From the NCBI RefSeq assembly GCF_036347135.1, contig NZ_CP108938.1, forward strand, positions 6,014,001 through 6,078,000: DNA of 64,000 nucleotides, written 5' to 3'. Every line of letters begins with the position of its first letter. The stretch's first letter is position 1. The notes below the pieces were generated by a model. That model saw only the letters and a program-made list of their open reading frames with translations, searched no databases and was not told where the DNA came from. The position numbers and the translations under genes were made by a program. Positions 1 to 64,000 of the stretch are shown here, piece after piece. This DNA comes from Streptomyces sp. NBC_00775. GTDB lineage: Bacteria > Actinomycetota > Actinomycetes > Streptomycetales > Streptomycetaceae.

Positions 1-328
1 GGTCGGAGAAGGCCTCGCGGCCGGCGCGGATCGCCGCGTCCTCGGCTTCCCAGGAGAGGTCCGTGGCGTCGAAGTAGAAGAGGTCGTAGTCCTTGATGGC
101 GTGGGCGGGGGGCCGGCCGGTGACGACGTTCCAGACGGTCTGGAAGAGGCAGCCGGCGGTGAGGTACCAGTGGGGGAGGTTCAGGGTGGCGGAGCGTTCG
201 AGGATTTTCAGGAGTATGTCGTTGTGGGAGAGCGTCGTGCGGAGGGCGCTGAGCTGGGCGTCCAGGGGGAGGCGGGCGATCGGTGAGGGGGTCTGCTGGG
301 GCGGGCGGGGCGGGATTCCGGCGTACAA
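1..328 (-). CDS. Nucleotidyltransferase family protein (partial, C-terminus outside window)
   Basis: The minus frame reads from about 328 to the window edge without a stop. It contains WYLTAGCLFQTVWN, then TGRPPAHAIKDYDLFYFD and DLSWEAEDAAI. These match the nucleotidyltransferase family PF06042 (NTP_transf_6), where the GxxxxxxWN and DxDLxYFD stretches form the nucleotide- and metal-binding site; the substrate is unknown. The frame stays open upstream of 328, so the start is uncertain. A TTG at 328 is the only plausible start codon near the homologous region. The gene is divergent from the PAS gene. Its C-terminal part lies before position 1. Confidence 0.75.
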   Translation of the reverse strand, partial: MYAGIPPRPPQQTPSPIARLPLDAQLSALRTTLSHNDILLKILERSATLNLPHWYLTAGCLFQTVWNVVTGRPPAHAIKDYDLFYFDATDLSWEAEDAAIRAGREAFSD

Positions 329-444
329 CGATTTCGTCCAAACTTTGGGGAACCTGGTGTGGGCTGGGTCACGTTCGAGTTGAATGATGACGAGTGAGCG
401 AACTGTCGCGCCGTACACGCGGACGCAGCCTGCAGGGGGTCCAG

Positions 445-1827
445 GTGAGTGCTTCCCGGCGTAGTGGGACCACCGATGAGCTGGGGCCGGATGAGCCCGA
501 GCGGGATGGTTCGGATCTGCTTGCCGCGCTGTTGGACGGGATGGACGCGGCGCTGTGTGCTTTTGATGCCGATGGTGTCGTGACCCATTGGAATCGGGAG
601 GCCGAGCGGATTCTGGGGTGGACCGCGGCCGAGGCCGTGGGGCGGCGCGGGTTCGCCGGGTGGGCCGTGCGGACCGCGGACGCGGAGGAAGTGGAAGGGC
701 GGCTGTTGTCCGTCATGCAGGCGCCCGGGCGGCAGGTGCATGAGTTCGCCCTCCTCACCAAGGACGGCGGGCGGGTGCTGGTGCGGACTCAGTCGGCCGC
801 CGTGCGCGGTCCCGACGGCAAGCCCGCCGGGGTGTACTGCGCCTTCAGCGAGGTGCATGCCCAGATCGATCTCGAGCGGTCCATCGCGCTGAGCGAGGCG
901 TTGTTCGAGGACGCCAGCTGGGGTGTGGTGCTGGTGGATGCCGACCTGCGGCCCGCCGTCGTCAACGCTCACGCGGCCCGGGCGCTCGGGACGGGGCGTA
1001 CGGCCGTGCTCGGGCGGCCTCTCGGAGACCTGCTTTCGCAGGGCGTGGAGGAGCTGGAGAGCGCGCTGACCCATGTGCTGGCCGAGGGTGCGCCGCCCGC
1101 GCCGGCCGAGATGTGGGTGAGTGTGCGGACGCCGGAGGGCGAGAAGCGGCGGTGCTGGCGGAGTGGGTTCCTGCGGCTCGCCTCGCCGCTGACGGAGGAA
1201 CCGGTTCCGCTGGGTGTCGGGTGGCTCTTCCAGGATGTGACCGAGTCCAAGCAGACCGAGCAGGAGGCGGCGCTGCTGCGGTTCCGGGCCAATCAGCTGC
1301 ACCGGGCGGCACGGGCCGCGGCCGAGTACGAGGACCCGGGTGAGGCCGCCACGGTTCACCTCGACTTCTCGCTCGCCGGGTTCGCGGATCATGCGCTGCT
1401 CGACCGTGTGGCGGGGGGTTCGGTGGGAGACGGCGAGGGGCCTGTGCGGCTCGTACGGGCCGCCGCCACGCCGGCCGGGGCGCCGGGGCCGAGTGTGCTC
1501 ACCGGGAAGGCCGGGCTGCCCGTGCGCTACGGGGACGGGCACCCCGCGGTGCAGTGCGTGGAGCGCGCCGGGTCCGTACGGGCCAGCGCGGGCGCCGCCG
1601 ATGCCGAACAGGCGCGGGAGTGGGCCGTGGCGCGCCAGTGGCCGCAGGACTCGGTGCACGCCCTGTGCGCGGTGCTGCGCAGCCGGGGGCGGACGCTGGG
1701 CGTCGTGACGTTTCTGCGGGGGGCGGGGCGCAGCCAGTTCGAGCGGGCGGACGCGACGTACGCGGAGGATGTGGCCGTACGGATCGCGATGGCGCTGGAT
1801 CTGGAAGGGGTGGTGGGGCGGTCCTGA
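445..1827 (+). CDS. PAS domain-containing sensor protein with GAF-like C-terminus
   Basis: A soluble protein of about 460 residues. A first PAS domain covers roughly residues 20-130 (LDGMDAALCAFDADGVVTHWN, then ERILGWTAAEAVG). A second PAS-like domain covers about 150-270 (FEDASWGVVLVDADLRPAVVN, ending GWLFQDVTE). The C-terminal 170 residues resemble the GAF-type sensor region seen before PP2C or kinase modules, but no phosphatase, kinase or HTH domain follows, so this looks like a signal-input protein without its own output. I chose GTG 445 because AGGGGG lies 6-8 bases upstream; an upstream GTG at 394 adds 17 residues. The ligand is unknown. Confidence 0.8.
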   Translation: MSASRRSGTTDELGPDEPERDGSDLLAALLDGMDAALCAFDADGVVTHWNREAERILGWTAAEAVGRRGFAGWAVRTADAEEVEGRLLSVMQAPGRQVHEFALLTKDGGRVLVRTQSAAVRGPDGKPAGVYCAFSEVHAQIDLERSIALSEALFEDASWGVVLVDADLRPAVVNAHAARALGTGRTAVLGRPLGDLLSQGVEELESALTHVLAEGAPPAPAEMWVSVRTPEGEKRRCWRSGFLRLASPLTEEPVPLGVGWLFQDVTESKQTEQEAALLRFRANQLHRAARAAAEYEDPGEAATVHLDFSLAGFADHALLDRVAGGSVGDGEGPVRLVRAAATPAGAPGPSVLTGKAGLPVRYGDGHPAVQCVERAGSVRASAGAADAEQAREWAVARQWPQDSVHALCAVLRSRGRTLGVVTFLRGAGRSQFERADATYAEDVAVRIAMALDLEGVVGRS

Positions 1828-1877
1828 GGCGGGACCTGCCCCACTGACTGACTGTCTGACTGTCCGAGTGATCCGGC

Positions 1878-2633
1878 TCAGCGCCGGTAGAAGATCCGGT
1901 CCCCGTACTCCGTCATCACGCGGCCGTTCCACTCGTGGCCGCCGTCGACGTTGCCCGAGCGCAGGAGCGGCGGTTCGATGCCCCGGTCGGCCAGGGCGCC
2001 CGCCGCCGTGGCCATGACGGCCTGGAGGAGGGCCGTGGTGACGACGGTGGAGGCGGGGGCGAAGGGGGCCTCGATCGCGTCGATGGTGAGTTCCGCGTCG
2101 CCGACCGCGATCTTCGAGTCGAGGACGATGTCGCAGTGGTCCTTCAGGTAGGTGCCCGAGACATGCCGGGACTTCGTCTCGGAGGTGTAGGCGACCGAGG
2201 TGACGCCGATGACCTTCAGGCCCAGCGCGCGGGCGTTCATGGCCATTTCGACGGGGAGCGCGTTGCGGCCGGAGAGCGAGATGATCACGAGTACGTCGCC
2301 GGAGCGGACCGGGCTGGAGTCCAGGACGGCGCTCGCGAGGCCGTTCACCCGCTCCAGGGCGGAGCCGAGCGTCGCGGGCATGACGTCGACGCCGACGACG
2401 CCCGGTACGGCGAGCAGGTTCATCAGGGCGAGGCCGCCCGCGCGGTAGACGATGTCCTGCGCGGCGAGCGAGGAGTGTCCGGCGCCGAAGGCGAAGAGCC
2501 GGCCGCCTTCGGCGACGGTGTCGGCGATCAGGGTGCCGGCCGCCTCGATGTCCTCGGCGTCCTCGTCACGAACCCGCTGCAACAGGCCGATCGCGGCGTC
2601 GAAGAACTGCCCGGCCAGCTTGCTGTCGCTCAT
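1878..2633 (-). CDS. SIS domain protein, UPF0309 family
   Basis: A 251-residue single-SIS-domain protein. FAFGAGHSSLAAQDIVYRAGG and VLVIISLSGRN are the sugar-phosphate-binding loops of the SIS fold. The whole length matches the UPF0309 group, which in S. coelicolor includes SCO4393 beside the iron regulator gene. It probably isomerises or binds a phosphosugar in the cytoplasm; no enzymatic role is established. ATG 2633 has AAGGGG 8 bases upstream. It is divergent from the DmdR-like gene (296 bp gap) and convergent with the PAS gene. Confidence 0.85.
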   Translation of the reverse strand: MSDSKLAGQFFDAAIGLLQRVRDEDAEDIEAAGTLIADTVAEGGRLFAFGAGHSSLAAQDIVYRAGGLALMNLLAVPGVVGVDVMPATLGSALERVNGLASAVLDSSPVRSGDVLVIISLSGRNALPVEMAMNARALGLKVIGVTSVAYTSETKSRHVSGTYLKDHCDIVLDSKIAVGDAELTIDAIEAPFAPASTVVTTALLQAVMATAAGALADRGIEPPLLRSGNVDGGHEWNGRVMTEYGDRIFYRR

Positions 2634-2929
2634 CGGCGAAGCCCCTTAGAAGTCGCGTCGGAGTCGGGTCGGCGTGGTGTCGCGGATCACGTTGCGGTCT
2701 GGACCAGTGCCCTGTCAATACGGCCCGCAAGGGTGACACTGGGCGCGGGGCGCCGTTCGCATCCGCCCCGGCCGAGCCCCGGTGCCCGTGCAGCCGCGGA
2801 GGCAGCCGTTACCGCGTGGTTTCACCGGCGAGGCACGGTTGTCAGTGGTATGCGTCAGAATTGAGTTCAGGGCCAGCGCACACGCCGGTGGACCATCGAG
2901 TCTCCGGCAGAGCTAATCGAGGGGCACGT

Positions 2930-3622
2930 ATGTCCGGACTGATCGACACCACGGAGATGTATCTCCGCACCATCCTCGAGCTGGAGGAGGAAGGCGTGGT
3001 CCCCATGCGCGCCCGGATCGCGGAGCGGCTCGACCAGAGCGGGCCGACGGTCAGCCAGACGGTGGCGCGGATGGAGCGCGACGGCCTCGTAGCGGTCGCC
3101 AGCGACCGGCACCTGGAGTTCACCGAGGAAGGGCGGCGGCTGGCCACCCGTGTCATGCGCAAGCACCGCCTCGCGGAGTGCCTGCTCGTCGACGTGATCG
3201 GTCTGGAGTGGGAGCAGGTGCACGCCGAGGCGTGTCGCTGGGAGCACGTGATGAGTGAGGCGGTGGAGCGGCGGGTGCTGGAGCTGCTGCGCCACCCGAC
3301 CGAGTCGCCGTACGGGAATCCGATCCCGGGGCTCGAAGAGCTCGGTGAGAAGGACGGCGCGGACCCGTTCCTGGATGAGGGCATGGTGTCGCTGGCCGAG
3401 CTGGACCCGGGTCTCGACGGCAAGACCGTGGTCGTACGGCGTATCGGCGAGCCGATTCAGACGGACGCGCAGCTGATGTACACGCTGCGGCGGGCGGGCG
3501 TGCAGCCCGGCTCCGTGGTGAGTGTGACCGAGTCGGCCGGCGGGGTCCTCGTGGGCAGCGGGGGCGAGGCCGCGGAGCTGGAGGCGGACATCGCCTCCCA
3601 TGTGTTCGTCGCCAAGCGCTAG
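2930..3622 (+). CDS. dmdR2: DtxR/IdeR-family iron-dependent repressor (DmdR2-like)
   Basis: A 230-residue DtxR-family regulator. Residues 1-75 form the winged HTH (YLRTILELEEEGVVPMRARI and SGPTVSQTVARMERDGLV). Residues 76-140 form the dimerisation and metal-binding domain (MRKHRLAECLLVDVIGLEW, CRWEHVMSEAVERR, with Cys-102, Glu-105 and His-106 type ligands visible). The last 75 residues are an SH3-like FeoA domain. The family binds DNA with Fe(II) and represses siderophore genes. The symbol is based on the neighbouring UPF0309 gene, the context of S. coelicolor dmdR2 (SCO4394); dmdR1 is the alternative. I see no iron-box palindrome upstream. Confidence 0.85.
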   Translation: MSGLIDTTEMYLRTILELEEEGVVPMRARIAERLDQSGPTVSQTVARMERDGLVAVASDRHLEFTEEGRRLATRVMRKHRLAECLLVDVIGLEWEQVHAEACRWEHVMSEAVERRVLELLRHPTESPYGNPIPGLEELGEKDGADPFLDEGMVSLAELDPGLDGKTVVVRRIGEPIQTDAQLMYTLRRAGVQPGSVVSVTESAGGVLVGSGGEAAELEADIASHVFVAKR

Positions 3623-4334
3623 CGGTACCCGCAGGGGTGTCGCCGAGTGGCGGCGGCGCCCGCGGGGTCACTGACTTCCGGCACCCGCGAGGGGCAGCTC
3701 CCGGGCGCCGACCGAGGGGGCCGGCATCCGCTGACCCCTCAGGTCGGCTCCCGGGCGCACGCCGAGCACCCCGCGCCGGGCGTGTCAACTCCCGCGACAG
3801 CGGAGGCAGTTGTGTCGTTTTTTCGACCTCACCGAAACACAAGATTCAGTGTGCGGAATCGCAGCGCCGGGACCATTTGCGTGCGAGGCTGTCGCGAGAG
3901 GCATATGACCTGAAGGCTCTTGACCGTGTCCGACAGCGATGTCGTGCGGTCGGGGAGGGGGCGGGGAGGATGTGCCGTAGATGTGGAGAGGGCCCCGGCG
4001 CCAGATGGCGCCGGGGCCTGTCCTCCCCTGTGCTGACCCGGAGCCCCGAGCTCTCAGGGTCATTCCCCTCGGACCGTTTTCCCCGAGCGGTCCGCCTCCC
4101 GCTGAAGATCTCCCCTCGGCGGCGGCGGTCAATCCCTGAGCGTGGTCACTCGAACGAGGGGTGTTGCAGCCAGGAAGGCCATTTTCGAAACCCCATTCGA
4201 TAAATTGGCGGCGTAGCAGGGGTACACGTAGAGCAGCACACCAGCAGGAGCAGCGGTAGGAAGCGGTACGAGTGGACCGGCCGGTTCGAGCGGGAGCGAG
4301 CCGGTCCGAGCGAGCTAGGGGGGTGCCATTACCG
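3623..4334. other. 712-bp gene-free stretch after the DmdR-like gene
   Basis: Open frames here have arginine- and proline-rich translations without recognisable domains, so I annotate no protein. The stretch contains a perfect 12-bp hairpin at 3991-4018, 370 bp after the dmdR stop, and a weaker hairpin at 4034-4062 (TGACCC paired with GGGTCA, nested GAGC/GCTC). An AT-richer patch at 4180-4206 is the likeliest promoter area for the downstream hydrolase-fold gene. Confidence 0.5.
3991..4018. terminator. Strong hairpin, probable factor-independent terminator
   Basis: A perfect 12-bp stem (GGCCCCGGCGCC with its complement) closes the four-base loop AGAT. No T-run follows, as is common for Streptomyces terminators. 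It is too far from the dmdR stop (370 bp) to be its usual terminator, so an unannotated transcript may end here. Confidence 0.6.
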
Positions 4335-5243
4335 ATGGTGCGGCGCATCGACGTGACGGGAGCGGGCGGCGTACGCCTGGCTGCCTGGGAGTTCGCCGAT
4401 CCTCCCAAGGCGGGCCTCGGGCTGGACAGGCTGGACGGGCTGGACAGGGTGGAGCGGACCGGTGAGGCCGCGGAGGCCCCTGGAGTGCTGTTGCTGCACG
4501 GCCTCATGGGCCGCGCCTCGCACTGGGCGTCCACCGCCCGCTGGCTCTCCGAGCGGCACCGAGCCGTCGCCCTCGACCAGCGCGGCCACGGCCAGAGCGA
4601 CAAGGCGCCGGAGGCGGAGTACACGCGCGAGGCCTACGTCGAGGACGCCGAGGCCGCTCTCGAACAGCTCGGCCTCGCCCCGGCTGTCCTCATCGGCCAC
4701 GCCATGGGCGCGCTGACCGCCTGGCAGCTCGCCGCCAAGCGCCCCGATCTCGTGCACGGCCTGATCATCTGCGACATGCGGGCATCCGCGTTAGGGGCCG
4801 CGTCGCAGCGCGAGTGGGAGGACTGGTTCAAGGCCTGGCCCGTCCCCTTCGCCACGCTCGCCGACGTACGGAAGTGGTTCGGCGAGGACGACCCCTGGGT
4901 GGAGCGCCCGAACCCGTCCCGCGGCGAGTTCTACGCCGAGGTGATGCACGAGTCGCCGGACGGCTGGCGTCCGGTCTTCGAACCCGAGCAGATGCTCAAG
5001 TCCCGCCAGACCTGGGTGTACGACGCCCACTGGGAGGAGCTCGCGCAGGTCCGCTGCCCCGCCCTGGTCGTCCGGGGCCTGGACGGCGAGCTGGGCCGCG
5101 CCGAGTCCCAGGAGATGGTCCGCGTCCTGCCGCGCGGCCAGTACGCGGAGGTGGCCGATGCCGGCCACCTCGTGCACTACGACCAGCCGGAGGCGTGGCG
5201 CGCGGCCATCGAGCCGTTTCTCGACGGAGTCCTGACCCCCTGA
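4335..5243 (+). CDS. Alpha/beta-hydrolase-fold protein lacking the nucleophilic serine
   Basis: About 302 residues with a complete alpha/beta-hydrolase core: oxyanion-loop LLLHGLMG, VALDQRGHGQSDKAP, a nucleophile elbow, the acid-position segment VVRGLDGELG, and the histidine loop DAGHLVHYDQP. At the elbow the sequence is GHAMGA (codons GGC CAC GCC ATG GGC around 4696), so alanine replaces the usual serine of GxSxG. Classical ester or epoxide hydrolysis is therefore unlikely; a binding, chaperone-like or cofactor-free role is possible. ATG 4335 follows AGGGGGG; in-frame GTGs at 4323 and 4272 are alternatives. Tandem CTGACCCC units surround its stop codon. Confidence 0.8.
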   Translation: MVRRIDVTGAGGVRLAAWEFADPPKAGLGLDRLDGLDRVERTGEAAEAPGVLLLHGLMGRASHWASTARWLSERHRAVALDQRGHGQSDKAPEAEYTREAYVEDAEAALEQLGLAPAVLIGHAMGALTAWQLAAKRPDLVHGLIICDMRASALGAASQREWEDWFKAWPVPFATLADVRKWFGEDDPWVERPNPSRGEFYAEVMHESPDGWRPVFEPEQMLKSRQTWVYDAHWEELAQVRCPALVVRGLDGELGRAESQEMVRVLPRGQYAEVADAGHLVHYDQPEAWRAAIEPFLDGVLTP

Positions 5244-5311
5244 CCCCTGAGCTCGTGTCCTGCGACTCTCGCGGTTCCTGAGACCGGCTCCTGCGGCTCC
5301 TGCGACGCTTC

Positions 5312-7021
5312 TCAGCCCTTGCTGACCGCCGCCAGGATCTCCGGCAGCCGCCGGGCCGTCCGCGGCGCCGCAAGCCGCAGCCCGGCCACCGTGATCAGGG
5401 CCCCGTACCCGGCGCCCAGCGGCAGCAGCAGCCACGTCCACTCGTCCCCGTCCCGGCTCACGTTCAGCCAGATCGTGAGGGCGATGACGGGGGCGGCCAG
5501 CAGCGCCGCCGAGACCATGCCGCCGAAGACGGCGATCCAGGCGAGGCCCGCCTGCCCGGGGGCCACGTTCTTGTAGCCCTCCTGCGGGATCGAGTACGGG
5601 AAGCGGGCCGACGTCCAGGCGCCGGTCGCCAGCATCGCGCCGAGCAGCGCGAAGGAGAGGCCGAGCACCTCGGGCAGCCGGGGCCAGTCGCCGAGCATCG
5701 CGGTCGTCAGGACGGTCACGAGGGTCGCGTACGGCAGGGTGATCACCAGCAGGGCGAGCGCCCGCCCGCGCAGTTCGACGTACGCGTCGCGCGTGGACGA
5801 GATCGTCATCGCGACGATCCAGAACGCGGACGTGTCCTGCCCGAACTGGTTGTACATCTGGATCCCGAGCATCCCCGCCGCGAAGCACGCGAAGTAGATC
5901 GACCCGGTGCCCTGCAGGGCGTTGAACACGGGCACGATCAGCCCGATGGCCAGCGACGTCACCCACGCCGCCTTGGTCTTCGGGTCGCGCCACACATACC
6001 GCAGGCTGCGCTCCATGACGGTCCCGGTGCGCCCGGACGGCAGCAGCCGGCCGAGCCCCGACGAACCCCTCTCCCGCGCCGCGGGCTCCGCCGCCTGCAA
6101 CGTCGACCCGTCCGGCGAGGTCATCAGCCGGGTGAGGTGCCGGGACCACAGCGCCAGCAACCCCACCAATGCGGCCACACTCAACGCCAGTTGGACGACC
6201 CCGACCGCGTACGACCCCTCGCTCACCGAATCCACCGCGCCGATCGCCGACGCGGGCGGCACCCAGCGCAGGACGTCCGCCACCGGGTCGAGCTGCGACA
6301 GGCCGCCCGCCGCACCGAGCCGCTGCGCCCCGAAGTTCACGAGCTGCGCGCCGACCGCGATCACCAGGCCGCTGAGCACCGCCAGGTCGCGGCCCTTGCG
6401 GCTGGACAGCAGCCGGATGTTGGCGGCCGCGACGGCCCGTGCGAGGGCCACGGAGACGAGCAGGGCCACGGCCACGGCGACGACGGCGGTGACGTACGCC
6501 GCCGCGCCGTGCGCCACGGAGATGACCGAACCGACGAGCAGGCACAGGGTGAACAGCGGCCCGATGCCGACCAGCGAGGCCACGAGCAGCGCCCGGACGA
6601 GCGGACGCGGGCGCAGCGGCAGCATCACCAGGCGCGTCGGGTCGAGCGTCTCGTCGCCGCTGGGGAAGAACAGCGGCATCACGGCCCAGCCGAGCGCCAG
6701 AATCGCCACCAGGAGTACGGCGACGGCGGTGGCGTGCGCGTTGCCGCGCAGCGCGATCAGGCCGATCAGCTGGAGAGCGGCGAAGAGGAGGACGAGGACG
6801 ACGGAGGTGACGTACGCGGCCCGCCGTCCGGCCGACTGCCGCAGCCCGTTGCGCAGGAGCGACAGTTTCAGCCGTACGACGACGGGGGTGATCGACGCGG
6901 TGGAAGTGCGGGGGGCGGCTGTGGCCGTCGAGCCGGCGCCCGTGTCCGACCCCGCGCCCGTGCCCGGTTCGGCGCCCGAACCGGCGCCTGTGCCCGTGTT
7001 CACGCTCGCGTGCGGGCTCAT
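5312..7021 (-). CDS. ABC exporter permease
   Basis: A 569-residue polytopic membrane protein with about twelve hydrophobic segments, for example VVLVLLFAALQLIGLIALRG, VAVLLVAILALGWAVMPLF and LFTLCLLVGSVISVA. The N-terminus is rich in Gly, Thr and Ala, is probably cytoplasmic, and is coded by repetitive GGCGCCGGT-type codons. Its ATG overlaps the stop of the ATPase gene by 4 bp (ATGA), so the two form a translationally coupled exporter. The substrate is unknown. The middle and C-terminal halves resemble the ABC-2-type transporter permeases of actinobacteria. Confidence 0.85.
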   Translation of the reverse strand: MSPHASVNTGTGAGSGAEPGTGAGSDTGAGSTATAAPRTSTASITPVVVRLKLSLLRNGLRQSAGRRAAYVTSVVLVLLFAALQLIGLIALRGNAHATAVAVLLVAILALGWAVMPLFFPSGDETLDPTRLVMLPLRPRPLVRALLVASLVGIGPLFTLCLLVGSVISVAHGAAAYVTAVVAVAVALLVSVALARAVAAANIRLLSSRKGRDLAVLSGLVIAVGAQLVNFGAQRLGAAGGLSQLDPVADVLRWVPPASAIGAVDSVSEGSYAVGVVQLALSVAALVGLLALWSRHLTRLMTSPDGSTLQAAEPAARERGSSGLGRLLPSGRTGTVMERSLRYVWRDPKTKAAWVTSLAIGLIVPVFNALQGTGSIYFACFAAGMLGIQMYNQFGQDTSAFWIVAMTISSTRDAYVELRGRALALLVITLPYATLVTVLTTAMLGDWPRLPEVLGLSFALLGAMLATGAWTSARFPYSIPQEGYKNVAPGQAGLAWIAVFGGMVSAALLAAPVIALTIWLNVSRDGDEWTWLLLPLGAGYGALITVAGLRLAAPRTARRLPEILAAVSKG

Positions 7022-7815
7022 CGGGCGGCCCCGCCGCCCAGCCAGTCGAGATCGGTCCCGGCGGAGCGCGCGTTCGCGCCGACCAGTTCCAGGAAGGCGT
7101 GTTGGAGCGAGGGGGCGCTACCGCGTACATCCGCGAGCGGGCCGTGCGCGCGGATGCGCCCCGCGGCCATGACGGCGACCCAGTCGCACAGCGACTCGAC
7201 CAGCTCCATCACATGGGAGGAGAAGACGACCGTGGCGCCCGATCCCGTGTACCGCTCCAGGACGCCTCGGATGGTCTGCGCGGAGACCGGGTCGACGCCC
7301 TCGAACGGCTCGTCGAGGAAGAGGACTTCGGGGTTGTGGAGGAGGGCGCAGGCCAGGCCGATCTTCTTGCGCATGCCCGTCGAGTAGTCGACGACGAGTT
7401 TGTGCTGGGCGCCCGCGAGGTCGAGGACGTCGAGGAGCTGGGTGGCGCGCTTGTCGACCTCGGCGCCGGGCAGACCGCGCAACCGGCCGGTGTACGCCAG
7501 CAGTTCGCGCCCCGACAGCCGTTCGAAGAGCCGCAGCCCCTCGGGCAGGACGCCGATGCGCGCCTTCACCTCCACCGGGTCGCGCCACACGTCGTGGCCC
7601 ACGACCTCGACGGTGCCCTGATCGGGCCTGAGCAGCCCGGTCACCATCGACAGCGTGGTGGTCTTCCCCGCCCCGTTCGGCCCGACGAGCCCGATGAACT
7701 GCCCCGCGGGCAACTCCAGATCGATCCCGGCGACGGCGACCTGCTCCCCGAACCGCTTCCAGAGCCCCCGCACACGTACGGCGGGCACCCGATGGTCCTT
7801 AGCTCCTTCAGCCAT
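7018..7815 (-). CDS. ABC transporter ATP-binding protein
   Basis: A 265-residue nucleotide-binding subunit. Walker A is GPNGAGKTTT (residues 43-52), the Q-loop region is VLPEGLRLFERLSG, the signature motif is degenerate (YSTGMRKKIGLA), Walker B is VLFLDEPFEGVDP and the switch histidine lies in VFSSHVMELVE. It energises the downstream permease, most likely for export given the DrrA/CcmA-type sequence. The genes overlap by 4 bp. The ATG at 7815 is separated from the prim-pol gene by a copy of the palindromic repeat. Confidence 0.9.
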   Translation of the reverse strand: MAEGAKDHRVPAVRVRGLWKRFGEQVAVAGIDLELPAGQFIGLVGPNGAGKTTTLSMVTGLLRPDQGTVEVVGHDVWRDPVEVKARIGVLPEGLRLFERLSGRELLAYTGRLRGLPGAEVDKRATQLLDVLDLAGAQHKLVVDYSTGMRKKIGLACALLHNPEVLFLDEPFEGVDPVSAQTIRGVLERYTGSGATVVFSSHVMELVESLCDWVAVMAAGRIRAHGPLADVRGSAPSLQHAFLELVGANARSAGTDLDWLGGGAAR

Positions 7816-7826
7816 ATAGGCACCCT

Positions 7827-7877
7827 AAGGGGGAGCCCCCTGCTTTTAGGGGCGCGGGGAACTGCGCGAGCAACCAC
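7827..7877. repeat. Single-arm copy of the palindromic intergenic repeat
   Basis: Positions 7848-7867 read AGGGGCGCGGGGAACTGCGC, the core shared with four larger elements in this window, followed by GAGCAACC as in the 27.9-kb copy. A small hairpin (AGGGGG/CCCCCT, 7828-7841) precedes it. It lies between two minus-strand genes. Confidence 0.75.
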
Positions 7878-7928
7878 ACACAACCCGCACCCGCCAACGA
7901 ACCGAACGAGGCAGGACGTACCGCGAAG

Positions 7929-8582
7929 CTACCGCTCCCGCCCACACGCATAGGCAAGCGGCGAGATCAACTCCTCCGCATCCGGCAGCCACCGATTCGC
8001 GTGCGTCGGACGGCACGCCCACTGCACGGCACCTCGGGATCCGAACCGAGTCGGCGGGGCGGCCACGTACGAGCTCTCGCCCAGGGCGACCAGGTCGAGG
8101 GAAGCGGGCGGCCACCCCAACTTCCGTACCAGATCCGGAACCTTCGCCGCCGCACCGGGCAGTACGAAGAAGTGCATGCGCCGGTCCGGCGTGCAGGTCA
8201 CCGGACCGAGCGTCAGTTCCATCCGCTCCATGCGGGCGAGCGCGAGAAACCCGGCCGTCTCCGGCACATCGATGGCGTCGAACGTCCGCCCCGTGGGCAG
8301 CAGGATCGACGCCGACGGCTGCTTCGACCACATCCGGCGCGCGACGGTCGCGCTGCCCGTCGCCTGTGTCGCCCAGTCCTCGCGCGCCGGATGCGCGCCG
8401 GGCGCGGCGCACGCGGGCTCGCCGCAGGAGCAGCGCTGCACCCCGTCGACGGCTTCCAGCCAGGTGCCGGGGAACACGTCCCAGTGGCGCTCCTCGGCAT
8501 AGCGCACGGCGGTGTCCTGCAGCGATTCGCCGCGCTGCTTGGGGATATGTGCGGTCTCGGTGCCTGCGATGGTCTCTTCCAC
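7929..8582 (-). CDS. Bifunctional DNA primase/polymerase (prim-pol) domain protein
   Basis: A 217-residue protein of the actinobacterial prim-pol-like group (PF09250). It carries the cysteine-containing RCSCGEPACAAPGAHPA segment near residue 55, SASILLPTGRTFDAIDVP, and FVLPGAAAKVPDLVRKLGW. A full prim-pol replicase would be longer and fused to a helicase; this is the short stand-alone chromosomal form common in Streptomyces, whose function is unproved. The clear DxD/H catalytic signature is weak, so activity is uncertain. The start is GTG 8582. The gene is divergent from the HTH/TPR regulator. Confidence 0.7.
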   Translation of the reverse strand: MEETIAGTETAHIPKQRGESLQDTAVRYAEERHWDVFPGTWLEAVDGVQRCSCGEPACAAPGAHPAREDWATQATGSATVARRMWSKQPSASILLPTGRTFDAIDVPETAGFLALARMERMELTLGPVTCTPDRRMHFFVLPGAAAKVPDLVRKLGWPPASLDLVALGESSYVAAPPTRFGSRGAVQWACRPTHANRWLPDAEELISPLAYACGRER

Positions 8583-8888
8583 GCTGAACTCAACTCCCGG
8601 GTCTACCTCGGGTTACGGGGGACACGCGCGCGGGGGAGGTGCATCGATTCCTCACGTGGGGCGCATGGATGCACGTGTGGGGGCGCGCATGGGCAACGAC
8701 AGCGGGGTGTGGGTAACCAGGGGAGGGGTTGGGCAACCGCCTTTACCCCGGCAATCCTCACATGTCTCGCATCTTCGGCATCTCTGCGGGGCATTGATCT
8801 TCATGGCCGACTTCTTTCGGTGCGGTTGGCCGGTGAAGACACGTCAACTCGGTGCGTGGGCAGGCACCGCAGCCACAGGGGGTACGCC
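8583..8888. other. 306-bp divergent intergenic region
   Basis: It holds the promoters of the prim-pol gene and the HTH/TPR regulator. Two imperfect copies of a GCACGTG-type sequence lie near 8650-8680, but no clear operator or hairpin is visible. A plus-strand frame is open through here but has no start with a ribosome site before 8889. Confidence 0.4.
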
Positions 8889-10274
8889 ATGGCCGCAAGG
8901 CCTCTCGTCGCCAGGCAGCCGAACGAGCGGTTGCAGGCGCTCATCCAGGAAGCGGGCTGTTCCAACGCCGGGCTGGCCCGCCGGGTCAACATGTGCGGCG
9001 CGGAGCACGGTCTCGATCTGCGCTACGACAAGACGTCCGTGGCGCGCTGGCTGCGCGGACAGCAGCCACGCGGACGGGCTCCGGCCATCATCGCCGAGGC
9101 ACTGGGCCGCAAGCTGGGCCGTACGGTCACGATCGACGAGATCGGCATGGCCAACGGCAAGAACCTCGCGTCCGGCGTCGGTCTCCAGTTCTCGCCGACC
9201 GTACTGGGGGCCATCGAGCAGGTCTGCGAGCTGTGGCGCAGCGATGTGGGGCGCCGGGACTTCCTGTCCGGCTCCTCCGTCGCCGCCTCCGCGCTCGTGG
9301 AGCCGAGCCGCGACTGGCTGATCTCCGCGCCGGACTCGCAGGTGGCGCGTTCGGCGGGCCCGCGCGTCGGGCTCTCGGACGTCGCGGCGGTCCGCGCGAT
9401 GACCCAGGCACTCACCGACCTGGACCACCAGTACGGCAGCGGGCACGTACGCCCGGTCGTCGTGCACTACCTCAACAGCGTGGTCTCCGGGCTGCTCGCG
9501 GGCTCCTACCGGGAGGCGGTCGGGCGTGAACTGTTCGCCGCCGTATCGCGGTTGACGGAACTCGCCGGCTACATGGCCATCGACACCGGCCAGCCGGGGC
9601 TCGCCCAGCGGTACTACATCCAGGCGCTGCGGCTCGCGCAGGCGGCCGGTGACCGTGGCTACGGCGGCTATGTGCTCGCCGCGTCCATGAGCCACCTGGC
9701 GGCCCAGCTCGGCAACCCGCGCGAGATCGCGCAGCTGGCGCGCGCGGCGCAGGAGGGCGCGCGCGGGCGTGTGACTCCGCGCGCGGAGTCGATGTTCTAC
9801 GCCGCGGAGGCGCGCGGGCACGCGCTGATGGGCGACGCGCGCGCCGCCCAGCTGGCGTCCGGGCGCGCGGTCGGCGCCCTGGAGTCGGCCGACCCGGCCT
9901 CCGGGGACGACCCGGCGTGGATCGCGCACTTCGACGAGGCCTATCTGGCCGACGAGCTGGCGCACTGCCACCGGGACCTGGGACAGGCGGAGGCCGCCGC
10001 GCGGTGTGCGGAGGAGTCCCTCGCCGGGCTCCCCGAGTCGCGGGCCCGCCGCCGCGCGATCGGCTTCGTGCTGCTCGCCACGGCGCAGGTCCAGCAGCGC
10101 GAGGTGGAACAGGCCTGCCACACGGGCCTGCGCGCGGTGGAGTTGCTGAGCACCCTCCGTTCCAACCGCGGCGCCGAGTACCTCGACGACTTCCAGCAGC
10201 GGCTCGAGCCGTACCGGGACGAGCCGGTGGTACGGGAGTTCGGGGCGCGGCTGGATTTGCAGGCGGCGGCGTGA
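8889..10274 (+). CDS. HTH/TPR transcriptional regulator (NsdA-like architecture)
   Basis: 461 residues. Residues 10-70 form a Cro/C1-like HTH (LQALIQEAGCSNAGLARRVN, DKTSVARWLRGQQPRGRAP). Residues 95-135 hold the RRDFLSGSSVAASAL segment typical of Streptomyces regulators in this family. From about 150 to the end, helical TPR-like repeats follow (AGYMAIDTGQPGLAQRYYIQ, AAEARGHALMGDARAAQLAS). Related Streptomyces proteins such as NsdA affect development and antibiotic onset, so a similar regulatory role is likely. ATG 8889 has an AGGGGG ribosome site. A hairpin follows the stop at once. Confidence 0.75.
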   Translation: MAARPLVARQPNERLQALIQEAGCSNAGLARRVNMCGAEHGLDLRYDKTSVARWLRGQQPRGRAPAIIAEALGRKLGRTVTIDEIGMANGKNLASGVGLQFSPTVLGAIEQVCELWRSDVGRRDFLSGSSVAASALVEPSRDWLISAPDSQVARSAGPRVGLSDVAAVRAMTQALTDLDHQYGSGHVRPVVVHYLNSVVSGLLAGSYREAVGRELFAAVSRLTELAGYMAIDTGQPGLAQRYYIQALRLAQAAGDRGYGGYVLAASMSHLAAQLGNPREIAQLARAAQEGARGRVTPRAESMFYAAEARGHALMGDARAAQLASGRAVGALESADPASGDDPAWIAHFDEAYLADELAHCHRDLGQAEAAARCAEESLAGLPESRARRRAIGFVLLATAQVQQREVEQACHTGLRAVELLSTLRSNRGAEYLDDFQQRLEPYRDEPVVREFGARLDLQAAA

Positions 10275-10623
10275 ACGCAGGGCGAGGGGCGTACGCGTAT
10301 GACGTGCGCGCCCCTCGCACGATCGGGGCACGGGCGCCCCGCTTGAACGGGGAGTGCCGGCGCCCGGCGTGAGCGTCCGCTGTGGGCGCTGGGCGTGAGC
10401 GTCTGGCGCGGGCGTCCATGAACGTATGGCGTGCGCGGGCGTGAACGCTGGGGAAACGTGGGCGCCGGGAGTGAGGGGGGACGGATACAGCGCACAAGGG
10501 GGCGGTTTCGTTACCCGTGTCACAGGGTGCGGGGGTCACGCCCTGTGCTGCGTGGCACCGGGTTGTGGGGACCCGGTAGCGTGGGCCGACGATTCCGAAG
10601 GTCCCCCATTCGTAGGAGTCCCG
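10275..10623. other. 349-bp intergenic region with degenerate GGCGTGA repeats
   Basis: After the hairpin at 10282-10318 the stretch contains several degenerate copies of GGCGTGANCG (10360-10450), echoing the sequence around the upstream stop codon. The promoter of the proline-rich protein gene must lie between about 10480 and 10610. No convincing coding sequence is present. Confidence 0.4.
10282..10318 (+). terminator. Probable terminator of the HTH/TPR gene
   Basis: Perfect 10-bp arms (GCGAGGGGCG and its complement) flank a 17-base loop, starting 8 bp after the stop codon at 10274. Confidence 0.6.
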
Positions 10624-12522
10624 GTGACGCAGAGTGGACAGGGCGAGGAGCCCTCGGCGCGACCCGCGCGCGAAGGCATCGTGCTGCCTTCCGACGGTGG
10701 CGAGCCCCTGCTGCCGGGTATGACGGGCGACCGTACGACCCCGGCGGGCGGTCAGGCCTGGGGCCAGCCGTGGGGACCCGACCAGCCGGCCGCCCCCGCC
10801 CCGCAGCCCGACCAGGGCTGGGGAGCGCCGGTGGACGGAACCCAGACCTGGGGGGCCGCTGAGCCGCCCCGGTCCACCGCCCCGGAGTGGGGCGCTCCCG
10901 ACGCCTCCCAGGGCTGGGCGCCCCAGCAGCAGCCCGACGCGAACGGGTACCAGCAGCAGACGGGCCCGCACGGGGCTCAGCAGCCGCAGGGCTTCGCGCC
11001 GCAGGCGGCGCCCGGCGCCGGGCCACTGCCGCCCGAGGGCGCGCAGGGACCGTCGTACGGCGCGCAGAACGGTTTCGCGCCGGAGGCGCACGGCACGCAC
11101 GCGGGGGGCGCGTACGGCGGGTACGGCGCCCCGGACCAGCAGGGGGCGCAGCCCCCGCACGCCGGGAACGCCCTCCCGCAGGCCGCGCCGGATCCGTACG
11201 GCGCCGCCGGACCGTCGGCCCCCTCGCACTCCCTGCCGCCGGCCGCGCAGCCGACGCCGCTGCCGCCCGTGAGTGCGGGGCTGCCGCTGCCGCCCGCCGA
11301 GGACGGCGCGACCCAGTACATCCCGTACATCCCGCCCGCCCCGGGCGCCGACGAGGGGGCGACGCAGTACATCCCGCCCGTCGCCGCCACGGTGGACGAG
11401 GGGGCCACTCAGTACATCCCGCCGGTGGGCCCGGGTGCGCTGCCGCCCGAGGTGTCGGCGGAGGCGACGCAGTTCCTGGGGCAGGCGCCGCAGGGTGGTG
11501 CCGCCGGGCCGCTGCCCGCCGCCGCGCACCCGGACGCCGAGGCCACGCAGTACATCGCTCCCGTGCCTCCGCAGCCGGCCGGCGCGCCGTATGGGATACG
11601 CCCGGGCGCGCCGGAGGACCGGCAGCCCCCGGCGGAGTTCGACAGCCTGTTCCGCAGCGAGCCGGAGGGGCCCGCGTCGACGCAGCAGATGCCGCGCTTC
11701 GACCCGTCGGCGCAGGAGCCCCCGTACGGCGCGCAGGCCCCGTACGGGGCCCAGCCCTCACAGGGCGCGCCCGGCGCATACGGCGCGCAGGCTCCGTACG
11801 GGGCGCACGCCCCCGGCGCGCCGGGGGGCCGGGCCGCCGCACGGCGCGGCGGAGCGTCCGACGGTGACGGTGGTGGCGGACGCGGAGGCAGCGGCCGGTC
11901 GCGTGTCCCGGTGATCGCGGCCGTCGGCATCGGCATCGCCGTGCTCGGCATCGGCGCCGGCGCCCTGCTCAGCGGCGGCGGCGACACCGGCAGCAAGGAC
12001 GACAAGAGCAAGACCGTGTCGGCGACGGCCCCCACGACCCAGGACTCGGCGTCGCCGTCCACCGACCCGGCCAAGGCGCAGGCCGTCGAGCTGGACAAGC
12101 TCCTGGCGGACAGCAGCAACAGCCGCGACGCGGTGATCAACGCCGTGGGGAACGTGAAGACGTGCGACAACCTGGACCAGGCGGCCAGTGATCTGCGGGA
12201 CGCGGCCAAGCAGCGAGGCGAGCTGGTCACCCGGCTCGCCTCCCTCCCCGTCGACAAGCTCCCGAACCACGCCCAGCTGACCACCGCGCTCACCAACGGC
12301 TGGAAGGCCTCCGCGTCGGCCGACAACCATTACGCCGCGTGGGCCGACCAGGCCGCCGGCAAGAAGGGCTGCCGGAAGGGCCAGGCCCGCACCACCGGGC
12401 AGAAGCAGGCGGGCGACCGGGCCAGCGGCACCGCGTCCACGGAGAAGGAGAAGGCCGCGAAGCTGTGGAACTCCATCGCGTCGAAGTACGGCCTGACGCA
12501 GCGGGCGCGGACCCAGCTCTGA
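10624..12522 (+). CDS. Proline-rich single-pass membrane protein with EATQYIPP-type repeats
   Basis: 632 residues. The cytoplasmic N-terminal 410 residues are rich in Pro, Gln, Gly and Ala and contain six copies of an [DE/G]-A-T-Q-[YF]-[IL] motif: three GATQYIP, one EATQFLG, one EATQYIA and one ASTQQMP. A basic stretch (GRAAARRGG to GGSGRSR) precedes one transmembrane helix, VPVIAAVGIGIAVLGIGAGA. The extracellular 180 residues contain two Cys (KTCDNLDQ, KKGCRKGQ) that may form a disulfide. GTG 10624 has AGGAG 5 bases upstream. Regularly spaced TQ motifs with acidic -2 and hydrophobic +3 suggest a Ser/Thr-kinase substrate. No enzyme domain is visible. Confidence 0.75.
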   Translation: MTQSGQGEEPSARPAREGIVLPSDGGEPLLPGMTGDRTTPAGGQAWGQPWGPDQPAAPAPQPDQGWGAPVDGTQTWGAAEPPRSTAPEWGAPDASQGWAPQQQPDANGYQQQTGPHGAQQPQGFAPQAAPGAGPLPPEGAQGPSYGAQNGFAPEAHGTHAGGAYGGYGAPDQQGAQPPHAGNALPQAAPDPYGAAGPSAPSHSLPPAAQPTPLPPVSAGLPLPPAEDGATQYIPYIPPAPGADEGATQYIPPVAATVDEGATQYIPPVGPGALPPEVSAEATQFLGQAPQGGAAGPLPAAAHPDAEATQYIAPVPPQPAGAPYGIRPGAPEDRQPPAEFDSLFRSEPEGPASTQQMPRFDPSAQEPPYGAQAPYGAQPSQGAPGAYGAQAPYGAHAPGAPGGRAAARRGGASDGDGGGGRGGSGRSRVPVIAAVGIGIAVLGIGAGALLSGGGDTGSKDDKSKTVSATAPTTQDSASPSTDPAKAQAVELDKLLADSSNSRDAVINAVGNVKTCDNLDQAASDLRDAAKQRGELVTRLASLPVDKLPNHAQLTTALTNGWKASASADNHYAAWADQAAGKKGCRKGQARTTGQKQAGDRASGTASTEKEKAAKLWNSIASKYGLTQRARTQL

Positions 12523-12562
12523 ACCGTCGCTGAAACCCTCTGAACCGTCGACCGTCACTGAA

Positions 12563-12603
12563 CCCTTGAGGGCCGCAAGGCCCCAAGGGCTCAGGGCCCT
12601 GAG
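12563..12603. terminator. Bidirectional terminator between convergent genes
   Basis: Stem CCCTTG-(A)-GGGCC with a GCAA tetraloop and the complementary GGCCC-CAAGGG (12563-12589, one bulged A). The perfect palindrome CTCAGGGCCCTGAG follows at 12590-12603. It lies between the stops at 12522 (plus) and 12609 (minus). Confidence 0.7.
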
Positions 12604-12608
12604 GGTCC

Positions 12609-13907
12609 TCAGTCCGCGTTCTCCAGACTCTTCGACACATTGACGAACCCGCGCCGCGCCGACACCAGCTGACCCTGGCGTACGAGCTGGAAGGTGACGT
12701 CGGCGTTGATGAGGCGCGGGAAGTCGACGGCCGCGATCAGATCCTCGAAACGCCAGCTGAGCGTTGGGGTGAGCCCGCCCGTGGTCACCTTGAGGCCGTC
12801 GTCGAGGGCGCGCTGGATCGTCCGCGCGGACACTTCGCCGCCGCCGAGCGACTCGATGGCCGCCTTCAGCACGGTGTACGCGATCCAGGTGGTCTGCACT
12901 CCGGCGTCAGCGGGGTCGATCCGGTTGTCGCCGAACGCCTGCTCCTTGATCACCTTGCGCATGGTGTCCCAGCGGGGGTCGCTCGCGTTCGGGTACCAGC
13001 TGGTGACGTACGAGCCCTCGTACGGGCTCGACTTGCCGCCGGTGGCGTCGATCTGCGACTGGTCGATGCTGCCGAGGACGGTGCCCATGCGCACCGCCGG
13101 GTAGTTCTCGCGGTCGCGCCGGAAGGAGTCCATGAACGTGTCGGTGCGGTCGCCGAGCGCGGGCACCACGCAGCCCCGCTTCAGCGGGTCGGTGGTCGCG
13201 CGCTCGAGCACCTGCCGCGTCTGCCGCGAGTACTCGGTCGCGTCCTCGGCGGCCCGCTGGTCCGAAGCGGACGCGTGGCCCTCCGACTTCAGGCCGGAGT
13301 CGAGCAGCACCGGAAGCTGGTCGCCGGCGGCGGTGTCGGGGCGGGCGAGCGCGACCGGGCCGCAGCTCTTGCCGAGCTGTTCGCCGAGGCCGGCCAGCAG
13401 CGCGGGCTCGCCACCGTTGACGGGGTAGGAGAGGGGACTGGTGAACTCGTCGTTGGTGACGCCGTAGCCGCCGATGTACGGGATACCCGCGCTTTCCAGC
13501 GGGGTGAGGAACGAGCGGCCGTGCTGGCTGTAGGAGCCGACGACGGCGACGACCTTCTCGTCGACCGCCTGCTGGGCGCACTTCGCGGCGTCCACGAAGT
13601 CGTTGTGGTCGTTGCAGGTGATGACCTTGAGCTGGTGGCCGTTGATGCCGCCCTGGGCGTTGATCCAGCGGGCGTAGGCCTTGGCCATCGCGGGCATGCC
13701 GGGCTTGTTGGTCGCGGCGGTCTTCTCGGGTGCCCAGGTCATGACGGTGACGGGGTCGTCCCCGGAGCCCCCCGTGGCACCAGGGATGACCCCGCATCCG
13801 ACCGCGATCGACGCACACGCGACCAGCGCGCCCGCGGACAGCAACGTGGCCTTGACGGGCCGGGGGAGGACGGGTGAGCTCGTGCGTGTGCGTCGCCTGC
13901 CGGTCAT
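12609..13907 (-). CDS. ABC transporter substrate-binding lipoprotein (branched-chain amino acid/amide type)
   Basis: 432 residues from ATG 13907 (a GTG two codons earlier is possible). The N-terminus is MTGRRRTRT, a hydrophobic stretch LLSAGALVACASIAVGC with a lipobox-type AVGC, then a Gly/Ser linker. The mature part is a Peripla_BP_6 fold (AKAYARWINAQGGINGHQLK, VVAVVGSYSQHGRSFLTPLE, GVQTTWIAYTVLKAAIESLG). It should bind an amino acid or amide outside the membrane. No permease or ATPase gene is adjacent, so it is an orphan binding protein or a sensor. It is convergent with the proline-rich protein across a strong terminator. Confidence 0.85.
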   Translation of the reverse strand: MTGRRRTRTSSPVLPRPVKATLLSAGALVACASIAVGCGVIPGATGGSGDDPVTVMTWAPEKTAATNKPGMPAMAKAYARWINAQGGINGHQLKVITCNDHNDFVDAAKCAQQAVDEKVVAVVGSYSQHGRSFLTPLESAGIPYIGGYGVTNDEFTSPLSYPVNGGEPALLAGLGEQLGKSCGPVALARPDTAAGDQLPVLLDSGLKSEGHASASDQRAAEDATEYSRQTRQVLERATTDPLKRGCVVPALGDRTDTFMDSFRRDRENYPAVRMGTVLGSIDQSQIDATGGKSSPYEGSYVTSWYPNASDPRWDTMRKVIKEQAFGDNRIDPADAGVQTTWIAYTVLKAAIESLGGGEVSARTIQRALDDGLKVTTGGLTPTLSWRFEDLIAAVDFPRLINADVTFQLVRQGQLVSARRGFVNVSKSLENAD

Positions 13908-14078
13908 GGACACGCACGATTCCGTCACATCGCTAACCGTGGAGTGACCGTTGGTCAACGAAAGGTGACGCAGAGGTGAATTGCGGGGGTCGATGATCGG
14001 ATTTTCGACGGGAACGTACGATCGGTGACCGTGCAAGGTTCGGAGAACTCTTCCCGTCGCGGGCGTCGCTCATCCACC

Positions 14079-14525
14079 ATGGGCGGCATGCCACTGAACG
14101 ACATGCCGTGGTGGCGCTGGCGCAGCAATGTGCGCTCCGCGCTGCACATGCTTTCCGACACAGACTTCCAGCGGGGCGTCTGGCTCGCGGGCGTCGACGG
14201 GTACGGGGACGTCACCGACGCCGTGTACCGCCTGGTCGAGGACACCTGGCTGGACAACTGGTCGGCCGAGAAATACGTCGGCACGATCTTCCGGGACTCC
14301 CAGGAGGCGGCCCTCGTCGACACCGCCGTGCTGCGCGTCCTGCGGATCATGCACCAGGTCGGGCCCGACGCGCCGGTCTCCGCGTACCTCGACCACCCCG
14401 CGTGGCCGGAGGCCGTCCGCGCCGCGCGTGACGCGCACGTACGGCTCGCGGTGAGCGACGGGGAGGATCCCGACGCCCAGCCGCGCACGCTTGAGGTACT
14501 GCGGATCCTGACGCGGTCGGCGTAG
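14079..14525 (+). CDS. Conserved Streptomyces protein of unknown function
   Basis: 148 residues, starting MGGMPLNDMPWWRWRSN. It is soluble and acidic, with conserved-looking blocks (VYRLVEDTWLDNWSAEKYVG, LRVLRIMHQVGPDAPVSAYL). I recognise it as a recurrent small Streptomyces protein family, but no function is established; a distant likeness to immunity-type proteins is only an impression. GTG 14025 is an alternative start with GGGAAC upstream. The stop codon lies inside a 10-bp tandem repeat. It is divergent from the substrate-binding lipoprotein. Confidence 0.65.
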   Translation: MGGMPLNDMPWWRWRSNVRSALHMLSDTDFQRGVWLAGVDGYGDVTDAVYRLVEDTWLDNWSAEKYVGTIFRDSQEAALVDTAVLRVLRIMHQVGPDAPVSAYLDHPAWPEAVRAARDAHVRLAVSDGEDPDAQPRTLEVLRILTRSA

Positions 14526-14554
14526 GTCGGCGTAGGTCGGCGTAGGTCGGCGTA
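14515..14554 (+). repeat. Four perfect 10-bp units spanning a stop codon
   Basis: Unit GGTCGGCGTA occurs four times. The gene's TAG (14523-14525) lies across the first unit junction, and the repeats place further TAGs at 14533 and 14543, so all three frames acquire a stop. Confidence 0.85.
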
Positions 14555-14671
14555 CGTGGGCGTGTGCGTCGGCTCGGGTCGGCGCACCCCGGCGCGGGGG
14601 ACTTCTCGGAGGGCGTCCGGGTGTCGGGACGGTCGCCCGCCCCAGGCGCCCGGTATGGGAACCTGTCCTGC

Positions 14672-15556
14672 ATGAATGAGCAGTCCGTCCGCGGGGCCGC
14701 ACCCGCCGCCGAGCAGTACGTCCTGACCATCTCGTGCCCGGACAAGCCGGGCATCGTGCACGCCGTGTCGAGCTACCTCTTCATGACCGGCTGCAACATC
14801 GAGGACAGTCAGCAGTTCGGCGACCACGACACGGGTCTGTTCTTCATGCGGGTCCACTTCTCGGCGGCGGCGCCGGTGACCGTGGAGAAGCTGCGCGCGA
14901 GCTTCGCGGCGATCGGTGACTCCTTCCACATGGACTGGCAGCTCAACCGGGTCGAGGACAAGATGCGGATCGTCCTCATGGTCAGCAAGTTCGGCCACTG
15001 CCTGAACGACCTGCTCTTCCGGGCGCGGATCGGTGCGCTGCCGGTGGAAATCGCCGCCGTGGTCTCCAACCACACGGACTTTGCCGAGCTGGTGGGTTCG
15101 TACGACATTCCGTTCCGCCATATCCCGGTGACGAAGGATACGAAGGCGGAGGCCGAGTCGGAGCTGCTGGAGCTGGTTCGCGAGGAGAACGTCGAACTGG
15201 TCGTCCTCGCCCGCTATATGCAGGTCCTCTCCGACGACCTGTGCAAGCAGCTCAGTGGCCGGATCATCAACATCCACCACTCCTTCCTGCCGAGCTTCAA
15301 GGGTGCGAAGCCGTATCACCAGGCGCATGCGCGGGGTGTGAAGCTGATCGGGGCCACCGCGCACTATGTGACGGCCGACCTCGACGAGGGGCCGATCATC
15401 GAGCAGGAGGTCGAACGTGTCGGCCACGGGGTGACTCCCGACCAGCTGGTCGCCATCGGGCGGGACGTGGAGTGCCAGGCGCTGGCGCGGGCGGTGAAGT
15501 GGCATGCGGAGCGCCGCATCCTCCTGAACGGCCGCCGCACGGTCATCTTCGCGTAG
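14672..15556 (+). CDS. purU: Formyltetrahydrofolate deformylase
   Basis: 294 residues. An N-terminal ACT domain (YVLTISCPDKPGIVHAVSSY) is followed by a formyltransferase-type catalytic domain (VLMVSKFGHCLNDLLFR, VVSNHTDFAEL). The catalytic Asn, His and Asp are visible in IINIHHSFLPSFKGAKPYHQ and TADLDEGPIIEQ. The enzyme hydrolyses 10-formyl-THF to formate and THF, feeding formate to purine synthesis and balancing one-carbon pools. ATG 14672 follows CCTGTCCTGC without a strong ribosome site. The gene stands alone between the 10-bp repeat and a large palindrome. Confidence 0.95.
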   Translation: MNEQSVRGAAPAAEQYVLTISCPDKPGIVHAVSSYLFMTGCNIEDSQQFGDHDTGLFFMRVHFSAAAPVTVEKLRASFAAIGDSFHMDWQLNRVEDKMRIVLMVSKFGHCLNDLLFRARIGALPVEIAAVVSNHTDFAELVGSYDIPFRHIPVTKDTKAEAESELLELVREENVELVVLARYMQVLSDDLCKQLSGRIINIHHSFLPSFKGAKPYHQAHARGVKLIGATAHYVTADLDEGPIIEQEVERVGHGVTPDQLVAIGRDVECQALARAVKWHAERRILLNGRRTVIFA

Positions 15557-15828
15557 CGTTTTTCGCCCCCGCCGCCCCTACCCGTCCCATCCCGTTCCTG
15601 GGGGCTGCGCCCCCAGACCCCCTGGGTTTGTATGTCGGCTGCGGGCCGGTGGGGGTTGCTCGCGCAGTTCCCCGCGCCCCTTAAAAGGGGCGCGGGGAAC
15701 TGCGCAATCTTTTGGACCAGCCCCCACCCACCGCAGCCAAAGAACCAGCCCACGGGGTCTGGGGCGGAGCCCCAGGAACGGGATGGGACGGGTAGGGGCG
15801 GCGGGGGCGAAAAACCGCCGGCGCCCCC
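15557..15828. repeat. 272-bp composite palindromic repeat between convergent genes
   Basis: The interval between the purU stop and the anti-sigma stop is almost entirely two inverted copies of one unit of about 130 bp. Each outer end reads CGCCCCCGCCGCCCCTACCC followed by CGTCCCATCCC; the centre is a perfect 21-bp inverted repeat (15662-15682 and 15685-15705, two-base loop). Inner segments (CTGGGGGCTGCGCCCCCAG) form their own hairpins. It probably acts as a bidirectional terminator and belongs to a family with copies near 7.8, 27.9, 30.4 and 56.2 kb. Confidence 0.85.
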
Positions 15829-17334
15829 CTACATCCGGCTCAACGACGCCGCGGCGAACAGCACATCCCTGATCGCCCCCCGGTCCCCGTCCTGCCCCGC
15901 GGCAGCCTCCTCGGGTGACACATGCCCCGCTGCCAGGCGGCAGAACTCGACACCGTCCAGCGCGACATGGGCAACCTCCCGCTCGGCGGAGCCCACCGCT
16001 CCGGGGGAGTCGAGGGGAATCAGCCACTCGCCACCCCCGGACCCCTCGATCTCAAGGCGCAGGCTCCGCCCAGGCGCCCCCGCGGCGACGAGATGATGGC
16101 CGGCCGGCGCGGGCGACAGCCCCGCCCGGCGGCGCTCGGCGAGCGACGCGGGCAGCATCCGGGCCGCGAGGTCGATCATGCGGTGGAGGTGGCGTGGGGC
16201 GGGCGGCTCGTAGGGGTAGTCCACGGCGTCCGCGATGTCGCCCGCGTGTACCCAGCACTCGAAGGCCCGGTCCAGCATCGAGTCCCTGAGCGGCAGCTGG
16301 AACCCGCCGTACGGCACGGTGAGCCGGCCGGACCCTCCCTCGCCCCCGGCGGCTCCGCCCGCCTGGGAGGTGCTCGCTCCCGTGAACGACACCGTACGGA
16401 CGATGTTGTGGCTCTGCTCCCGCCAAGGCAGCCGTACGGACCGGGTCGGCGGGAAGTGCGAGGCACCCCAGAACGCCTCGGTGCGGCCCTCGGGGGTCGG
16501 TTCCCCGGCGGGCGAGCCGGTCGGGCCGAGCGGGTCCTCCAGGCCCAGTGCGACGGCGACCAGACCGTCGACGCTCAGCAGATGGGCGATGACCCCGGCG
16601 ACCGTCGTACGGCGGCTCACCGGCCCGTCGCCGTCGAACCACCGCAGCCGCACGGGCGCATGCCACTCGGCGCCGCCGATGTCCTGCAGCAGCGCGTCGA
16701 GCCGGGCGGTCTCCGCGTCGTACGCAGCGGCCCAATCGGGCACCGGAATCCGCGGCGGGCGCCGGCCGAGGCAGCCCTCCAGGACGCGGGTGCGCAGCGT
16801 CGGGTCGAGGTCGAGGCTCTCGGCCGGGTGCAGCAGCCCGACCGCCTCGCGCAGCCGCAGCGCCTCGTCCGCGCAGGAACCGCACTCCCCGAGGTGTTCC
16901 TCGACGGCCGCCGTCTCCTCCGGCGAGCAGGCGGCCAGCGCCCACGCGCCGAGCAGCGACTTCAGTACCCGGTGCTCCAGGACGAGCGGCGCCGGTTCGC
17001 GAGCGGCGGCCGGTTCGGGCAGCGGCAGCCCGGTGTCCTCGACGGACGTACGCGGCAGCGGTATGCGCGGGGGTGTCCCCGACTCCGGCTCCTCACCGCC
17101 GCCGTGAGCGGGCCCGCCGGGTTGGCCGGGTCCCTGGGGTCCCGCGGGCCCACCACCGGCTGCCGCGGCGGCCCCGTCCGGCCCTACGCCGCCTCCGGCG
17201 CCCGCGCGCCCCTCGTACGCACCGCGCTCCTCCTCCTCATGACCTTCATGACCTTCAGGCCCTTGACGTCCCTCATGTCCTTGGCGCCCGTCGTGCTCGT
17301 CGAACGCCTCGAACCGGTCCGTTCCTCCGTTCAC
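15829..17334 (-). CDS. Anti-sigma factor fused to a maleylpyruvate-isomerase-like (MDMPI) domain
   Basis: 501 residues. The first 110 are low-complexity (repeated HEG/EGH and Gly/Pro-rich). Residues about 130-175 form a zinc anti-sigma domain with the HxxxCxxC signature EEHLGECGSC. The C-terminal 270 residues match the DinB/MDMPI-type mycothiol-dependent fold (DGPVSRRTTVAGVIAHLLSV, FECWVHAGDIADAV). Its GTG overlaps the ECF sigma stop by 4 bp (GTGA), so it should hold that sigma factor. No transmembrane segment is seen, so the sensor is cytoplasmic; a thiol- or mycothiol-responsive release is an attractive inference. Confidence 0.85.
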   Translation of the reverse strand: MNGGTDRFEAFDEHDGRQGHEGRQGPEGHEGHEEEERGAYEGRAGAGGGVGPDGAAAAAGGGPAGPQGPGQPGGPAHGGGEEPESGTPPRIPLPRTSVEDTGLPLPEPAAAREPAPLVLEHRVLKSLLGAWALAACSPEETAAVEEHLGECGSCADEALRLREAVGLLHPAESLDLDPTLRTRVLEGCLGRRPPRIPVPDWAAAYDAETARLDALLQDIGGAEWHAPVRLRWFDGDGPVSRRTTVAGVIAHLLSVDGLVAVALGLEDPLGPTGSPAGEPTPEGRTEAFWGASHFPPTRSVRLPWREQSHNIVRTVSFTGASTSQAGGAAGGEGGSGRLTVPYGGFQLPLRDSMLDRAFECWVHAGDIADAVDYPYEPPAPRHLHRMIDLAARMLPASLAERRRAGLSPAPAGHHLVAAGAPGRSLRLEIEGSGGGEWLIPLDSPGAVGSAEREVAHVALDGVEFCRLAAGHVSPEEAAAGQDGDRGAIRDVLFAAASLSRM

Positions 17335-17915
17335 CGCTCACCACCCCCGTATTCGGGCGGTGCGCCGGAGGGCCCGGTGTCGTGGGCGGTGGACAGGAGC
17401 TGGAGGCCGAGGCGGAGCCGGCGGCGGGCCTCGTCCTCGGTGACGCCGAGGTCGGCGGCGGCCTGGCGGTAGTCGCGGCGCTGGAAGTACGCGAGCTCCA
17501 GGGCGGCGCGCAGCGGGGCGGGCATGGACGTGACGATGTAGTCCGCGCGGGCGGCGACGGAGGCGCTGCGCACCTTGCGCTCCAGCTCCTCGGTGGTGCC
17601 CCCGCCGCCCAGGGCGAGTGCGGCGGTCTCGGTCGCGCGCAGCCGCTGCACGGCGAGGCGGTGGGTCAGTGCGGCGACCCAGGAACGCATCGGGCCCTGC
17701 TTGGGGTCGTAGGCGTCGGGGTTCTCCCAGACATGGGCGAACACCTCGCGGGTGATGCGGTCGGCGGCCCGCTCGTCGCCGAGCACGCGGTGGGCGAGGC
17801 CGTGCACGAGCGAAGCGAACCGGTCGTAGAGCTCACCGAGCGCCGCCGCCTCCCCGCGTGCGAGCCGCTGCTGCATCCTGCGGTCCCAGCGGGGCGGTGC
17901 GTCCCTCTTCGCCAT
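17331..17915 (-). CDS. ECF-type RNA polymerase sigma factor
   Basis: 194 residues. Region 2 spans residues 20-95 (ALGELYDRFASLVHGLAHRV, REVFAHVWENPDAYDP, MRSWVAALTHRLAVQRLR). Region 4 spans 125-180 (MPAPLRAALELAYFQRRDYR, QAAADLGVTEDEARRRLRLG). It is translationally coupled to the downstream anti-sigma gene. The start is the ATG at 17915. It is divergent from the STAS-domain gene. Its target promoters are unknown, and no autoregulatory promoter motif is obvious in the 398-bp upstream region. Confidence 0.9.
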   Translation of the reverse strand: MAKRDAPPRWDRRMQQRLARGEAAALGELYDRFASLVHGLAHRVLGDERAADRITREVFAHVWENPDAYDPKQGPMRSWVAALTHRLAVQRLRATETAALALGGGGTTEELERKVRSASVAARADYIVTSMPAPLRAALELAYFQRRDYRQAAADLGVTEDEARRRLRLGLQLLSTAHDTGPSGAPPEYGGGER

Positions 17916-18313
17916 GCGGCCCCCTCACCCCTGCTCGTGCCCGGCGCCTGTCCCTGCCTCTGTCGCTGTCTGCTGCCCCTGTGTTCGGTGCGTGTGCGCT
18001 GCTGCTGTCCAGCCTGTGTGCACCACTGCCTCGAATGTAGTCGGCACGTCCGACAGCGCACGCCCCTTTGCGTCAATGTGCGCCCCTGGACAGGCCGAGA
18101 ATGGTAGAAGCCAACCGTCTTCCCCCTCGAATCCGATCGAACCAGACCGTTCACGTCCGAAATAGCTCGCTCGCCCTGCATTTTCGACCGTAGACCGGCG
18201 TTTCTTCGTTCGCGGACCGGTGTTTCATGGAACGAGGGCGGGGCAGCCGCGCTGAAGGGAAGCGAAGGAACGGCTTCCGTTTTCGGTGGGCGAGGCGAGC
18301 GAGAGGCGTTGCG
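17916..18313. other. 398-bp divergent region between ECF sigma and STAS genes
   Basis: The half nearest the sigma gene has tract-like Cys/Pro/Leu codon sequence with no supported gene. The AT-richer section at 18050-18230 (TTCTTCG and TTTCATGG runs) is the likely site of both promoters. A plus-strand ATG at 18227 is in frame with the STAS gene but gives an arginine-rich extension, so I start that gene at 18314. Confidence 0.4.
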
Positions 18314-18697
18314 GTGACGCTCAAGGTGACCGAGGGCCAAGACGGCGAAGAGGGCGAGTGGGCCGTGTTGCGGGTGTCGGGCGAGCTGGACCTCGTGACG
18401 TCACCGGTGCTGCGCCAACGGGTGCACGACGCGGTGGCCGACGGCCGCCGCAGTCTCGTGCTCGACCTCTCCGAGGTCTTCTTCTGCGATTCCAGCGGCG
18501 TCGGCGTGCTCATCGCCACCCGCCGTCTCATCCGCTCCTGCCAGGGCCGGCTGCGGCTGATCCTGCCCGCCCGGGGCGCGACCGACGGCTCCCACGTCAA
18601 CCGCGTTCTCGCGGCCCTCGGCGTCCGCCGCCTCTTCGACGTGTACCCGGACGTCGCCACGGCCGTCGGCGAGGAGTCGAGCCCGCTGTCCGCGTGA
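18314..18697 (+). CDS. STAS-domain anti-sigma factor antagonist
   Basis: 127 residues from GTG 18314, preceded by GAGAGG. The STAS fold is complete: WAVLRVSGELDLVTSPVLRQ, then LVLDLSEVFFCDSSGVGVLI, whose DSSG serine is the phosphorylation site in SpoIIAA/RsbV-type antagonists. In its dephosphorylated form it should bind an RsbW-type kinase and free a sigma factor. The matching kinase may be one of the HATPase proteins at 24953 or 63503, but linkage alone does not show that. Degenerate copies of the sequence around its stop codon follow it. Confidence 0.88.
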   Translation: MTLKVTEGQDGEEGEWAVLRVSGELDLVTSPVLRQRVHDAVADGRRSLVLDLSEVFFCDSSGVGVLIATRRLIRSCQGRLRLILPARGATDGSHVNRVLAALGVRRLFDVYPDVATAVGEESSPLSA

Positions 18698-18752
18698 TGC
18701 TCCTGTCGGCGTGATGCGCCCTGTCTCCCCGCGCGTCCCCTGCCGGCGTGAC
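18686..18752 (+). repeat. Degenerate tandem copies of the STAS-gene stop-codon region
   Basis: CTGTCCGCGTGATGC (18686-18700, containing the stop) recurs as CTGTCGGCGTGATGC at 18703-18717 (14 of 15 identical) and as CTGCCGGCGTGAC at 18740-18752. Confidence 0.7.
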
Positions 18753-18926
18753 TCCCCTCACTCGTCCCGCGACACACGGCCACACGGTTGTCCCAGAATT
18801 CCCGCAGTCTTGGTACAACCGTCGTTTTCCCGCTCCCGCGGTGGTCCCGGCGTCGTACGCTCCGTCCCAGATGAACCCCAGTCCGGCTGAGAGTCCGGCT
18901 GAGATGTAAGGCGGTCCGAACACACC

Positions 18927-19439
18927 ATGGTCAGCACCGAGTACGAGCGCAGGATTGCCGCCCGGTTCGCCGGCTTCGACCAGGACGGCAACGGCTACAT
19001 CGACCGGGAGGACTTCAACGCCGCGACCAAGGCGGTCCTCACCGAGTTCGGTACGACGGCCCGCTCCGACAAGGGCCAGGCCCTGTATGTCGGCGCCGAG
19101 GCGTTCTGGCAGGGCATGGCCGGGATAGCGGACCGGGACGGCGACCAGCGGATCACCCGCGAGGAGTTCGTCAGCGGCGCGGTGAAGCGGCTGCACGACA
19201 ACCCCGACCGGTTCGCCGAGATCGCCCGCCCCTTCCTGCACGCCGCCCTCGCCGTCGCGGACACCGACGGGGACGGCGCGGCCACGGTCGAGGAGGCCAC
19301 GCGCGTCCTCAAGGCCCTTGGCGTGAGCGATGACATCGCCGCCGTCGCGGCCGGCGCCCTCGACACGGACTCCGACGGCCGGGTCGGCGAGGCGGAGGTC
19401 GTGAGCGCGTTCGCCCGCTACTTCACGGTGCCGGAGTAG
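18927..19439 (+). CDS. Four-EF-hand calcium-binding protein (calerythrin-like)
   Basis: 170 residues with four EF-hand loops: DQDGNGYIDRED (about residue 18), DRDGDQRITREE (about 68), DTDGDGAATVEE (about 112) and DTDSDGRVGEAE (about 146). All keep Asp at positions 1, 3 and 5 and an acidic residue at 12, so all four could bind calcium. This layout matches calerythrin and the sarcoplasmic-calcium-binding-protein-like proteins of actinobacteria, which act as cytosolic Ca2+ buffers or signals. The start is ATG 18927. Its 3' end overlaps the convergent acyl-CoA synthetase gene by 17 bp. Confidence 0.9.
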   Translation: MVSTEYERRIAARFAGFDQDGNGYIDREDFNAATKAVLTEFGTTARSDKGQALYVGAEAFWQGMAGIADRDGDQRITREEFVSGAVKRLHDNPDRFAEIARPFLHAALAVADTDGDGAATVEEATRVLKALGVSDDIAAVAAGALDTDSDGRVGEAEVVSAFARYFTVPE

Positions 19440-21015
19440 GACCCGACGGCCGCGCGTCCTGAGCGGTCCCGGGTCGCCCCGAAAACCGTTCGCGCAGCTT
19501 GTACTTGAGTACCTTCCGCAGCGTCTCGTTCCGCGGAAGGGCGTCCACCACCTCCAACTGCTCCGGCAGCTTGTGCACGGACAGCCCTTCCGCGCGCAGA
19601 TACGAGACGACGGCGTCCAGGGTCAACCGCCCGGCCCCCGGCGGCTGTTCCGCCGCCTCGATCACGGCACAGACCCGTTCCCCGCGCTCGGCGTCCGGCA
19701 GCCCGATCACGGCGACATCGCCGACGGCCGGGTGCTGGTGCAGCAGGTCCTCGATCTCCTTGGCGGAGATGTTCTCGCCCTTGCGGATGATGATGTCCTT
19801 CAGGCGCCCGGTCAGGACGAGATGCCCGCTCTCCGTCAGATGCCCGACGTCTCCGGTGATCAGGAACCCGTCCGCGTCGAAGGCCGCGGCGGTCTGCCCG
19901 GGGTCCAGGTACCCCTGGCAGACGGCCTCGCCCCGCAGCCGTACCTCCCCGTCGACGCCGTACGGCCGAGCCGCGCCCTTCCCGTCCACGACCCGTATCT
20001 CCATGCCCTCGGGCGGCCTGCCCTCCGTCGTCGCCAGGTTCTCGGCCGTGTCGTCCGGCGCCCCCATCGTGATCATCGGGACCTCGGTCATCCCGTACCC
20101 GTGGGTGAGCTGCACCCCCATCTCCCGTACGACGCAGTGGTAGACCTCGGGCGGCTTCGGGGCCCCGCCGCCCGCGAGCAGCCGCAGCGTCGGAATGACC
20201 GGCTTCCCGGGCTGCTTGCGCTGCTCGGCGAGGAACATCGAGTAGAAGGCCGTGGAGCCGCCCGCCACCGTCACCCCGTGCCTGCGGTAGCCGTCCAGGG
20301 CGGCGGGCAGCGCGAAGTGCTCGAACATCACGGCCGGGAAGCCGTACAGCAGCAGCATCACCGTGTAGTCCGGTCCGGCGATGTGCGCGTACGGGAAGGC
20401 CATCGAGCCCACGTCGTCGGCCGACAGGTGCAGCGCATGCGCGAGGCACGAGCCGCCCGCGATCAGTGAACGGTCCGTGTGCAGTACGCCCTTGGGGTCG
20501 GAGGTGGTGCCGGAGGTCCAGTAGATCCAGCGGACCGAGGTGCCCTCGGAGGGCGGGGCGGGCAGCACGGCGGGGTCGCCGTCCGGCAGCCTGTCGTACG
20601 CCTCGAAGACGCCCTTCGCGCCGAGCCGCCGCGCCATCGCCGTGTGGTCGAAGCCGCGCCACTCGCCCGGTACGGCGAAGTACTCGGCCTTGGACTCCCG
20701 TAGCGCGAAGCCGACTTCGCGGTCGCGGTAGAAGGGGATGACCGGGGACTGTACGGCGCCGAGACGGGCCAGCGCGAAGGACAGCAGCGCGGTCTCGATA
20801 CGGGTGGGCAGCTGCCAGGCGACCACGGTGCCGGGGCGGACGCCCATGTCGTAGAGGCCCGCCGCCACCCGCTCGGCGCGGGAGCGCAGTTCGCCGAAGC
20901 TCAGGGAGCGGTCGTCCTGGAGGAGGACGGGCCGGTCTGGGGTGAGGTCGGCGCGGCGCGCGACCAGTTCCCACAGCGTGCGCGCGGACCCCAGGGCGTG
21001 TGCGGTGTCGTTCAC
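19423..21015 (-). CDS. AMP-forming acyl-CoA synthetase
   Basis: 530 residues from GTG 21015. Adenylate-forming motifs are clear: the P-loop YWTSGTTSDPKGVLHT, HGYGMTEVPM, the ITGDVGHLTESGHLVLTGRL hinge region, and the C-terminal catalytic lysine in RNETLRKVLKYKLRE. It activates a carboxylic acid to its CoA thioester via an acyl-adenylate. GTG 21015 is chosen because CAGGGGGTT precedes it; an upstream ATG at 21129 would run through the regulatory palindromes. A 19-bp palindrome lies 14 bp upstream. It is divergent from the amidohydrolase-dehydrogenase operon, with which it probably shares control. Confidence 0.9.
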   Translation of the reverse strand: MNDTAHALGSARTLWELVARRADLTPDRPVLLQDDRSLSFGELRSRAERVAAGLYDMGVRPGTVVAWQLPTRIETALLSFALARLGAVQSPVIPFYRDREVGFALRESKAEYFAVPGEWRGFDHTAMARRLGAKGVFEAYDRLPDGDPAVLPAPPSEGTSVRWIYWTSGTTSDPKGVLHTDRSLIAGGSCLAHALHLSADDVGSMAFPYAHIAGPDYTVMLLLYGFPAVMFEHFALPAALDGYRRHGVTVAGGSTAFYSMFLAEQRKQPGKPVIPTLRLLAGGGAPKPPEVYHCVVREMGVQLTHGYGMTEVPMITMGAPDDTAENLATTEGRPPEGMEIRVVDGKGAARPYGVDGEVRLRGEAVCQGYLDPGQTAAAFDADGFLITGDVGHLTESGHLVLTGRLKDIIIRKGENISAKEIEDLLHQHPAVGDVAVIGLPDAERGERVCAVIEAAEQPPGAGRLTLDAVVSYLRAEGLSVHKLPEQLEVVDALPRNETLRKVLKYKLRERFSGRPGTAQDARPSGPTPAP

Positions 21016-21028
21016 TTCAACCCCCTGT

Positions 21029-21047
21029 AACTGACGGACAGTCAGAT
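21029..21047. promoter_or_regulatory. Regulon palindrome, copy 1
   Basis: AACTGACGGACAGTCAGAT, 14 bp upstream of the acyl-CoA synthetase start at 21015. It fits the window-wide consensus AWCTGACGGNCCGTCAGWT. Confidence 0.7.
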
Positions 21048-21115
21048 CGTGGCAGAGCGTAGGGCTCGCCGCCTTGTCGGTCCATAGGCGCGGGGCTAGC
21101 CTGCTGGGAACAGGG

Positions 21116-21134
21116 ATCTGACGGGCCATCAGAT
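21116..21134. promoter_or_regulatory. Regulon palindrome, copy 2
   Basis: ATCTGACGGGCCATCAGAT, in the same divergent region, 91 bp upstream of the amidohydrolase start at 21225. Confidence 0.7.
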
Positions 21135-21224
21135 GCGTCGTTCACGTGCCACGCGTTCGCCGTTCACGTGCCACGCGCCCGTCGGGTACGTCCACCGCAC
21201 ACGTACGCCAGGCGGAGGGGAACC

Positions 21225-22412
21225 ATGACCGAACTGCCCCGCATCATCAGCGTCGACGACCATGTGATCGAGCCCGCGCACCTCTTCGAGACCTGGCTGC
21301 CGCGGAAGTACCGCGAGCGCGGGCCGCAGCCCCTCACCGCCGGAATCGGTGAACTCGCCTACGTGGGCGGCAAATACCGGATCACGATGGATCCGGACGG
21401 TCCGCCCACCGACTGGTGGGTCTACGAGGGCCTCAAGTTCCCGTACAAGCGCAACATCGCCGCCGTCGGCTTCGACCGCGACGAGATGACGCTGGAGGGC
21501 ATCACGCGCGCGGAGATGCGGCCCGGCTGCTGGGACCCGGCCGAGCGCCTCAAGGACATGGACCTCAACCACGTCGAGGGCAGCCTCTGCTTCCCCACCT
21601 TCCCGCGCTTCTGCGGGCAGACGTTCGCCGAGGCGCACGACAAGGAAGTGGCCCTGGCCTGTGTGCGCGCGTACAACGACTGGATGGTCGAGGAGTGGTG
21701 CGGCGACAGCGGCGGGCGGCTGATCCCGCTGTGCCTGATCCCGCTGTGGGACATCGGCCTGGCGGTCGCCGAGATCCGCCGCAACGCGGCCCGGGGCGTG
21801 AAAGCCGTGACCTTCTCGGAGATCCCCACCTATCTGGGGCTGCCCTCGATCCACTCCGGCTACTGGGACCCCTTCTTCGCGATCTGCCAGGAGACCGGCA
21901 CGGTCGTGAACATGCACATCGGCTCGTCGTCGCAGATGCCCGCCGCCTCGCCCGACGCACCGCCCGCCGTACAGGCCTCGCTCAGCTTCAACAACGCGAT
22001 GGCCTCGATGATGGACTTCCTGTTCAGCGGGGTACTGGTGAAGTTCCCGCGCCTCAAACTCGCCTACTCCGAAGGGCAGATGGGCTGGATTCCGTACGCC
22101 CTGGAGCGCGCCGACGACGTCTGGCAGGAGCACCGCGCCTGGGGCGGGGTCCGCGACCTCATCCCCGAGCCCCCGTCGACGTACTACTACCGGCAGATCT
22201 TCTGCTGCTTCTTCCGCGACAAGCACGGCGTGGCGTCCCTGGACGTGGTCGGCTGCGACAACGCCACCTTCGAGACCGACTACCCGCACGTCGACTCGAC
22301 CTTCCCGCACACCAAGGAGGTCGCCCTCGACCATGTGAAGGGCCTCGACGACGAGACGGTCTTCAAGCTGATGCGCGGCAACGCGATCCGCATGCTGGAC
22401 CTGGACCTGTAG
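21225..22412 (+). CDS. Amidohydrolase-2 family protein
   Basis: 395 residues. The N-terminal metal motif ISVDDHVIEP is that of the amidohydrolase_2 (ACMSD-like) group. Other conserved pieces are GSLCFPTFPRFCGQTF, GRLIPLCLIPLWD, a metal histidine in VVNMHIGSSS, and the C-terminal metal aspartate in VGCDNATFETDYPHVDST. Such enzymes hydrolyse or decarboxylate ring-derived acids and often sit beside acyl-CoA dehydrogenases. ATG 21225 has GGAGGGGAACC upstream. Its stop TAG overlaps the next GTG by one base, so this is an operon. Confidence 0.88.
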   Translation: MTELPRIISVDDHVIEPAHLFETWLPRKYRERGPQPLTAGIGELAYVGGKYRITMDPDGPPTDWWVYEGLKFPYKRNIAAVGFDRDEMTLEGITRAEMRPGCWDPAERLKDMDLNHVEGSLCFPTFPRFCGQTFAEAHDKEVALACVRAYNDWMVEEWCGDSGGRLIPLCLIPLWDIGLAVAEIRRNAARGVKAVTFSEIPTYLGLPSIHSGYWDPFFAICQETGTVVNMHIGSSSQMPAASPDAPPAVQASLSFNNAMASMMDFLFSGVLVKFPRLKLAYSEGQMGWIPYALERADDVWQEHRAWGGVRDLIPEPPSTYYYRQIFCCFFRDKHGVASLDVVGCDNATFETDYPHVDSTFPHTKEVALDHVKGLDDETVFKLMRGNAIRMLDLDL

Positions 22413-23566
22413 TGGATCTCGCGGACACGACCGAGGAGGAGGAGTTCCGGGCGCGGCTGCGCGAGTGGCTCGCCAAGGTGCTCCCCTCGCTGCCCCCAAA
22501 GCCGTCCCCGGACGACTGGCCGGGCAGACGCGCGTACGACCTCGGCTGGCAGCGGATGCTGTACGACGCCGGGTACGCCGGTCTGCACTGGCCCGTCGAC
22601 GCGGGTGGCCGGGGCGCCACCCCGACACAGCACCTCATCTACCTGGAGGAGACGGAGAAGGCGGGCGCCCCCTACGTAGGGGCCAATTTCGTCGGGCTGC
22701 TGCACGCCGGGCCGACCATCGCCTCCGAAGGGAGCGCCGAACAGCGGGCGCGCTGGCTGCCGCCCGTGCTGCGCGGCGAGGAGGTCTGGTGCCAGGGCTT
22801 CAGCGAACCGGACGCCGGCTCGGACCTCGCGGCGCTGCGCACGCGCGCGTGGAGGGACGGCGACGACTACGTAGTGAGTGGGTCCAAGATCTGGACCTCC
22901 CACGCGGAGGTCGCGGACTGGTGCGAACTGCTGGTCCGGACGGATCCCACCGCCCCCAAGCACCGCGGCATCTCCTGGCTCGCGATGCCCATGGACGCGC
23001 CGGGGATCACCGTCCGGCCGCTGCGGACGCTCGCGGGCTCCACCGAGTTCGCCGAGGTCTTCCTCGACGAGGCGCGCATACCGGTCGCCAACCGTGTCGG
23101 CGCCGAGAACGACGGCTGGCGGGTGACCATGGTGACCCTGTCGTACGAGCGCGGTACCGCCTTCGTCGGAGAGGTCGTCGCCTGCCGCCGCGTGCTCGGC
23201 GACATCGCCCGTGAGGCGCGCGGGAACGGCCGCTGGGACGATGCCGTACTGCGCCGCCGTCTCGGCAGGCTGAACGCCGAGTTCCGGGCGCTGTGGCGGC
23301 TCACGCAGTGGAACGTCAGCGAGGCGCAACGCACCGGGGGAGTGCCCGGCGTCGGCGGCTCGGTCTTCAAGCTGCGGTATTCGCACGCCCGCCAGGAGCT
23401 GTACGACGCCGCCGCCGAGGTCCTCGGCCCCGAGGCGCTCGACCTGGGGCGGGAGTGGACCCTCGACCGGCTGTCGTCCCTGTCGTACACCATCGCGGCC
23501 GGCACCTCGCAGATCCAGCGGAACATCGTGGCCGAGCGGATCCTGGGCCTTCCGAAGGGACGGTGA
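22412..23566 (+). CDS. Acyl-CoA dehydrogenase, alpha-type subunit
   Basis: 384 residues with a full ACAD fold. The N-terminal helical domain is followed by the flavin/acyl segment WCQGFSEPDAGSDLAALRTR, then SKIWTSHAEVADW and the C-terminal signature AAGTSQIQRNIVAERILGLP. At the position of the MCAD catalytic Glu (YEGT) this protein has Ala (AAGT), as in isovaleryl-CoA dehydrogenase-type enzymes where the base comes from another helix. It probably pairs with the following shorter ACAD as an alpha2beta2 enzyme, as FadE28/FadE29 do in mycobacterial side-chain oxidation. Confidence 0.9.
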   Translation: MDLADTTEEEEFRARLREWLAKVLPSLPPKPSPDDWPGRRAYDLGWQRMLYDAGYAGLHWPVDAGGRGATPTQHLIYLEETEKAGAPYVGANFVGLLHAGPTIASEGSAEQRARWLPPVLRGEEVWCQGFSEPDAGSDLAALRTRAWRDGDDYVVSGSKIWTSHAEVADWCELLVRTDPTAPKHRGISWLAMPMDAPGITVRPLRTLAGSTEFAEVFLDEARIPVANRVGAENDGWRVTMVTLSYERGTAFVGEVVACRRVLGDIAREARGNGRWDDAVLRRRLGRLNAEFRALWRLTQWNVSEAQRTGGVPGVGGSVFKLRYSHARQELYDAAAEVLGPEALDLGREWTLDRLSSLSYTIAAGTSQIQRNIVAERILGLPKGR

Positions 23567-23576
23567 GCTCTCCCAA

Positions 23577-24473
23577 GTGGACTTCCAACTCACGGACGAT
23601 CAGTGGGCGTTGAAGAGGGGCGTGCGCGAGCTGCTGACCGCGCGCTTCGGCCCCGACGAGCTGCGGGCCGCCGCCGGCGCCGGGTCGCCGGACCTCGACC
23701 GGGCGCTGTGGCGAGAGCTCGGCGAGGCGGGCTTCTTCGCGCTGCGGCTGCCGGAGGCGGACGGCGGGGTCGGACTCGGCCTCCCGGAAGCGGTGCTGGC
23801 CTTCGAGGAGGCGGGCCGCGTGCTGCTGCCCGGCCCGCTGATCGCGACCCACCTCGCGGCGGGCGCGGTGGACGGGGCGGCCACGGGAGAGGCCGTGGTG
23901 ACCGCCGTCGACGGGGTACTGGTGGAGTGGCTGGACCAGGCCGACGCCGTACGAGGGGACGCGACCGGCGCCGAGCCGCTGAGGTCGGTGGACCCGCTGA
24001 CTCCGGTGCACCGGGTGCCCGCCGCCGTGTCGCCAGGGGCCGACCCCGAAGCCGTACTCCTCACCTCGCTCCTCACGGCAGCCGAACAGCTCGGCACCGC
24101 CGCCCGTACCTGCGAGCTGGCCGTGCAACACGCCCGGACGCGGGAGCAGTTCGGGCAGCCGATCGGGGCCTTCCAGGCGGTGAAGCACCTGTGCGCGCAG
24201 CTGCTGGTGCGGGTGGAGGTGGCGCGTGCGGCCGTCTACGCGGCCGCTGTGACCGCCGACCCGGTGGATGTCGCGGCGGCCCGGCTGCTCGCCGACGAGG
24301 CCGCCGTGCGCGGCGCCCGCGACTGCCTCCAGGTGCACGGCGGCATGGGCTTCACCTGGGAGTCCGAGGTCCATCTGTTCCTCAAGAGGGCATGGCTGCG
24401 GACGCAACGTACGGGCGGCGACACGGAGAGTGACGAGCTGCTGGCCGACGATCTCCTCGCCGGGATGGGCTGA
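23577..24473 (+). CDS. Acyl-CoA dehydrogenase, short beta-type subunit
   Basis: 298 residues from GTG 23577, 10 bp after the alpha gene. It is shorter than usual (about 380). The middle beta-barrel is reduced (around residues 110-165), while the N-terminal helices (MDFQLTDDQWALKRGVRELL) and the C-terminal signature LQVHGGMGFTWESEVHLFLK are kept. This is the pattern of the non-canonical subunit in heteromeric ACADs. It should complete the FAD and substrate pocket of the preceding protein. Confidence 0.9.
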   Translation: MDFQLTDDQWALKRGVRELLTARFGPDELRAAAGAGSPDLDRALWRELGEAGFFALRLPEADGGVGLGLPEAVLAFEEAGRVLLPGPLIATHLAAGAVDGAATGEAVVTAVDGVLVEWLDQADAVRGDATGAEPLRSVDPLTPVHRVPAAVSPGADPEAVLLTSLLTAAEQLGTAARTCELAVQHARTREQFGQPIGAFQAVKHLCAQLLVRVEVARAAVYAAAVTADPVDVAAARLLADEAAVRGARDCLQVHGGMGFTWESEVHLFLKRAWLRTQRTGGDTESDELLADDLLAGMG

Positions 24474-24952
24474 AAGGCCTCTGTGCAGGCATGGAGCGAG
24501 AAGGGCTCATGTGAATGTCGCGGATCGTGGCATACCGGAATTACGGAGCGTTGATATCGGGTTGTGTCCTACGCGTGACTTGTCACGGCCTGGAGTCGGC
24601 GCCGAGCTCCGGTACCTTGTGTGGGATGCGAGTGGTTCTGAGGCTGAGCCATCCCGGAGGTGCCCCTGAGGCGGCTCCGGACCCGGCGATGCGTGCCGTT
24701 CGCGGGGCAGGGCGGACCCCCGCGCCTGCCTGTTCGACTCCCCGTGGCGAGCGTCGCACAGTATGCCGCACGCGTACTCCTTCGCGCTGGAATATGCCCG
24801 AAGCGCTTGTTGGGGTGACTGTACGTCAACCATGCTGTCTCGCAAGGGAATCACTTTCCGTGATCCTTGTTCTGGCCATGCAGAAAATGGCTACGATCGT
24901 GGCCCTTGTGAGGCGCGAGGCGATGTGTCCGCCGGTTCGGATGGTGTGAGCG
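24474..24952. other. 479-bp leader region upstream of an anti-sigma-like ATPase
   Basis: No convincing protein is coded. The right half carries possible control elements: TGAC-TGTAC-GTCA at 24816-24828, ATCAC-TTTCC-GTGAT at 24850-24864, and a weak promoter pair TTGTTC (24867-24872) and TACGAT (24892-24897) with a 19-base spacer. These sit 55-140 bp before the GTG start. The left half has nothing recognisable. Confidence 0.4.
24850..24864. promoter_or_regulatory. Inverted repeat upstream of the HATPase gene
   Basis: Perfect 5-bp arms ATCAC and GTGAT with a 5-base spacer. The half-sites resemble those of BldD-type operators, but the central bases do not fit, so the binding factor is unknown. 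Confidence 0.3.
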
Positions 24953-25414
24953 GTGCAGGTGCTTCAAGTGCAGCTGGAGATCCGGCCCGACCCCGCAGAG
25001 GTGGGGCGAGCCCGGAGGTGGGCCCGTTCGAGGCTCGCCGGTTCCGGGATAGGGGCCGACGAACCGCTCGCCGAGACGCTGATCCTGCTCGTCTCCGAAC
25101 TCGTCACCAACGCCGTGGTGCACACCGGCTGTCCGGCCGTGCTCCGGCTGTCCCTGCCGGGCGGGGGCGAGGCCGCCACCGTCCGTCTTGAGGTGGCCGA
25201 CTCCAGCGCCCGTCCCCCGGTCCCCCGGCATGCCGAGGGCGACGAGACCAACGGCCGCGGCCTGGAACTCGTCGACGGCCTCGCGGACCGCTGGGGCTGG
25301 ATGCCCGAGGGCGCCGGCAAGCGCATCTGGTGCGAGGTGGACCGCTGCGCTCCGGGCGCTTCGGCGAGGGCCGTGTATCCGGCGTACGAGGACTTCGCGT
25401 ACGAGGCGGTCTAG
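24953..25414 (+). CDS. ATP-binding protein, RsbW/SpoIIAB-like anti-sigma kinase family
   Basis: 153 residues forming one HATPase_c domain. The N-box is LVSELVTNAVVHTG, G1 is VADSSARPPVPRH and G2 is NGRGLELVDGLADRWGW, all placed as in short Streptomyces RsbW-like proteins. Such proteins bind or phosphorylate STAS antagonists and capture sigma factors. The start is GTG 24953. It is monocistronic, with a long leader and a candidate terminator at 25732-25776 shared with the convergent cyclase gene. Confidence 0.85.
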   Translation: MQVLQVQLEIRPDPAEVGRARRWARSRLAGSGIGADEPLAETLILLVSELVTNAVVHTGCPAVLRLSLPGGGEAATVRLEVADSSARPPVPRHAEGDETNGRGLELVDGLADRWGWMPEGAGKRIWCEVDRCAPGASARAVYPAYEDFAYEAV

Positions 25415-25831
25415 GACTCCCCGGGGGCTCCCTGGAGACAGGGGCACATGGGTTCGTGCATGTATGCACGAACCGCCCGCACGGGGCCACGGTCGCGGCT
25501 GAATGCGCCCTGGCGTGCTTCTGTACGCGCCGTCATAAATGGGACGTTAAGTGATAATTCCCCGAACGGGTGTTGACGTGACGTGTCCGTTTGATCACGC
25601 TTGTGTTCAGCGATTCGCCGCGAGGGGACGGCGAGGGTTCCGGTGACGGGAGCCCTCGACGAGTGTGAGTCGCGATTCGGCGTCGGCTCCTCCAGGGCCA
25701 GAGGAGCAGGGCGGGTACGCCGGAGCCGGATGGCGGCGCGCGGTGCCGTGCTCGGGGCGAGCATCGACGCGCCGCCACCCGACCCTCGTTGACGACCGGC
25801 CCTCGTCGATGACTGACCGGGCCACGGCGGT
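25415..25831. other. 417-bp convergent intergenic region
   Basis: No supported gene. It contains a hairpin at 25732-25776 and, next to the cyclase stop, two related copies of CCTCGTnGAnGACnGnCCGG (25785-25823). An AT-richer patch around 25540-25620 has no assigned role. Confidence 0.4.
25732..25776. terminator. Probable terminator between convergent genes
   Basis: GGCGGCGCG (25732-25740) pairs with CGCGCCGCC (25768-25776). An inner CTCG-GGG-CGAG hairpin lies in the loop. Confidence 0.5.
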
Positions 25832-26758
25832 CTACAGCAGGGCGACCGGTGCCACCGGTGTGCCCGTGCCGCCCACGAAGGGTTCGGGCATCGCCGACAG
25901 CAGGAAGGTGTAGTGCCCCTCTTCTCCACAGGCTGTGGACAACTTTTCGAGATTCCAGTTCTGGCCCTGCAGCATCCCCATCTCGACCAGGTCGAGCGCG
26001 TGCACGGGCAGCCACAGATCCTCGATCTCGGGCGGAAAGATCTCGAACGTGAGGGTGTCGTTCGCGACCGCCGCGACATCGCGCGCGTGGAACCACTCCG
26101 GGGTGCGCACGGACAGTCCGGGCGACGGATACGCGTACCCGTGTGCGTCACCGGCGAGATACACCTGGATCTGCCCCGTCCGTACGAGGACGATGTCGCC
26201 GGCCCGCACCCGCGCACCCGCCAACTCCTCGGCCGCGTCCAGGTCTTCGGGCGTCACGGCGTGCCCGCCCTCCAGCCGCTCGACACCCCGCGCCCGCGCG
26301 ACGTCGAGCAGTACACCGCGCGAGACGATGTGCCGCGGCTTGTCGATGCCGCTGAACTCGGCGCCGCCGTGCGGGGTGACCGTGTCGGCCGGGCGGCCGT
26401 TGTAGAGCTTCCCGGAGTGCGAGACATGGGTGAGCGCGTCCCAGTGGGTCCCCGCCTGGAGCCCCATGGTCACCGCGTCGTCGCTGCACGCGACCGTGCC
26501 CGGCCCGAAGATCTCCTGGTTGATCTGCACCATGGCGTGCAGCGGATTGACGCGCCCGGGGATCATGCCGGTCTGTACGCCGTCGTGCTGGAGCGGGAGC
26601 GCGAGCGGGACGCGGCGCCCGCTCCGGATGCAGGCCGCGGCCTCCCGTACGACCTCGTCGGTGATGAGATTCAGTGTCCCGATCTCGTCGTCGGACCCCC
26701 AACGCCCCCAGTTGTTGACGCGCTTGGCGATCTCGTGGAACTCGGCCGGCAGTGACAT
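25832..26758 (-). CDS. Cyclase family protein (kynurenine-formamidase-like hydrolase)
   Basis: 308 residues. The metal-binding signature is present as LQAGTHWDALTHVSHSGKLY, matching the cyclase family HxGTHxDxxxH pattern with the first His replaced by Gln. Other conserved blocks are NNWGRWGSDDEIGTLN at the N-terminus and AGDIVLVRTG in the middle. Members hydrolyse cyclic or N-formyl substrates; this longer group is often found in actinobacterial catabolic clusters. ATG 26758 has GGGGAGGAC upstream. A regulon palindrome copy begins 30 bp upstream. Confidence 0.85.
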   Translation of the reverse strand: MSLPAEFHEIAKRVNNWGRWGSDDEIGTLNLITDEVVREAAACIRSGRRVPLALPLQHDGVQTGMIPGRVNPLHAMVQINQEIFGPGTVACSDDAVTMGLQAGTHWDALTHVSHSGKLYNGRPADTVTPHGGAEFSGIDKPRHIVSRGVLLDVARARGVERLEGGHAVTPEDLDAAEELAGARVRAGDIVLVRTGQIQVYLAGDAHGYAYPSPGLSVRTPEWFHARDVAAVANDTLTFEIFPPEIEDLWLPVHALDLVEMGMLQGQNWNLEKLSTACGEEGHYTFLLSAMPEPFVGGTGTPVAPVALL

Positions 26759-26787
26759 GAGTCCTCCCCGGGGGCTTGTCTCCAGGT

Positions 26788-26806
26788 ATCTGACGGGTCG
26801 TAGAAT
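26788..26806. promoter_or_regulatory. Regulon palindrome, copy 3 (one half degenerate)
   Basis: ATCTGACGGGTCGTAGAAT. The left half is perfect and the right half is weak. It starts 30 bp upstream of the cyclase gene start. Confidence 0.55.
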
Positions 26807-26815
26807 CCGAGTTGA

Positions 26816-26834
26816 ATCTAACGGACCGTCAGAA
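26816..26834. promoter_or_regulatory. Regulon palindrome, copy 4
   Basis: ATCTAACGGACCGTCAGAA, ending 20 bp before the SDR start at 26855. Its centre is 28 bp from that of copy 3, in the divergent promoter. Confidence 0.65.
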
Positions 26835-26854
26835 ACTGCGGGAAGGGGCCGGGC

Positions 26855-27766
26855 GTGGGGAACTTCTTGGCAGGCAAGGTCATCGCCGTCACGGGGGCTG
26901 GGCGGGGGATCGGCCGTGCCGTGGCGCTGGCCGCGGCAGCCGAGGGCGCGCGCGTCGTCGTCAACGACTACGGCGTCTCCATCGACGGCGCCGAGCCGAC
27001 GAGCTCGATCGCCGACGCCGTCGTCAAGGAGATCGAGGCGGCGGGCGGCGACGCGGTCGCCGTCGCCGACGACATCTCGACGATGGCGGGCGGACAGCGG
27101 GTCGTCGACACCGCGCTGGCGTCGTACGGACGGATCGACGGCGTGGTGTGCGTGGCCGGGATCCTGCGCGAACGGATGCTTTTCAACATGACCGAGGAGG
27201 AGTGGGACCCGGTCGTCGCCACCCACCTCAAGGGCACGTTCACGCTCTTCCGGGCCGCCTCCGCGGTGATGCGCAAGCAGGGCTCGGGGACGCTGATCGG
27301 CTTCACCAGCGGCAACCATCAGGGGTCCGTCTCCCAGGCCAACTACAGCGCGGCCAAGGGCGGGATCATCTCGCTCGTCCGCAGCGCGGCGCTGGGACTG
27401 CACAAGTACGGGGTGACGGCGAACGCGGTCGCACCGGTCGCCCGCACCCGGATGTCGGCCAACGTCCCCATGGAGCTCAAGGAGATCGGCGAGCCCGAGG
27501 ACGTCGCCGCGCTGGTGGTGTACCTGCTCTCCGAGCGTGCGCGGGAGGAACGGATCACCGGGCAGGTGTACACCATCGCCGGACCCAAGATCGCGGTGTG
27601 GGCGCAGCCGCGGGAGCTGCGGGCGGGGTATGCGGAGGGGGTCTGGACGCCGGAGCGGATCGCGGACTTTCTGCCGGGGACGGTGGGGGTGGATCCGATG
27701 CCGTTGCTGGAGGGGGTGGAGGCGATGGCTCGGGCTGCGGGGGAGGGGGCGCGGCCCAATGCGTAG
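26855..27766 (+). CDS. Short-chain dehydrogenase/reductase (hydroxyacyl-CoA dehydrogenase type)
   Basis: 303 residues. The NAD(P) motif is TGAGRGIGRAV (residues 13-23), followed by NDYGVSIDG, VCVAGILRERML in place of NNAG, the catalytic Ser in FTSGNHQ, and YSAAK. The length and DYG segment resemble the dehydrogenase domain of peroxisomal multifunctional enzyme 2 and actinobacterial beta-oxidation SDRs. It likely oxidises a 3-hydroxyacyl-CoA. GTG 26855 follows GGAAGGGGCC. The next gene on the strand is an acyl-CoA dehydrogenase beyond a long repeat. Confidence 0.9.
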   Translation: MGNFLAGKVIAVTGAGRGIGRAVALAAAAEGARVVVNDYGVSIDGAEPTSSIADAVVKEIEAAGGDAVAVADDISTMAGGQRVVDTALASYGRIDGVVCVAGILRERMLFNMTEEEWDPVVATHLKGTFTLFRAASAVMRKQGSGTLIGFTSGNHQGSVSQANYSAAKGGIISLVRSAALGLHKYGVTANAVAPVARTRMSANVPMELKEIGEPEDVAALVVYLLSERAREERITGQVYTIAGPKIAVWAQPRELRAGYAEGVWTPERIADFLPGTVGVDPMPLLEGVEAMARAAGEGARPNA

Positions 27767-27780
27767 ATCCGGGGGGCAGG

Positions 27781-28040
27781 TTTTCGCCCCCGCCGCCCCT
27801 ACCCGTCCCATCCCGTTCCTGGGGGCTGCGCCCCCAGACCCCCCTAAAAGATTGCGCAGTTCCCCGCGCCCCTGAAAAACGGGGGCGGGCGGGGGGATCG
27901 CGGGGCGAAGCCCCGCGCCTTCAGGGGCGCGGGGAACTGCGCGAGCAACCCCCACCCACCCGCAGCCGACGAACAACCCACGGGGTCGAAGGGGCAGAGC
28001 CCCTGGGGGATGGGACGGGTAGGGGCGGCGGGGGCGAGAC
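27781..28040. repeat. 260-bp composite palindromic repeat inside a catabolic gene series
   Basis: It opens with the CGCCCCCGCCGCCCCTACCC box and ends with its inverse. Perfect 23-bp arms lie at 27854-27876 and 27920-27942, with a nested GCGGGGC-GAA-GCCCCGC hairpin between them. It starts 15 bp after the SDR stop and ends 9 bp before the GTG of the next gene, so it could attenuate transcription between them. Confidence 0.85.
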
Positions 28041-28049
28041 AACGCGAAG

Positions 28050-29228
28050 GTGGCGAGCGTGGAGTTTGGATTCGGGCCGCAGGACGAGGTGTTCCGGGGC
28101 GAGGCGCGGGCCTGGTTGCGGGCGCGTCTCGGTGGTGGGGACTGGGACCGTCGGGAATGGGAACGGGAGCTCGGGCGGGATGGGTGGATCGGGCTCGGGT
28201 GGGATGAGGACGGGTATGGAAACCGGCGGGCGAGCCTGACCCAACAGGTCGTCTGGGCCGAGGAGTACGCCCGGACGAAGGCACCCGCCCGCTCGGGACA
28301 CATCGGCGAGAACCTGCTGGCCCCCACCCTCATCGCCCACGGGACGGCGGAACAGAAGGCCCGCTTTCTGCGCCCCGTCGCCCGGGGTGAGGAACTCTGG
28401 TGCCAGGGATACAGCGAGCCGGGAGCGGGTTCGGACCTGGCGGGCGTACGCACCGCTGCCGTACACGACCGCGACACCGGCTCCTACCGGGTCACCGGCC
28501 AGAAGATCTGGACGTCCCTCGCCCACGAGGCGGACTGGTGCTTCGTGCTCGCCCGTACGCAACCCGGCTCCACCCGCCACCACGGCCTGTCCTTCCTGCT
28601 CGTCCCGATGGACCAGCCGGGCCGCATCGAGGTCCGCCCGATCCGCCAGCTGACCGGCACGAGCGAGTTCAACGAGGTCTTCTTCGACGGGGCGGTGGCC
28701 CGCGCCGAGCACGTGGTCGGCGGCGAGGGAAACGGCTGGCGCGTCGCGATGAGCCTGCTCGGATACGAGCGAGGCGTGTCGACGCTGGCCCAACAGATCG
28801 GTTTCGCCCAGGAGTTGGGCCGGGTGGTGGAGGTGGCCGTCGCGAACGGTGCCGTCGCCGATCCCGTCGTACGCGACCGGCTCGTACGCCAGTGGGCCGA
28901 GCTGCGCACGATGCGGTGGAACGCCCTGCGCACGCTGGGGAGTTCGGGGAACGGCGGTCAGGCGGGCGGCGCGGGGGCGCCCAGCGTGGCGAAGCTGCTG
29001 TGGGGCGGCTGGCATCGGCGGCTGGGCGAACTGGCGGTGCTGGTGCGGGGCGCCGGGGCGGCGGTGGGCCCGGCGGACTGGACGACGGCGGCACCGTACG
29101 AACTGGACGCGTTCCAGCACCTGTTCCTGTTCAGCCGGGCCGACACGATCTACGGCGGCTCGGACGAGATTCAGCGCACGATCATCGCCGAGCGCGTGCT
29201 CGGCCTGCCTAGGGAGCCGAAGGGCTGA
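28050..29228 (+). CDS. Acyl-CoA dehydrogenase, alpha-type
   Basis: 392 residues. Conserved stretches are WCQGYSEPGAGSDLAGVRTA, GQKIWTSLAHEADW and the C-terminal YGGSDEIQRTIIAERVLGLP. Gly occupies the position of the MCAD catalytic Glu, as in the alpha subunit at 22412. A region with GSSGNGGQAGGAGAPS near residue 300 looks like a flexible insertion. GTG 28050 is taken because it gives the family N-terminus MASVEFGFGPQDEVF. No beta-type partner is adjacent; the lone beta-like ACAD at 48842 could be its partner. Confidence 0.88.
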   Translation: MASVEFGFGPQDEVFRGEARAWLRARLGGGDWDRREWERELGRDGWIGLGWDEDGYGNRRASLTQQVVWAEEYARTKAPARSGHIGENLLAPTLIAHGTAEQKARFLRPVARGEELWCQGYSEPGAGSDLAGVRTAAVHDRDTGSYRVTGQKIWTSLAHEADWCFVLARTQPGSTRHHGLSFLLVPMDQPGRIEVRPIRQLTGTSEFNEVFFDGAVARAEHVVGGEGNGWRVAMSLLGYERGVSTLAQQIGFAQELGRVVEVAVANGAVADPVVRDRLVRQWAELRTMRWNALRTLGSSGNGGQAGGAGAPSVAKLLWGGWHRRLGELAVLVRGAGAAVGPADWTTAAPYELDAFQHLFLFSRADTIYGGSDEIQRTIIAERVLGLPREPKG

Positions 29229-29238
29229 GGGAGTCGCG

Positions 29239-30288
29239 ATGCGAGGCGTGATCTTCGACGGACAGCAGACCCAGGTCGTGGACGATCTGGAGATACGGGA
29301 TCCAGGACCCGGAGAGGTATTGGTCGCGATCTCCGCGGCCGGGCTCTGTCACAGCGACCTCTCTGTGGTGGACGGGACCATACCGTTCCCCGTTCCTGTG
29401 GTGCTCGGCCATGAGGGTGCGGGTGTGGTGGAGGCAGTGGGTGTGGGCGTCACCCATGTCCAGCCCGGCGACCATGTGTCGCTGTCCACGCTCGCCAACT
29501 GCGGGGCCTGCGCCGAGTGCGACCGGGGGCGGCCGACGATGTGCCGCAAGGCGATCGGGATGCCGCAGCAGCCGTTCGCGCGGGGCGGCCGGCCGCTGTA
29601 CCAGTTCGCCGCCAACTCGGCCTTCGCGGAACGGACGTTGGTCAAGGCGGTGCAGGCGGTCCGGATTCCCCAGGACATCCCGCTGACGTCCGCCGCGCTG
29701 ATCGGCTGCGGCGTCCTGACGGGCGTAGGGGCGGTACTGAACCGCGCCCGCGTGGACCGGGGCGACAACGTCCTCGTCATCGGCACGGGCGGCATCGGCC
29801 TCAACGTCATCCAGGGTGCCCGGCTCGCGGGCGCCCTCACCATCGTCGCGGTCGACTCCAACCCGGCGAAGGAGTCCGTGGCCCGGCAGTTCGGCGCCAC
29901 CCACTTCCTGACGTCGACCGAGGCAGTGAAGGACATCCTCCCCACCGGCGCCCACCACGCCTTCGAATGCGTAGGCCGCGTCGAACTCATCCGCCAGGCC
30001 ATCGACTCCCTCGACCGCCACGGCCAGGCGGTCCTGCTGGGCGTCCCCCCGGCCACCGCCGAGGCCTCCTTCCTCGTCTCCTCCATGTACCTGGACAAGT
30101 CCATCCTCGGCTGCCGCTACGGTTCCTCCCGCCCGCAACGCGACATCGCCCTGTACGCCGAGCTGTACCGCGAAGGCCGGCTGCTCCTGGACGAGTTGGT
30201 GACGGCGACCTATCCGGTGGAGGACTTCGACAAGGCGGCGGAGGATGCGCACGAGGGGAGAGTGGCGAGGGCGGTCCTGACGTTTTAG
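29239..30288 (+). CDS. Zinc-dependent alcohol dehydrogenase (class III-like MDR)
   Basis: 349 residues. The catalytic zinc ligands are visible in AAGLCHSDLSV and VVLGHEGAG, with the third in ALIGCGVLTGVG. The structural zinc cysteines are in NCGACAECDRGRPTMC. The Rossmann motif is VIGTGGIGLNVIQGA. It should oxidise an alcohol with NAD+, and fits at the alcohol or hydroxyl stage of the linked acyl-CoA pathway. ATG 29239 is 10 bp after the ACAD stop with GAGGGAG upstream, so the two genes are co-transcribed. Confidence 0.9.
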   Translation: MRGVIFDGQQTQVVDDLEIRDPGPGEVLVAISAAGLCHSDLSVVDGTIPFPVPVVLGHEGAGVVEAVGVGVTHVQPGDHVSLSTLANCGACAECDRGRPTMCRKAIGMPQQPFARGGRPLYQFAANSAFAERTLVKAVQAVRIPQDIPLTSAALIGCGVLTGVGAVLNRARVDRGDNVLVIGTGGIGLNVIQGARLAGALTIVAVDSNPAKESVARQFGATHFLTSTEAVKDILPTGAHHAFECVGRVELIRQAIDSLDRHGQAVLLGVPPATAEASFLVSSMYLDKSILGCRYGSSRPQRDIALYAELYREGRLLLDELVTATYPVEDFDKAAEDAHEGRVARAVLTF

Positions 30289-30299
30289 CTCCCTCTCGC

Positions 30300-30590
30300 A
30301 TCCGCCGTCCCAGCCCGTCCCATCGGGTGTGTGTCGGCTGCGGGTGGGTGGGGGTTGCTCGCGCCCCGCGGCGGAGCCGCAAATGTCACAGCCCCGCGCC
30401 CCTGAAGGCGCGGGGCTTCGCCCCGCGATCCCCCGCCCACCCCGGTTCGTTCGGCTGCGGGCCGGTGGGGGTTGGTCGCGCAGTTCCCCGCGCCCCTTTT
30501 AGGGGCGCGGGGAACTGCGCAATCTTTTAGCGGGGGTCTGGGGGCGCAGCCCCCAGGGATGGGACGGGTAGGGGCGGCGGGGGCGAAAAC
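30300..30590. repeat. Composite palindromic repeat between convergent genes
   Basis: Fills nearly all of the 307-bp gap. The left part has degenerate core fragments with GCGCGGGGCTTCGCCCCGCG. The right part has perfect 20-bp arms at 30478-30497 and 30501-30520 around a TTT loop, followed by GGGGGCGCAGCCCCC and the inverted CGCCCCCGCCGCCCCTACCC box ending 10 bp before the GlxA stop. It probably terminates both convergent transcripts. Confidence 0.8.
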
Positions 30591-30595
30591 CCACC

Positions 30596-31627
30596 TCACC
30601 ATTCCGCGCTGCCGACCCCGACGTTCCCGGGCCCGGGCCCGCCCCCGGCCCGGAACGTACGCCGATACGTAGTGGGCGTGACCCCGAGCGCCGCCTGTAG
30701 ATGCTGCCGCATCGACTGGGCCGTGCCGAAGCCGGCGTCCCGTGCCACCTGGTCGATCGACAGGTCGCTGGACTCCAGCAGGTGCCGGGCCCGTTCGACG
30801 CGCTGCTGGGTGAGCCAGTGCCCGGGGCTGATGCCGGCCTCCTCGCGGAAACGGCGCGTGAAGGTGCGTACGGACATCGACTCCTGTTCGGCCATGTCGC
30901 GCAGCTGGATCGGCTCGTGGAGGCGGCCGAGCGCCCAGGCCCGGGCGGCGGTCGTGGTGGCCGCCTGCGCCTCCGGCACCGGGCGCTGGATGTACTGCGC
31001 CTGGCCGCCGTCGCGGTGCGGCGGCACGACGGTGCGGCGGGCCACGTCGTTGGCGACGGCGGCGCCGTGGTCGCGGCGTACGAGGTGGAGGCAGAGGTCG
31101 ATCCCGGCAGCGACACCGGCGGAGGTGAGGATGTCCCCGTCGTCGATGAAGAGCACATCCGCGTCGACCTCGATCTTCGGGAAGAGCTGCTGGAAGTGCT
31201 CGGCGTGCATCCAGTGCGTGGTGGCCGGGCGGCCGTCGAGGTAGCCGGCGGCGGCGAGGACGTATCCGCCGGTGCAGATGGAGACGAGGCGGGTGCCGGG
31301 GCGGATGTGGGCGAGGGCGGCGGCCAGTTCGGGGGTGAGGACGCCTTCGTCGTGGACGGGGCCGAGTTCGTACGAGGCGGGGATGACGACGGTGTCGGCG
31401 GTGGCCAGCGCCTCCGGACCGTTCGCGATGAGGACGGCGAAGTCGGCGTCCGTCTCGACGGGGCCGGGCGGCCGGATCGAGCAGGTGACGATGTCGTACA
31501 GGGGCTGTCCGTCCGTGTCGCGCGCCTTGCCGAAGATGCGCTGCGGGATACCCAGCTCGAAAGGCAGCAACCCGTCGAGGGCGAGGACGACGATGCGATG
31601 CCGACGGAACGTACCCTGAGTGGCCAT
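30596..31627 (-). CDS. GlxA-family transcriptional regulator (DJ-1/PfpI domain plus AraC HTH)
   Basis: 343 residues. Residues 10-190 form a class I glutamine-amidotransferase-like domain (IVVLALDGLLPFELGIPQRI, LVSICTGGYVLAAAGYLDGR, with the Cys kept). Residues 225-320 form an AraC-type double HTH (SMSVRTFTRRFREEAGISPG, IDQVARDAGFGTAQSMRQHL). Such regulators sense small nitrogenous or carbonyl metabolites and often activate a neighbouring transporter. It is divergent from the MFS gene with a candidate operator between. The stop is 6 bp from a palindromic repeat. Confidence 0.9.
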   Translation of the reverse strand: MATQGTFRRHRIVVLALDGLLPFELGIPQRIFGKARDTDGQPLYDIVTCSIRPPGPVETDADFAVLIANGPEALATADTVVIPASYELGPVHDEGVLTPELAAALAHIRPGTRLVSICTGGYVLAAAGYLDGRPATTHWMHAEHFQQLFPKIEVDADVLFIDDGDILTSAGVAAGIDLCLHLVRRDHGAAVANDVARRTVVPPHRDGGQAQYIQRPVPEAQAATTTAARAWALGRLHEPIQLRDMAEQESMSVRTFTRRFREEAGISPGHWLTQQRVERARHLLESSDLSIDQVARDAGFGTAQSMRQHLQAALGVTPTTYRRTFRAGGGPGPGNVGVGSAEW

Positions 31628-31661
31628 GGCCCGATCCTAGCGAATACTGTCCTTCGGGCCA
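31627..31661. promoter_or_regulatory. 8-bp inverted repeat in the GlxA/MFS divergent promoter
   Basis: TGGCCCGA (31627-31634) and TCGGGCCA (31654-31661) are perfect complements 19 bases apart. One arm touches the regulator start codon. It is a plausible autoregulatory operator. Confidence 0.35.
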
Positions 31662-31698
31662 GTGGTTCGCCGGGATCGTATCCCCGAAGCTCTATGTC

Positions 31699-33036
31699 GT
31701 GACCCAGACAACCGAAGCCGGCGAGGCCACCGAGGCCGTAGAGGCCGTAGAGGGAACCCGACCCCGATCCACCCGTTCCTCCGATCCCCGCATCCACCGT
31801 GCGTGGTTCGTGGCAGCCGTGGCCTTTGTGACGATCATCGGCGCGGCGGCGTTCCGTTCGCTGCCGGGGCTGTTGATCGATCCGCTGAACCACGACTTCG
31901 ACTGGTCGCGCGGCACGATCGGCGCGGCGGTCTCGATCAACCTCGCGTTGTACGGGCTGACGGCGCCGTTCGCGGCCGCGCTGATGGACCGCTTCGGCAT
32001 CCGGCGTGTGGTGGCGGTCGCCCTGACCGTGATCGCGGTCGGCTCCGGGCTGACCGTGTGGATGACGGCGGCCTGGCAGCTCATGCTCTGCTGGGGCCTG
32101 TTGGTGGGCCTCGGCTCCGGCTCGATGGCGCTGGCGTTCGCGGCGACGGTGACCAATCGCTGGTTCACGGAGCGCAAGGGCCTGGTGACGGGCATCCTGA
32201 CGGCGGCCTCGGCGTCGGGTCAGCTGATCTTCCTGCCGCTGCTGTCCTGGATCGTCACGGAGCACGGCTGGCGTCCCGCCTCGGTGACCGTCTCCCTCGC
32301 GGCCCTCGCGGTCGTCCCCTTCGTATGGCTGCTGCTGCGGGACCACCCGGCGGACGTGGGCGTGAAGCCGTACGGCGCGCCGGAGTTCGTACCGAAGCCC
32401 GCGCCGGTGACGGGCGCGGCCCGCCGTACGGTCGCCGTCCTGTTCAAGGCGGTCCGCACCGGCCCCTTCTGGCTGCTGGCCGGCACCTTCGCGATCTGCG
32501 GCGCCTCGACGAACGGCTTGGTCCAGACGCACTTCGTGCCCGCCGCCCACGATCACGGCATGCCGGTCACGGCGGCCGCCTCGCTGCTCGCGGTCATCGG
32601 TGTCTTCGACGTGGTCGGGACGGTCGCCTCCGGCTGGTTCACCGACCGCTTCGAGCCTCGCCGGCTGCTGGCGGTGTACTACGCACTGCGCGGCATCTCG
32701 CTCCTCTTCCTCCCGATGCTCCTCGAGCCGACCGTGCACCCCCCGATGATCTTCTTCATCGTCTTCTACGGTCTCGACTGGGTCGCCACGGTCCCGCCCA
32801 CCCTGGCCCTGTGCCGTGAGCATTACGGCGAGGACAGCGCCATCGTCTTCGGCTGGGTCCTCGCCTCCCACCAGGTCGGCGCCGCCCTTGTCGCCTTCCT
32901 CGGCGGTGTCGCACGGGATGTCTTCGGCTCGTACAACGTGGTCTGGTACTCCGCGGGTGCGCTGTGCGCGGTGGCGGCGCTGATGGCGCTGGTGATCCGG
33001 CGCCGACCGGTTCGGGTGGCGGCGGCCCTGGCCTGA
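31699..33036 (+). CDS. MFS transporter (monocarboxylate/oxalate-formate-antiporter type)
   Basis: 445 residues with a 30-residue cytoplasmic lead and twelve predicted helices. The helix 2-3 loop ALMDRFGIRRVV and the equivalent SGWFTDRFEPRRLL in the second half are MFS signature loops. Strong hydrophobic segments include WFVAAVAFVTIIGAAAF and MIFFIVFYGLDWVATVPPTL. The sequence resembles the OxlT/MCT branch that moves organic acids. GTG 31699 gives the Glu/Ala-rich N-terminus. It is probably controlled by the divergent GlxA-type regulator. Confidence 0.88.
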   Translation: MTQTTEAGEATEAVEAVEGTRPRSTRSSDPRIHRAWFVAAVAFVTIIGAAAFRSLPGLLIDPLNHDFDWSRGTIGAAVSINLALYGLTAPFAAALMDRFGIRRVVAVALTVIAVGSGLTVWMTAAWQLMLCWGLLVGLGSGSMALAFAATVTNRWFTERKGLVTGILTAASASGQLIFLPLLSWIVTEHGWRPASVTVSLAALAVVPFVWLLLRDHPADVGVKPYGAPEFVPKPAPVTGAARRTVAVLFKAVRTGPFWLLAGTFAICGASTNGLVQTHFVPAAHDHGMPVTAAASLLAVIGVFDVVGTVASGWFTDRFEPRRLLAVYYALRGISLLFLPMLLEPTVHPPMIFFIVFYGLDWVATVPPTLALCREHYGEDSAIVFGWVLASHQVGAALVAFLGGVARDVFGSYNVVWYSAGALCAVAALMALVIRRRPVRVAAALA

Positions 33037-33093
33037 CCGAGGCCGGCGGGATGAAGTGGGTCCCGTCGGCTGTCCCGTCAGCTGTCCCGTCGA

Positions 33094-33729
33094 CTACATG
33101 AACCGGCCCTTGTGGAACAGCAGCGGCGCCGCGTCGCCGTCACCGGTACCGAGCGCGTCCACCCGGCCCACCACGATCAGGTGGTCCCCGCCCGTGTGCA
33201 CCGCGTGGATCGTGCAGTCGATCCAGGCCGCGGCGCCCGCGAGGCGGGGGGAGCCGGAGACCGGCGCCCCGTCGTACACGACCCCGGCGAACTTGTCCGC
33301 GCCGCTCACCGCGAAGCCGCGGCACAGGTCGCCCTGGCCGGCGCCGAGGACGTTCACGCAGAAGACGCCCGCGCGCGCGATCCGGGGCCAGGTCGTCGAC
33401 GTACGACCGACCATGAAGCAGACCAGCGGCGGGTCGAGGGAGAGGGAGGAGAAGGACTGGCAGGCGAAGCCGGCCGGGCCCGCGCCGTCCCCCGCTCCTT
33501 CTCCGCCATCGGTGGGCGGTGCGGTGACAACGGTCACGCCGGTCGCGAAGTTCCCCAGTACGCGGCGGAATTCGGTCTGATCGACCGGCGCGCGCTCGTC
33601 GTCGCCGACCGCGCGCAGATCCGGGCGCGGCAACACCTCGACGGGCCCCGCGACGGTGGGGGCCCCGGCCGACCTGAGGTAGCGGACGGCGGCGGCGGCC
33701 ATCCCTGCGTGTCCCATCACATCAACCAT
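33094..33729 (-). CDS. Flavin reductase (HpaC/HsaB-like)
   Basis: 211 residues. The flavin-reductase-like fold is clear from residue 60: FRRVLGNFATGVTVVTAP, FACQSFSSLSLDPPLVCFMV, WPRIARAGVFCVNVLG and DHLIVVGRVDALG, with GDAAPLLFHKGRF at the end. It should supply reduced FMN or FAD to a two-component monooxygenase; no oxygenase gene is adjacent. A regulon palindrome ends 4 bp upstream of ATG 33729. The downstream ATGs at 33717 or 33702 give a more usual spacing and may be the true start. Confidence 0.88.
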   Translation of the reverse strand: MVDVMGHAGMAAAAVRYLRSAGAPTVAGPVEVLPRPDLRAVGDDERAPVDQTEFRRVLGNFATGVTVVTAPPTDGGEGAGDGAGPAGFACQSFSSLSLDPPLVCFMVGRTSTTWPRIARAGVFCVNVLGAGQGDLCRGFAVSGADKFAGVVYDGAPVSGSPRLAGAAAWIDCTIHAVHTGGDHLIVVGRVDALGTGDGDAAPLLFHKGRFM

Positions 33730-33732
33730 TGA

Positions 33733-33751
33733 AGCTGACGGGGTGTCAGAT
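33733..33751. promoter_or_regulatory. Regulon palindrome, copy 5
   Basis: AGCTGACGGGGTGTCAGAT, directly upstream of the flavin reductase gene. Both half-sites CTGAC and GTCAG are intact. Confidence 0.7.
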
Positions 33752-33852
33752 GGGAAGGGGTGGGCATCGTGGGCATCGGGCGGGAAGGGGCGAGATACCG
33801 TGCGCGAACCCCTCCCACGGACCCGCTCCACGCCCGCGTTATCTTTCGCCCC

Positions 33853-34821
33853 ATGGGGTGGGGAAACACATGGCGGCCCAAGCGCTCCCTGCTGAGCTGG
33901 GCGAACGCCGAACTGAACATGGCCGCGGCGGTCTGCGCCGCGCAGCTCGCGGTGGCCTGCGCGATCTGGTGGGTCGGGACATTCGACGACGACACCCACG
34001 GCGCGGGGTCCGGCGGTGGACTCGCCGCCGCCGGGCTGCTGTGCATGCTCGTGTTCGGCCCGCCGCTCCTCGCCGCCCTGGGCCTGCTGCACGCGGCGGC
34101 TGACACGATGCCTGCCGCCACGCTCGCCCGCCTCGCGACCCGGCGCGTGCGCGGTCCCGAGGGCGCCTGGCACCTGGCGTTCGCGGTCCTGCTCGGCGCG
34201 CTCTGGGCAGCCGTCGCCGTCGCGCTCGGCGGCCTCTCGCCCACCGGCACGCCGGCCCTGCTGATCGCCGCGTCGGGTGTCCTGCCCGCGCTGGCCGTCG
34301 CGTACGTGCGCCGGCGGGAGCGCGCCACCGGCCGCGCCCCGCGCAGCCGCCGCATCTGGTTCCGGTCGGCACTCGCGTCCCTCGGAGCGTGCGTGCTGGT
34401 CGCCGTCGCGGGTGCGGTGGGCCTGTCCACGGGACTCATCAAGGAGTACGAGCCCCCACAGCTGTCCGCCGGGCAGCTCGCCGGGATCTGGCGGGGCGAC
34501 GGCGGGGCCGTACTGCGGCTTCGTGCCGGCGGCCGGGCCGAACTCACCGCTCTCCCCGCCGAGCCCGAGTTCCAGGACGTGAGGACCAAGGACTTCACAC
34601 GGTGTGCCGGGACCGGCAGCTGGTTCCTCGACACCGAGGGCCGCTACGCCCCGTACGCCGACGCGGACGACCCTTCGCAGCGGGACGGCGTTGTCGTACG
34701 CATCAAGGACTGCGGCCACGACACGTACTGGACCATCGGCGGCAGCGAACGCCGTCCCGAGCTGTTCGTGCTGTTCGGCGACCCCGACTCGGGGGATCTG
34801 CGGATCCTGAAGCGGGACTGA
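33853..34821 (+). CDS. Membrane protein with extracytoplasmic C-terminal domain, function unknown
   Basis: 322 residues. Four or five hydrophobic helices occupy residues 20-205 (AAAVCAAQLAVACAIWWV, LLCMLVFGPPLLAALGLL, AFAVLLGALWAAVAVALGG, ALLIAASGVLPALAVAYV, ACVLVAVAGAVGLSTGL). A soluble domain of about 115 residues follows (QLAGIWRGDGGAVLRLRAGG, CAGTGSWFLDTEGRY, KDCGHDTYWTIGG) with two Cys that may pair. The GxW and GTGSW elements resemble lipocalin-like sheets in other Streptomyces membrane proteins. The start is ATG 33853. No function is assigned. Confidence 0.7.
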   Translation: MGWGNTWRPKRSLLSWANAELNMAAAVCAAQLAVACAIWWVGTFDDDTHGAGSGGGLAAAGLLCMLVFGPPLLAALGLLHAAADTMPAATLARLATRRVRGPEGAWHLAFAVLLGALWAAVAVALGGLSPTGTPALLIAASGVLPALAVAYVRRRERATGRAPRSRRIWFRSALASLGACVLVAVAGAVGLSTGLIKEYEPPQLSAGQLAGIWRGDGGAVLRLRAGGRAELTALPAEPEFQDVRTKDFTRCAGTGSWFLDTEGRYAPYADADDPSQRDGVVVRIKDCGHDTYWTIGGSERRPELFVLFGDPDSGDLRILKRD

Positions 34822-34883
34822 AGGCAAGCTTTCGTCGGGACTGACTCACCACCCTTGTGCTGACTCACCGGCCCTTGTACTGA
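34813..34883. repeat. Stop-codon-region duplications at a convergent gene junction
   Basis: CGGGACTGA, holding the plus-strand stop (34819-34821), recurs at 34836-34844. CTGACTCACC plus CCCTTGT, holding the reverse-complemented minus-strand stop (34865-34867), occurs at 34841 and again at 34860. Both convergent genes therefore have an echo of their stop region in a 70-bp stretch. Confidence 0.65.
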
Positions 34884-35770
34884 GGGCTCCGCCGCTCCAC
34901 GAAACTCGCGACCCCCTCGTTGGCGTCCGCCGTCGTCATGTTGATCTCCTGCGCGGCCGCCTCCGCGGCGAAGGCGGCCGTGCGGTCGGTGTCGAGGGAG
35001 GCGTTGACCAGCTGTTTGGTGAGGGCGAGGGCGCGAGTCGGGCCGGCGGCGAGGCGTTCGGACCACTCCCGGGCGGTCTTCTCCAGCTCCTCCGGCGGTA
35101 CGACCCTGTTGACGAGGCCGAGCCGTTCCGCGTCCGCGGCCGTCAACGCGTCGCCGAAGAACATCAACTCCTTCGCGCGCTGCGGGCCGATGAGGCGGGG
35201 CAGCAGATAGGTCCCGCCGCCGTCGGGGACGAGCCCGCGGCGCACGAACACCTCGATGAACCGGGCCGTATCCGCGGCCAGTACGAGGTCGCAGGCGAAC
35301 GCGAGGTGCGCGCCGATCCCGGCCGCCGTGCCGTTGACCGCCGCGATCACCGGTTTCTCGCAGTCCAGTACGGCGGCGATCAGCCGCTGGGCGCCGAGCC
35401 GGATGGTCCGGGCGACATCCCCGGCCACCCGCTCCCCGGCGGGCGGCCCGCCCCGCAGGTCCGCGCCCGCACAGAAGCCGCGACCCGTCGCCGTGATCAC
35501 GACGGCCCGTACGCCCGGGTCGGCGGACGCCTCCGCGAGCAGCGCGATCACGCGTTCCCGCTGGTCCCAGGTGAGGGCGTTCATCGCCTCGGGCCGGTTG
35601 AGGGTGATCCACGAGACGGCGTTGTCAGTGGCGTGAAGTATCAATGAGTCGAGGGACTTTTCGGGGAGTTCGGGAGATCCAGGGGTCTCACGGGACTTAC
35701 GGAATGTAGGGGATTCGCGGGACTCACGGGACTCACGGGACTCATGGGAATCACGGGGGGAGTCGGACAT
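34865..35770 (-). CDS. Enoyl-CoA hydratase/isomerase with repeat-derived N-terminus
   Basis: 301 residues. The crotonase core begins near residue 43: WITLNRPEAMNALTWDQRER, oxyanion-hole segments GRGFCAGADLRGG and NGTAAGIGAHLAFACD, and GLVPDGGGTYLLPRLIG with the PaaG-type Asp. The first 42 residues are Ser, Glu and Arg rich (ESRESRESRES), coded by five 9-bp tandem units. ATG 35770 has GGAG 8 bases upstream, so the extension is probably translated; a TTG near residue 43 is the fallback. It lies 67 bp after the acyl-CoA ligase gene and is co-transcribed with it. Confidence 0.88.
   Translation of the reverse strand: MSDSPRDSHESRESRESRESPTFRKSRETPGSPELPEKSLDSLILHATDNAVSWITLNRPEAMNALTWDQRERVIALLAEASADPGVRAVVITATGRGFCAGADLRGGPPAGERVAGDVARTIRLGAQRLIAAVLDCEKPVIAAVNGTAAGIGAHLAFACDLVLAADTARFIEVFVRRGLVPDGGGTYLLPRLIGPQRAKELMFFGDALTAADAERLGLVNRVVPPEELEKTAREWSERLAAGPTRALALTKQLVNASLDTDRTAAFAAEAAAQEINMTTADANEGVASFVERRSPQYKGR
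35711..35755 (-). repeat. Five 9-bp tandem units inside the crotonase N-terminus
   Basis: Units GGATTCGCG, GGACTCACG (twice), GGACTCATG and GGAATCACG. The 9-bp period keeps frame and codes the ESR/DSH-type tripeptides. Confidence 0.85.
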
Positions 35771-35837
35771 GGGGGTACTCCGTTTCGTACGGGGAGTGGT
35801 GGGCCTTTTGCGCGGGAGCTGGGCGGTGCACGCCCGC

Positions 35838-38063
35838 TCAGCGGCACACCACCAGCGCGTCCAGGGCCACCGCCCCCTGCCCCCGAGGCAGCACCATCAG
35901 CGGATTGATGTCCAGCTCCGCGATGTCGTCGCCGAGTTCGAGCGCCATGCGCTGCACCCGGAGGGCGACCTCGACCAGGGCGTCCACGTCGACGGGCGGA
36001 GCCCCGCGCACCCCGTCGAGGAGCGCCCGCCCCCGCAGTTCGGACAGCATGGCCCGCGCCTGGTCCTCGCCGAACGGCGGCACGCGGACGGCCGCGTCGC
36101 GCAGTACCTCGACGAGGACACCACCGAGTCCGACGGTCACGGTCGGCCCGAAGAGCTGGTCGTGCGTGACGCCGACGACCATCTCGACGCCGCGCTCGAC
36201 CATCTGGCAGACGAGCACGCCGTCGAGCGAGATCCCTTCGTAGCGCGCGATGTCGGTCAGCTCGCGATAGGCGTCGCGGACCTGGCTGGCGGAGGTCAAC
36301 CCGATCTTCACCAGACCGAGTTCGGTCTTGTGGGCGATCTGCGCGCCGGAGGCCTTCATCACCAGCGGGTAGCCGACCAGGCTCGCCGCCCGCACGGCCG
36401 CCGCCGCGCTGGTCACCAGCTGCTCGCGCGGCACGCGGATCCCGTACGCGCGCAGCAGCTGCTTGGCCGCGTGCTCGCTCAGCTGCTGGCCGGGACGCAT
36501 CAGCGCCTGCGCCTTGCGGAAGGAGGGCGAGGGGGTGCGAGGTGCCTCGTCGAAGGGGGAGCGGTACGCGTCGACGAACCGGTGGTGGTCCAGGTAGGCG
36601 CGGACGGCGGTGATGCAGTTGGCGAACGTACGGAAGGTGGCGACCCGCTGCGACCCGAGCAGCGTCTCGCGGTACGCGGCCTCGGTGCCGACCGGCGACC
36701 CCCACACCACGCACACCAGCTTGTCCGTCTGCTCCGCCGCGTCCACCAGGTCCTGTGCGAGCTTGTCGCTCATCGGCGGGAAGGGGCCGGTGATCGGGCA
36801 GATCAGCACCCCGACCCCCGGATCGGCGAGGATCGCGTCGATGATCTTCCGGCCGCGCCAGTCGCCGACGGGGTGGCCGCCGTTGTCGACGGGATTGGCG
36901 ACGTTCAGGTACTCGGGTATCCACTGGTGCAGTTCGGTCTGCTTGCCGGAGGACAGCGTGGGCAGGGAGAGCCCGGCCTCGCTCGCCAGGTCCGCGAAGT
37001 GCGCGCCCGTGCCGCCCGAGATCGAATAGACGACGACGCCGTCCGCCTGCGGGGTGCGTGCGCGGGCCAGCAGGGCCGCGGTGTCCTGGAGTTCGTCGAG
37101 TCCGTCGACGCGGATCACGCCGTACTGCCGCATCGCCGCGTCCACCACCGTGTCGGCGCCGGTCAGTTTGCCGGTGTGTGAGGCGGCGGTGCGGGCTCCG
37201 GTCTCGGTGCGGCCGACCTTGACGGCGACGACGGGTACTCCGCGCCGGGCGGCGCGGTCGGCGGCGAGCAGGAAGGAGCGGCCGTCCTTCAGCCCCTCGA
37301 CGTAGCAGGCGATGGCACCGACCTCGGGCTGTTCGGAGAAGTACGAGATGAAGTCGGCGGTCTCCAGGTCGGCCTCGTTGCCGGTGGGTGCCCAGTGGGA
37401 GAGCCGCACACCCAGCTCCTGCATCGCGAACACCGGCCGCCCCTGGTGCCCGGACTGCGTGATCAGTGCGATGGCCGGGCCGTCGAGGTCGTCGCGGAAC
37501 TTCTCGAAGGCGTTGAGGTTGGTGTTGGGCCCGAGCAGCCGCAGGCCAGAGCGGCGGACGGCGGCGGCCAGGCGGGTCTGTTCGGCGGCGCCCTCGGCTC
37601 CGGTCTCGGCGAACCCGGAGGCGAAGGCGACCGCGAACTTCACCTTGGCCTCGGCCAGTTCCCCGATCAGGGGAAGGGGGTCGCCGACGAGGAGCACGGC
37701 CAGGTCGATCTGCTCGGGCAGGTCCGCGACGGAAGGGGAGCAGGGTATGCCGAAGACCGCCGGCCGGGTCGGGTGCACGGGGTGCAGCCGGGCGCCGACC
37801 CGCTCGGCCCAGGCGATCAACTGCCGGGTGATACCGGTGTTCGGCCGACCCTCGGCGTCCGAGGCGCCGATGACGGCCACGGACTCGGGACGGAAGAAGC
37901 GGTCCAGATCGGGTACGTCGGCGTACAGCGGACGCCCGCTGACGTCCAGGTCGTCGACCTCGGCCGGGCGGCCGTGCACGACCGGTGAGGGTTGCTCGCC
38001 GCAGGCGATGACCCGGGCCCGGCGGGAGTCGGTGGTGAGGGTGCCGTGGGTTGATCCAAGCAT
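35838..38063 (-). CDS. Acetyl/acyl-CoA synthetase (ADP-forming type), CoA-binding plus ATP-grasp
   Basis: 741 residues. The CoA-binding Rossmann domain covers residues 50-180 (FFRPESVAVIGASDAEGRPN, FGIPCSPSVADLPEQIDLAV). The succinyl-CoA-ligase-like domains follow (IALITQSGHQG, and ASHTGKLTGAD holding the phospho-His position). The ATP-grasp domain fills the last 230 residues (AAKQLLRAYGIRVPREQLV, YPLVMKASGAQIAHKTELG, ELDINPLMVLP). It forms an acyl-CoA from acid, CoA and ATP or acts in reverse. ATG 38063 has AGGAG 12 bases upstream. Two tandem regulon palindromes lie 35 and 59 bp upstream. Confidence 0.9.
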   Translation of the reverse strand: MLGSTHGTLTTDSRRARVIACGEQPSPVVHGRPAEVDDLDVSGRPLYADVPDLDRFFRPESVAVIGASDAEGRPNTGITRQLIAWAERVGARLHPVHPTRPAVFGIPCSPSVADLPEQIDLAVLLVGDPLPLIGELAEAKVKFAVAFASGFAETGAEGAAEQTRLAAAVRRSGLRLLGPNTNLNAFEKFRDDLDGPAIALITQSGHQGRPVFAMQELGVRLSHWAPTGNEADLETADFISYFSEQPEVGAIACYVEGLKDGRSFLLAADRAARRGVPVVAVKVGRTETGARTAASHTGKLTGADTVVDAAMRQYGVIRVDGLDELQDTAALLARARTPQADGVVVYSISGGTGAHFADLASEAGLSLPTLSSGKQTELHQWIPEYLNVANPVDNGGHPVGDWRGRKIIDAILADPGVGVLICPITGPFPPMSDKLAQDLVDAAEQTDKLVCVVWGSPVGTEAAYRETLLGSQRVATFRTFANCITAVRAYLDHHRFVDAYRSPFDEAPRTPSPSFRKAQALMRPGQQLSEHAAKQLLRAYGIRVPREQLVTSAAAAVRAASLVGYPLVMKASGAQIAHKTELGLVKIGLTSASQVRDAYRELTDIARYEGISLDGVLVCQMVERGVEMVVGVTHDQLFGPTVTVGLGGVLVEVLRDAAVRVPPFGEDQARAMLSELRGRALLDGVRGAPPVDVDALVEVALRVQRMALELGDDIAELDINPLMVLPRGQGAVALDALVVCR

Positions 38064-38097
38064 CGGTCCGCCCGCTCCTGTGTGACAGCCAACTTTT

Positions 38098-38116
38098 AAC
38101 TGACGCAGTGTCAGAT
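38098..38116. promoter_or_regulatory. Regulon palindrome, copy 6
   Basis: AACTGACGCAGTGTCAGAT, 35 bp upstream of the ADP-forming acyl-CoA synthetase start. Confidence 0.7.
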
Positions 38117-38121
38117 TACTT

Positions 38122-38140
38122 AACTGACGCCGTGTCAGGA
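38122..38140. promoter_or_regulatory. Regulon palindrome, copy 7
   Basis: AACTGACGCCGTGTCAGGA. Its centre is 24 bp from copy 6, so two dimers could bind in tandem. Confidence 0.68.
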
Positions 38141-38183
38141 ACTGTTGTGCAGGCAAAGGCTGCGAGCGAGGAAGGGAGAGCGG

Positions 38184-38237
38184 GGGTGGAGCCGGGGTGG
38201 AGCGAGACTGGAGCCGTGGTGGAGCGAGGGTGGAGCG
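38184..38237. repeat. Degenerate GGTGGAGC minisatellite
   Basis: Five imperfect copies of GGTGGAGC with 4-6 base spacers, between the two minus-strand genes at 35838-38063 and 38321-39829. No coding role is seen. Confidence 0.5.
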
Positions 38238-38320
38238 TTCGGGCGCCGGGCGCGCAAAGGCGTGCGGCGGGCACTTGGTACGTACCCGCCGCGGAGGGAG
38301 GTGGAACCGTCGGGGCGCCG

Positions 38321-39829
38321 TCAGAGGACCGCCAGGACCTCCTTCGCCACCCGCTCGCCGGAGCGGACGGCGCCGTCCATGTAGCCGTTCCAGTAGGTGG
38401 AGGTCTCGGTGCCGGCCCAGTGGATGCCGCCGGCGGGCCTGCGCAGGGCCGGGCCGTACTCGGTGAGGACGCCGGGCGGGGCGTAGGCGACCGGGCCGCC
38501 GCGGGAGAAGCCCTCGTTGTCCCAGCGTTGGAGTACGAAGGAGGTGGGCGACTTGGCCTTGTCGCCGAAGTAGGTGGCGTAGTCCTTCAGGACGGCCGCC
38601 TTCACCTCGTCGACCGTCGAGGCGTCGAACGCGCGCATCTCGTCGGCCTCGATGAAGCCCATCAGGGCGCCGTAGGAGGCGTCGGGGGGCGAGTTGTCGA
38701 AGGTGGAGCGGACGATGCCGGTGTCGCTGACGACCTGGCCGTTGAGACCGTCGGCGCGCCAGAAGGGGGTGTCGTACACGGCGATCGCCTTGCCGATCGA
38801 GCCCATCGGCAGCCGCTGGCTGAGCTGGTCGCGGTCGGCGGGCAGCAGCGGGTCGTACGCGATGCGCGCGGCCAGCGGTGGCGGCAGGGCGACCACGACT
38901 CGGCGGGCGGTGACCGTGATCCCGTCGGCGGTCACCAGGTACTTGCTGCCAGAGAGGGTGATGGAGCGGACCGGGGCGCTGAGCACCACCCGGCTGCCGA
39001 GGGCCGCGGCGAGCTTGATCGGCACCTGCTGGGAACCGCCGACGAAGCGGGACTCCTGGGCGCCGTTGGCGGTCTCGGTGAGGCGCTCCAGGGTGCCGGC
39101 GTTGGACTCGTTGCCGGCGGCGGCTATGTAGAACAGCACGTAGAGGAGGGAGAGTTCACGGGGCTGGGCCGAGAAGATCGACGTACAGGCGACGTCGAAG
39201 AGGAACTTCGCGGAGGGGATGACGGCGTTGGCGTTCAGCCAGCTCTCGAAGGTCTGCTTGTCCCACTCGTCGGCCTTGGCGGCGGTCCAGGGCGCGTCGA
39301 CCGGGACCTGCGCCGCCATGTCGTCGAGTTCGGCCTGCACGACGGCGGCGTTCGCGAGCCCGGCGACGTCGATGGGCGGGACGGAGCCGAGGAGGCCGTC
39401 GGTGGCGTAGGCGGTCTTCTTGCCGTCCTTGTAGAGGAGGTTCTTGCCGGTGTTGTAGGTCGTGAAGGTCGCCACGCCCAGGCTGTCGGCGAGGGCCTTG
39501 ATGCGGTCCTGGGTGGGGCCGATGAACTCGCCGCCGCCCTCGGTGAAACCGCCGTTCGTCAGCTTCAGGTTGACGACCCGGCCGCCGACGCGGTCGCGTG
39601 CCTCCAGGACGACCACGGACTTGCCGGCCGCGACCAGGTCGCGGGCCGCGGTGAGCCCGGCGAGCCCGCCGCCGACGACGGCGACGTCGGCGTCGCGGGT
39701 CGCGGCGGCCGCGGTGCCGGCGCCGGCACCGACGAGGGTGGCCGCCCCCGTCACGGCGGCGCCGCCGAGCAGGGAACGCCGGGTGAGCCGGGACGAGGGC
39801 TGCCGGGAGAGCTGTCTTTCACGTGCCAC
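38321..39829 (-). CDS. Secreted flavin-containing monoamine oxidase family protein
   Basis: 502 residues. A Tat signal peptide (SRLTRRSLLGGAAVTGAATL, ending near AAAATRD) implies folded export. The FAD motif is VVGGGLAGLTAARDL, with LEARDRVGGRV after it. The C-terminal FAD-binding stretch is GGIHWAGTETSTYWNGYMDG. This is the MAO/polyamine-oxidase fold, oxidising an amine and releasing H2O2 outside the cell. GTG 39829 has GGAGG 7 bases upstream. No regulon palindrome precedes it. Confidence 0.9.
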   Translation of the reverse strand: MARERQLSRQPSSRLTRRSLLGGAAVTGAATLVGAGAGTAAAATRDADVAVVGGGLAGLTAARDLVAAGKSVVVLEARDRVGGRVVNLKLTNGGFTEGGGEFIGPTQDRIKALADSLGVATFTTYNTGKNLLYKDGKKTAYATDGLLGSVPPIDVAGLANAAVVQAELDDMAAQVPVDAPWTAAKADEWDKQTFESWLNANAVIPSAKFLFDVACTSIFSAQPRELSLLYVLFYIAAAGNESNAGTLERLTETANGAQESRFVGGSQQVPIKLAAALGSRVVLSAPVRSITLSGSKYLVTADGITVTARRVVVALPPPLAARIAYDPLLPADRDQLSQRLPMGSIGKAIAVYDTPFWRADGLNGQVVSDTGIVRSTFDNSPPDASYGALMGFIEADEMRAFDASTVDEVKAAVLKDYATYFGDKAKSPTSFVLQRWDNEGFSRGGPVAYAPPGVLTEYGPALRRPAGGIHWAGTETSTYWNGYMDGAVRSGERVAKEVLAVL

Positions 39830-40028
39830 GTTTCATCCTCCGTCGATACGAGTCGAATACGCGAGGTGGAGGGAGCTGGAACCGGAAAGTGAGCAGGGCT
39901 CGCATTCTGGCCCCCGTGGCTGGTTCGGTACAGCACTCTCGGCACATCTGACGCACGCGTAACAAGCCGCGTACATCAAGGAGTTGAGAGTTCGTACGAC
40001 AGGGAGAGGGAGGCGAGGGAGGGGAGGG

Positions 40029-41234
40029 TTACCGCTCGGCGGGCGCGGGCTTGCGTGCCGTGGTGCGGGCGACCGCCTTGGCGATCTTCTCGGCGTCTAG
40101 GGCGAGTTCGCGGAACATGCCGCTGATGGGGTTGGTGAAGCCGGTGAAGTACAGGCCGGGGGCGTTCTTCGGGGTGCGTGCGCCGTGCACCACCGGGCGC
40201 CCGCGGGTGTCGAGCACGCCGAGGTGGCCGACGACGCCCTCCAAGGCACGTATGTAACCCGTCGCGGCGATCACCACGTCCGGGCCGATCCGGTCGCCGT
40301 CGGCGAGGACGACCTTGCCGTCCTCGAAACCGTCCACGGCGGCGACGATCTCGACCTGTCCCTTGCGGACGGCATCGATGAGGCCGACGTCCTGGACGGG
40401 GATCGAGCCCTCGTTGACGCGGGAGTACAGCCCGGTGTCGGGGCGGGGCAGCCCCTTCGCCGACAGGTCCGGCACGCTCAGCTTGGCCATCGGCCCGGCG
40501 AGCTTGTCGACGAGCCGCACCGGCAGCCGGCGTACGACGATGCCCGTGAACTGGGCGGCCCAGCCGGCCGTCGAGCGGCGCACGATGTGCGGCGCGGTGC
40601 GCACGGACAGCCGTACGCGCTGGGCGCCGCCCTCGATCAGGTCCACGGCGATCTCCGCGCCCGTGTTGCCGACGCCGACGACGAGGACGTCGCGGCCGGC
40701 GTAGGGGGCGGGGTTGCGGTAGTCGCCGGCGTGCAGGAGTTCGCCGGTGTAGGTGTCGCGGCCGGTCCAGTCGGGCACGTGGGGCGTGTGGTTGTAGCCG
40801 GTGGCCACGACCACCGCGCTGCCGGTCAGCTCGCGCCCGCCGGTGGCGTGCAGCAGCCAGCCGTCGCCGCCCGGGGCGGGCTCGATGCGCGAGACCTCGA
40901 CGCCCGTGACGATCTCCAGCTGGTGGTACTCGGCGTACTTCTCCAGGTAGCGCACCACGTTGTCGCGCGACACCCACCGCCCGAACGAGCGCGGCATCGC
41001 CAGCCCCGGCAGCGCGGACAGCCGCCGAGTGGTGTGCAGATGCAGCCGGTCGTAGTGGCGCCGCCAGGACGCCCCGACCTTGTCGGACTTCTCCAGCACG
41101 ACGGCCCGCACGCCCTGCGCGCGCAGCGCGTGCGCCGCCGCGAGCCCGCCGGGGCCGCCTCCGATCACGTACACGGGGCGGTCTTCGTGGGACGGCACCG
41201 TGCGGGGTGTCGAGGAAGCAGTCGAGTCGGCCAT
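40029..41234 (-). CDS. Flavin-containing monooxygenase-like NAD(P)/FAD oxidoreductase
   Basis: 401 residues. The FAD motif is VIGGGPGGLAAAHALR (residues 22-37), followed by the FMO/BVMO-like WRRHYDRLHLHT segment. The second dinucleotide motif is VVGVGNTGAEIAVDL (about residue 185), and VVIAATGYIRALEG is the C-terminal ATG motif. It could hydroxylate or oxygenate a small substrate with NADPH. ATG 41234 lacks a good ribosome site; a GTG at 41252 is possible. No palindrome of the regulon is seen upstream on its strand, although copy 8 lies 213 bp away. Confidence 0.85.
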   Translation of the reverse strand: MADSTASSTPRTVPSHEDRPVYVIGGGPGGLAAAHALRAQGVRAVVLEKSDKVGASWRRHYDRLHLHTTRRLSALPGLAMPRSFGRWVSRDNVVRYLEKYAEYHQLEIVTGVEVSRIEPAPGGDGWLLHATGGRELTGSAVVVATGYNHTPHVPDWTGRDTYTGELLHAGDYRNPAPYAGRDVLVVGVGNTGAEIAVDLIEGGAQRVRLSVRTAPHIVRRSTAGWAAQFTGIVVRRLPVRLVDKLAGPMAKLSVPDLSAKGLPRPDTGLYSRVNEGSIPVQDVGLIDAVRKGQVEIVAAVDGFEDGKVVLADGDRIGPDVVIAATGYIRALEGVVGHLGVLDTRGRPVVHGARTPKNAPGLYFTGFTNPISGMFRELALDAEKIAKAVARTTARKPAPAER

Positions 41235-41446
41235 GAGCGCGAGCGTAATCACGTCCTCACTTGATAGGTCTCGGTCAAGACCGGAATCGGTTGCGAACTG
41301 ATCACGGCTGTAGGAGGAGTGGGTGGGACTGGTGGCGTAGGTCACTTGGTTGTGGCGGGGGCGTGGAGGAGAGGGCGCGTACGCCTCACGCGGCGGCGGG
41401 GAGTCGGCGGTGTACGCCTCTTGCGCCGGTGTGTCTCCGTGCGCTG

Positions 41447-41465
41447 AACTGACGTACCGTCAGAT
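41447..41465. promoter_or_regulatory. Regulon palindrome, copy 8
   Basis: AACTGACGTACCGTCAGAT, ending 25 bp before the DoxX start at 41491. It is one of the most symmetrical copies. Confidence 0.75.
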
Positions 41466-41490
41466 CCCGCGTGCGGCAGGAGGTTCGGCC

Positions 41491-41943
41491 ATGGACACGA
41501 TCTGGCTCAGCGGCGCGGAGTGGCTCGCCGTGCTGCGGATCGGGCTCGGGCTGTGGTGGCTGGAGAGCTGGCGGCACAAGGACAAGAAGGACTGGTTCGA
41601 GCGGGGGACCGGGATCGCGTGGGCGGTGGACGTCGCGGCGAAGCACCGGTGGAACGCCGTGCGCTCCGGGTTCGATGTGGTGGTCGCGCCGCGGCCACGG
41701 ACGATGGCGTACGTCGTCGTGTACGCGGAGCTGGCGCTCGGACTGGGGCTGGTGGCCGGACTGCTGACACCGGTCGCCCTGGTCGGAGGGCTTCTTCTGA
41801 ACGTCCTCTACCTCGTCCTCATGATCCACGACTGGGCCGAACAGGGGCAGAACTCGATGATGGCGCTGATCTCGGTCGTCGGGCTGTTCGGGATGTCGTG
41901 GCAGACGTGGTCGCTGGACGACGCGATCGGGCTGTTCCAGTGA
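41491..41943 (+). CDS. DoxX-family membrane protein
   Basis: 150 residues with four hydrophobic segments (AEWLAVLRIGLGLWWLESW, VVVYAELALGLGLVAGLL, LVGGLLLNVLYLVLMI, MMALISVVGLFGMSW). Tryptophan-rich LWWLESWRHKDKKDWFE after helix 1 is typical of DoxD/DoxX-like proteins linked to quinone or redox reactions. ATG 41491 has an excellent ribosome site (CAGGAGG). Its stop overlaps the next GTG by 4 bp, so the membrane protein and the DUF35 protein are co-expressed. Confidence 0.85.
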   Translation: MDTIWLSGAEWLAVLRIGLGLWWLESWRHKDKKDWFERGTGIAWAVDVAAKHRWNAVRSGFDVVVAPRPRTMAYVVVYAELALGLGLVAGLLTPVALVGGLLLNVLYLVLMIHDWAEQGQNSMMALISVVGLFGMSWQTWSLDDAIGLFQ

Positions 41944-42377
41944 GCGGGGCGGCGCGAGGCGGCACGGGGGCCGGTCGGTTCGACGTGCCCGAGGCCGACG
42001 CCTTCACACGGCCCTACTGGGACGCGGCCGCCGAGGGGCGGCTTCTGCTCCGCCACTGCGCCGTCTGCGACCGTGCCCACCACTATCCCCGGGAGTTCTG
42101 CCCGCACTGCTGGAGCGAGGACGGCGTGAGCTGGCAGCGCGCGAGCGGGCGCGCCACGCTCTACACCTGGTCCGTCGTGCACCGGAACGACCTTCCGCCG
42201 TTCGGGGAGCGCGTGCCGTACGTCGCCGCCGTCGTCGACCTGGAGGAGGGGCCGCGGATGATGACCGAGGTGGTGGAGTGCGAGGGGGCCGGAGGGGGAG
42301 CGGGGGGCGCGTTGCGGATCGGGATGGAGCTGGAGGTCACCTTCCGCGCGGGCGTGCCGGTGTTCCGACCGAGGTAG
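41940..42377 (+). CDS. DUF35 OB-fold/zinc-ribbon protein
   Basis: 145 residues. A rubredoxin-like zinc ribbon (CAVCDRAHHYPREFCPHC) and an OB fold (GRATLYTWSVVHRNDLPPF, YVAAVVDLEEGPRMMTEVVE) follow an N-terminal FTRPYWDAAAEGRLLLRHC helix. DUF35 proteins bind acyl-CoA and partner thiolase-fold proteins, as ChsH2 does with Ltp2. No thiolase is adjacent; the thiolase-fold gene at 47486 lacks a neighbouring DUF35 and is the natural partner. The GTGA overlap couples it to the DoxX gene. Confidence 0.88.
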   Translation: MSGAARGGTGAGRFDVPEADAFTRPYWDAAAEGRLLLRHCAVCDRAHHYPREFCPHCWSEDGVSWQRASGRATLYTWSVVHRNDLPPFGERVPYVAAVVDLEEGPRMMTEVVECEGAGGGAGGALRIGMELEVTFRAGVPVFRPR

Positions 42378-42535
42378 CGCGCGCTCTTCGTGGGATTCCC
42401 ATAAAAGGCAGAGTTTCCTCAGGGCGCTCTTCATGCGGCGCCTTGGGCGTCTCGGGCGCCCTGGGCGTGAGCCGGGGGCGCCGCGGGGGCGCCCAGGGGT
42501 GTGACCCGAGCGGGACGACGCGTTTCAATGGCGGG

Positions 42536-43138
42536 ATGTCCGAAGTCCACGAACAGTTCGCCGCCCACCCCTTCCCCGAGCTGCACGGCCACGGTCTGCG
42601 GCTGCGCCCCTGGAACGCGGAGTCCGACGCCGACGTATCGGCGTACCTGCGGGGACTGTCCGATCCGGAGTTCCAGCGCTGGAACACGCCGCTCAGGTTC
42701 ATCCGGGACATCGACGGCGCCCGTGAGTCGCTCCTCGCACGCACCGACAGCGCGGAGCGTGGCACCTCGGTCTCCTTCTGCGTCACCGACGCGGACACCG
42801 GCGAACTGCTCGGCCACGTCGGCGTCAACGACATCAACCACATCCTGAGCTGCGCCCGCGTCGGCTACTGGGTCCTGCCGGAGGCCCGTGGCCGCCGGGT
42901 CGCCGCCCGCGCCCTGACCCTCGCCGCCCGCTACGCCTTCACCGACCTCGCCCTGTACCGCCTGGACCTGGGCCACGCGATCGGCCACGACATCTCCTGC
43001 CGCGTCGCCGAGCGCTGCGGATTCCGGCATGAGGGGACGCTGCGTGGCGCGATGTTCGAGGCGGGACGGCACGACGCGTTCCGGGACGTACATCTGCACG
43101 GACGGCTGGCGACAGATCCTGAGCCGCCGACACCCTGA
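42536..43138 (+). CDS. GNAT-family N-acetyltransferase (RimJ-like)
   Basis: 200 residues. RimJ/RimL-type features: LHGHGLRLRPWNAESDADVS, FCVTDADTGELLGHVGVNDI, the acetyl-CoA motif VGYWVLPEARGRRVAARALT, and ALYRLDLGHAIGHDISCRVA near the end with AERCGFRHEGTLR. It should acetylate a protein N-terminus or small amine. The start is ATG 42536. The stop codon is the first of six TGA triplets in a 9-bp tandem repeat. Confidence 0.88.
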   Translation: MSEVHEQFAAHPFPELHGHGLRLRPWNAESDADVSAYLRGLSDPEFQRWNTPLRFIRDIDGARESLLARTDSAERGTSVSFCVTDADTGELLGHVGVNDINHILSCARVGYWVLPEARGRRVAARALTLAARYAFTDLALYRLDLGHAIGHDISCRVAERCGFRHEGTLRGAMFEAGRHDAFRDVHLHGRLATDPEPPTP

Positions 43139-43188
43139 CTTCTCTGACTCCCCTGACTCCCCTGACTCCCCTGACTCCCCTGACTCCG
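43135..43188 (+). repeat. Six 9-bp units beginning at a stop codon
   Basis: CTGACTTCT followed by five CTGACTCCC-type units. TGA occurs at 43136, 43145, 43154, 43163, 43172 and 43181, all in the frame of the acetyltransferase gene. Confidence 0.88.
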
Positions 43189-43274
43189 GGCGGCGGGCGT
43201 CCGTACGCGATCGTCCGTACGCGGGCGTCCGTAAATCGGAGGCGCGGGCCCCCGGGCCCACGGGATCATCTGAC

Positions 43275-44207
43275 ATGGAATCTGTTGCGTACGACGTTGC
43301 GGACGACGTCTCGTCCGGCTGGCGGCTCACCCATGACCTGGACGTCTTTCTCCGGCGGGCCGGAGAGTTCCTGCGCTCGCGGCCCGCGATGCACACCGTG
43401 CCGCTGACGGTGACGGACACCTTGCGGCGGCGCGGGATGGACGGGTACGGGAAGGAAGCGCCGGTCTTCGGAATTCTGGAGCGGGAGGGGGCCGTGCGGG
43501 CGACCCTCTTCCGTACGCCGCCGTATCCGCTGAACCTCACGCCCCTGTCCGAGGAGGACACCGACACCCTCGCCGCCCTGCTGGCGGACCTCGGCCACAG
43601 CCCTTCCGGCGTCTTCGGCGACCGTGACACCACCGCGGCCTTCGCCGGGGCCTGGCAGCGGCGTACGGGAGCCACGGTCGCGCTGCGCGAGCGCCAGCGG
43701 CTGTACCGTCTCGGCACCCTGACACCGCCCGAACCCGCCCCGCCCGGCCGGGCCAGGGTCGCGACGGAGCCGGACAGGGCCCGACTCGCCCAGTGGTACG
43801 GGGAGTTCGCCGAGATCATCGGTGAGGACGGGTCGCGTGACAGCGGCGCCTGGGCCGACGACCGGCTCTCCTACGGCGGCGCCACCCTCTGGGAGACCCC
43901 CGACGGCACCCCTGTCTCCATGGCCGGCCGCACCGACCTCGTCGCCGGGCAGATCCGCGTCGCGCCCGTCTACACCCCGGCCCACCTGCGCGGCCGCGGT
44001 TACGCCGGTGCCGCCACGGCCGAGGTCAGCCGCGCCGCGCTCGCCGCCGGCGCCGACGAGGTGCTTCTCTTCGCCGACCTCGCCAACCCGACCAGCAACG
44101 GGCTGTACCAGCGCATCGGCTACCGCCCGGTCGCCGACTTCGCCACGTACGACTTCACCGCGCACGACTCCACCGCGCACGACATCACGGCCACAGCAGC
44201 TCCTTGA
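43275..44207 (+). CDS. GNAT-family N-acetyltransferase, two-domain
   Basis: 310 residues. The N-terminal 130 residues (LTHDLDVFLRRAGEFLRSRP, PAMHTVPLTVTDTLR) are a substrate domain; the C-terminal GNAT domain has RVAPVYTPAHLRGRGYAGAA and LFADLANPTSNGLYQRIGYR. The last 20 residues (YDFTAHDSTAHDITA) come from a 15-bp duplication. Its end overlaps the convergent PNPOx-like gene by 23 bp, so the tail may be recent. ATG 43275 is 87 bp downstream of the 9-bp repeat. Confidence 0.85.
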   Translation: MESVAYDVADDVSSGWRLTHDLDVFLRRAGEFLRSRPAMHTVPLTVTDTLRRRGMDGYGKEAPVFGILEREGAVRATLFRTPPYPLNLTPLSEEDTDTLAALLADLGHSPSGVFGDRDTTAAFAGAWQRRTGATVALRERQRLYRLGTLTPPEPAPPGRARVATEPDRARLAQWYGEFAEIIGEDGSRDSGAWADDRLSYGGATLWETPDGTPVSMAGRTDLVAGQIRVAPVYTPAHLRGRGYAGAATAEVSRAALAAGADEVLLFADLANPTSNGLYQRIGYRPVADFATYDFTAHDSTAHDITATAAP

Positions 44208-44841
44208 CCCAACCATCCCCCGTACGGCGGTAGTCGAGGCGCAGATGCCGTCGCCGCGCATCCCCCTGGAAGAACTCCACCTCGTCCGGGCGCAGGTGGT
44301 AGAGGGTCCAGGTGGGTGCGGGCACGTCCGGCTCCCGACGGGCCCGGTCCCAGGCCGCGTCCGACGCCCGCGCCAACTCCTCCTCCGAGGGCAGGACCTC
44401 GCTCTGGTGGCCGACCAGCGCGGCGGCCAGCGCGCCCGTGGAACGCGCGTGCAGATCCGCCTGGCTCTGCTCCGGCGGCGCGACGGTGACGGGGCCGCGG
44501 AGCCGGATCTGGCGCCCCTGCGCGGGCCAGTAGAAGCCGAGCGCCGCGTACGGCCGGGCGGCGAGCTGTCGGCCCTTGCGGCTGGTCGCGTGCGAGGCGA
44601 ACGACCAGCCGGTCGCGTCGGCCCCGTGCAGCATCACCGTGCGTACGTCCGGCAGCCCGTCCTCGTCCGCCGTCGCCAGCGACATGGTGTGCGGTTCCGT
44701 CTGCCCGGCGGCCACCGCCTCCGCGAACCACCGCGCGAACAGGGGCAGCGGCTCGTCGGGGGCGCTGTCCGGGGCGAAGGAGGGCAGCTCCGTGTCCCAC
44801 ACCCGCAGCGATCTCAGCAGCTCATGAAGATCCGGTTCCAT
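44185..44841 (-). CDS. Pyridoxamine 5'-phosphate oxidase-family protein
   Basis: 218 residues. PNPOx fold: EPHTMSLATADEDGLPDVRT, then MLHGADATGWSFASHATSRK with FMN-contact residues, AALGFYWPAQGRQIRLRGPV, and the C-terminal dimerisation region WTLYHLRPDEVEFFQGDARR ending DGWVKELLWP. It resembles PdxH and the PhzG subgroup, so it oxidises either pyridoxamine phosphate or another small molecule with FMN. The true substrate is unclear. ATG 44841. Confidence 0.85.
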   Translation of the reverse strand: MEPDLHELLRSLRVWDTELPSFAPDSAPDEPLPLFARWFAEAVAAGQTEPHTMSLATADEDGLPDVRTVMLHGADATGWSFASHATSRKGRQLAARPYAALGFYWPAQGRQIRLRGPVTVAPPEQSQADLHARSTGALAAALVGHQSEVLPSEEELARASDAAWDRARREPDVPAPTWTLYHLRPDEVEFFQGDARRRHLRLDYRRTGDGWVKELLWP

Positions 44842-44999
44842 GTGCCGAGTATGGCCCCGGGAGTCGGGGAGTCCGGGGAGCGAGATATCCACACCTGTGC
44901 TGAACCCACGGCACCCGCCCCCCAGGTTGGTCACCCACTCCTCAGCCGAGTCTGATCCACGAGTTTGATCCACAAGCCCGAGAGGTGAACGATCTGTTC

Positions 45000-46580
45000 A
45001 TGCCCGTCATCCCGGACCACCCCTTCCCCGAAATGGGCCACGCCTTCACCGTCGACGTGAGTGCCGACGGTGAGTGGATCGCGGCCAGCAGTTACATCGG
45101 CGCGCGTGCCGTCAGGTCCCAGGTAGGGATCTACCGCGCCGCCGACCTCTCCCTCTGGCACCTCGTGGAGCTGGACCAGAGCATTGAGGGACTCGCCTTC
45201 CACCCCGCCCTCCCGCTGCTGGCCATCGCCACGGAGGAGGGCGACGAGGCGTACCGCCGTGGGGAGTTGGTGCTGTACGAGCCGGGGACCCGGCGCCGTA
45301 CCGCCGTGCCCTTCGACGAGGTGGGTGTGACGGCGTTGCACTGGATCGACGAGCGCCGTCTGGAGATCGCCGTCGCGGAACCGGACCACGCCTACGAACG
45401 CGACGGCTCCGACGCCTACTTGACGTGCGTCGCCGAACGGGACGACTGGCGCGGCTGCCTGGACGACGCGGCGGCGGGCGGGCTCACCTTCGGGCCGCGC
45501 ACCCCCGTGGACGACGACGGCCCGTCGGCCTGGGACCCGATCCCCCCGAGGCCCCCGCTGGCGGACTTGGCGGACCGGGCGGGGCGGACCTGGAACCGCC
45601 GTGACGAGGTCGTCGCCGTGGAGGCGCTCACCGACGGCCGCGTGATCGCCGCCCTGCGCTGCGGCACGCTCCTGGAGTGCTGGTCGGCGGAGGGCGAGCT
45701 CCTGTGGTCGGTGCCGGAGCCGGACGACTTCCCGCACCGCTCCGGCGGGCAGCTGTACGTCACGCCGGACGAGGAGACGGCCTGGGTCACGGTCCTCGTC
45801 GGGACGAGCGACGACCGGAGCACGCTGCTCCGCCGCATCGCGCTCACGGACGGCACCCAGCTCGCCGAGCACCGGCTCGACTTCCCCGTCGCCATCACGG
45901 CGCGTGCGGACGGCGCCTGGGTGGCCCGCGACTCCCGCGACCTGTTCCCGCCGGCGCGCTGGCCACCGTACGAAAGCCGTGTGTACACGCCCTCCGGCAG
46001 GCAGCTCGCCACGCTTGAACTCGGCGAGTGCGACCGCTCGTTCGACTTCCGCGTGCGCCGCTCGCCCCACCTGCTCTTCCTCTATGGCACCGAGGAGGAG
46101 AACAGCGAGAAGAGCGAGAAGTGGGTCGTCGAGGCCACTCCGAAAGGGATCGAGCCGCTCTTCCCGTTCCTGGAGGAAGCCGCGCCGGACGACTACGTCA
46201 TGGGCGGCCCCGCCGTGTACGTCCACGACAGCCTCGGCCCGGGCCTCGTCCACTCCGTCCTCGTCAACCGCCGCAACCCCCGTCTCCTGCGCCGCGCCCT
46301 CCCGCACGGCGACATCGTCTGGACCTGCCCCACGGACGCCCGCGTGACGGGCGTGGACACCCACGAGGGGCTCGTCCACGTGGTGACCGGCGGGCAGGAA
46401 CTGCTGACCCTGCGCGCGGACGACGGCAAGGTCATCCACCGCGGGACGACCACCGACGAGGACACCTACGGCCCGTACGCCTTCACTCCGTGCAGCCTGA
46501 CCGCCGCCCCGAACGGCGACCTGCTGATCGGTACGGCGGAGGGGCGCATCCTCGTGCGCCGAAGTGGCGGCCTGGAGTAG
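45000..46580 (+). CDS. Beta-propeller-like protein of unknown function
   Basis: 526 residues from ATG 45000, with AGAGGTGA upstream (GTG 44985 is possible). There are no membrane segments. Repeated units of the type AFTVDVSADGEWIAASSYIG, VEALTDGRVIAALRCGTLLE and LYVTPDEETAWVTVLVGTSD suggest a WD40- or quinoprotein-like beta-propeller of six or seven blades. It has no signal peptide, so it is probably cytoplasmic. No catalytic domain is recognised. It is 55 bp ahead of the methyltransferase and may share its transcript. Confidence 0.7.
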   Translation: MPVIPDHPFPEMGHAFTVDVSADGEWIAASSYIGARAVRSQVGIYRAADLSLWHLVELDQSIEGLAFHPALPLLAIATEEGDEAYRRGELVLYEPGTRRRTAVPFDEVGVTALHWIDERRLEIAVAEPDHAYERDGSDAYLTCVAERDDWRGCLDDAAAGGLTFGPRTPVDDDGPSAWDPIPPRPPLADLADRAGRTWNRRDEVVAVEALTDGRVIAALRCGTLLECWSAEGELLWSVPEPDDFPHRSGGQLYVTPDEETAWVTVLVGTSDDRSTLLRRIALTDGTQLAEHRLDFPVAITARADGAWVARDSRDLFPPARWPPYESRVYTPSGRQLATLELGECDRSFDFRVRRSPHLLFLYGTEEENSEKSEKWVVEATPKGIEPLFPFLEEAAPDDYVMGGPAVYVHDSLGPGLVHSVLVNRRNPRLLRRALPHGDIVWTCPTDARVTGVDTHEGLVHVVTGGQELLTLRADDGKVIHRGTTTDEDTYGPYAFTPCSLTAAPNGDLLIGTAEGRILVRRSGGLE

Positions 46581-46635
46581 AAACGGGAGGAGAACTGGGT
46601 TGTCGGCGACGGCCGCTGTCGGTCAGGGTTCCGGC

Positions 46636-47472
46636 ATGACCGCTGATCACGACACCACGAACACCGCCGGACTCCCCGTACTCGCCGAGGAGATCACGGC
46701 GTACTACGAACGCGGCGACGAGGACGGGCGGCTGCGGAAGGGCAGCGGGCGACTGGAGTTCTGGCGCACGCAGGACGTCCTGCGCCGGCTGCTGCCGCCC
46801 GCTCCGGCGAAGGTGCTGGACGTGGGAGGCGGCAGCGGTGTCCACGCGCAGTGGCTGGCCGCCGACGGGTACGACGTCGAACTCCTCGACCCGGTGCCGC
46901 TGCACGTCGAACGGGCCGCGCGGCTCCCTGGCGTCACCGCACACGTCGGCGACGCGCGCGCCCTGCGCCTGCCCGACGAGTCGGCGGACGTCGTCCTGCT
47001 GCTCGGCCCGCTCTACCACCTCCCCGAGCGGGAGGACCGGGTCCGGGCCCTCGGCGAGGCCCGGCGCGTGGTGCGCCCTGGGGGAGTGGTGGTCGCCGCG
47101 ACCATCAACCGGTTCGCGGGGCTGCACGACACCCTCAGCACGGGCCTGTACTTCGACCCCGATCGGCGACCGCAGATCGAGTCCGCCGCCAGGGACGGCC
47201 GGATGCGTCCCACCGGAGGGGACAAGTCCCTGTTCACCACGGCCTACTTCCACCAACCCGCCGACGTGCTCGACGAGTTCGCGGCGGCCGGGCTGGCTTC
47301 CTCCGGCCAGTACGGTGTTGAAGGCGCGGCCTGGCTGATGGGAGACGTCTCTGCGTGGCTGGACGATCCCGGCCGACGGGAGTCGGTCCTGCGGGCCGTG
47401 CGGCAGACCGAGTCCGAGCCGTCGCTGCTCGGCGTCAGCGGCCACCTGCTCACGGCGGGCGGCAGGCGGTAG
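46636..47472 (+). CDS. SAM-dependent class I methyltransferase
   Basis: 278 residues. Motif I is VLDVGGGSGVHAQWLA (residues 62-77), followed by the acidic residue in VELLDPVPLHVERA, VGDARALRLPDESADVVLLL and GPLYHLPEREDRVRALGEAR. The long C-terminal part (FAGLHDTLSTGLYFDPDRRP) is shared by a group of small-molecule or phospholipid methyltransferases. The substrate is unknown. ATG 46636. Its stop is 13 bp from that of the convergent thiolase gene. Confidence 0.88.
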   Translation: MTADHDTTNTAGLPVLAEEITAYYERGDEDGRLRKGSGRLEFWRTQDVLRRLLPPAPAKVLDVGGGSGVHAQWLAADGYDVELLDPVPLHVERAARLPGVTAHVGDARALRLPDESADVVLLLGPLYHLPEREDRVRALGEARRVVRPGGVVVAATINRFAGLHDTLSTGLYFDPDRRPQIESAARDGRMRPTGGDKSLFTTAYFHQPADVLDEFAAAGLASSGQYGVEGAAWLMGDVSAWLDDPGRRESVLRAVRQTESEPSLLGVSGHLLTAGGRR

Positions 47473-47485
47473 GCACTCAGGAACC

Positions 47486-48721
47486 TCACCCCCGGCCCAA
47501 CACCACCGTCCCCGACGAACAGAACCAGCCCCCGGTCCCGGACGCCACGGCCAGCTGTGGCAAACCCCCGTCGGGCCTCCGTACCTGCCGCTCTTCCGCC
47601 ACCTCACCCCGTAGCTGCCGTACGGCCTCCACCAGCAGGAACAGGCCCCGCATGCCGGGGTGTTGGGCCGAGAGACCGCCTCCGTCCGTGTTCACCGGCA
47701 GCTCCCCGCTCACCAGCAGCCGTCCCTTCCCGGCGTCCACGAAGGAACCCCCCTCGCCCTTCGCGCAGAAGCCGAGGTCTTCCAGGGTCACGAGGGTCAT
47801 GTAGGTGAAGGCGTCGTAGATCTCGGCGAAGTCGATCTCGTCCGGGCGGACCCCGGCGCGCTCGAACGCGAGCCGGCCGCTCACCGCCGCCGGGGACACC
47901 GTGAAGTCGGCCCACTCGGACATGGTGGTGTGCGAGACGTGCTCCCCGGTGCCGAGGACCCACACCGGGGCCGTACGGCAGTCGCGTACGTACTCCTCGG
48001 CCGCCAGCAGCACCGCCGCGCCGCCGTCGGAGCGGATGCAGCAATGCAGCTTGGTGAAGGGGTCCGCGATCACCGGGCCGGACAGGACGTCGTCGACGGT
48101 GATCGGGTCGCGGAACATCGCCTCCGGGTTCGCCGCCGCGTTCGCGCGGGCCTGGACCGCGACCGAGGCGAGCTGTTCCGGCGTCGTGCCGTACTGGTGC
48201 ATATGGCGGCGCGCGGCCATCGCGTACTTGGCGATGAGCGTGTGGCCGTACGGGACTTCGAACTGCAAGGGTCCCCGCGCGCCGAAGGACAGATTGCCCG
48301 TGCGCCGCCCCGCCTTGATGTCCGCGCGCGCCGTCGACCCGTACACGAGCAGGACGGCGTTCGCGTGGCCCGCCGCGATCGCGTCGGCCGCGTGCGCCGC
48401 CATGACTTCCCAGGTGGAGCCGCCGACAGAGGTGGAGTCGACCCACGTGGGCTTCAGGCCTATGTATTCGGCCACTTCTATGGGGGCCAGTGTGCCAAGG
48501 CCCGCCGACGCGAAGCCGTCGATCACCGAGCGGTCCAGGCCCGAGTCGGCCAGCGCACGGCGGGCCGCCTGGGCGTGCAGGGCGTACGGGGTGGTCTCGT
48601 CGACGCGGCCGCAGTCGGAGAGGGCCACGCCCGCGACGGCGACCTTGCGCCGACTCGGCATGCCACTCGATATGCCCGAGGTGCGCTGACCGGAAGTCCT
48701 GGGAGTTCCTGGCGTCGTCAT
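47486..48721 (-). CDS. Thiolase-fold lipid-transfer protein (acetyl-CoA acetyltransferase-like)
   Basis: 411 residues from ATG 48721, or 391 from ATG 48661, which begins at the family start MPSRRKVAVAGVALSD. Conserved parts are VVDSTSVGG-type dimer regions, CCIRSDGGAAVLLAAEEYVR, EIYDAFTYMTLVTLEDLGFC, LPVNTDGGGLSAQHPGMRGL. The nucleophilic Cys of real thiolases is replaced by Ser/Gly in the VDSTSVGGSTWEV segment, as in SCP2-thiolase/Ltp proteins. Together with a DUF35 protein it should cleave a beta-hydroxyacyl-CoA by retro-aldol reaction. A regulon palindrome precedes it. Confidence 0.88.
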   Translation of the reverse strand: MTTPGTPRTSGQRTSGISSGMPSRRKVAVAGVALSDCGRVDETTPYALHAQAARRALADSGLDRSVIDGFASAGLGTLAPIEVAEYIGLKPTWVDSTSVGGSTWEVMAAHAADAIAAGHANAVLLVYGSTARADIKAGRRTGNLSFGARGPLQFEVPYGHTLIAKYAMAARRHMHQYGTTPEQLASVAVQARANAAANPEAMFRDPITVDDVLSGPVIADPFTKLHCCIRSDGGAAVLLAAEEYVRDCRTAPVWVLGTGEHVSHTTMSEWADFTVSPAAVSGRLAFERAGVRPDEIDFAEIYDAFTYMTLVTLEDLGFCAKGEGGSFVDAGKGRLLVSGELPVNTDGGGLSAQHPGMRGLFLLVEAVRQLRGEVAEERQVRRPDGGLPQLAVASGTGGWFCSSGTVVLGRG

Positions 48722-48723
48722 GG

Positions 48724-48742
48724 ATCTGACGGTACATCAGAT
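48724..48742. promoter_or_regulatory. Regulon palindrome, copy 9
   Basis: ATCTGACGGTACATCAGAT. It begins 2 bp upstream of ATG 48721, or 62 bp upstream of ATG 48661. Confidence 0.72.
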
Positions 48743-48796
48743 ACGTACCCCGCCGGAGGCGGTCGCACCCCTGTGCATCTGTGACCCCTCGCCCTA

Positions 48797-48815
48797 ACAT
48801 GACGGCCCGTCAGAT
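48797..48815. promoter_or_regulatory. Regulon palindrome, copy 10
   Basis: ACATGACGGCCCGTCAGAT, ending 26 bp before the ACAD start at 48842. Confidence 0.7.
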
Positions 48816-48841
48816 CCGGGATGGATTCGAGGAGCCCGCCC

Positions 48842-50044
48842 ATGGACGCCCGTTTCACCGCCGAACAGGACGAGATCCGCCGTACCCTCCGGGAACTCCT
48901 CCTCAAACGCTGCGGTCCGGAGGAGGTGCGGGCCGCCGTGCGGACCCCCGCCGGGTACGACGGCGGTCTCTGGAAGGCGCTCGCGGGGCAGCTCGGGCTG
49001 CCCGGGCTCGCCCTTCCCGAGGCGTACGGCGGTGTCGGCTGCTCGGTGACCGAACTCGCCCTCGCCTGCGAGGAGTCGGGGCGCGCCCTCGCTCCCTCGC
49101 CGCTGCTGTCCACGGCCGTGCTCGCCGCCCCGCTGGTCCTGGCCCTCGGCAGCGCATCCCAGCGTGCCGGACTGCTGCCGCGCCTCGCCTCGGGCGAGCT
49201 GACCGCCGCGCTGGCCGTACCGGGGGCCGGGCTGGCCACCGCGCTCGGCCTGGTCGGCGACAACCGGGGGGACTGGGCGGGCGGCGGGCGCGCCGGGGGC
49301 GTACAGGCGCGGCGGGTCGACGGTGTGTGGCGCCTCTATGGGCAGGCGGCACAGGTGCTCGACGGACATAGTGCGGGGCTGCTTGTGGTGGCCGCGCACA
49401 CAGGGGGATTCGCTCGGTCACGGACGTTGCTGTTCCTGGTGCGGGAGGGTGCCGGGGGGCTCGTACGGGTGCGGCAGACGTCGTTGGACGAGACACGGCC
49501 GCAGGCCCGGATCGAACTGCGGGACGTGAAAGCCGAGTTGCTCGGCGAGGGCGACCCCGACGACCTCGACGCGCCCGACGTTCCCGGTGCGCTCGCCGCC
49601 GTCGGGGACACCGCCGCCGCCGTGCTCGCCACGGAGGCCGTGGGCGCCGCCGACCGTGCGCTGGAGCGGACCGTCGAGTACGTACGCCAACGCGAGCAGT
49701 TCGGGCGGGCGATCGGGTCTTTCCAGGCGGTGAAGCACCGGCTGGCCGATGTGTACGTGGCGGTGCAGGCGGCGCGCTCGGCGGCGTACTACGCGGCCTG
49801 GGCGACCGCGCACGGAGAGAACGTCGGCGCACTGGCGCTCGCCCAGGCGCTGGAGGCGCTTCGCACCGCCTCCTCCGAAGGCATCCAGCTGCACGGCGGC
49901 ATCGGCTTCACCTGGGAGCATGAGGCCCATCTGTACTTCAAGCGCGCGTCCGGCGACGAACTGCTCTTCGGGCCGGTCCACCGGCTGCGCGGGTACGCCG
50001 CCGACGCCGCGCGTCTCTTCGACGGCGGCGAGGTGACGGTCTGA
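48842..50044 (+). CDS. Acyl-CoA dehydrogenase, beta-type
   Basis: 400 residues from ATG 48842, with GAGGAG 8 bases upstream. The N-terminal helices (ARFTAEQDEIRRTLRELLLK) and ALPEAYGGVGCSVTELAL are followed by a divergent barrel and the beta-type C-terminal signature IQLHGGIGFTWEHEAHLYFK. The position matching the MCAD catalytic Glu holds Gly. It may form a mixed complex with the alpha-type ACAD at 28050. A GARTGGVQARRV-style insertion near residue 145 is Gly-rich. ATGs at 48821 add seven residues. Confidence 0.88.
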   Translation: MDARFTAEQDEIRRTLRELLLKRCGPEEVRAAVRTPAGYDGGLWKALAGQLGLPGLALPEAYGGVGCSVTELALACEESGRALAPSPLLSTAVLAAPLVLALGSASQRAGLLPRLASGELTAALAVPGAGLATALGLVGDNRGDWAGGGRAGGVQARRVDGVWRLYGQAAQVLDGHSAGLLVVAAHTGGFARSRTLLFLVREGAGGLVRVRQTSLDETRPQARIELRDVKAELLGEGDPDDLDAPDVPGALAAVGDTAAAVLATEAVGAADRALERTVEYVRQREQFGRAIGSFQAVKHRLADVYVAVQAARSAAYYAAWATAHGENVGALALAQALEALRTASSEGIQLHGGIGFTWEHEAHLYFKRASGDELLFGPVHRLRGYAADAARLFDGGEVTV

Positions 50045-50538
50045 TGGCCCCCGGAGTCCGACTGGTGCAGAAGGTGTCCTCGACCCGGACCTTCGCGAAG
50101 ATCGCGCCGCATCTGATCCCCGCCCTGGACCGGGCCGTACACCGGCTCACACGCGGAAAGGTGCTGCTCAGCGCACAGATGCTGCCGGGTGTCATCCTCA
50201 CCGCGCGGGGCGCGAAGAGCGGCCTGGAACGGCGGACACCGCTGGCTTGCATGCCCGAGGGCACCGGTGCGGGCGGTGCGGGTGGTCCGTCCGGCTGGAT
50301 CCTCATCGGCTCCAACTTCGGGCGTACGGATCATCCGGCGTGGACGGCCAATCTCCTCGCTCATCCGGACGTCGAGATCAGCTGGAAGGGCGAGGACATC
50401 GCCGTCACCGCTCATCTGCTTCAGGGGGAGGAGCGGGACGCGGCGTGGAAGGCGGTGCTGGCGTTCTGGCCGCCGTACGCCACGTATCAGGCGCGGATCG
50501 ACCGGGAGATCCGGCTGTTCCGGATCGTACGGCGCTGA
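50044..50538 (+). CDS. Deazaflavin (F420)-dependent nitroreductase-family protein
   Basis: 164 residues. The Ddn/FDOR-A fold is seen in VILTARGAKSGLERRTPLAC, GWILIGSNFGRTDHPAWTAN and LLAHPDVEISWKGEDIAVTA. These proteins bind coenzyme F420 and reduce quinones or unsaturated substrates. The ATG overlaps the ACAD stop by one base (TGATG), so it belongs to that operon. A 15-bp stretch containing its stop codon is repeated 25 bp downstream. Confidence 0.88.
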   Translation: MAPGVRLVQKVSSTRTFAKIAPHLIPALDRAVHRLTRGKVLLSAQMLPGVILTARGAKSGLERRTPLACMPEGTGAGGAGGPSGWILIGSNFGRTDHPAWTANLLAHPDVEISWKGEDIAVTAHLLQGEERDAAWKAVLAFWPPYATYQARIDREIRLFRIVRR

Positions 50539-50565
50539 GCAGGTCGCGGCCGTACGGCACTGAGC
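50526..50565 (+). repeat. Stop-codon region duplication
   Basis: CGTACGGCGCTGAGC (50526-50540, holding the stop at 50536-50538) recurs as CGTACGGCACTGAGC at 50551-50565. Confidence 0.65.
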
Positions 50566-50572
50566 CGGTGCC

Positions 50573-51205
50573 CTAGAGCGTGGCGAGCCGTTCCACCAGC
50601 AGGAACCCGCCGATGCCGAGCATCGCCGCGCCGGAGGTGCGGGCCACCGCGCGGGCCGCCGCCGGCCTGGCCCGCAGCACGGCGCGGGCCAGCACACCGA
50701 CGGTGAGGTAGACGGCGGCGCAGTTGACCATGTGGACCGCGCCGAGCACGGCGGTCTGCGCGGCCACCGGGGCCCCGGCCGCCGGCCTGAGGAACTGCGG
50801 CAGTACGGAGAGGTAGAGCAGGAGGCCCTTCGGGTTGAGGCCGCTGATGGCGGCGCCGCGCAGGAACGTGCGTACGGGTGAGGCCGCGGCGGTGTCGGCG
50901 GACGCCCCCGGTGTCGCGGGCCTGCGCAGCACGCCCCACCCCAGCCACACCAGATACGCCGCCCCCGCCACCGTCAGCGCGGTGAGCAGTTCCGGTGACC
51001 CCGCCACCAGCACCGCGAGCCCGGCCACCGCGAGCAGGGTGTGGACCGCGTACCCGGCGACGAGTCCCGAGACCGCCGGGAGCACGGAGCGGTCCCGCAG
51101 CCCCGCGGAGATCGCGTACGCCCAGTCGGCGCCCGGTACGCACACCAGCAGCAGATCCAAGGCGAGGAAGGCCGTGACCAGCCCCGCGTTCATTCCCCAA
51201 TCCAT
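50573..51205 (-). CDS. LysE/RhtB-family exporter
   Basis: 210 residues with six hydrophobic segments. LysE-type features are FLALDLLLVCVPGADWAYAI, ISGLNPKGLLLYLSVLPQFL and the GVLARAVLRARP loop. Such proteins export amino acids or related metabolites. It is divergent from an Lrp/AsnC gene 82 bp away, a common regulator-transporter pairing. ATG 51205 or 51193 is possible. The Lrp partner is frameshifted, so regulation may be altered. Confidence 0.9.
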   Translation of the reverse strand: MDWGMNAGLVTAFLALDLLLVCVPGADWAYAISAGLRDRSVLPAVSGLVAGYAVHTLLAVAGLAVLVAGSPELLTALTVAGAAYLVWLGWGVLRRPATPGASADTAAASPVRTFLRGAAISGLNPKGLLLYLSVLPQFLRPAAGAPVAAQTAVLGAVHMVNCAAVYLTVGVLARAVLRARPAAARAVARTSGAAMLGIGGFLLVERLATL

Positions 51206-51287
51206 ACGGGCGACATTAGGCGCGATTGCCCCAAAGGTGTTTTCGAAGTTTGCCCATGATCGCGGTTTCTGGGGGAAGATCTACCCC

Positions 51288-51845
51288 ATGGATGCCGTGG
51301 ACCAGAAAATTCTTGCCGAGCTCCAGCAGGACGGGCGGCTGACCGTGACGGAGCTGGCCGCGCGGGTGCGGCTCAGCGTCTCGCCGTGTCATCGGAGGCT
51401 GCGGGAGCTGGAGCGGTCCGGTGCCATCCGGGGCTATCGCGCGGTGGTGGACCCGGCCGCCGTCGGCCTGACCTTCGAGGCGCTGGTCTTCGTCTCGATG
51501 CGCCAGGAGGACCGGGACACCGTCGCCGACTTCGAGCGCGCGCTGGCCGACATCCCGCACGTACTGGACGCGCAACGGCTCTTCGGGGAGCCGGACTATC
51601 TGCTACGGGTCGCCACCGCCGACCTCGCGGCCTTCCAGCGGCTCTACGACGACCGGCTGGCGACACTGCCGGGTTGTGCAGCGGCTGACGTCGACGCTCG
51701 TGATGAAGCATGTGGTGACGGACCGGCCGCTGCCCGCGTGACCGGCCGGTGCCTTCGTGACCGCCCGCTGCCCGTGCGACGGCCCGTACAGCGCAGCAGG
51801 CGGCAGTCCACGCCGATGGACTGCCGCCTGCATGACAGGAGTTGA
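51288..51845 (+). CDS. Lrp/AsnC-family regulator with frameshifted C-terminus
   Basis: 185 residues as read. Residues 1-50 form the HTH (MDAVDQKILAELQQDGRLTV, RLSVSPCHRRLRELERSGAI). The RAM domain follows to about residue 128 (PAAVGLTFEALVFVSMRQED, GEPDYLLRVATADLAAFQRL). After LPG the frame changes to unrelated Ala/Arg-rich sequence. The +1 frame restores the normal end VQRLTSTLVMKHVVTDRPLP, stopping at 51741, so one T in GGGTTGTG (about 51674) appears inserted. The restored end would lie before the hairpin at 51796-51831; the present frame runs through it. Confidence 0.8.
   Translation: MDAVDQKILAELQQDGRLTVTELAARVRLSVSPCHRRLRELERSGAIRGYRAVVDPAAVGLTFEALVFVSMRQEDRDTVADFERALADIPHVLDAQRLFGEPDYLLRVATADLAAFQRLYDDRLATLPGCAAADVDARDEACGDGPAAARVTGRCLRDRPLPVRRPVQRSRRQSTPMDCRLHDRS
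51796..51831. terminator. Strong hairpin between Lrp and TetR genes
   Basis: Perfect 15-bp arms (GCAGGCGGCAGTCCA and its complement) around the loop CGCCGA. It probably terminates the Lrp and convergent TetR transcripts. Confidence 0.75.
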
Positions 51846-51919
51846 GGCAAGGGGGAGCGAAGGAGGGGGAGCGAGGGGGAAAGGAAGCGAGGGGGAAAGG
51901 GGCAAGAAGGAGCGAAGCG

Positions 51920-52567
51920 TTACTTCGTCGGCTTCTTGCCGGTTACGCCGAGGTGCACCAACAGCGCGAGATTCGGCTTGAGTTCAGCCTGCTTGACGCC
52001 CCACGTCTGGAAGCCCTTCTGGTGCGAGGCCACCGCCGCGAGCATGGCGACAAGGGAACCGGCCATCGCCGCCGGGTTCACGTCCTTGTCGACCTTGCCC
52101 TTGGACTGGAGGTCGGTGACCGTGTCCGTAAGGGAGTTGTTCACGGAGTTCAGGATCTTCATACGGATCTTGTAGAACCGCTTGTCGCCCTCGGCGGCGC
52201 CCAGATCGACGACCCGCAGGATCGCGTCGTTCCTGCGCCAGAACTCCAGGAAGCCGTCGACGAGTTCCTGCGCGGTCTGCCAGCCGGCCTTGCCGACCCA
52301 GGAACGCCCTTCGAGCAGCTGGGTCAACCCGGCGCCCTCCGCGGCCATTTGCTCGGCGATCTCCAGGACGGCGCCTTCGACGTCCGGGAAGTACTGGTAG
52401 AAGGTCGCGGGCGAAGTCCCCGCCTTCCGGGCGACATCAATGACTTTGACGTCCCGGTAGGGCGAGGAGCTGAGCATCTCGCTGAGGCAGTCGAGCAGCT
52501 TCTGCCGAGTCGCCTGCCCACGCCGTCCGGCCACGCGGCCGTCGACGGTACGCACTTGTCCTGTCAT
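51920..52567 (-). CDS. TetR-family transcriptional regulator; candidate regulator of the palindrome regulon
   Basis: 215 residues. The N-terminal HTH covers residues 15-65 (RRGQATRQKLLDCLSEMLSS, DVKVIDVARKAGTSPATFYQ, YFPDVEGAVLEIAEQM). The helical ligand domain follows (AQELVDGFLEFWRRNDAILR). TetR repressors release DNA on binding a ligand, often an acyl-CoA in catabolic regulons. An imperfect copy of the 19-bp palindrome covers its own ATG, supporting autorepression and a role over the eleven catabolic starts. No other TetR gene occurs in the window. The link to the distant sites is inferred. Confidence 0.85.
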   Translation of the reverse strand: MTGQVRTVDGRVAGRRGQATRQKLLDCLSEMLSSSPYRDVKVIDVARKAGTSPATFYQYFPDVEGAVLEIAEQMAAEGAGLTQLLEGRSWVGKAGWQTAQELVDGFLEFWRRNDAILRVVDLGAAEGDKRFYKIRMKILNSVNNSLTDTVTDLQSKGKVDKDVNPAAMAGSLVAMLAAVASHQKGFQTWGVKQAELKPNLALLVHLGVTGKKPTK

Positions 52568-52577
52568 GCCGTCAGCT
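52559..52577. promoter_or_regulatory. Imperfect regulon palindrome over the TetR start codon
   Basis: On the minus strand it reads AGCTGACGGCATGACAGGA. The left half is perfect and the right half differs by one base in the core (GACAG for GTCAG). It spans ATG 52567. Confidence 0.5.
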
Positions 52578-52755
52578 TACCGAGGGGTGATCGGAGCGCG
52601 ATTCGGCCGACTGCAAATGGGGTGTGGCCGTTCGGCGCGAGGGTACGCAGGGGGTTCACGAGGGTGCACGGGAGAGATTCACGAGCGTTTCCGGGGTTCA
52701 CGGGGGTGGGTGCCTCTGCTCTGCGGGATGCGTGAAGGGCCGTTAGCTTGGCCGC

Positions 52756-53490
52756 ATGGCCGAATCAGCCGTTTTCGCCGACTTCACCGAGGGCGTGCCC
52801 TGCTGGGTCGACGCGCAGCTCCCCGACGTGGAGGCGGGCAAGCGTTTCTACGGCGAGCTCTTCGGCTGGACCTTCGCGGAGGGATACGGCCCGTCCGGCC
52901 TGGCGCATCTCGACGGTGAGCCGGTCGCCGGGCTCACGCCCAAGCTGGACGGCCGGATGCCCACCGTATGGACGGTGTACTTCGCGACGCCCGACGTCAT
53001 CGGGCTCTCCCGGCGGATCATGGACGCGGGCGGGCAGGTCATCACCACCCCGACGGCGGTCGGCCTCTCCGGCGAACTGGGCACGATGGCCCTCGCGGCC
53101 GACTCCGAGGGCGCTGTCTTCGGCCTCTGGCAGGCCGGCACCCACCCCGGCTTCGGCAAGCGGCACCAGCGGCGCACCTTCTGCTGGGCCGAGCTGTACG
53201 CACGGGACACCACGGCCGTCGACCGTTTCTACGGCACCCTCTTCCACGACGCCCTCTTCGGCCCCGACGCGACCCCCGACTTCGGCCGCGCCCCCGTCTC
53301 CGACTTCTTCCCGGCCGAAATGCCGCCCCACTTCCTCGTCCACTTCGGCGTCGAGGACTGTGAGGCGGTACTCGGGACGGTGAACCGGCTCGGCGGCCGT
53401 GTCCAGGCGACACCCTTCGACACGTCGTACGGACGGGTGGCCGTCGTCACGGACAATCAAGGGGCGTCCTTCGCCGTACTTCAGCGGTGA
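52756..53490 (+). CDS. Two-domain VOC (glyoxalase/bleomycin-resistance-like) protein
   Basis: 244 residues. Two vicinal-oxygen-chelate domains: first PCWVDAQLPDVEAGKRFYGE with FGWTFAEGYGPSG, second FCWAELYARDTTAVDRFYGT with FGRAPVSDFFPAEM and PHFLVHFGVEDCE. Metal ligands are not all apparent, so it could bind a small molecule instead of catalysing. Streptomyces have many such proteins. The stop lies in the first unit of a 21-bp repeat. ATG 52756. Confidence 0.85.
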   Translation: MAESAVFADFTEGVPCWVDAQLPDVEAGKRFYGELFGWTFAEGYGPSGLAHLDGEPVAGLTPKLDGRMPTVWTVYFATPDVIGLSRRIMDAGGQVITTPTAVGLSGELGTMALAADSEGAVFGLWQAGTHPGFGKRHQRRTFCWAELYARDTTAVDRFYGTLFHDALFGPDATPDFGRAPVSDFFPAEMPPHFLVHFGVEDCEAVLGTVNRLGGRVQATPFDTSYGRVAVVTDNQGASFAVLQR

Positions 53491-53556
53491 GGGGCCGTAC
53501 TTCAGTGGTGAAGGGCCGTACTTCAGTGGTGAAGGGCCGTACTTCATGAGCTCTTC
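53473..53556 (+). repeat. 21-bp tandem repeat copied from the VOC gene end
   Basis: The last codons of the gene plus the stop (GCCGTACTTCAGCGGTGAGGG, 53473-53493, one base longer than this field should quote is avoided by reading units of GCCGTACTTCAG and GGTGAAGG) recur at 53494 and 53515, then a partial copy at 53536. The 21-bp period gives further in-frame TGA codons at 53509 and 53530. Confidence 0.8.
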
Positions 53557-53796
53557 AGTGGTGATGAGCTGTACTTCAAAGGTGAACAGTCGCGTTTCGG
53601 CCTGAACATGGCCGCGCCGACCCCCAGGAGCGGGTGGAATGTCCCGAGACACCCCGATCCGCCCCCGGGTTCGCAACCTGTGGCTCGGCCAGGAAGAATC
53701 AGGGTGCGTGCCGCCATGGCGGTGCGGTGGTGAGACGCTGCACTGGGCCGCGTTCATACGTGGATGACGTGGCTCGTACGGGGAGGTGGCAGGCAA
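53491..53796. other. 306-bp intergenic region before the kinase gene
   Basis: The first 70 bp are the 21-bp repeat array. The rest, including the AT-richer patch 53560-53620, has no supported gene and probably carries the kinase promoter. Confidence 0.4.
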
Positions 53797-56127
53797 GTGG
53801 TGGATCAGCTGACGCAGCACGATCCGCGGCGGATCGGGCCGTTCGAGGTGCTGGGACGGCTGGGTGCCGGCGGCATGGGGCTGGTCTATCTCGCGCGCTC
53901 GGCTTCCGGCCGGCGCGTGGCGATCAAGACGGTCAGGACGGAGCTCGCCGAGGACCAGCTGTTCCGGGTCCGCTTCTCGCGTGAGGTCGAGGCGGCCCGC
54001 GCCGTGTCCGGCTTCTACACGGCGGCCGTGGTCGACGCCGACGCGCGCGCCGCGGTGCCGTGGCTGGCCACCGCGTATGTGCCCGCGCCCTCGCTGGAAG
54101 AAATAGTGAATGAGTGCGGGCCGATGCCGGCCCAGGCGGTGCGCTGGCTGGCGGCGGGCGTCGCGGAGGCCCTCCAGTCGATCCACGGCGCGGGTCTCGT
54201 CCACCGTGACCTCAAGCCCTCCAACGTCCTCGTCGTCGAGGACGGACCGCGCGTGATCGACTTCGGCATCGCGTCCGGCGTCTCGAACACCCGCCTGACC
54301 ATGACGAACGTCGCCGTCGGTACGCCCGCGTACATGTCCCCCGAGCAGGCCAAGGACTCGCGCAGCGTGACCGGCGCGAGCGACGTCTTCTCGCTGGGAT
54401 CGATGCTGGTGTTCGCCGCGACCGGCCACGCGCCCTTCCATGGCGCGAACCCGGTCGAGACGGTGTTCATGCTGCTGCGCGAGGGCCCGGACCTCGAAGG
54501 CCTGCCCGCCGAGCTGCGCCCGCTCATCGAGTCCTGCATGCAGATGGAGGCGACGGCGCGCCCCAACCCCGCCGACCTCCAGGCCCAGCTCGCGCCCCAC
54601 CTCTTCGGCTCCGGCTCCGACGACAGCGGTACGGCGTCGGCGTGGCTGCCCGAGCGGGCGGTGGGCCTGATCGAGACGCGCCGCGGCGGCCGTCCGCCCG
54701 TGAAGCCCTCCTCCGGGGGGAGTGGACGGAGCGGTGGGGGGCGCGCGCCTGTGCCCGCACCCCCCTCGCACGCGCCTGTGCCCGTGGGGGCGCCCGACAC
54801 CGGTCCCGTGCGCCTCGCGGGCGCCCAGGTGCCCATCGGCCCCGGCCCGCGCGTCGCGGACGCCCGCGCGGCCGCCGTGAAGGCGCCCCCTCCGGAAGCC
54901 GGGCTCGCGGCGTCCTGGTCCCGGCCGCGCGCCGGCGTGAACGGTGCCGATCCGGCGCCCGCGCCCACCGTCGCGCCCCCCGCGCCCGATTCACCCTCCG
55001 GCTGGCGCCCCTGGCGCTTCCGAATGTCCAACGACGTCTGGGGTACGCCCTCGGTCGCCGGCGACCTCGTCTACGTCACCTCCTTCGAAGTCCACGCCCT
55101 CGACGTCGCGACCGGCCGGCGCCGCTTCAAGACGCGCGACGTGGCGTGGTCGATGGCGGTCGCGGACGGCCGTATCCACGCCTCGGACGGCCCCACGCTG
55201 TTCGCGCTGGACGCCCGCGAGGGAGGCGACCTCTGGCGCCTGTCGACGGACGCCTGGGTGTACTCGCTCAAGGCCGACCGGGGGACGGTCGTCACCGGCA
55301 CGCGCGGTGGCGGAGTCCAGGCGTGGGAGGCCTCCAACGGCCAGAAACTCTGGGAGCTGACCGGCGCCCAGACCGACTTCGAGTCCCCGGAGGCCGGCCC
55401 CGCCATCCACGACGGCACGGTGTACGTCTGGAAGGACGCCCGGCTGCGCGCCCTGGAGGCCCGTACCGGTGAGGAGCGCTGGTCGTACCCGATCGGCGAC
55501 GCGGCCTCCTGCGGCGGCGTCCCGGTCCGTCTGACCCAGGCGGCCGACGGCTACGTCTACGTCTCCGCCGGCACCCGCGTCCTCGCCGTCGACGTGGCGA
55601 GCGGGCACGTCCGCTGGCACTTCGAGGCCCCGGCGGTCTTCCTCTGTCCGCCCACCTTCGCGCCGGGCCCGGCGGTGACGGGCGGCGGCGTGTACCTGGC
55701 CGACTACCTCGGCACGGTCTACGCCCTCGATGCCACCGACGGCCGCGACCGCTGGCGCATCGCCACCGAGTCCCGCGCCTCCATCGAGCCGGTGCTTGTG
55801 GCCGCCGGGCACGTCCACGTCGGCAGCGGCAAGGGTCTGTACACCCTCGACGCCGTCACCGGCACACCGAAGTGGCGCTTCCAGGCCGGCGGCGACCTCG
55901 TCGGCGCCCCCGCCGTCGCCGACGGCCGCATCCACTTCGGCTCCACCGACCATCTCCTGTACACCCTGAAGTCCGACGACGGACGACTCCGCTGGAAGCT
56001 GGCGACCGGGGGTGAGATCACCGGGGCTCCGGTGGTCAAGGACGGGGTGGTGTACGCGTGCAGCAAGGATCGGTGCGTGTACGCGCTGGACGCGGAGAAG
56101 GGGACGGGCACGGCTCGCACGACGTGA
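53797..56127 (+). CDS. Ser/Thr protein kinase with C-terminal quinoprotein-like beta-propeller (AfsK-like)
   Basis: 776 residues. The kinase domain covers residues 10-270: glycine loop [14 protein letters not shown], Lys in [17 protein letters not shown] and DFG ([10 protein letters not shown]), then [15 protein letters not shown] linker of about 130 Pro/Ala/Gly-rich residues follows, then seven PQQ-type blades ([37 protein letters not shown]). There is no transmembrane helix, as in AfsK. It phosphorylates protein Ser/Thr, with the propeller sensing an unknown signal. GTG 53797 has GGAGG 10 bases upstream. Confidence 0.92.
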
Positions 56128-56330
56128 GGGGTTTCTCGCCCCCGCCGCCCCAGACCCCGTAGGCGGGTTCTTTGGCTGCGGGTGGGTGGGGGCTGGTCCA
56201 AAAGATTGCGCAGTTCCCCGCGCCCCTAAAAGGGGCGCGGGGAACTGCGCAATCTTTTAGGGGGGTCTGGGGGCACAGCCCCCAGGAACGGATGGGACGG
56301 GTAGGGGCGGCGGGGGCGAAAAATGTGACG
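56128..56330. repeat. Composite palindromic repeat after the kinase gene
   Basis: Perfect 28-bp arms at 56200-56227 and 56231-56258 around AAA form the longest stem in the window. GGGGGTCTGG and GGGGGC-ACA-GCCCCC follow, then the inverted CGCCCCCGCCGCCCCTACCC box near 56300-56320. Sequence up to 56429 is otherwise featureless. It separates the kinase from the convergent crotonase gene and should terminate both. Confidence 0.82.
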
Positions 56331-56429
56331 GCCGTCGTGCCGGGCACGGAAGGGGGCTTCGGACGGCGGCCGTCTCGATGCAGACGCTACGCCGCGTGCG
56401 ACGAACCCGCCACGCGGAGCCACCGGGGG

Positions 56430-57206
56430 TCACCGCAGCCGGAAGCCGGGGCGGCGGGCCGTGAACAGCCCCGCCTGCCGTTCCCCCGGCAGATTCCCGA
56501 GCGACACGAGCTGCGGCGCATGCGCGAGCGCCTGCGCCCGAGCCGCCTCCTTGGCCAGCCACAACGCCCGCACCGTCCCCTGCACCGCCTCCACCGGATA
56601 CGAGGCGATGACAGCGGCACAATCGACGGCCGCCCCCAACGCCGCACCGGGCGCAGTGAGTTCCGACACCAGCCCCACCTCGTACGCCCGCCGCGCCGAC
56701 ACCCGCTCGGCCGTCCCCATCAACGCCATCCGCGCCACCTCCCCGAACGGCATCCGCTGCGCCATGTAGATCGACTCGTACGCGCTGACCATCCCGTACG
56801 TCGTATGCGGGTCGAAGAAGGTCGCCGCTTCGTCGGCCACCACGAACTCCGCCTCGCCCAGCAGATAGAAGGCACCCCCGCAGGCGATCCCGTTCACGGC
56901 GGCGATCACGGGCTTCCACAGGTCGTTCGCCTTCGGCCCGATCGCGACGAGCGGATCGTCCACCATGTAGGGGGAGCCGGGCTGCGGCACGACGACGTCC
57001 CGGTCGATCCCCGTACAGAACGCCCGCGTGCCCGCCCCGGTGATGACGACCGCCCGTACGGTGTCGTCGAACCGGAACTCCCGCCAGGCGGCCGCGAGTT
57101 CGGCGGCCGTGTCGAGGTCGATGGCGTTGAGCTTCGCGGGCCGGTCGAGGGTGAGGACGGCGACGCCGGTGTCCTTGTCGGCGGTGACGCGCAGCCCGTC
57201 GCTCAC
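56430..57206 (-). CDS. Enoyl-CoA hydratase/isomerase family protein
   Basis: 258 residues. Crotonase features: VLTLDRPAKLNAIDLDTAAE, oxyanion segments GAGTRAFCTGIDRDVVVPQP and AAVNGIACGGAFYLLGEAEF, and DEAATFFDPHTTYGMVSAYE. The usual catalytic Glu pair is not obvious; Glu and Asp residues in GEAEF and FFDPH are candidates. It belongs to the thiolase-DUF35-crotonase operon and starts with GTG 57206, which overlaps the DUF35 stop by 4 bp. The reaction is hydration or isomerisation of an unsaturated acyl-CoA. Confidence 0.88.
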   Translation of the reverse strand: MSDGLRVTADKDTGVAVLTLDRPAKLNAIDLDTAAELAAAWREFRFDDTVRAVVITGAGTRAFCTGIDRDVVVPQPGSPYMVDDPLVAIGPKANDLWKPVIAAVNGIACGGAFYLLGEAEFVVADEAATFFDPHTTYGMVSAYESIYMAQRMPFGEVARMALMGTAERVSARRAYEVGLVSELTAPGAALGAAVDCAAVIASYPVEAVQGTVRALWLAKEAARAQALAHAPQLVSLGNLPGERQAGLFTARRPGFRLR

Positions 57207-57727
57207 GGCCGCTCCAGAACCCAGCGGGGCACGGCCACACCGTTCACCTCGGCGAACACCACCTGCACCCGCGCCCCGATCCGGATCCGTTCCTGCGGGA
57301 CGGAGTTGAGCGCCTCACCGGCACCGCTCACCAGATTCCCCACGAGCCGAATCCGGGGGGCGTCCGCCAGCTCCACCACGATCGCGTTGTACGGGGCCTG
57401 CTCCGCGTAGGCGGGAAGCAGCGGCGGATGCGGGATGACGAACGACCAGACCCTCCCCCTGCCGCTCATCTCCCGCCATTCGCTCGCGAAGGAGTGGCAG
57501 TGCGGGCAGCAGGGCCGGGGCGGAAAGCGCAGCTCGCCGCAGCCGGCGCAGGACTGGATCCGGAGTTCGCCTCGGGCCGCGTACTCCCAGAAGGGGGCGC
57601 CGTCGTCGTCGGGGACGGGCGAGAGAAGGGACTGGTCCGAGGTCGTGGCGTGAGTGGCGTTCGTGGTGCTCGTAGCGTTCGTGGCATTCGTGGTGCTCGT
57701 AGCGTTCGTGGAGTTGATGGTGGTCAT
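57203..57727 (-). CDS. DUF35 OB-fold/zinc-ribbon protein with Asn/Thr-rich N-terminus
   Basis: 174 residues. The first 32 are Asn, Thr and Ser rich (NATSTTNAT twice), coded by a 24-bp direct repeat. From residue 33 the protein is a normal DUF35: PFWEYAARGELRIQSC, zinc ribbon CAGCGELRFPPRPCCPHC, OB fold GRVWSFVIPHPPLLPAYAEQ, and PYNAIVVELADAPRIRLVGN. It partners the thiolase-fold protein encoded 12 bp upstream in a retro-aldolase-like complex. The stop overlaps the crotonase GTG. Confidence 0.88.
   Translation of the reverse strand: MTTINSTNATSTTNATNATSTTNATHATTSDQSLLSPVPDDDGAPFWEYAARGELRIQSCAGCGELRFPPRPCCPHCHSFASEWREMSGRGRVWSFVIPHPPLLPAYAEQAPYNAIVVELADAPRIRLVGNLVSGAGEALNSVPQERIRIGARVQVVFAEVNGVAVPRWVLERP
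57661..57711 (-). repeat. 24-bp direct repeat inside the DUF35 N-terminus
   Basis: The same 24-bp sequence occupies 57661-57684 and 57688-57711. The 27-bp period gives the repeated nonapeptide NATSTTNAT. Confidence 0.85.
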
Positions 57728-57739
57728 GGCGGCGGCTCC

Positions 57740-58888
57740 TCAGGCCCGGAGTAGAAGCGCGGACGTCGGTACGCCCTCACCCGCCGTGACCAGGCAGGTG
57801 GCGGCGCCGGGGACTTGGGCCGTACTGGTCCCGCGCAGTTGCTTCACGCCCTCGTTGATCAGGTTGAAGCCGTGCACGTACGCCTCGCTGAGCCCGCCCC
57901 CGCCGGTGTTGACGGGCAGCCGCCCGCCGATCTCCAGCGCGCCGCCCTCCGTGAAGGCCGCGCCTTCCCCTCTCCCGCAGAAGCCGTATCCCTCAAGGGA
58001 GAGCGGTATGAGAGGCGTGAACGCGTCGTAGATCTGTGCCACATCGACATCGTCCGGTGTGAAGTCGGCGTGTTTCCACAGGTGTCGGGCGGCGGTCCAG
58101 GCGGGGCCGGTGAGCGGGTCGTCGTTCCAGTAGTTGACCATGCCGTGGTGCTGGGCGGGCAGGCCCTGGGCGGCGGAGTGGACGTAGACGGGGCGTCGGC
58201 GGCAGTCGCGGGCGCGCTCGGCGGAGACGATCACGCAGGCCAACGCCCCGTCCGTCTCAAGGCAGTTGTCGAAGAGGCAGAGGGGTTCGCTGATCCAGCG
58301 GGAGGTCATGTACATCTCGCGGGTCAACGGCCGCTCGTACATGATCGCGGCCGGGTTCTGGTTGGCGCGGTTCCGGCAGGCGAGGGCGACGTTGAAGAGG
58401 TGGTCGCGGGTGGCGCCGTACTCGTGCATGTAGCGGCGCGCGAGCATGCCGATCTCGTCGGCGGGCCGGAGGAGGCCGAAGGGGCGGGTCCACTGGGCGG
58501 GAGTGGGGAGTTGGACGCTGGTGTTCTTCCACGGCCGGGGCCCGGACCCGCGCTTCCGCGACCGCCAGGCCACCCCCACCGTCGCCTGCCCGCCGGCGAT
58601 GGCGGCGGCGAGATGCGCGACGGTGGCGCAGGATCCGCCCCCGCCGTACCCGACCTTGCTGAAGAAGGTGAGGTCGCCCAGACCGACGGCCTTGGCCACC
58701 TCCACCTCGTCCGTCTCCTCCATGGTGTAGGAGGCGAGCCCGTCGACCTCGGCTGGTGCGATCCCGGCGTCGTCGAGGGCGGCGAGGATCGCCCGACAGG
58801 CCAAGGCCTTCTCGGATTCGGGGAGTTGTTTGGCGAAGGGGGTCTGCCCGATCCCGACGACGGCTGTGGCGTCCTTGATCCCCGGCAT
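57740..58888 (-). CDS. Thiolase-fold lipid-transfer protein (Ltp2-like)
   Basis: 382 residues. The sequence starts MPGIKDATAVVGIGQTPFAK, with GLASYTMEETDEVEVAKAVG, TFFSKVGYGGGGSCATVAHL, VDVAQIYDAFTPLIPLSLEG and LPVNTGGGGLSEAYVHGFNL. It lacks the thiolase nucleophilic Cys pattern and matches SCP2-thiolase/Ltp proteins that carry out retro-aldol cleavage with DUF35 partners. It is the first gene of a three-gene operon (thiolase, DUF35, crotonase). A regulon palindrome lies 28 bp upstream of ATG 58888. Confidence 0.9.
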   Translation of the reverse strand: MPGIKDATAVVGIGQTPFAKQLPESEKALACRAILAALDDAGIAPAEVDGLASYTMEETDEVEVAKAVGLGDLTFFSKVGYGGGGSCATVAHLAAAIAGGQATVGVAWRSRKRGSGPRPWKNTSVQLPTPAQWTRPFGLLRPADEIGMLARRYMHEYGATRDHLFNVALACRNRANQNPAAIMYERPLTREMYMTSRWISEPLCLFDNCLETDGALACVIVSAERARDCRRRPVYVHSAAQGLPAQHHGMVNYWNDDPLTGPAWTAARHLWKHADFTPDDVDVAQIYDAFTPLIPLSLEGYGFCGRGEGAAFTEGGALEIGGRLPVNTGGGGLSEAYVHGFNLINEGVKQLRGTSTAQVPGAATCLVTAGEGVPTSALLLRA

Positions 58889-58915
58889 GGGTGCACCTCC
58901 ACAGAAGGTCCCGGC

Positions 58916-58934
58916 TGCTGACAGGGCGTCAGGC
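58916..58934. promoter_or_regulatory. Regulon palindrome, copy 11
   Basis: TGCTGACAGGGCGTCAGGC, 28 bp upstream of the thiolase start. The CTGAC and GTCAG halves are intact. Confidence 0.65.
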
Positions 58935-58942
58935 TACAGCTA

Positions 58943-58961
58943 ATCTGACGGTCAGTCAGCT
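58943..58961. promoter_or_regulatory. Regulon palindrome, copy 12
   Basis: ATCTGACGGTCAGTCAGCT, ending 29 bp before the acyl-CoA synthetase start at 58991. Its centre is 27 bp from that of copy 11. Confidence 0.7.
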
Positions 58962-58990
58962 AGTGTGCTTGGGCCGGTGGGAGGCGGGCG

Positions 58991-60589
58991 ATGCGCGGAG
59001 ACCTGGAGTGGGGCGGCATCCCGGGACTGGTGCGGTCGGCGGCGACGCGGTTCGCGGATCGGGAGGCGGTCGTCGAGGGCCGTACACGAGTGTCATACGC
59101 CGAGTTGGGCGCCCGCGTGGAACGTGCGGCGGCGGCCTGCGTCGCGAACGGGGTACGGCTCGGCGACCGCGTCGCCATCTGGGCGCCGAACACCCTCGAC
59201 TGGATCGTCTCGGCGCTGGGCGCGGTGTCGGCGGGGGCGGTGCTGGTGCCGCTGAACACGCGGTTCAAGGGCACGGAGGCGGCGTACGTCCTCTCCCGGA
59301 GCCGGGCGAAACTGCTGTTCGTGACGGGGACCTTCCTGGGGACGTCGTATGTGGCGTCGCTGCGGCGGGCCGCGGGGGAGGGACAGGGGGAGGGGGAGGG
59401 GAAGGGCGCCGGCCCGCTCCCGGGCCTCCCGCACCTGGAACAGGTGGTCGTCCTCGCGGACGACGCCCCCGCCGACTTCCGTACCTGGAAGGACTTCCTG
59501 GCGAGCGGGGAGGGCGTGGGAGCGGAGGAGGTACGGCAGCGGGGGGACACCGTGTCCGGCTCCTGCGCCTCGGACATCATCTTTACGTCGGGCACGACGG
59601 GCCGCCCCAAGGGCGCCCTGATCACCCACGCCCAGACACTCCGCGGCTACGAGATCTGGAGCGACCTCGCGGGCCTGCGCGAGGGCGACCGCTACCTGAT
59701 CGTGAACCCCTTCTTCCACACCTTCGGCTACAAGGCGGGCATCGTCGCCTGTCTGATGCGCGGCGCGACGATGATCCCGCAGCCGGTGTTCAACGTGGAC
59801 ACGGTGCTGGCGAACGTGGCGTCGGAGCGCATCTCGGTCCTCCCGGGCCCGCCCACCCTCCACCAGTCACTCCTGGACCACCCCTCCCGCGACGCGTACG
59901 ACCTCTCGGCGCTCCGTCTGGTGGTGACGGGAGCGGCGGTGGTTCCTCTGCGCCTGGTGGAACGCCTGAAGTCGGAGCTGAAGATCGACACGGTCCTGAC
60001 GGCGTACGGACTGTCTGAGGCGAGCGGCATCGTCACGATGTGCCGCCGGGGTGACGAGGCGCAGGTGATCGCCTCGACTTCGGGCCGGGCGATCCCGGAC
60101 ACGGAGATACGGGTCGAGGCGGCCCTCGGCTCCCCGGGCGAGGTCCTGGTCCGCGGATTCAACGTCATGCAGGGCTACTTCGAGGATCCGGACGCCACGG
60201 CGACGGTCCTCGACGCCGACGGCTGGCTGCACACGGGCGACGTCGGCGTCCTCGACGACGCCGGCAACCTCCGTATCACCGACCGCATCAAGGACATGTT
60301 CATCGTCGGCGGCTTCAACGCCTACCCCGCCGAGATCGAGCAACTCCTCGGCCTGCACCCGGATGTGGCCGACGTCGCGGTGATCGGCGTACCGGACGGC
60401 CGCCTGGGCGAGGTGGGCAAGGCGTACGTGGTCCGCCGGGCGGGGGCCGTACTGACCGCCGACGACCTCATCGCGTGGTCTCGGCGCGAGATGGCGAACT
60501 ACAAGGTGCCGCGGATGGTGGAGTTCGTGGGGGAGCTGCCGCGGAACGCGAGCGGGAAGGTGGTGAAGGGGGAGTTGCGGGGACAGTGA
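58991..60589 (+). CDS. AMP-forming acyl-CoA synthetase (FadD3-like)
   Basis: 532 residues. The P-loop is FTSGTTGRPKGALITHAQTL, with FHTFGYKAGIVACLMRGATM, AYGLSEASGIVTMC, WLHTGDVGVLDDAGNLRITD, DMFIVGGFNAYPAEIE, and the catalytic Lys in RNASGKVVKGELRG. The overall likeness is to FadD3-type ligases that activate steroid ring-derived acids, so it may start the pathway of this cluster. A 10-residue Glu/Gly insertion (AAGEGQGEGEGKGAG) sits near residue 130. ATG 58991 has GGGAGGCGGGCG upstream. Confidence 0.9.
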   Translation: MRGDLEWGGIPGLVRSAATRFADREAVVEGRTRVSYAELGARVERAAAACVANGVRLGDRVAIWAPNTLDWIVSALGAVSAGAVLVPLNTRFKGTEAAYVLSRSRAKLLFVTGTFLGTSYVASLRRAAGEGQGEGEGKGAGPLPGLPHLEQVVVLADDAPADFRTWKDFLASGEGVGAEEVRQRGDTVSGSCASDIIFTSGTTGRPKGALITHAQTLRGYEIWSDLAGLREGDRYLIVNPFFHTFGYKAGIVACLMRGATMIPQPVFNVDTVLANVASERISVLPGPPTLHQSLLDHPSRDAYDLSALRLVVTGAAVVPLRLVERLKSELKIDTVLTAYGLSEASGIVTMCRRGDEAQVIASTSGRAIPDTEIRVEAALGSPGEVLVRGFNVMQGYFEDPDATATVLDADGWLHTGDVGVLDDAGNLRITDRIKDMFIVGGFNAYPAEIEQLLGLHPDVADVAVIGVPDGRLGEVGKAYVVRRAGAVLTADDLIAWSRREMANYKVPRMVEFVGELPRNASGKVVKGELRGQ

Positions 60590-60630
60590 GGCCAGGTGGT
60601 CAGGCGGGTCCCGAGGCTGCGAATGAGGCT

Positions 60631-60648
60631 GCCGGAAAAACTTCCGGC
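60631..60648 (+). terminator. Probable terminator of the acyl-CoA synthetase gene
   Basis: GCCGGAA and TTCCGGC pair around AAAC, 42 bp downstream of the stop at 60589. Confidence 0.5.
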
Positions 60649-60760
60649 CGTCGTGTCACACCCGTACGCCCCCCGGTGTCAATCCAGTGACGGACGGACA
60701 CACCAGCCCGGGCGGATCGGATCAACCCCCGCCCCGGCACCCCTGACAAGGAGCCTCCCC

Positions 60761-61108
60761 ATGTCCATTGCCCACATCATCGTGACCATCCTCGCCGCCG
60801 CCATGTCGGGCTACTCGGCCGGCGCCATCCTTTTCCGCGCCCAGTGGGTCATCCAGGCCCTGACCGACTACAGCGTCCCCCGCTCGTGGTGGCCCTGGCT
60901 CGGTGCGGCGAAGGCCGCGGGGGCGGCGGGCCTGCTGGTCGGCCTGTTCGTACCACCGCTCGGCGTCGCGGCCGGGATCGGCCTGGTCCTCTACTTCAGC
61001 GGTGCGGCGGTGACCGTGGCCCGGGCGCGCTGGTACTCGCACATTCCGTTCCCGCTGGTGTACGCGGCGCCGGTGGTGGGGGCGCTGGCGCTGGGGCTGG
61101 CTGTCTGA
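60761..61108 (+). CDS. DoxX-like membrane protein
   Basis: 115 residues with four hydrophobic segments (IAHIIVTILAAAMSGYSAGA, AAGAAGLLVGLFVPPLGVAA, GIGLVLYFSGAAVTVARARW, PLVYAAPVVGALALGLAV). This is the short DoxX_2-type protein common in Streptomyces. ATG 60761 has an ideal AAGGAG 8 bases upstream. No neighbour reveals a role, and no regulon palindrome is seen. It ends 33 bp before a large hairpin. Confidence 0.82.
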   Translation: MSIAHIIVTILAAAMSGYSAGAILFRAQWVIQALTDYSVPRSWWPWLGAAKAAGAAGLLVGLFVPPLGVAAGIGLVLYFSGAAVTVARARWYSHIPFPLVYAAPVVGALALGLAV

Positions 61109-61140
61109 GGGCGCTGGAGCGACGCGCTCCCCTGTCTGCT

Positions 61141-61189
61141 CGCTGAGGGGGCGGAATCCGCCGCATTCGCGGACGCCGCCCCCTCAGCG
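61141..61189. terminator. Terminator hairpin between convergent genes
   Basis: Perfect 14-bp arms CGCTGAGGGGGCGG (61141-61154) and the complement at 61176-61189, with an inner TCCGC/GCGGA stem. The right arm overlaps the stop of the minus-strand gene at 61184. Confidence 0.7.
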
Positions 61190-62146
61190 CGCGCCGCTGC
61201 CGGAATCGGTCGCACCCAGGGCGGCGCGGATCTGGGCAAGCATCCCCGCCGCCCGGTGAAAGACGTCCTCCGCAGTGAAGCGCAGCAGTGTCCGGACCTC
61301 GGGGCACTGGAGGATCTGGTTGAAGCGGTGCAGGTCGCGGCGGTGGGCGTCGCGGGTGCCGTGATAGGCGTAGCCCTCGATCTCCACTCCCAGGCCCTCG
61401 GCACGGAAGAGGAAGTCCAGGAAACGGCGGCGTCCGTCGGGGGTACGCAACTCGGCCTGGGGCTCGGGCCGGAGGCCGACGTCGTGCATCCGCAGGCGCG
61501 CGATCGTCTCCGCCGGGGACCCGGAGTTCGGGTCGGCGAGCCGCAGCCTGTCTCGCGCTCGGGGCGCTCCGAGGAGCGAGGCTTCGAGGGCGGCGGCGAG
61601 CGCGGCCGGCGTGGTGAGCGGGGCGCGCCGCACGGAGCCGACCCTGCGCCGGGTGAGTGCCGACTCCACGGCGACGAGGGCGTCGTCCCTCGGTTCGGCC
61701 CGCAGGAGGTCGGCGACGGTGCGGTTCACTCCGGTGACCCGCAGCCCTTGCCGTTCCACGACCTCGCATGGGGCGAGGGGGATCCGGTGCACCTGTACGC
61801 CCTCGCCGCCGCGCCGGACGCTGAGCCCGGGGTCCGTGAAGTCCAGGGTGGTTCGGTTGCTTACGGGGCCCAGCGTCTCGATCCGCCAGAGCCGGGCCGC
61901 CGAACGGTGACTCACGACGAGCTGGGGCTTGAGGAGCTGCGCGGCCTTGAGAAGCGTGAGGAGGTCCACGTCCCACCCCGGCTGGACCCAGGCACCCGCC
62001 TGAACCCGCGTCCACCCCTCGTCACCCAGCCGCCGAAAGAGAGAGACCCGAGGCCACCCGCTCCCGAGGGCCCGCGAGGTGAGCAACACACCCCCTTCCA
62101 CGAGCCCCCTCAACTCCGCACGCTCCACGGTCCCACTGTCCCGCAC
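61184..62146 (-). CDS. AbiEi antitoxin-like N-terminus with DUF559-type endonuclease-like C-terminus
   Basis: 320 residues from GTG 62146. Residues 1-90 resemble the AbiEi_4/type IV antitoxin winged helix (VERAELRGLVEGGVLLTSRA, ALGSGWPRVSLFRRLGDEGW). The C-terminal 110 residues resemble DUF559/Vsr-like nucleases (ELRTPDGRRRFLDFLFRAEG, LGVEIEGYAYHGTRDAHRRD) with a possible Glu and Asp/His active site. Such fusions are common in actinobacteria, without a proved role. No toxin (AbiEii) gene is adjacent. The start is uncertain; the frame stays open upstream to 62287. Confidence 0.65.
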   Translation of the reverse strand: MRDSGTVERAELRGLVEGGVLLTSRALGSGWPRVSLFRRLGDEGWTRVQAGAWVQPGWDVDLLTLLKAAQLLKPQLVVSHRSAARLWRIETLGPVSNRTTLDFTDPGLSVRRGGEGVQVHRIPLAPCEVVERQGLRVTGVNRTVADLLRAEPRDDALVAVESALTRRRVGSVRRAPLTTPAALAAALEASLLGAPRARDRLRLADPNSGSPAETIARLRMHDVGLRPEPQAELRTPDGRRRFLDFLFRAEGLGVEIEGYAYHGTRDAHRRDLHRFNQILQCPEVRTLLRFTAEDVFHRAAGMLAQIRAALGATDSGSGAR

Positions 62147-62309
62147 CGGCCCGGTCGCCCCCCGCCCCTGTGGATAACTCGCAGGGAGGTGGCCGGTGGG
62201 CAGGGCATGAGGGATTGGCAGATGCGTGCCAGGGGTGGGCCTGTGGGGGCGGGCTATTGCGTCGAGAAGGTGGAACGGGATTGCCAATCCCTCTCGCCTT
62301 TGAACTGGG

Positions 62310-62510
62310 TTAGTGCTTGAGAGACGATAGGAAAGGGGTCCAGGAGGCCGTGGGGAACAGGAGTACTGGGCCGTTCTGGGATTTTGAGTCGCGGACGGGG
62401 ATGACTCCGGGGTGGCCGGGGGCGACTTCGACGCATAGCCCGCCGTCGCCGTTGCTGTAGCTGCTCCTACGCCAGTCGGCCAAGCTCAAGTCCACCTGGG
62501 TGCTTGTCAT
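62310..62510 (-). CDS. DUF397 protein
   Basis: 66 residues with the DUF397 pattern ADWRRSSYSNGDGGLCVEVA followed by IPVRDSKSQNGPVLLF and SWTPFL. These small proteins pair with an XRE regulator and a HATPase, as in the WhiJ/AbaA-type loci of Streptomyces, and modulate development or antibiotic output. ATG 62510 lies 44 bp inside the upstream XRE gene, in another frame, so the two are translationally coupled. Confidence 0.88.
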   Translation of the reverse strand: MTSTQVDLSLADWRRSSYSNGDGGLCVEVAPGHPGVIPVRDSKSQNGPVLLFPTASWTPFLSSLKH

Positions 62511-63390
62511 TTCGGTAGTCCTCTGCGGCTTTCTCGATCATCCTCAGGGACACCTCTGGCGGGAGTGCGGCAGCCCTGAGCCGATCGTAGGCCTTCATGT
62601 ACTGCCTCACGAGCCCCGGATCATCGATGACCTGGCCGCTGTATATGCCCTCGGTGTACATCAGCGGAGGGGCATCTCCAAAGGTCAGGAACCTGGTCGT
62701 TCCCATCATGAACGGGTGCGCTCCGGCATTCCACGGAAGGATCTGTGGAATGAAGCCGCGGTTCCTCGCCACCTCCGCGACGTGGGCGAGCTGGTCCGCC
62801 ATCTCGCCGGGTCCGACTGTCGGTTGCCATAGCACTGCCTCGTGGAGAACGATCCAGGACTCGGGGGCCCTCGAGTCCTCGAAGAGCCACGCCCGCTCAC
62901 GGCGCGCGTTCACCTTCGCGGCGACGGAGTCTTCGGCTTCCAGCGGGTGCGCCGCGCGGATCACGGCACGGATGTACGGCTCCAGTTGGAGTGGGCCGGG
63001 GATGAGCACGGGGTCCCAGTCCTCAATCTCCCGAGCGTGTCCTTCCAACTCCACGACATCGGCGTAGTACTCCGCGTGTCCACCCCTGCGGGCCTTGCGC
63101 ACATCCTCGCAGCGACGCCCGAAGAAGCCGTCGGTCGCGAGGACTTGGTCCACGTGCGCGGCCAGATCGCTGGGCATGCGCCGCTCACCTCGCTCGATCT
63201 CACTGAGGTGACTCTGGCCGTAGAAACTCCCTTCGACCAGCTGCTGAAGGGTGAGGCCCGCTTCCTCGCGCTTCCACCGCAACTCTTTGCCGTAGAAGCT
63301 CGGGACGCTCTCCGAGCCGTCGATCTCCTTGCGTCGCACCGTGGCTTCCGCCCATTCCACAACTACCGCGCTCAGTTCCACAGTTCGCAT
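62467..63390 (-). CDS. XRE-family regulator with DUF5753 C-terminus
   Basis: 307 residues. The HTH covers residues 30-90 (FYGKELRWKREEAGLTLQQL, GSFYGQSHLSEIERGERRMP). The C-terminal DUF5753 domain has LEGHAREIEDWDPVLIPGPL, VNARRERAWLFEDSRAPESW and FMMGTTRFLTFGDAPPLMYT. This is the DNA-binding member of the XRE-DUF397-HATPase triad. ATG 63390 gives a 30-residue lead; a GTG at 63339 is an alternative. The divergent ATPase gene starts 113 bp away. Confidence 0.9.
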   Translation of the reverse strand: MRTVELSAVVVEWAEATVRRKEIDGSESVPSFYGKELRWKREEAGLTLQQLVEGSFYGQSHLSEIERGERRMPSDLAAHVDQVLATDGFFGRRCEDVRKARRGGHAEYYADVVELEGHAREIEDWDPVLIPGPLQLEPYIRAVIRAAHPLEAEDSVAAKVNARRERAWLFEDSRAPESWIVLHEAVLWQPTVGPGEMADQLAHVAEVARNRGFIPQILPWNAGAHPFMMGTTRFLTFGDAPPLMYTEGIYSGQVIDDPGLVRQYMKAYDRLRAAALPPEVSLRMIEKAAEDYRNDKHPGGLELGRLA

Positions 63391-63407
63391 TCGGGATGCC
63401 GAACTCC

Positions 63408-63441
63408 TGTCACGGTACGCGCTGTCACGTCATCGTGTGAC
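63408..63441. promoter_or_regulatory. Repeated TGTCACG and inverted CGTGTGAC in the triad promoter
   Basis: TGTCAC at 63408-63413 and TGTCACG at 63423-63429 are 15 bp apart, about one and a half helix turns; CGTGTGAC at 63434-63441 is an imperfect inverse. A possible operator for the XRE regulator. Confidence 0.35.
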
Positions 63442-63461
63442 TGATTCATTACGGAACGCGA

Positions 63462-63486
63462 CGGCTCGGCTCGGCTCGGCTCGGCT
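63462..63486. repeat. Five CGGCT units in the divergent promoter
   Basis: Perfect 5-bp tandem repeat (25 bp), 17 bp before the ATPase start at 63503 and directly ahead of its AAGGAAGG ribosome site. Confidence 0.85.
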
Positions 63487-63502
63487 CAAGGAAGGCGTAC
63501 AC

Positions 63503-64000
63503 ATGCAAGCCCACCAACCCCCCACCGCCCACGACGTGGAACGCTGCGTGGACGAACTCCGCGCCGCCCTCGTGGCCCACGGCCTCACGCTGCCCTCCCT
63601 GCGCGTCGACCTGCCGAGTTTCGCGGGCACGTACAGGCCCCCGGCGGGGCTGGTGGCGCTCGGCAACTGCAACACCGCGACCGCGCGCAGGCTTACGGCC
63701 GTGCTCCAGGGGGACGGCCGGGACCCCAGCGCAGCTCATCTCGAACTCGACCTGCTCGCCGTACCCAAGGCGGTGCCGGACCTGCGCCGCGCCGTACGGG
63801 GGCATCTGGGCGAGCCCTGCGCGGATGTTCAGCTCTGCGTCACCGAACTGGTGGCCAACGTCATCCGGCATGTGGGGGAGGGGACTCCGGTACGCGTACG
63901 GGTGTTCCGGGCGGAGGCCCGCACCCGCGTCGAGGTCACCGACCCCGATCCGCGCGCCCTGCCCGTCCTCCTGCATGCCACGGGCGACGACGGGTCCGGG
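63503..64000 (+). CDS. ATP-binding (HATPase) anti-sigma-like protein, third member of the triad (partial)
   Basis: The frame from ATG 63503 reads 166 residues to the window edge. It starts MQAHQPPTAHDVERCVDE, with a linker AAHLELDLLAVPKAVPDLRR, the N-box ELVANVIRHVGEGTPVRVRV and VTDPDPRALPV at the G1 position. This is the RsbW/SpoIIAB-like HATPase fold with an N-terminal extension. With XRE and DUF397 it makes the usual Streptomyces triad. AAGGAAGG lies 9 bases upstream. The C-terminal end is outside the window. Confidence 0.85.
   Translation, partial: MQAHQPPTAHDVERCVDELRAALVAHGLTLPSLRVDLPSFAGTYRPPAGLVALGNCNTATARRLTAVLQGDGRDPSAAHLELDLLAVPKAVPDLRRAVRGHLGEPCADVQLCVTELVANVIRHVGEGTPVRVRVFRAEARTRVEVTDPDPRALPVLLHATGDDGSG

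Follow-up and report, generated by a model that had tools for sequence, protein, structure and literature searches.

A conserved palindrome and its proposed TetR-family regulator mark an acyl-CoA catabolic regulon in Streptomyces sp. NBC_00775

1. Catabolic Genes of the Locus

The window (the whole 64-kb stretch of the Streptomyces sp. NBC_00775 genome analysed here) carries scattered acyl-CoA catabolic operons, whose gene types had been named in an earlier note and agree with Pfam. An AMP-forming acyl-CoA ligase gene (19423–21015, minus strand; PF00501) is followed on the plus strand by an operon (21225–24473; Pfam and PDB assignments) encoding an amidohydrolase, an acyl-CoA dehydrogenase (ACAD) and an ACAD-like protein. 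The closest solved structure to the amidohydrolase is DitZ (PDB 8uyr, E 5e-58), a name that we take to come from a diterpenoid pathway, and the first ACAD matches 6wy9, 6wy8 and 4x28 (E 2e-55 to 2e-52). Next come a cyclase (25832–26758, minus) and a divergent SDR (from 26855, plus), together spanning 25832–27766, a flavin reductase (33094–33702, minus) and an ADP-forming acyl-CoA ligase (35838 to about 38063, minus; PDB 9y43, 8wzu), all Pfam-assigned. The plus-strand pair at 41491–42377 encodes a DoxX/MauE-like protein, whose sole Pfam match is MauE, below cut-off, and a DUF35 (ChsH2-domain) protein. A thiolase-fold protein (47486–48661, minus; 4u4e, E 1e-96; 9myr, E 1e-54) precedes an ACAD (48842–50044, plus; best match 6wy8_A, Tcur3481, E 2e-29). 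Finally, a minus-strand operon (56430–58888; Pfam) encodes a thiolase (57740–58888; 6ok1_A-like, E 4e-100), a DUF35 protein and an enoyl-CoA hydratase, and is followed by a second AMP-forming acyl-CoA ligase (58991–60589, plus; Pfam).

The window also encodes a TetR-family regulator of 215 aa (51920–52567, minus), proposed here as the cognate repressor from its domains (Pfam TetR_N and TetR_C_38), its co-occurrence with the palindrome described below and its adjacency to regulon genes. It lies one gene away from the AfsK serine/threonine kinase gene (53797–56127, plus; NCBIfam NF053615 equivalog, 1498 bits against a cut-off of 1300), which serves as a landmark and is not a target.

2. Copies of the Palindrome in the Window

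The window was searched for AWCTGACGGNCCGTCAGWT with up to three mismatches allowed, in comparison with shuffled sequence. Nine matches were found (shuffles: mean 0.06, largest 1), none of them mismatch-free, and all belong to the twelve copies that the earlier note had placed upstream of eleven catabolic genes, each of which indeed has at least one of these nine strong sites. The sites fit the consensus ATCTGACGGNCCGTCAGAT. A single mismatch is present in the putative operators before the first AMP-forming ligase (21029–21047, 29.1 bits; site kept in 4/5 orthologues), the amidohydrolase-ACAD-ACAD operon (21116–21134, 28.6 bits; 4/4 amidohydrolase orthologues) and the DoxX/MauE-like–DUF35 pair (41447–41465, 30.6 bits; 2/2). 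Two mismatches occur in the site shared by the cyclase and the SDR (26816–26834, 27.2 bits; cyclase 5/5, SDR 4/4), in those before the thiolase at 47486–48661 (48724–48742, 30.3 bits; 5/5) and the neighbouring ACAD (48797–48815, 23.0 bits; 5/5), and in the one between the other thiolase and the second AMP-forming ligase (58943–58961, 27.3 bits; 4/4 on either side). The sites before the flavin reductase (33733–33751, 23.3 bits; 5/5 orthologues in motif-rich relatives) and the ADP-forming ligase (38098–38116, 26.1 bits; 4/5) have three. A pair of sites resembling 48724/48797 is found in S. scabiei (L243).

The three remaining copies lie in the cyclase–SDR region (26788–26806, four mismatches, 12.2 bits), before the ADP-forming ligase (38122–38140, five mismatches, 16.7 bits) and in the thiolase–ligase region (58916–58934, six mismatches, 11.7 bits). 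With a second matrix, trained on 16 sites from outside the window, they scored 14.2, 13.5 and 10.0 bits, respectively, against 20.8–30.3 bits for the nine strong sites. Since the best score in 100 simulated windows averaged 10.9 bits (largest 20.9), that of 58916 is within chance, despite its unbroken arms CTGAC/GTCAG. Thus, while nine of the twelve copies stand firmly, 26788 and 38122 are moderate operator copies and 58916 is doubtful. Of the four divergent regions that the earlier note had credited with a site for every gene, 21029/21116 and 48724/48797 bear this out well; in the other two one of the copies is weak.

All twelve sites are intergenic. They lie 13–62 bp from their assigned starts (14–62 bp had been given for most of them), except for 21116, which is 90 bp from the amidohydrolase start as picked by the gene caller. 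In the window scan the amine oxidase, MFS, LysE, GNAT and methyltransferase genes have no site above 12 bits in front of them, in line with the claim that the interleaved genes are site-free; a weak match at 43268, which scores 10.9 bits and, under the outside-trained matrix, 7.9, stands directly before a GNAT gene.

3. Distribution of the Sites within and across Genomes

In the complete genome of the strain, the motif gave 55 matches at up to three mismatches against 4 in the control, and 16 against none at up to two. The sites avoid genes: all 16 of the latter are intergenic and, among the matches listed, 20 of the 34 places with three mismatches lie outside called genes (3 of these 20 overlapping a gene end), against a background in which about 19% of the sequence is non-coding. 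As to whether non-catabolic genes are also marked, 14 of the 16 best sites precede catabolic genes, and two (C1:7250356 and 9584620) have no catabolic gene downstream. The regulon is, moreover, larger than first described, with 13 further promoter regions outside the window having sites of up to three mismatches. Of the 48 target orthologues in five relatives, 46 have a site; among 68 controls, 2 do. Because of this genome-wide enrichment, the intergenic placement before catabolic genes and the retention of the site by orthologues, the palindrome-marked catabolic genes form, as judged by comparison of sequences, one regulon. The idea withstood the two checks by which the earlier note would have rejected it, namely hits as common inside genes as upstream and lack of conservation before orthologues.

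Of 150 sampled Streptomyces genomes, 103 have at least eight sites, that is, about two thirds would possess the catabolic regulon, and 38 have zero to three. In seven motif-poor genomes, the 40-kb stretches around the TetR gene still hold five sites above 16 bits, confined to two of the stretches.

4. Likely Pathway

The enzymes encoded by the regulon suggest polycyclic-isoprenoid catabolism. Its dehydrogenases have Tcur3481/Tcur3483 and 4x28, presumably ChsE, as nearest structures, and a MaoC-DUF35 hydratase encoded outside the window is nearest to ChsH1/ChsH2 (4w78/4wnb/6ok1_B). Together with the thiolase at 57740, which matches 6ok1_A (taken here to be Ltp2), a set of the Ltp2, ChsH1/H2 and ChsE type (aldolase, hydratase and dehydrogenase) is present by sequence (6ok1, 4w78/4wnb, 6wy8/6wy9/4x28). 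The steroid side-chain beta-oxidation proposed earlier is supported in part: the closest solved relatives of the thiolase, hydratase and dehydrogenases agree with it, but the amidohydrolase is DitZ-like.

These side-chain relatives could be taken to indicate complete degradation of a steroid (cholesterol or bile acid), with the TetR playing in Streptomyces the part of KstR. The genome also encodes an ipdA homologue (60%) inside a C/D-ring-like cluster, and in Frankiales MAGs the corresponding genes are placed under the new motif: there the TetR gene adjoins an SDR gene divergent from hydratase, CoA-transferase, CoA-transferase and nitronate-monooxygenase-type genes (Pfam CoA_trans and NMO, NCBIfam NF005925), with sites. 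We take these genes to be echA20-ipdA-ipdB-ipdC. Against this interpretation, no HsaC-type dioxygenase was found above cut-off in the strain's own genome, where the top TIGR03213 score is 69 bits and the cut-off 366; G290 reaches 384 bits, and the relatives G013 and G014 score 261 and 289. The ipd cluster of the strain, moreover, lacks new-motif sites above 12 bits and carries a separate TetR gene (TetR_C_24), which from its gene order is presumably KstR2-like. Furthermore, a steroid pathway was absent from 55 of 57 Streptomyces genomes according to the survey in the consulted part of PMC4810484, as opposed to the 103 of 150 with at least eight sites found here, in the same genus. Complete steroid degradation is thus unlikely, and for the strain's own genome it is unsupported by the sequence comparisons.

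5. The Candidate TetR Regulator

The candidate regulator combines an N-terminal helix-turn-helix (PF00440) with an all-helical ligand domain (PF19352), and its predicted structure is a helical fold (mean pLDDT 89). SAV3818 is presumably the orthologue of SCO4421. From its position near afsK, the window TetR is tentatively assigned to the SCO4421 type. SCO4421, likewise a TetR gene near afsK, is expressed in sporulation, less so in a whiA mutant, and its deletion in S. coelicolor had no detected phenotype, the consulted portion of PMC3878966 giving neither targets nor operator; SAV3818 is named in the corresponding portion of PMC3742746.

A candidate weak auto-operator, AGCTGACGGCATGACAGGA (52559–52577, minus strand, 8.7 bits), covers the TetR start codon. 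It lies 160 bases before the TSPATFYQYF codons, the same spacing as that of the stronger Actinomadura site AGCTGACGGTATGCCAGAA, but it may be a mere conserved −10/start region, since genomes that lack the regulon conserve it too. The peptide GTSPATFYQYF is identical throughout the 16 proteins of alignment A1.

Beyond Streptomyces, TetR and motif go together. TetR has a strong homologue (E below 1e-26) in 16 of the 18 motif-bearing genomes sampled (at least three sites) and in 1 of 52 comparison genomes drawn from the site-free ones; family f13 is misleading in this count, and with it omitted the proportion is 11 of 13. The two motif-bearing genomes with weak TetR matches are G291 (68% complete) and G293 (93%); four site-free genomes likewise have weak matches (E 1e-8 to 1e-12). 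All 16 TetR loci have a nearby site, of 13.6–22.2 bits in f14 and f18 (11 loci) and 9.9–15.6 bits in f13 (five); at two Actinomadura loci it scores 16.1 and 17.9 bits. Actinomadura nitritigenes and A. xylanilytica share the order TetR, ADP-forming ligase, amidohydrolase, with a site ahead of each, the A. nitritigenes ligase and amidohydrolase being 64% and 73% identical to those of the window.

The regulon could be real and yet be governed by another regulator, of the TetR or a different family, with the window TetR as a bystander that has a related operator. TetR homologues occur in 149 of 150 Streptomyces genomes whatever the site count, the TetR's own Streptomyces site is weak, and at least 150 TetR-like proteins of the strain offer alternatives. 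In addition, G139 (98% complete, 1010 contigs), the sole Streptomyces genome with no TetR match, has eight sites. Since 149 of 150 genomes carry the TetR, whose recognition helix is kept wherever it was read, and 38 have zero to three sites, it is not dedicated to the regulon in this genus. Nevertheless, the class-wide co-occurrence, the sites ahead of the TetR gene in genomes other than those of Streptomyces and the linkage of TetR to ligase and amidohydrolase in Actinomadura and to the SDR//hydratase–CoA-transferase genes in Frankiales make another regulator quite improbable; the regulator of the palindrome is very probably the product of the window TetR gene (51920–52567).

That the palindromes are hairpins, terminators or a dispersed repeat, as similar ones inside genes and near stop codons in class-level family f13 might suggest, is hardly credible, given that the sites precede starts, that conservation tracks the target genes, and that only 3 of 24 sites above 20 bits (window and 12 other loci of the genome) are found 40 bp or less from a stop codon.

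6. Proposed Mechanism and Relation to Known Systems

We consider it highly likely that the palindrome is the operator of the window TetR, acting as a ligand-released repressor of the scattered operons. A homodimer with an EthR-like fold would sit on the 19-bp operators, mostly 13–62 bp before start codons, and keep off operons encoding acyl-CoA ligases, acyl-CoA dehydrogenases, hydratases, thiolase-DUF35 pairs (retro-aldolase type) and DitZ-like hydrolases, until an intermediate of the pathway binds the C-terminal domain and causes release; the likeliest ligand would be a polycyclic-isoprenoid acyl-CoA thioester. The regulon, its conservation and its tie to the window TetR emerge from comparative analysis, which supports the earlier notion of a single regulator; the dimer, repression, ligand and substrate we infer.

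In a broader scenario, which we regard as evenly poised, a near-universal TetR, spore-expressed in S. coelicolor, would govern come-and-go polycyclic-isoprenoid operons located between core genes around afsK–afsR and elsewhere. Each operon would be acquired or lost along with its operators, the regulator and its recognition helix staying in place even as the ligand domain diverges; as the regulator stays when operons and operators are lost, it would have a second duty in Streptomyces. In Frankiales, ring-C/D (ipd-type) genes, of a kind governed by KstR2 in mycobacteria, would have come under its control, which hints at regulator exchange among steroid-type pathways across actinobacterial orders. 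Targets and an operator are hereby proposed for a regulator present in 149 of 150 sampled Streptomyces genomes, including the gene whose deletion had no detected phenotype in the consulted text of PMC3878966.

As described in the available part of PMC1995591, the KstR regulon of Mycobacterium likewise involves a TetR-type repressor, palindromic operators spread over many intergenic regions and frequently separating divergent genes, lipid-degradation targets and autoregulation. However, as the earlier note had held, the motif is unlike the operators of KstR (TnnAACnnGTTnnA, same source) and KstR2 (AAGCAAGNNCTTGCTT, available part of PMC8228715), and the sites fail both motifs. KstR chains match the window TetR weakly and in the HTH only (PDB sequence search, E 0.16–0.2), and, in contrast to KstR, the Streptomyces TetR persists where its regulon is missing. 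KstR2, too, belongs to the TetR repressors and governs the lower steroid pathway; in Frankiales MAGs the new motif precedes the genes taken to be echA20-ipdABC, whereas the strain's own ipd cluster differs as noted above. EthR of M. tuberculosis presumably controls a different regulon. Its entries top the fold search of the predicted TetR (TM 0.74–0.80), with HTH similarity at E 4e-6 but 17–18% identity.

Operator sites in the window and in the genome

The 19-bp palindrome, listed in twelve copies before eleven catabolic genes of the window, defines a real and conserved TetR-type regulon, which is of a known kind. No description of this operator or regulon was recognised among the papers listed by searches of the PMC open-access library. 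Nine of the twelve copies lie within three mismatches of the original consensus, where 0.06 would be expected. When scored with a matrix derived from 16 sites that lie beyond the window, these same nine rank first in the window (20.8-30.3 bits, all intergenic), followed by the copies at 26788 (14.2 bits) and 38122 (13.5 bits), with that at 58916 (10.0 bits) falling beneath two genic matches.

The own genome (11.1 Mb, one contig) contains 55 places with up to three mismatches, compared to four for the pattern read backwards, and 50 of the 55 were listed and read. Sites were assigned to genes with a simple gene caller, which classes about 19% of the own-genome sequence fetched as non-coding. All 16 places with up to two mismatches proved intergenic, as did 20 of the 34 listed three-mismatch places in the sense of lying outside called genes (three overlap a gene end), the other 14 being inside, so that the earlier note's expectation of sites upstream of genes rather than within them held. 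Catabolic genes follow 14 of the 16 best places (seven of these 14 in the window) but not C1:7250356, at a secreted protein, nor C1:9584620, near genes that look SRPBCC-like and DeoR-like. Several of the 20 non-genic three-mismatch places stand before genes with no obvious catabolic role, and these may be chance matches. Motif copies at C1:7249696, C1:7250356 (locus L061) and C1:6466275 (locus L067) were also found upstream of secreted-looking proteins without a Pfam match; since the site strings of these two loci recur identical or near-identical in three other genomes (G013, G114 and G096), they may be true non-enzyme targets.

Conservation before orthologous genes

Reciprocal-best orthologues were compared in five motif-rich Streptomyces relatives (G013, G093, G106, G036 and G115), a site being counted when it scored above 16 bits and lay from -260 to +40 relative to the start. 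The eleven window targets have 48 orthologues in these genomes, 46 of them preceded by a site, compared to 2 of the 68 orthologues of 20 interleaved control genes, a difference with a Fisher probability of 2e-27 in which the orthologues of related genomes are not independent observations. The predicted conservation is thus observed. Sites were present at 2 of 20 orthologues of operon second genes and at one of three orthologues of an AfsR-like control gene. Three targets just outside the window were also followed: two keep their sites (4/4 each) and the first luciferase-like gene does not (0/4).

Both control hits belong to an FMO-like flavin monooxygenase gene (40029-41345), divergent from the DoxX-DUF35 operator, which has a site nearby in two of the five motif-rich relatives and is itself present in all seven motif-poor genomes compared. 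An ACAD-alcohol dehydrogenase pair (28050-30288), on the same strand after the SDR gene and without a site of its own, occurs in 5/5 motif-rich and 0/7 motif-poor relatives, and may be transcribed by read-through from the SDR promoter.

Gain and loss within Streptomyces

Across 150 genomes of the genus, site counts at up to two mismatches are bimodal, with 8-24 sites in 103 genomes, 4-7 in nine and 0-3 in 38. In the 40 kb around the TetR gene of seven of the 38 motif-poor genomes, target orthologues are nearly gone (1/98, for 14 genes in seven genomes), whereas many interleaved neighbours are still there (AraC 6/7, MFS 5/7, FMO 7/7, AfsK 6/7), which argues that, in these surroundings, catabolic genes and sites have mostly been gained and lost together. 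Five sites above 16 bits remain in two of those seven stretches. A conserved core target was sought at residual motif-poor sites, and no recurring gene was seen at the 30 of 63 places examined (one per genome, in 30 of 33 genomes), 14 of which are intergenic and 16 inside genes. Some low-count genomes do retain real-looking sites: in G089 two of them lie no more than about 25 kb from the TetR gene, and one of these is a variant of the window site at 26816.

The candidate regulator

The earlier note proposed that one repressor controls all of these genes. The conserved regulon stands, and sequence comparison indicates that its regulator is probably the TetR protein encoded in the window (51920-52567, minus strand). 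The distribution within the genus cannot discriminate, because this TetR is found in 149 of 150 genomes. The exception, G139, is a draft of 1010 contigs with eight motif sites and no TetR match, and the assembly may simply lack the gene. At first sight, near-universality in Streptomyces would exclude the window TetR, a reading reversed by the class-wide profile and by neighbourhoods in Actinomadura and Frankiales.

In the class set of 296 genomes, TetR was searched for in all 18 non-Streptomyces genomes with at least three sites and in 52 chosen from the site-free ones. A strong homologue (E < 1e-26) was found in 16/18 of the former and 1/52 of the latter, some alignments being partial, one of them because a contig ends; weak matches (E 1e-8 to 1e-12), left uncounted, occur in a further four site-free genomes and in the other two motif-bearing ones. 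The only site-free genome with a strong match (L212) has the helix TSPGTFYHYF; alignment A1 was made without it and without L208, which is cut by a contig end. A site precedes the TetR gene in the 11 loci of families f14 and f18 (13.6-22.2 bits), values above 13 bits being reached by 3.6% of random stretches from a pool in which motif-bearing loci are themselves included. In Actinomadura nitritigenes and A. xylanilytica, the genes for TetR, ADP-forming ligase and amidohydrolase are consecutive with a site before each, and the A. nitritigenes ligase and amidohydrolase share 64% and 73% identity with their window counterparts. In Frankiales MAGs, some of which figure in both locus sets, TetR lies beside an SDR gene. 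Divergent from this SDR gene are genes for a hydratase (NF005925), two CoA-transferases and a nitronate-monooxygenase-type enzyme, which we take to be echA20-ipdA-ipdB-ipdC, and sites are present.

The five f13 TetR loci have weaker sites (9.9-15.6 bits), in genomes with 25-129 motif sites each. The reading of these counts as a giant regulon was set aside on the evidence of G230 (129 sites at up to two mismatches), where about half of the sites examined are genic and most others lie near stop codons. Across 16 stretches of this genome (L349-L364), 15 round its closest matches and one round TetR, 28 sites score above 20 bits; 13 of them are in genes, and of the 15 that are intergenic 10 have a stop codon no more than 40 bp away. 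The CTGAC-N-GTCAG-like palindrome of f13 probably differs from that of the regulon, and in G230 it is perhaps terminator-like or another genome-specific palindrome. For this reason the co-occurrence is given both with f13 (16/18) and without its five genomes (11/13).

The window TetR is 91% identical to a Streptomyces scabiei TetR. Close to it, at 53797-56127, is a gene for an AfsK kinase, which passes the cut-off of NCBIfam equivalog NF053615, and a long protein 5 kb past the window (L041) looks AfsR-like. SCO4421 is described in PMC3878966 as a TetR gene close to afsK; its likeness to the window TetR is one of position. In Streptomyces, the matching operator position is a weak one (8.7 bits) that overlaps the TetR start codon, inside a promoter strongly conserved over about 60 bp; this start-region element is retained in motif-poor genomes too. 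The roughly 60 bp upstream of the start (window about 52555-52640) are near-invariant, including CCCCATTTGCAGTCGGCC, in 74 loci (73 Streptomyces, one Actinomadura), and the TetR mRNA may be leaderless.

Residues 9-64 are identical in 30/30 motif-rich proteins, mostly picked for similarity to the window TetR, and 88-100% identical across 26 distinct proteins of the 38 motif-poor genomes, all of which retain GTSPATFYQYF. Mean identity of the DNA-binding domain is 99.7% in seven motif-poor proteins and 94.6% in 20 that include the most divergent, the two sets sharing one protein. The seven alone would make this domain seem almost frozen, a description that the wider set does not bear out. Identity of the ligand domain (residues 65-150) falls as low as 49% in motif-poor proteins. 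A structure prediction from a 19-row alignment supports an EthR-like fold. In the quarter of Streptomyces genomes without the regulon, the regulator would have another role.

The pathway

Side-chain beta-oxidation of steroids had been suggested, and several relatives agree with it. The 57740 thiolase is closest to 6ok1_A (E 4e-100), presumably Ltp2 of Thermomonospora curvata, the MaoC-DUF35 protein has its matches in ChsH1, ChsH2 and the DUF35 chain of 6ok1, and the ACADs match Tcur3481/Tcur3483 and 4x28. The 47486 thiolase is closest to 4u4e, then 9myr. On the other side, the amidohydrolase matches DitZ (8uyr, E 5e-58) and no HsaC-type dioxygenase over cut-off was found in the own genome. On these homologies the pathway is read as one that breaks down a polycyclic isoprenoid or a fragment of a steroid, whole steroids not being supported.

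The own genome has an ipdA homologue, 60% identical to the Frankiales protein, with matches also in the seven other Streptomyces genomes given (7/7, all motif-rich). Its C/D-ring-like ipdABC-echA20 cluster (C1:8054001-8074000, L334) has a TetR gene of its own, and that stretch contains neither a site of the new motif scoring more than 12 bits nor an exact copy of the CAAGNNCTTG core.

Targets beyond the window

The regulon is larger than first reported: the window targets stand, and 13 further target regions lie elsewhere in the genome, some assigned by reading the sequence, together with an enoyl-CoA hydratase gene with a four-mismatch site. They comprise genes for a second amidohydrolase; two luciferase-like monooxygenases, with an Amidohydro_3 protein and an aldehyde dehydrogenase after the latter; an SDR whose divergent neighbour has no Pfam match; a divergent amidohydrolase and DoxX-like pair; an ACAD with MaoC-DUF35; a DUF35-thiolase; an AMP-forming ligase; another product lacking a Pfam match (L063); the substrate-binding protein of a transporter; an SDR; a third luciferase-like protein; and an ACAD fusion. 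The same kinds of enzyme repeat among these targets.
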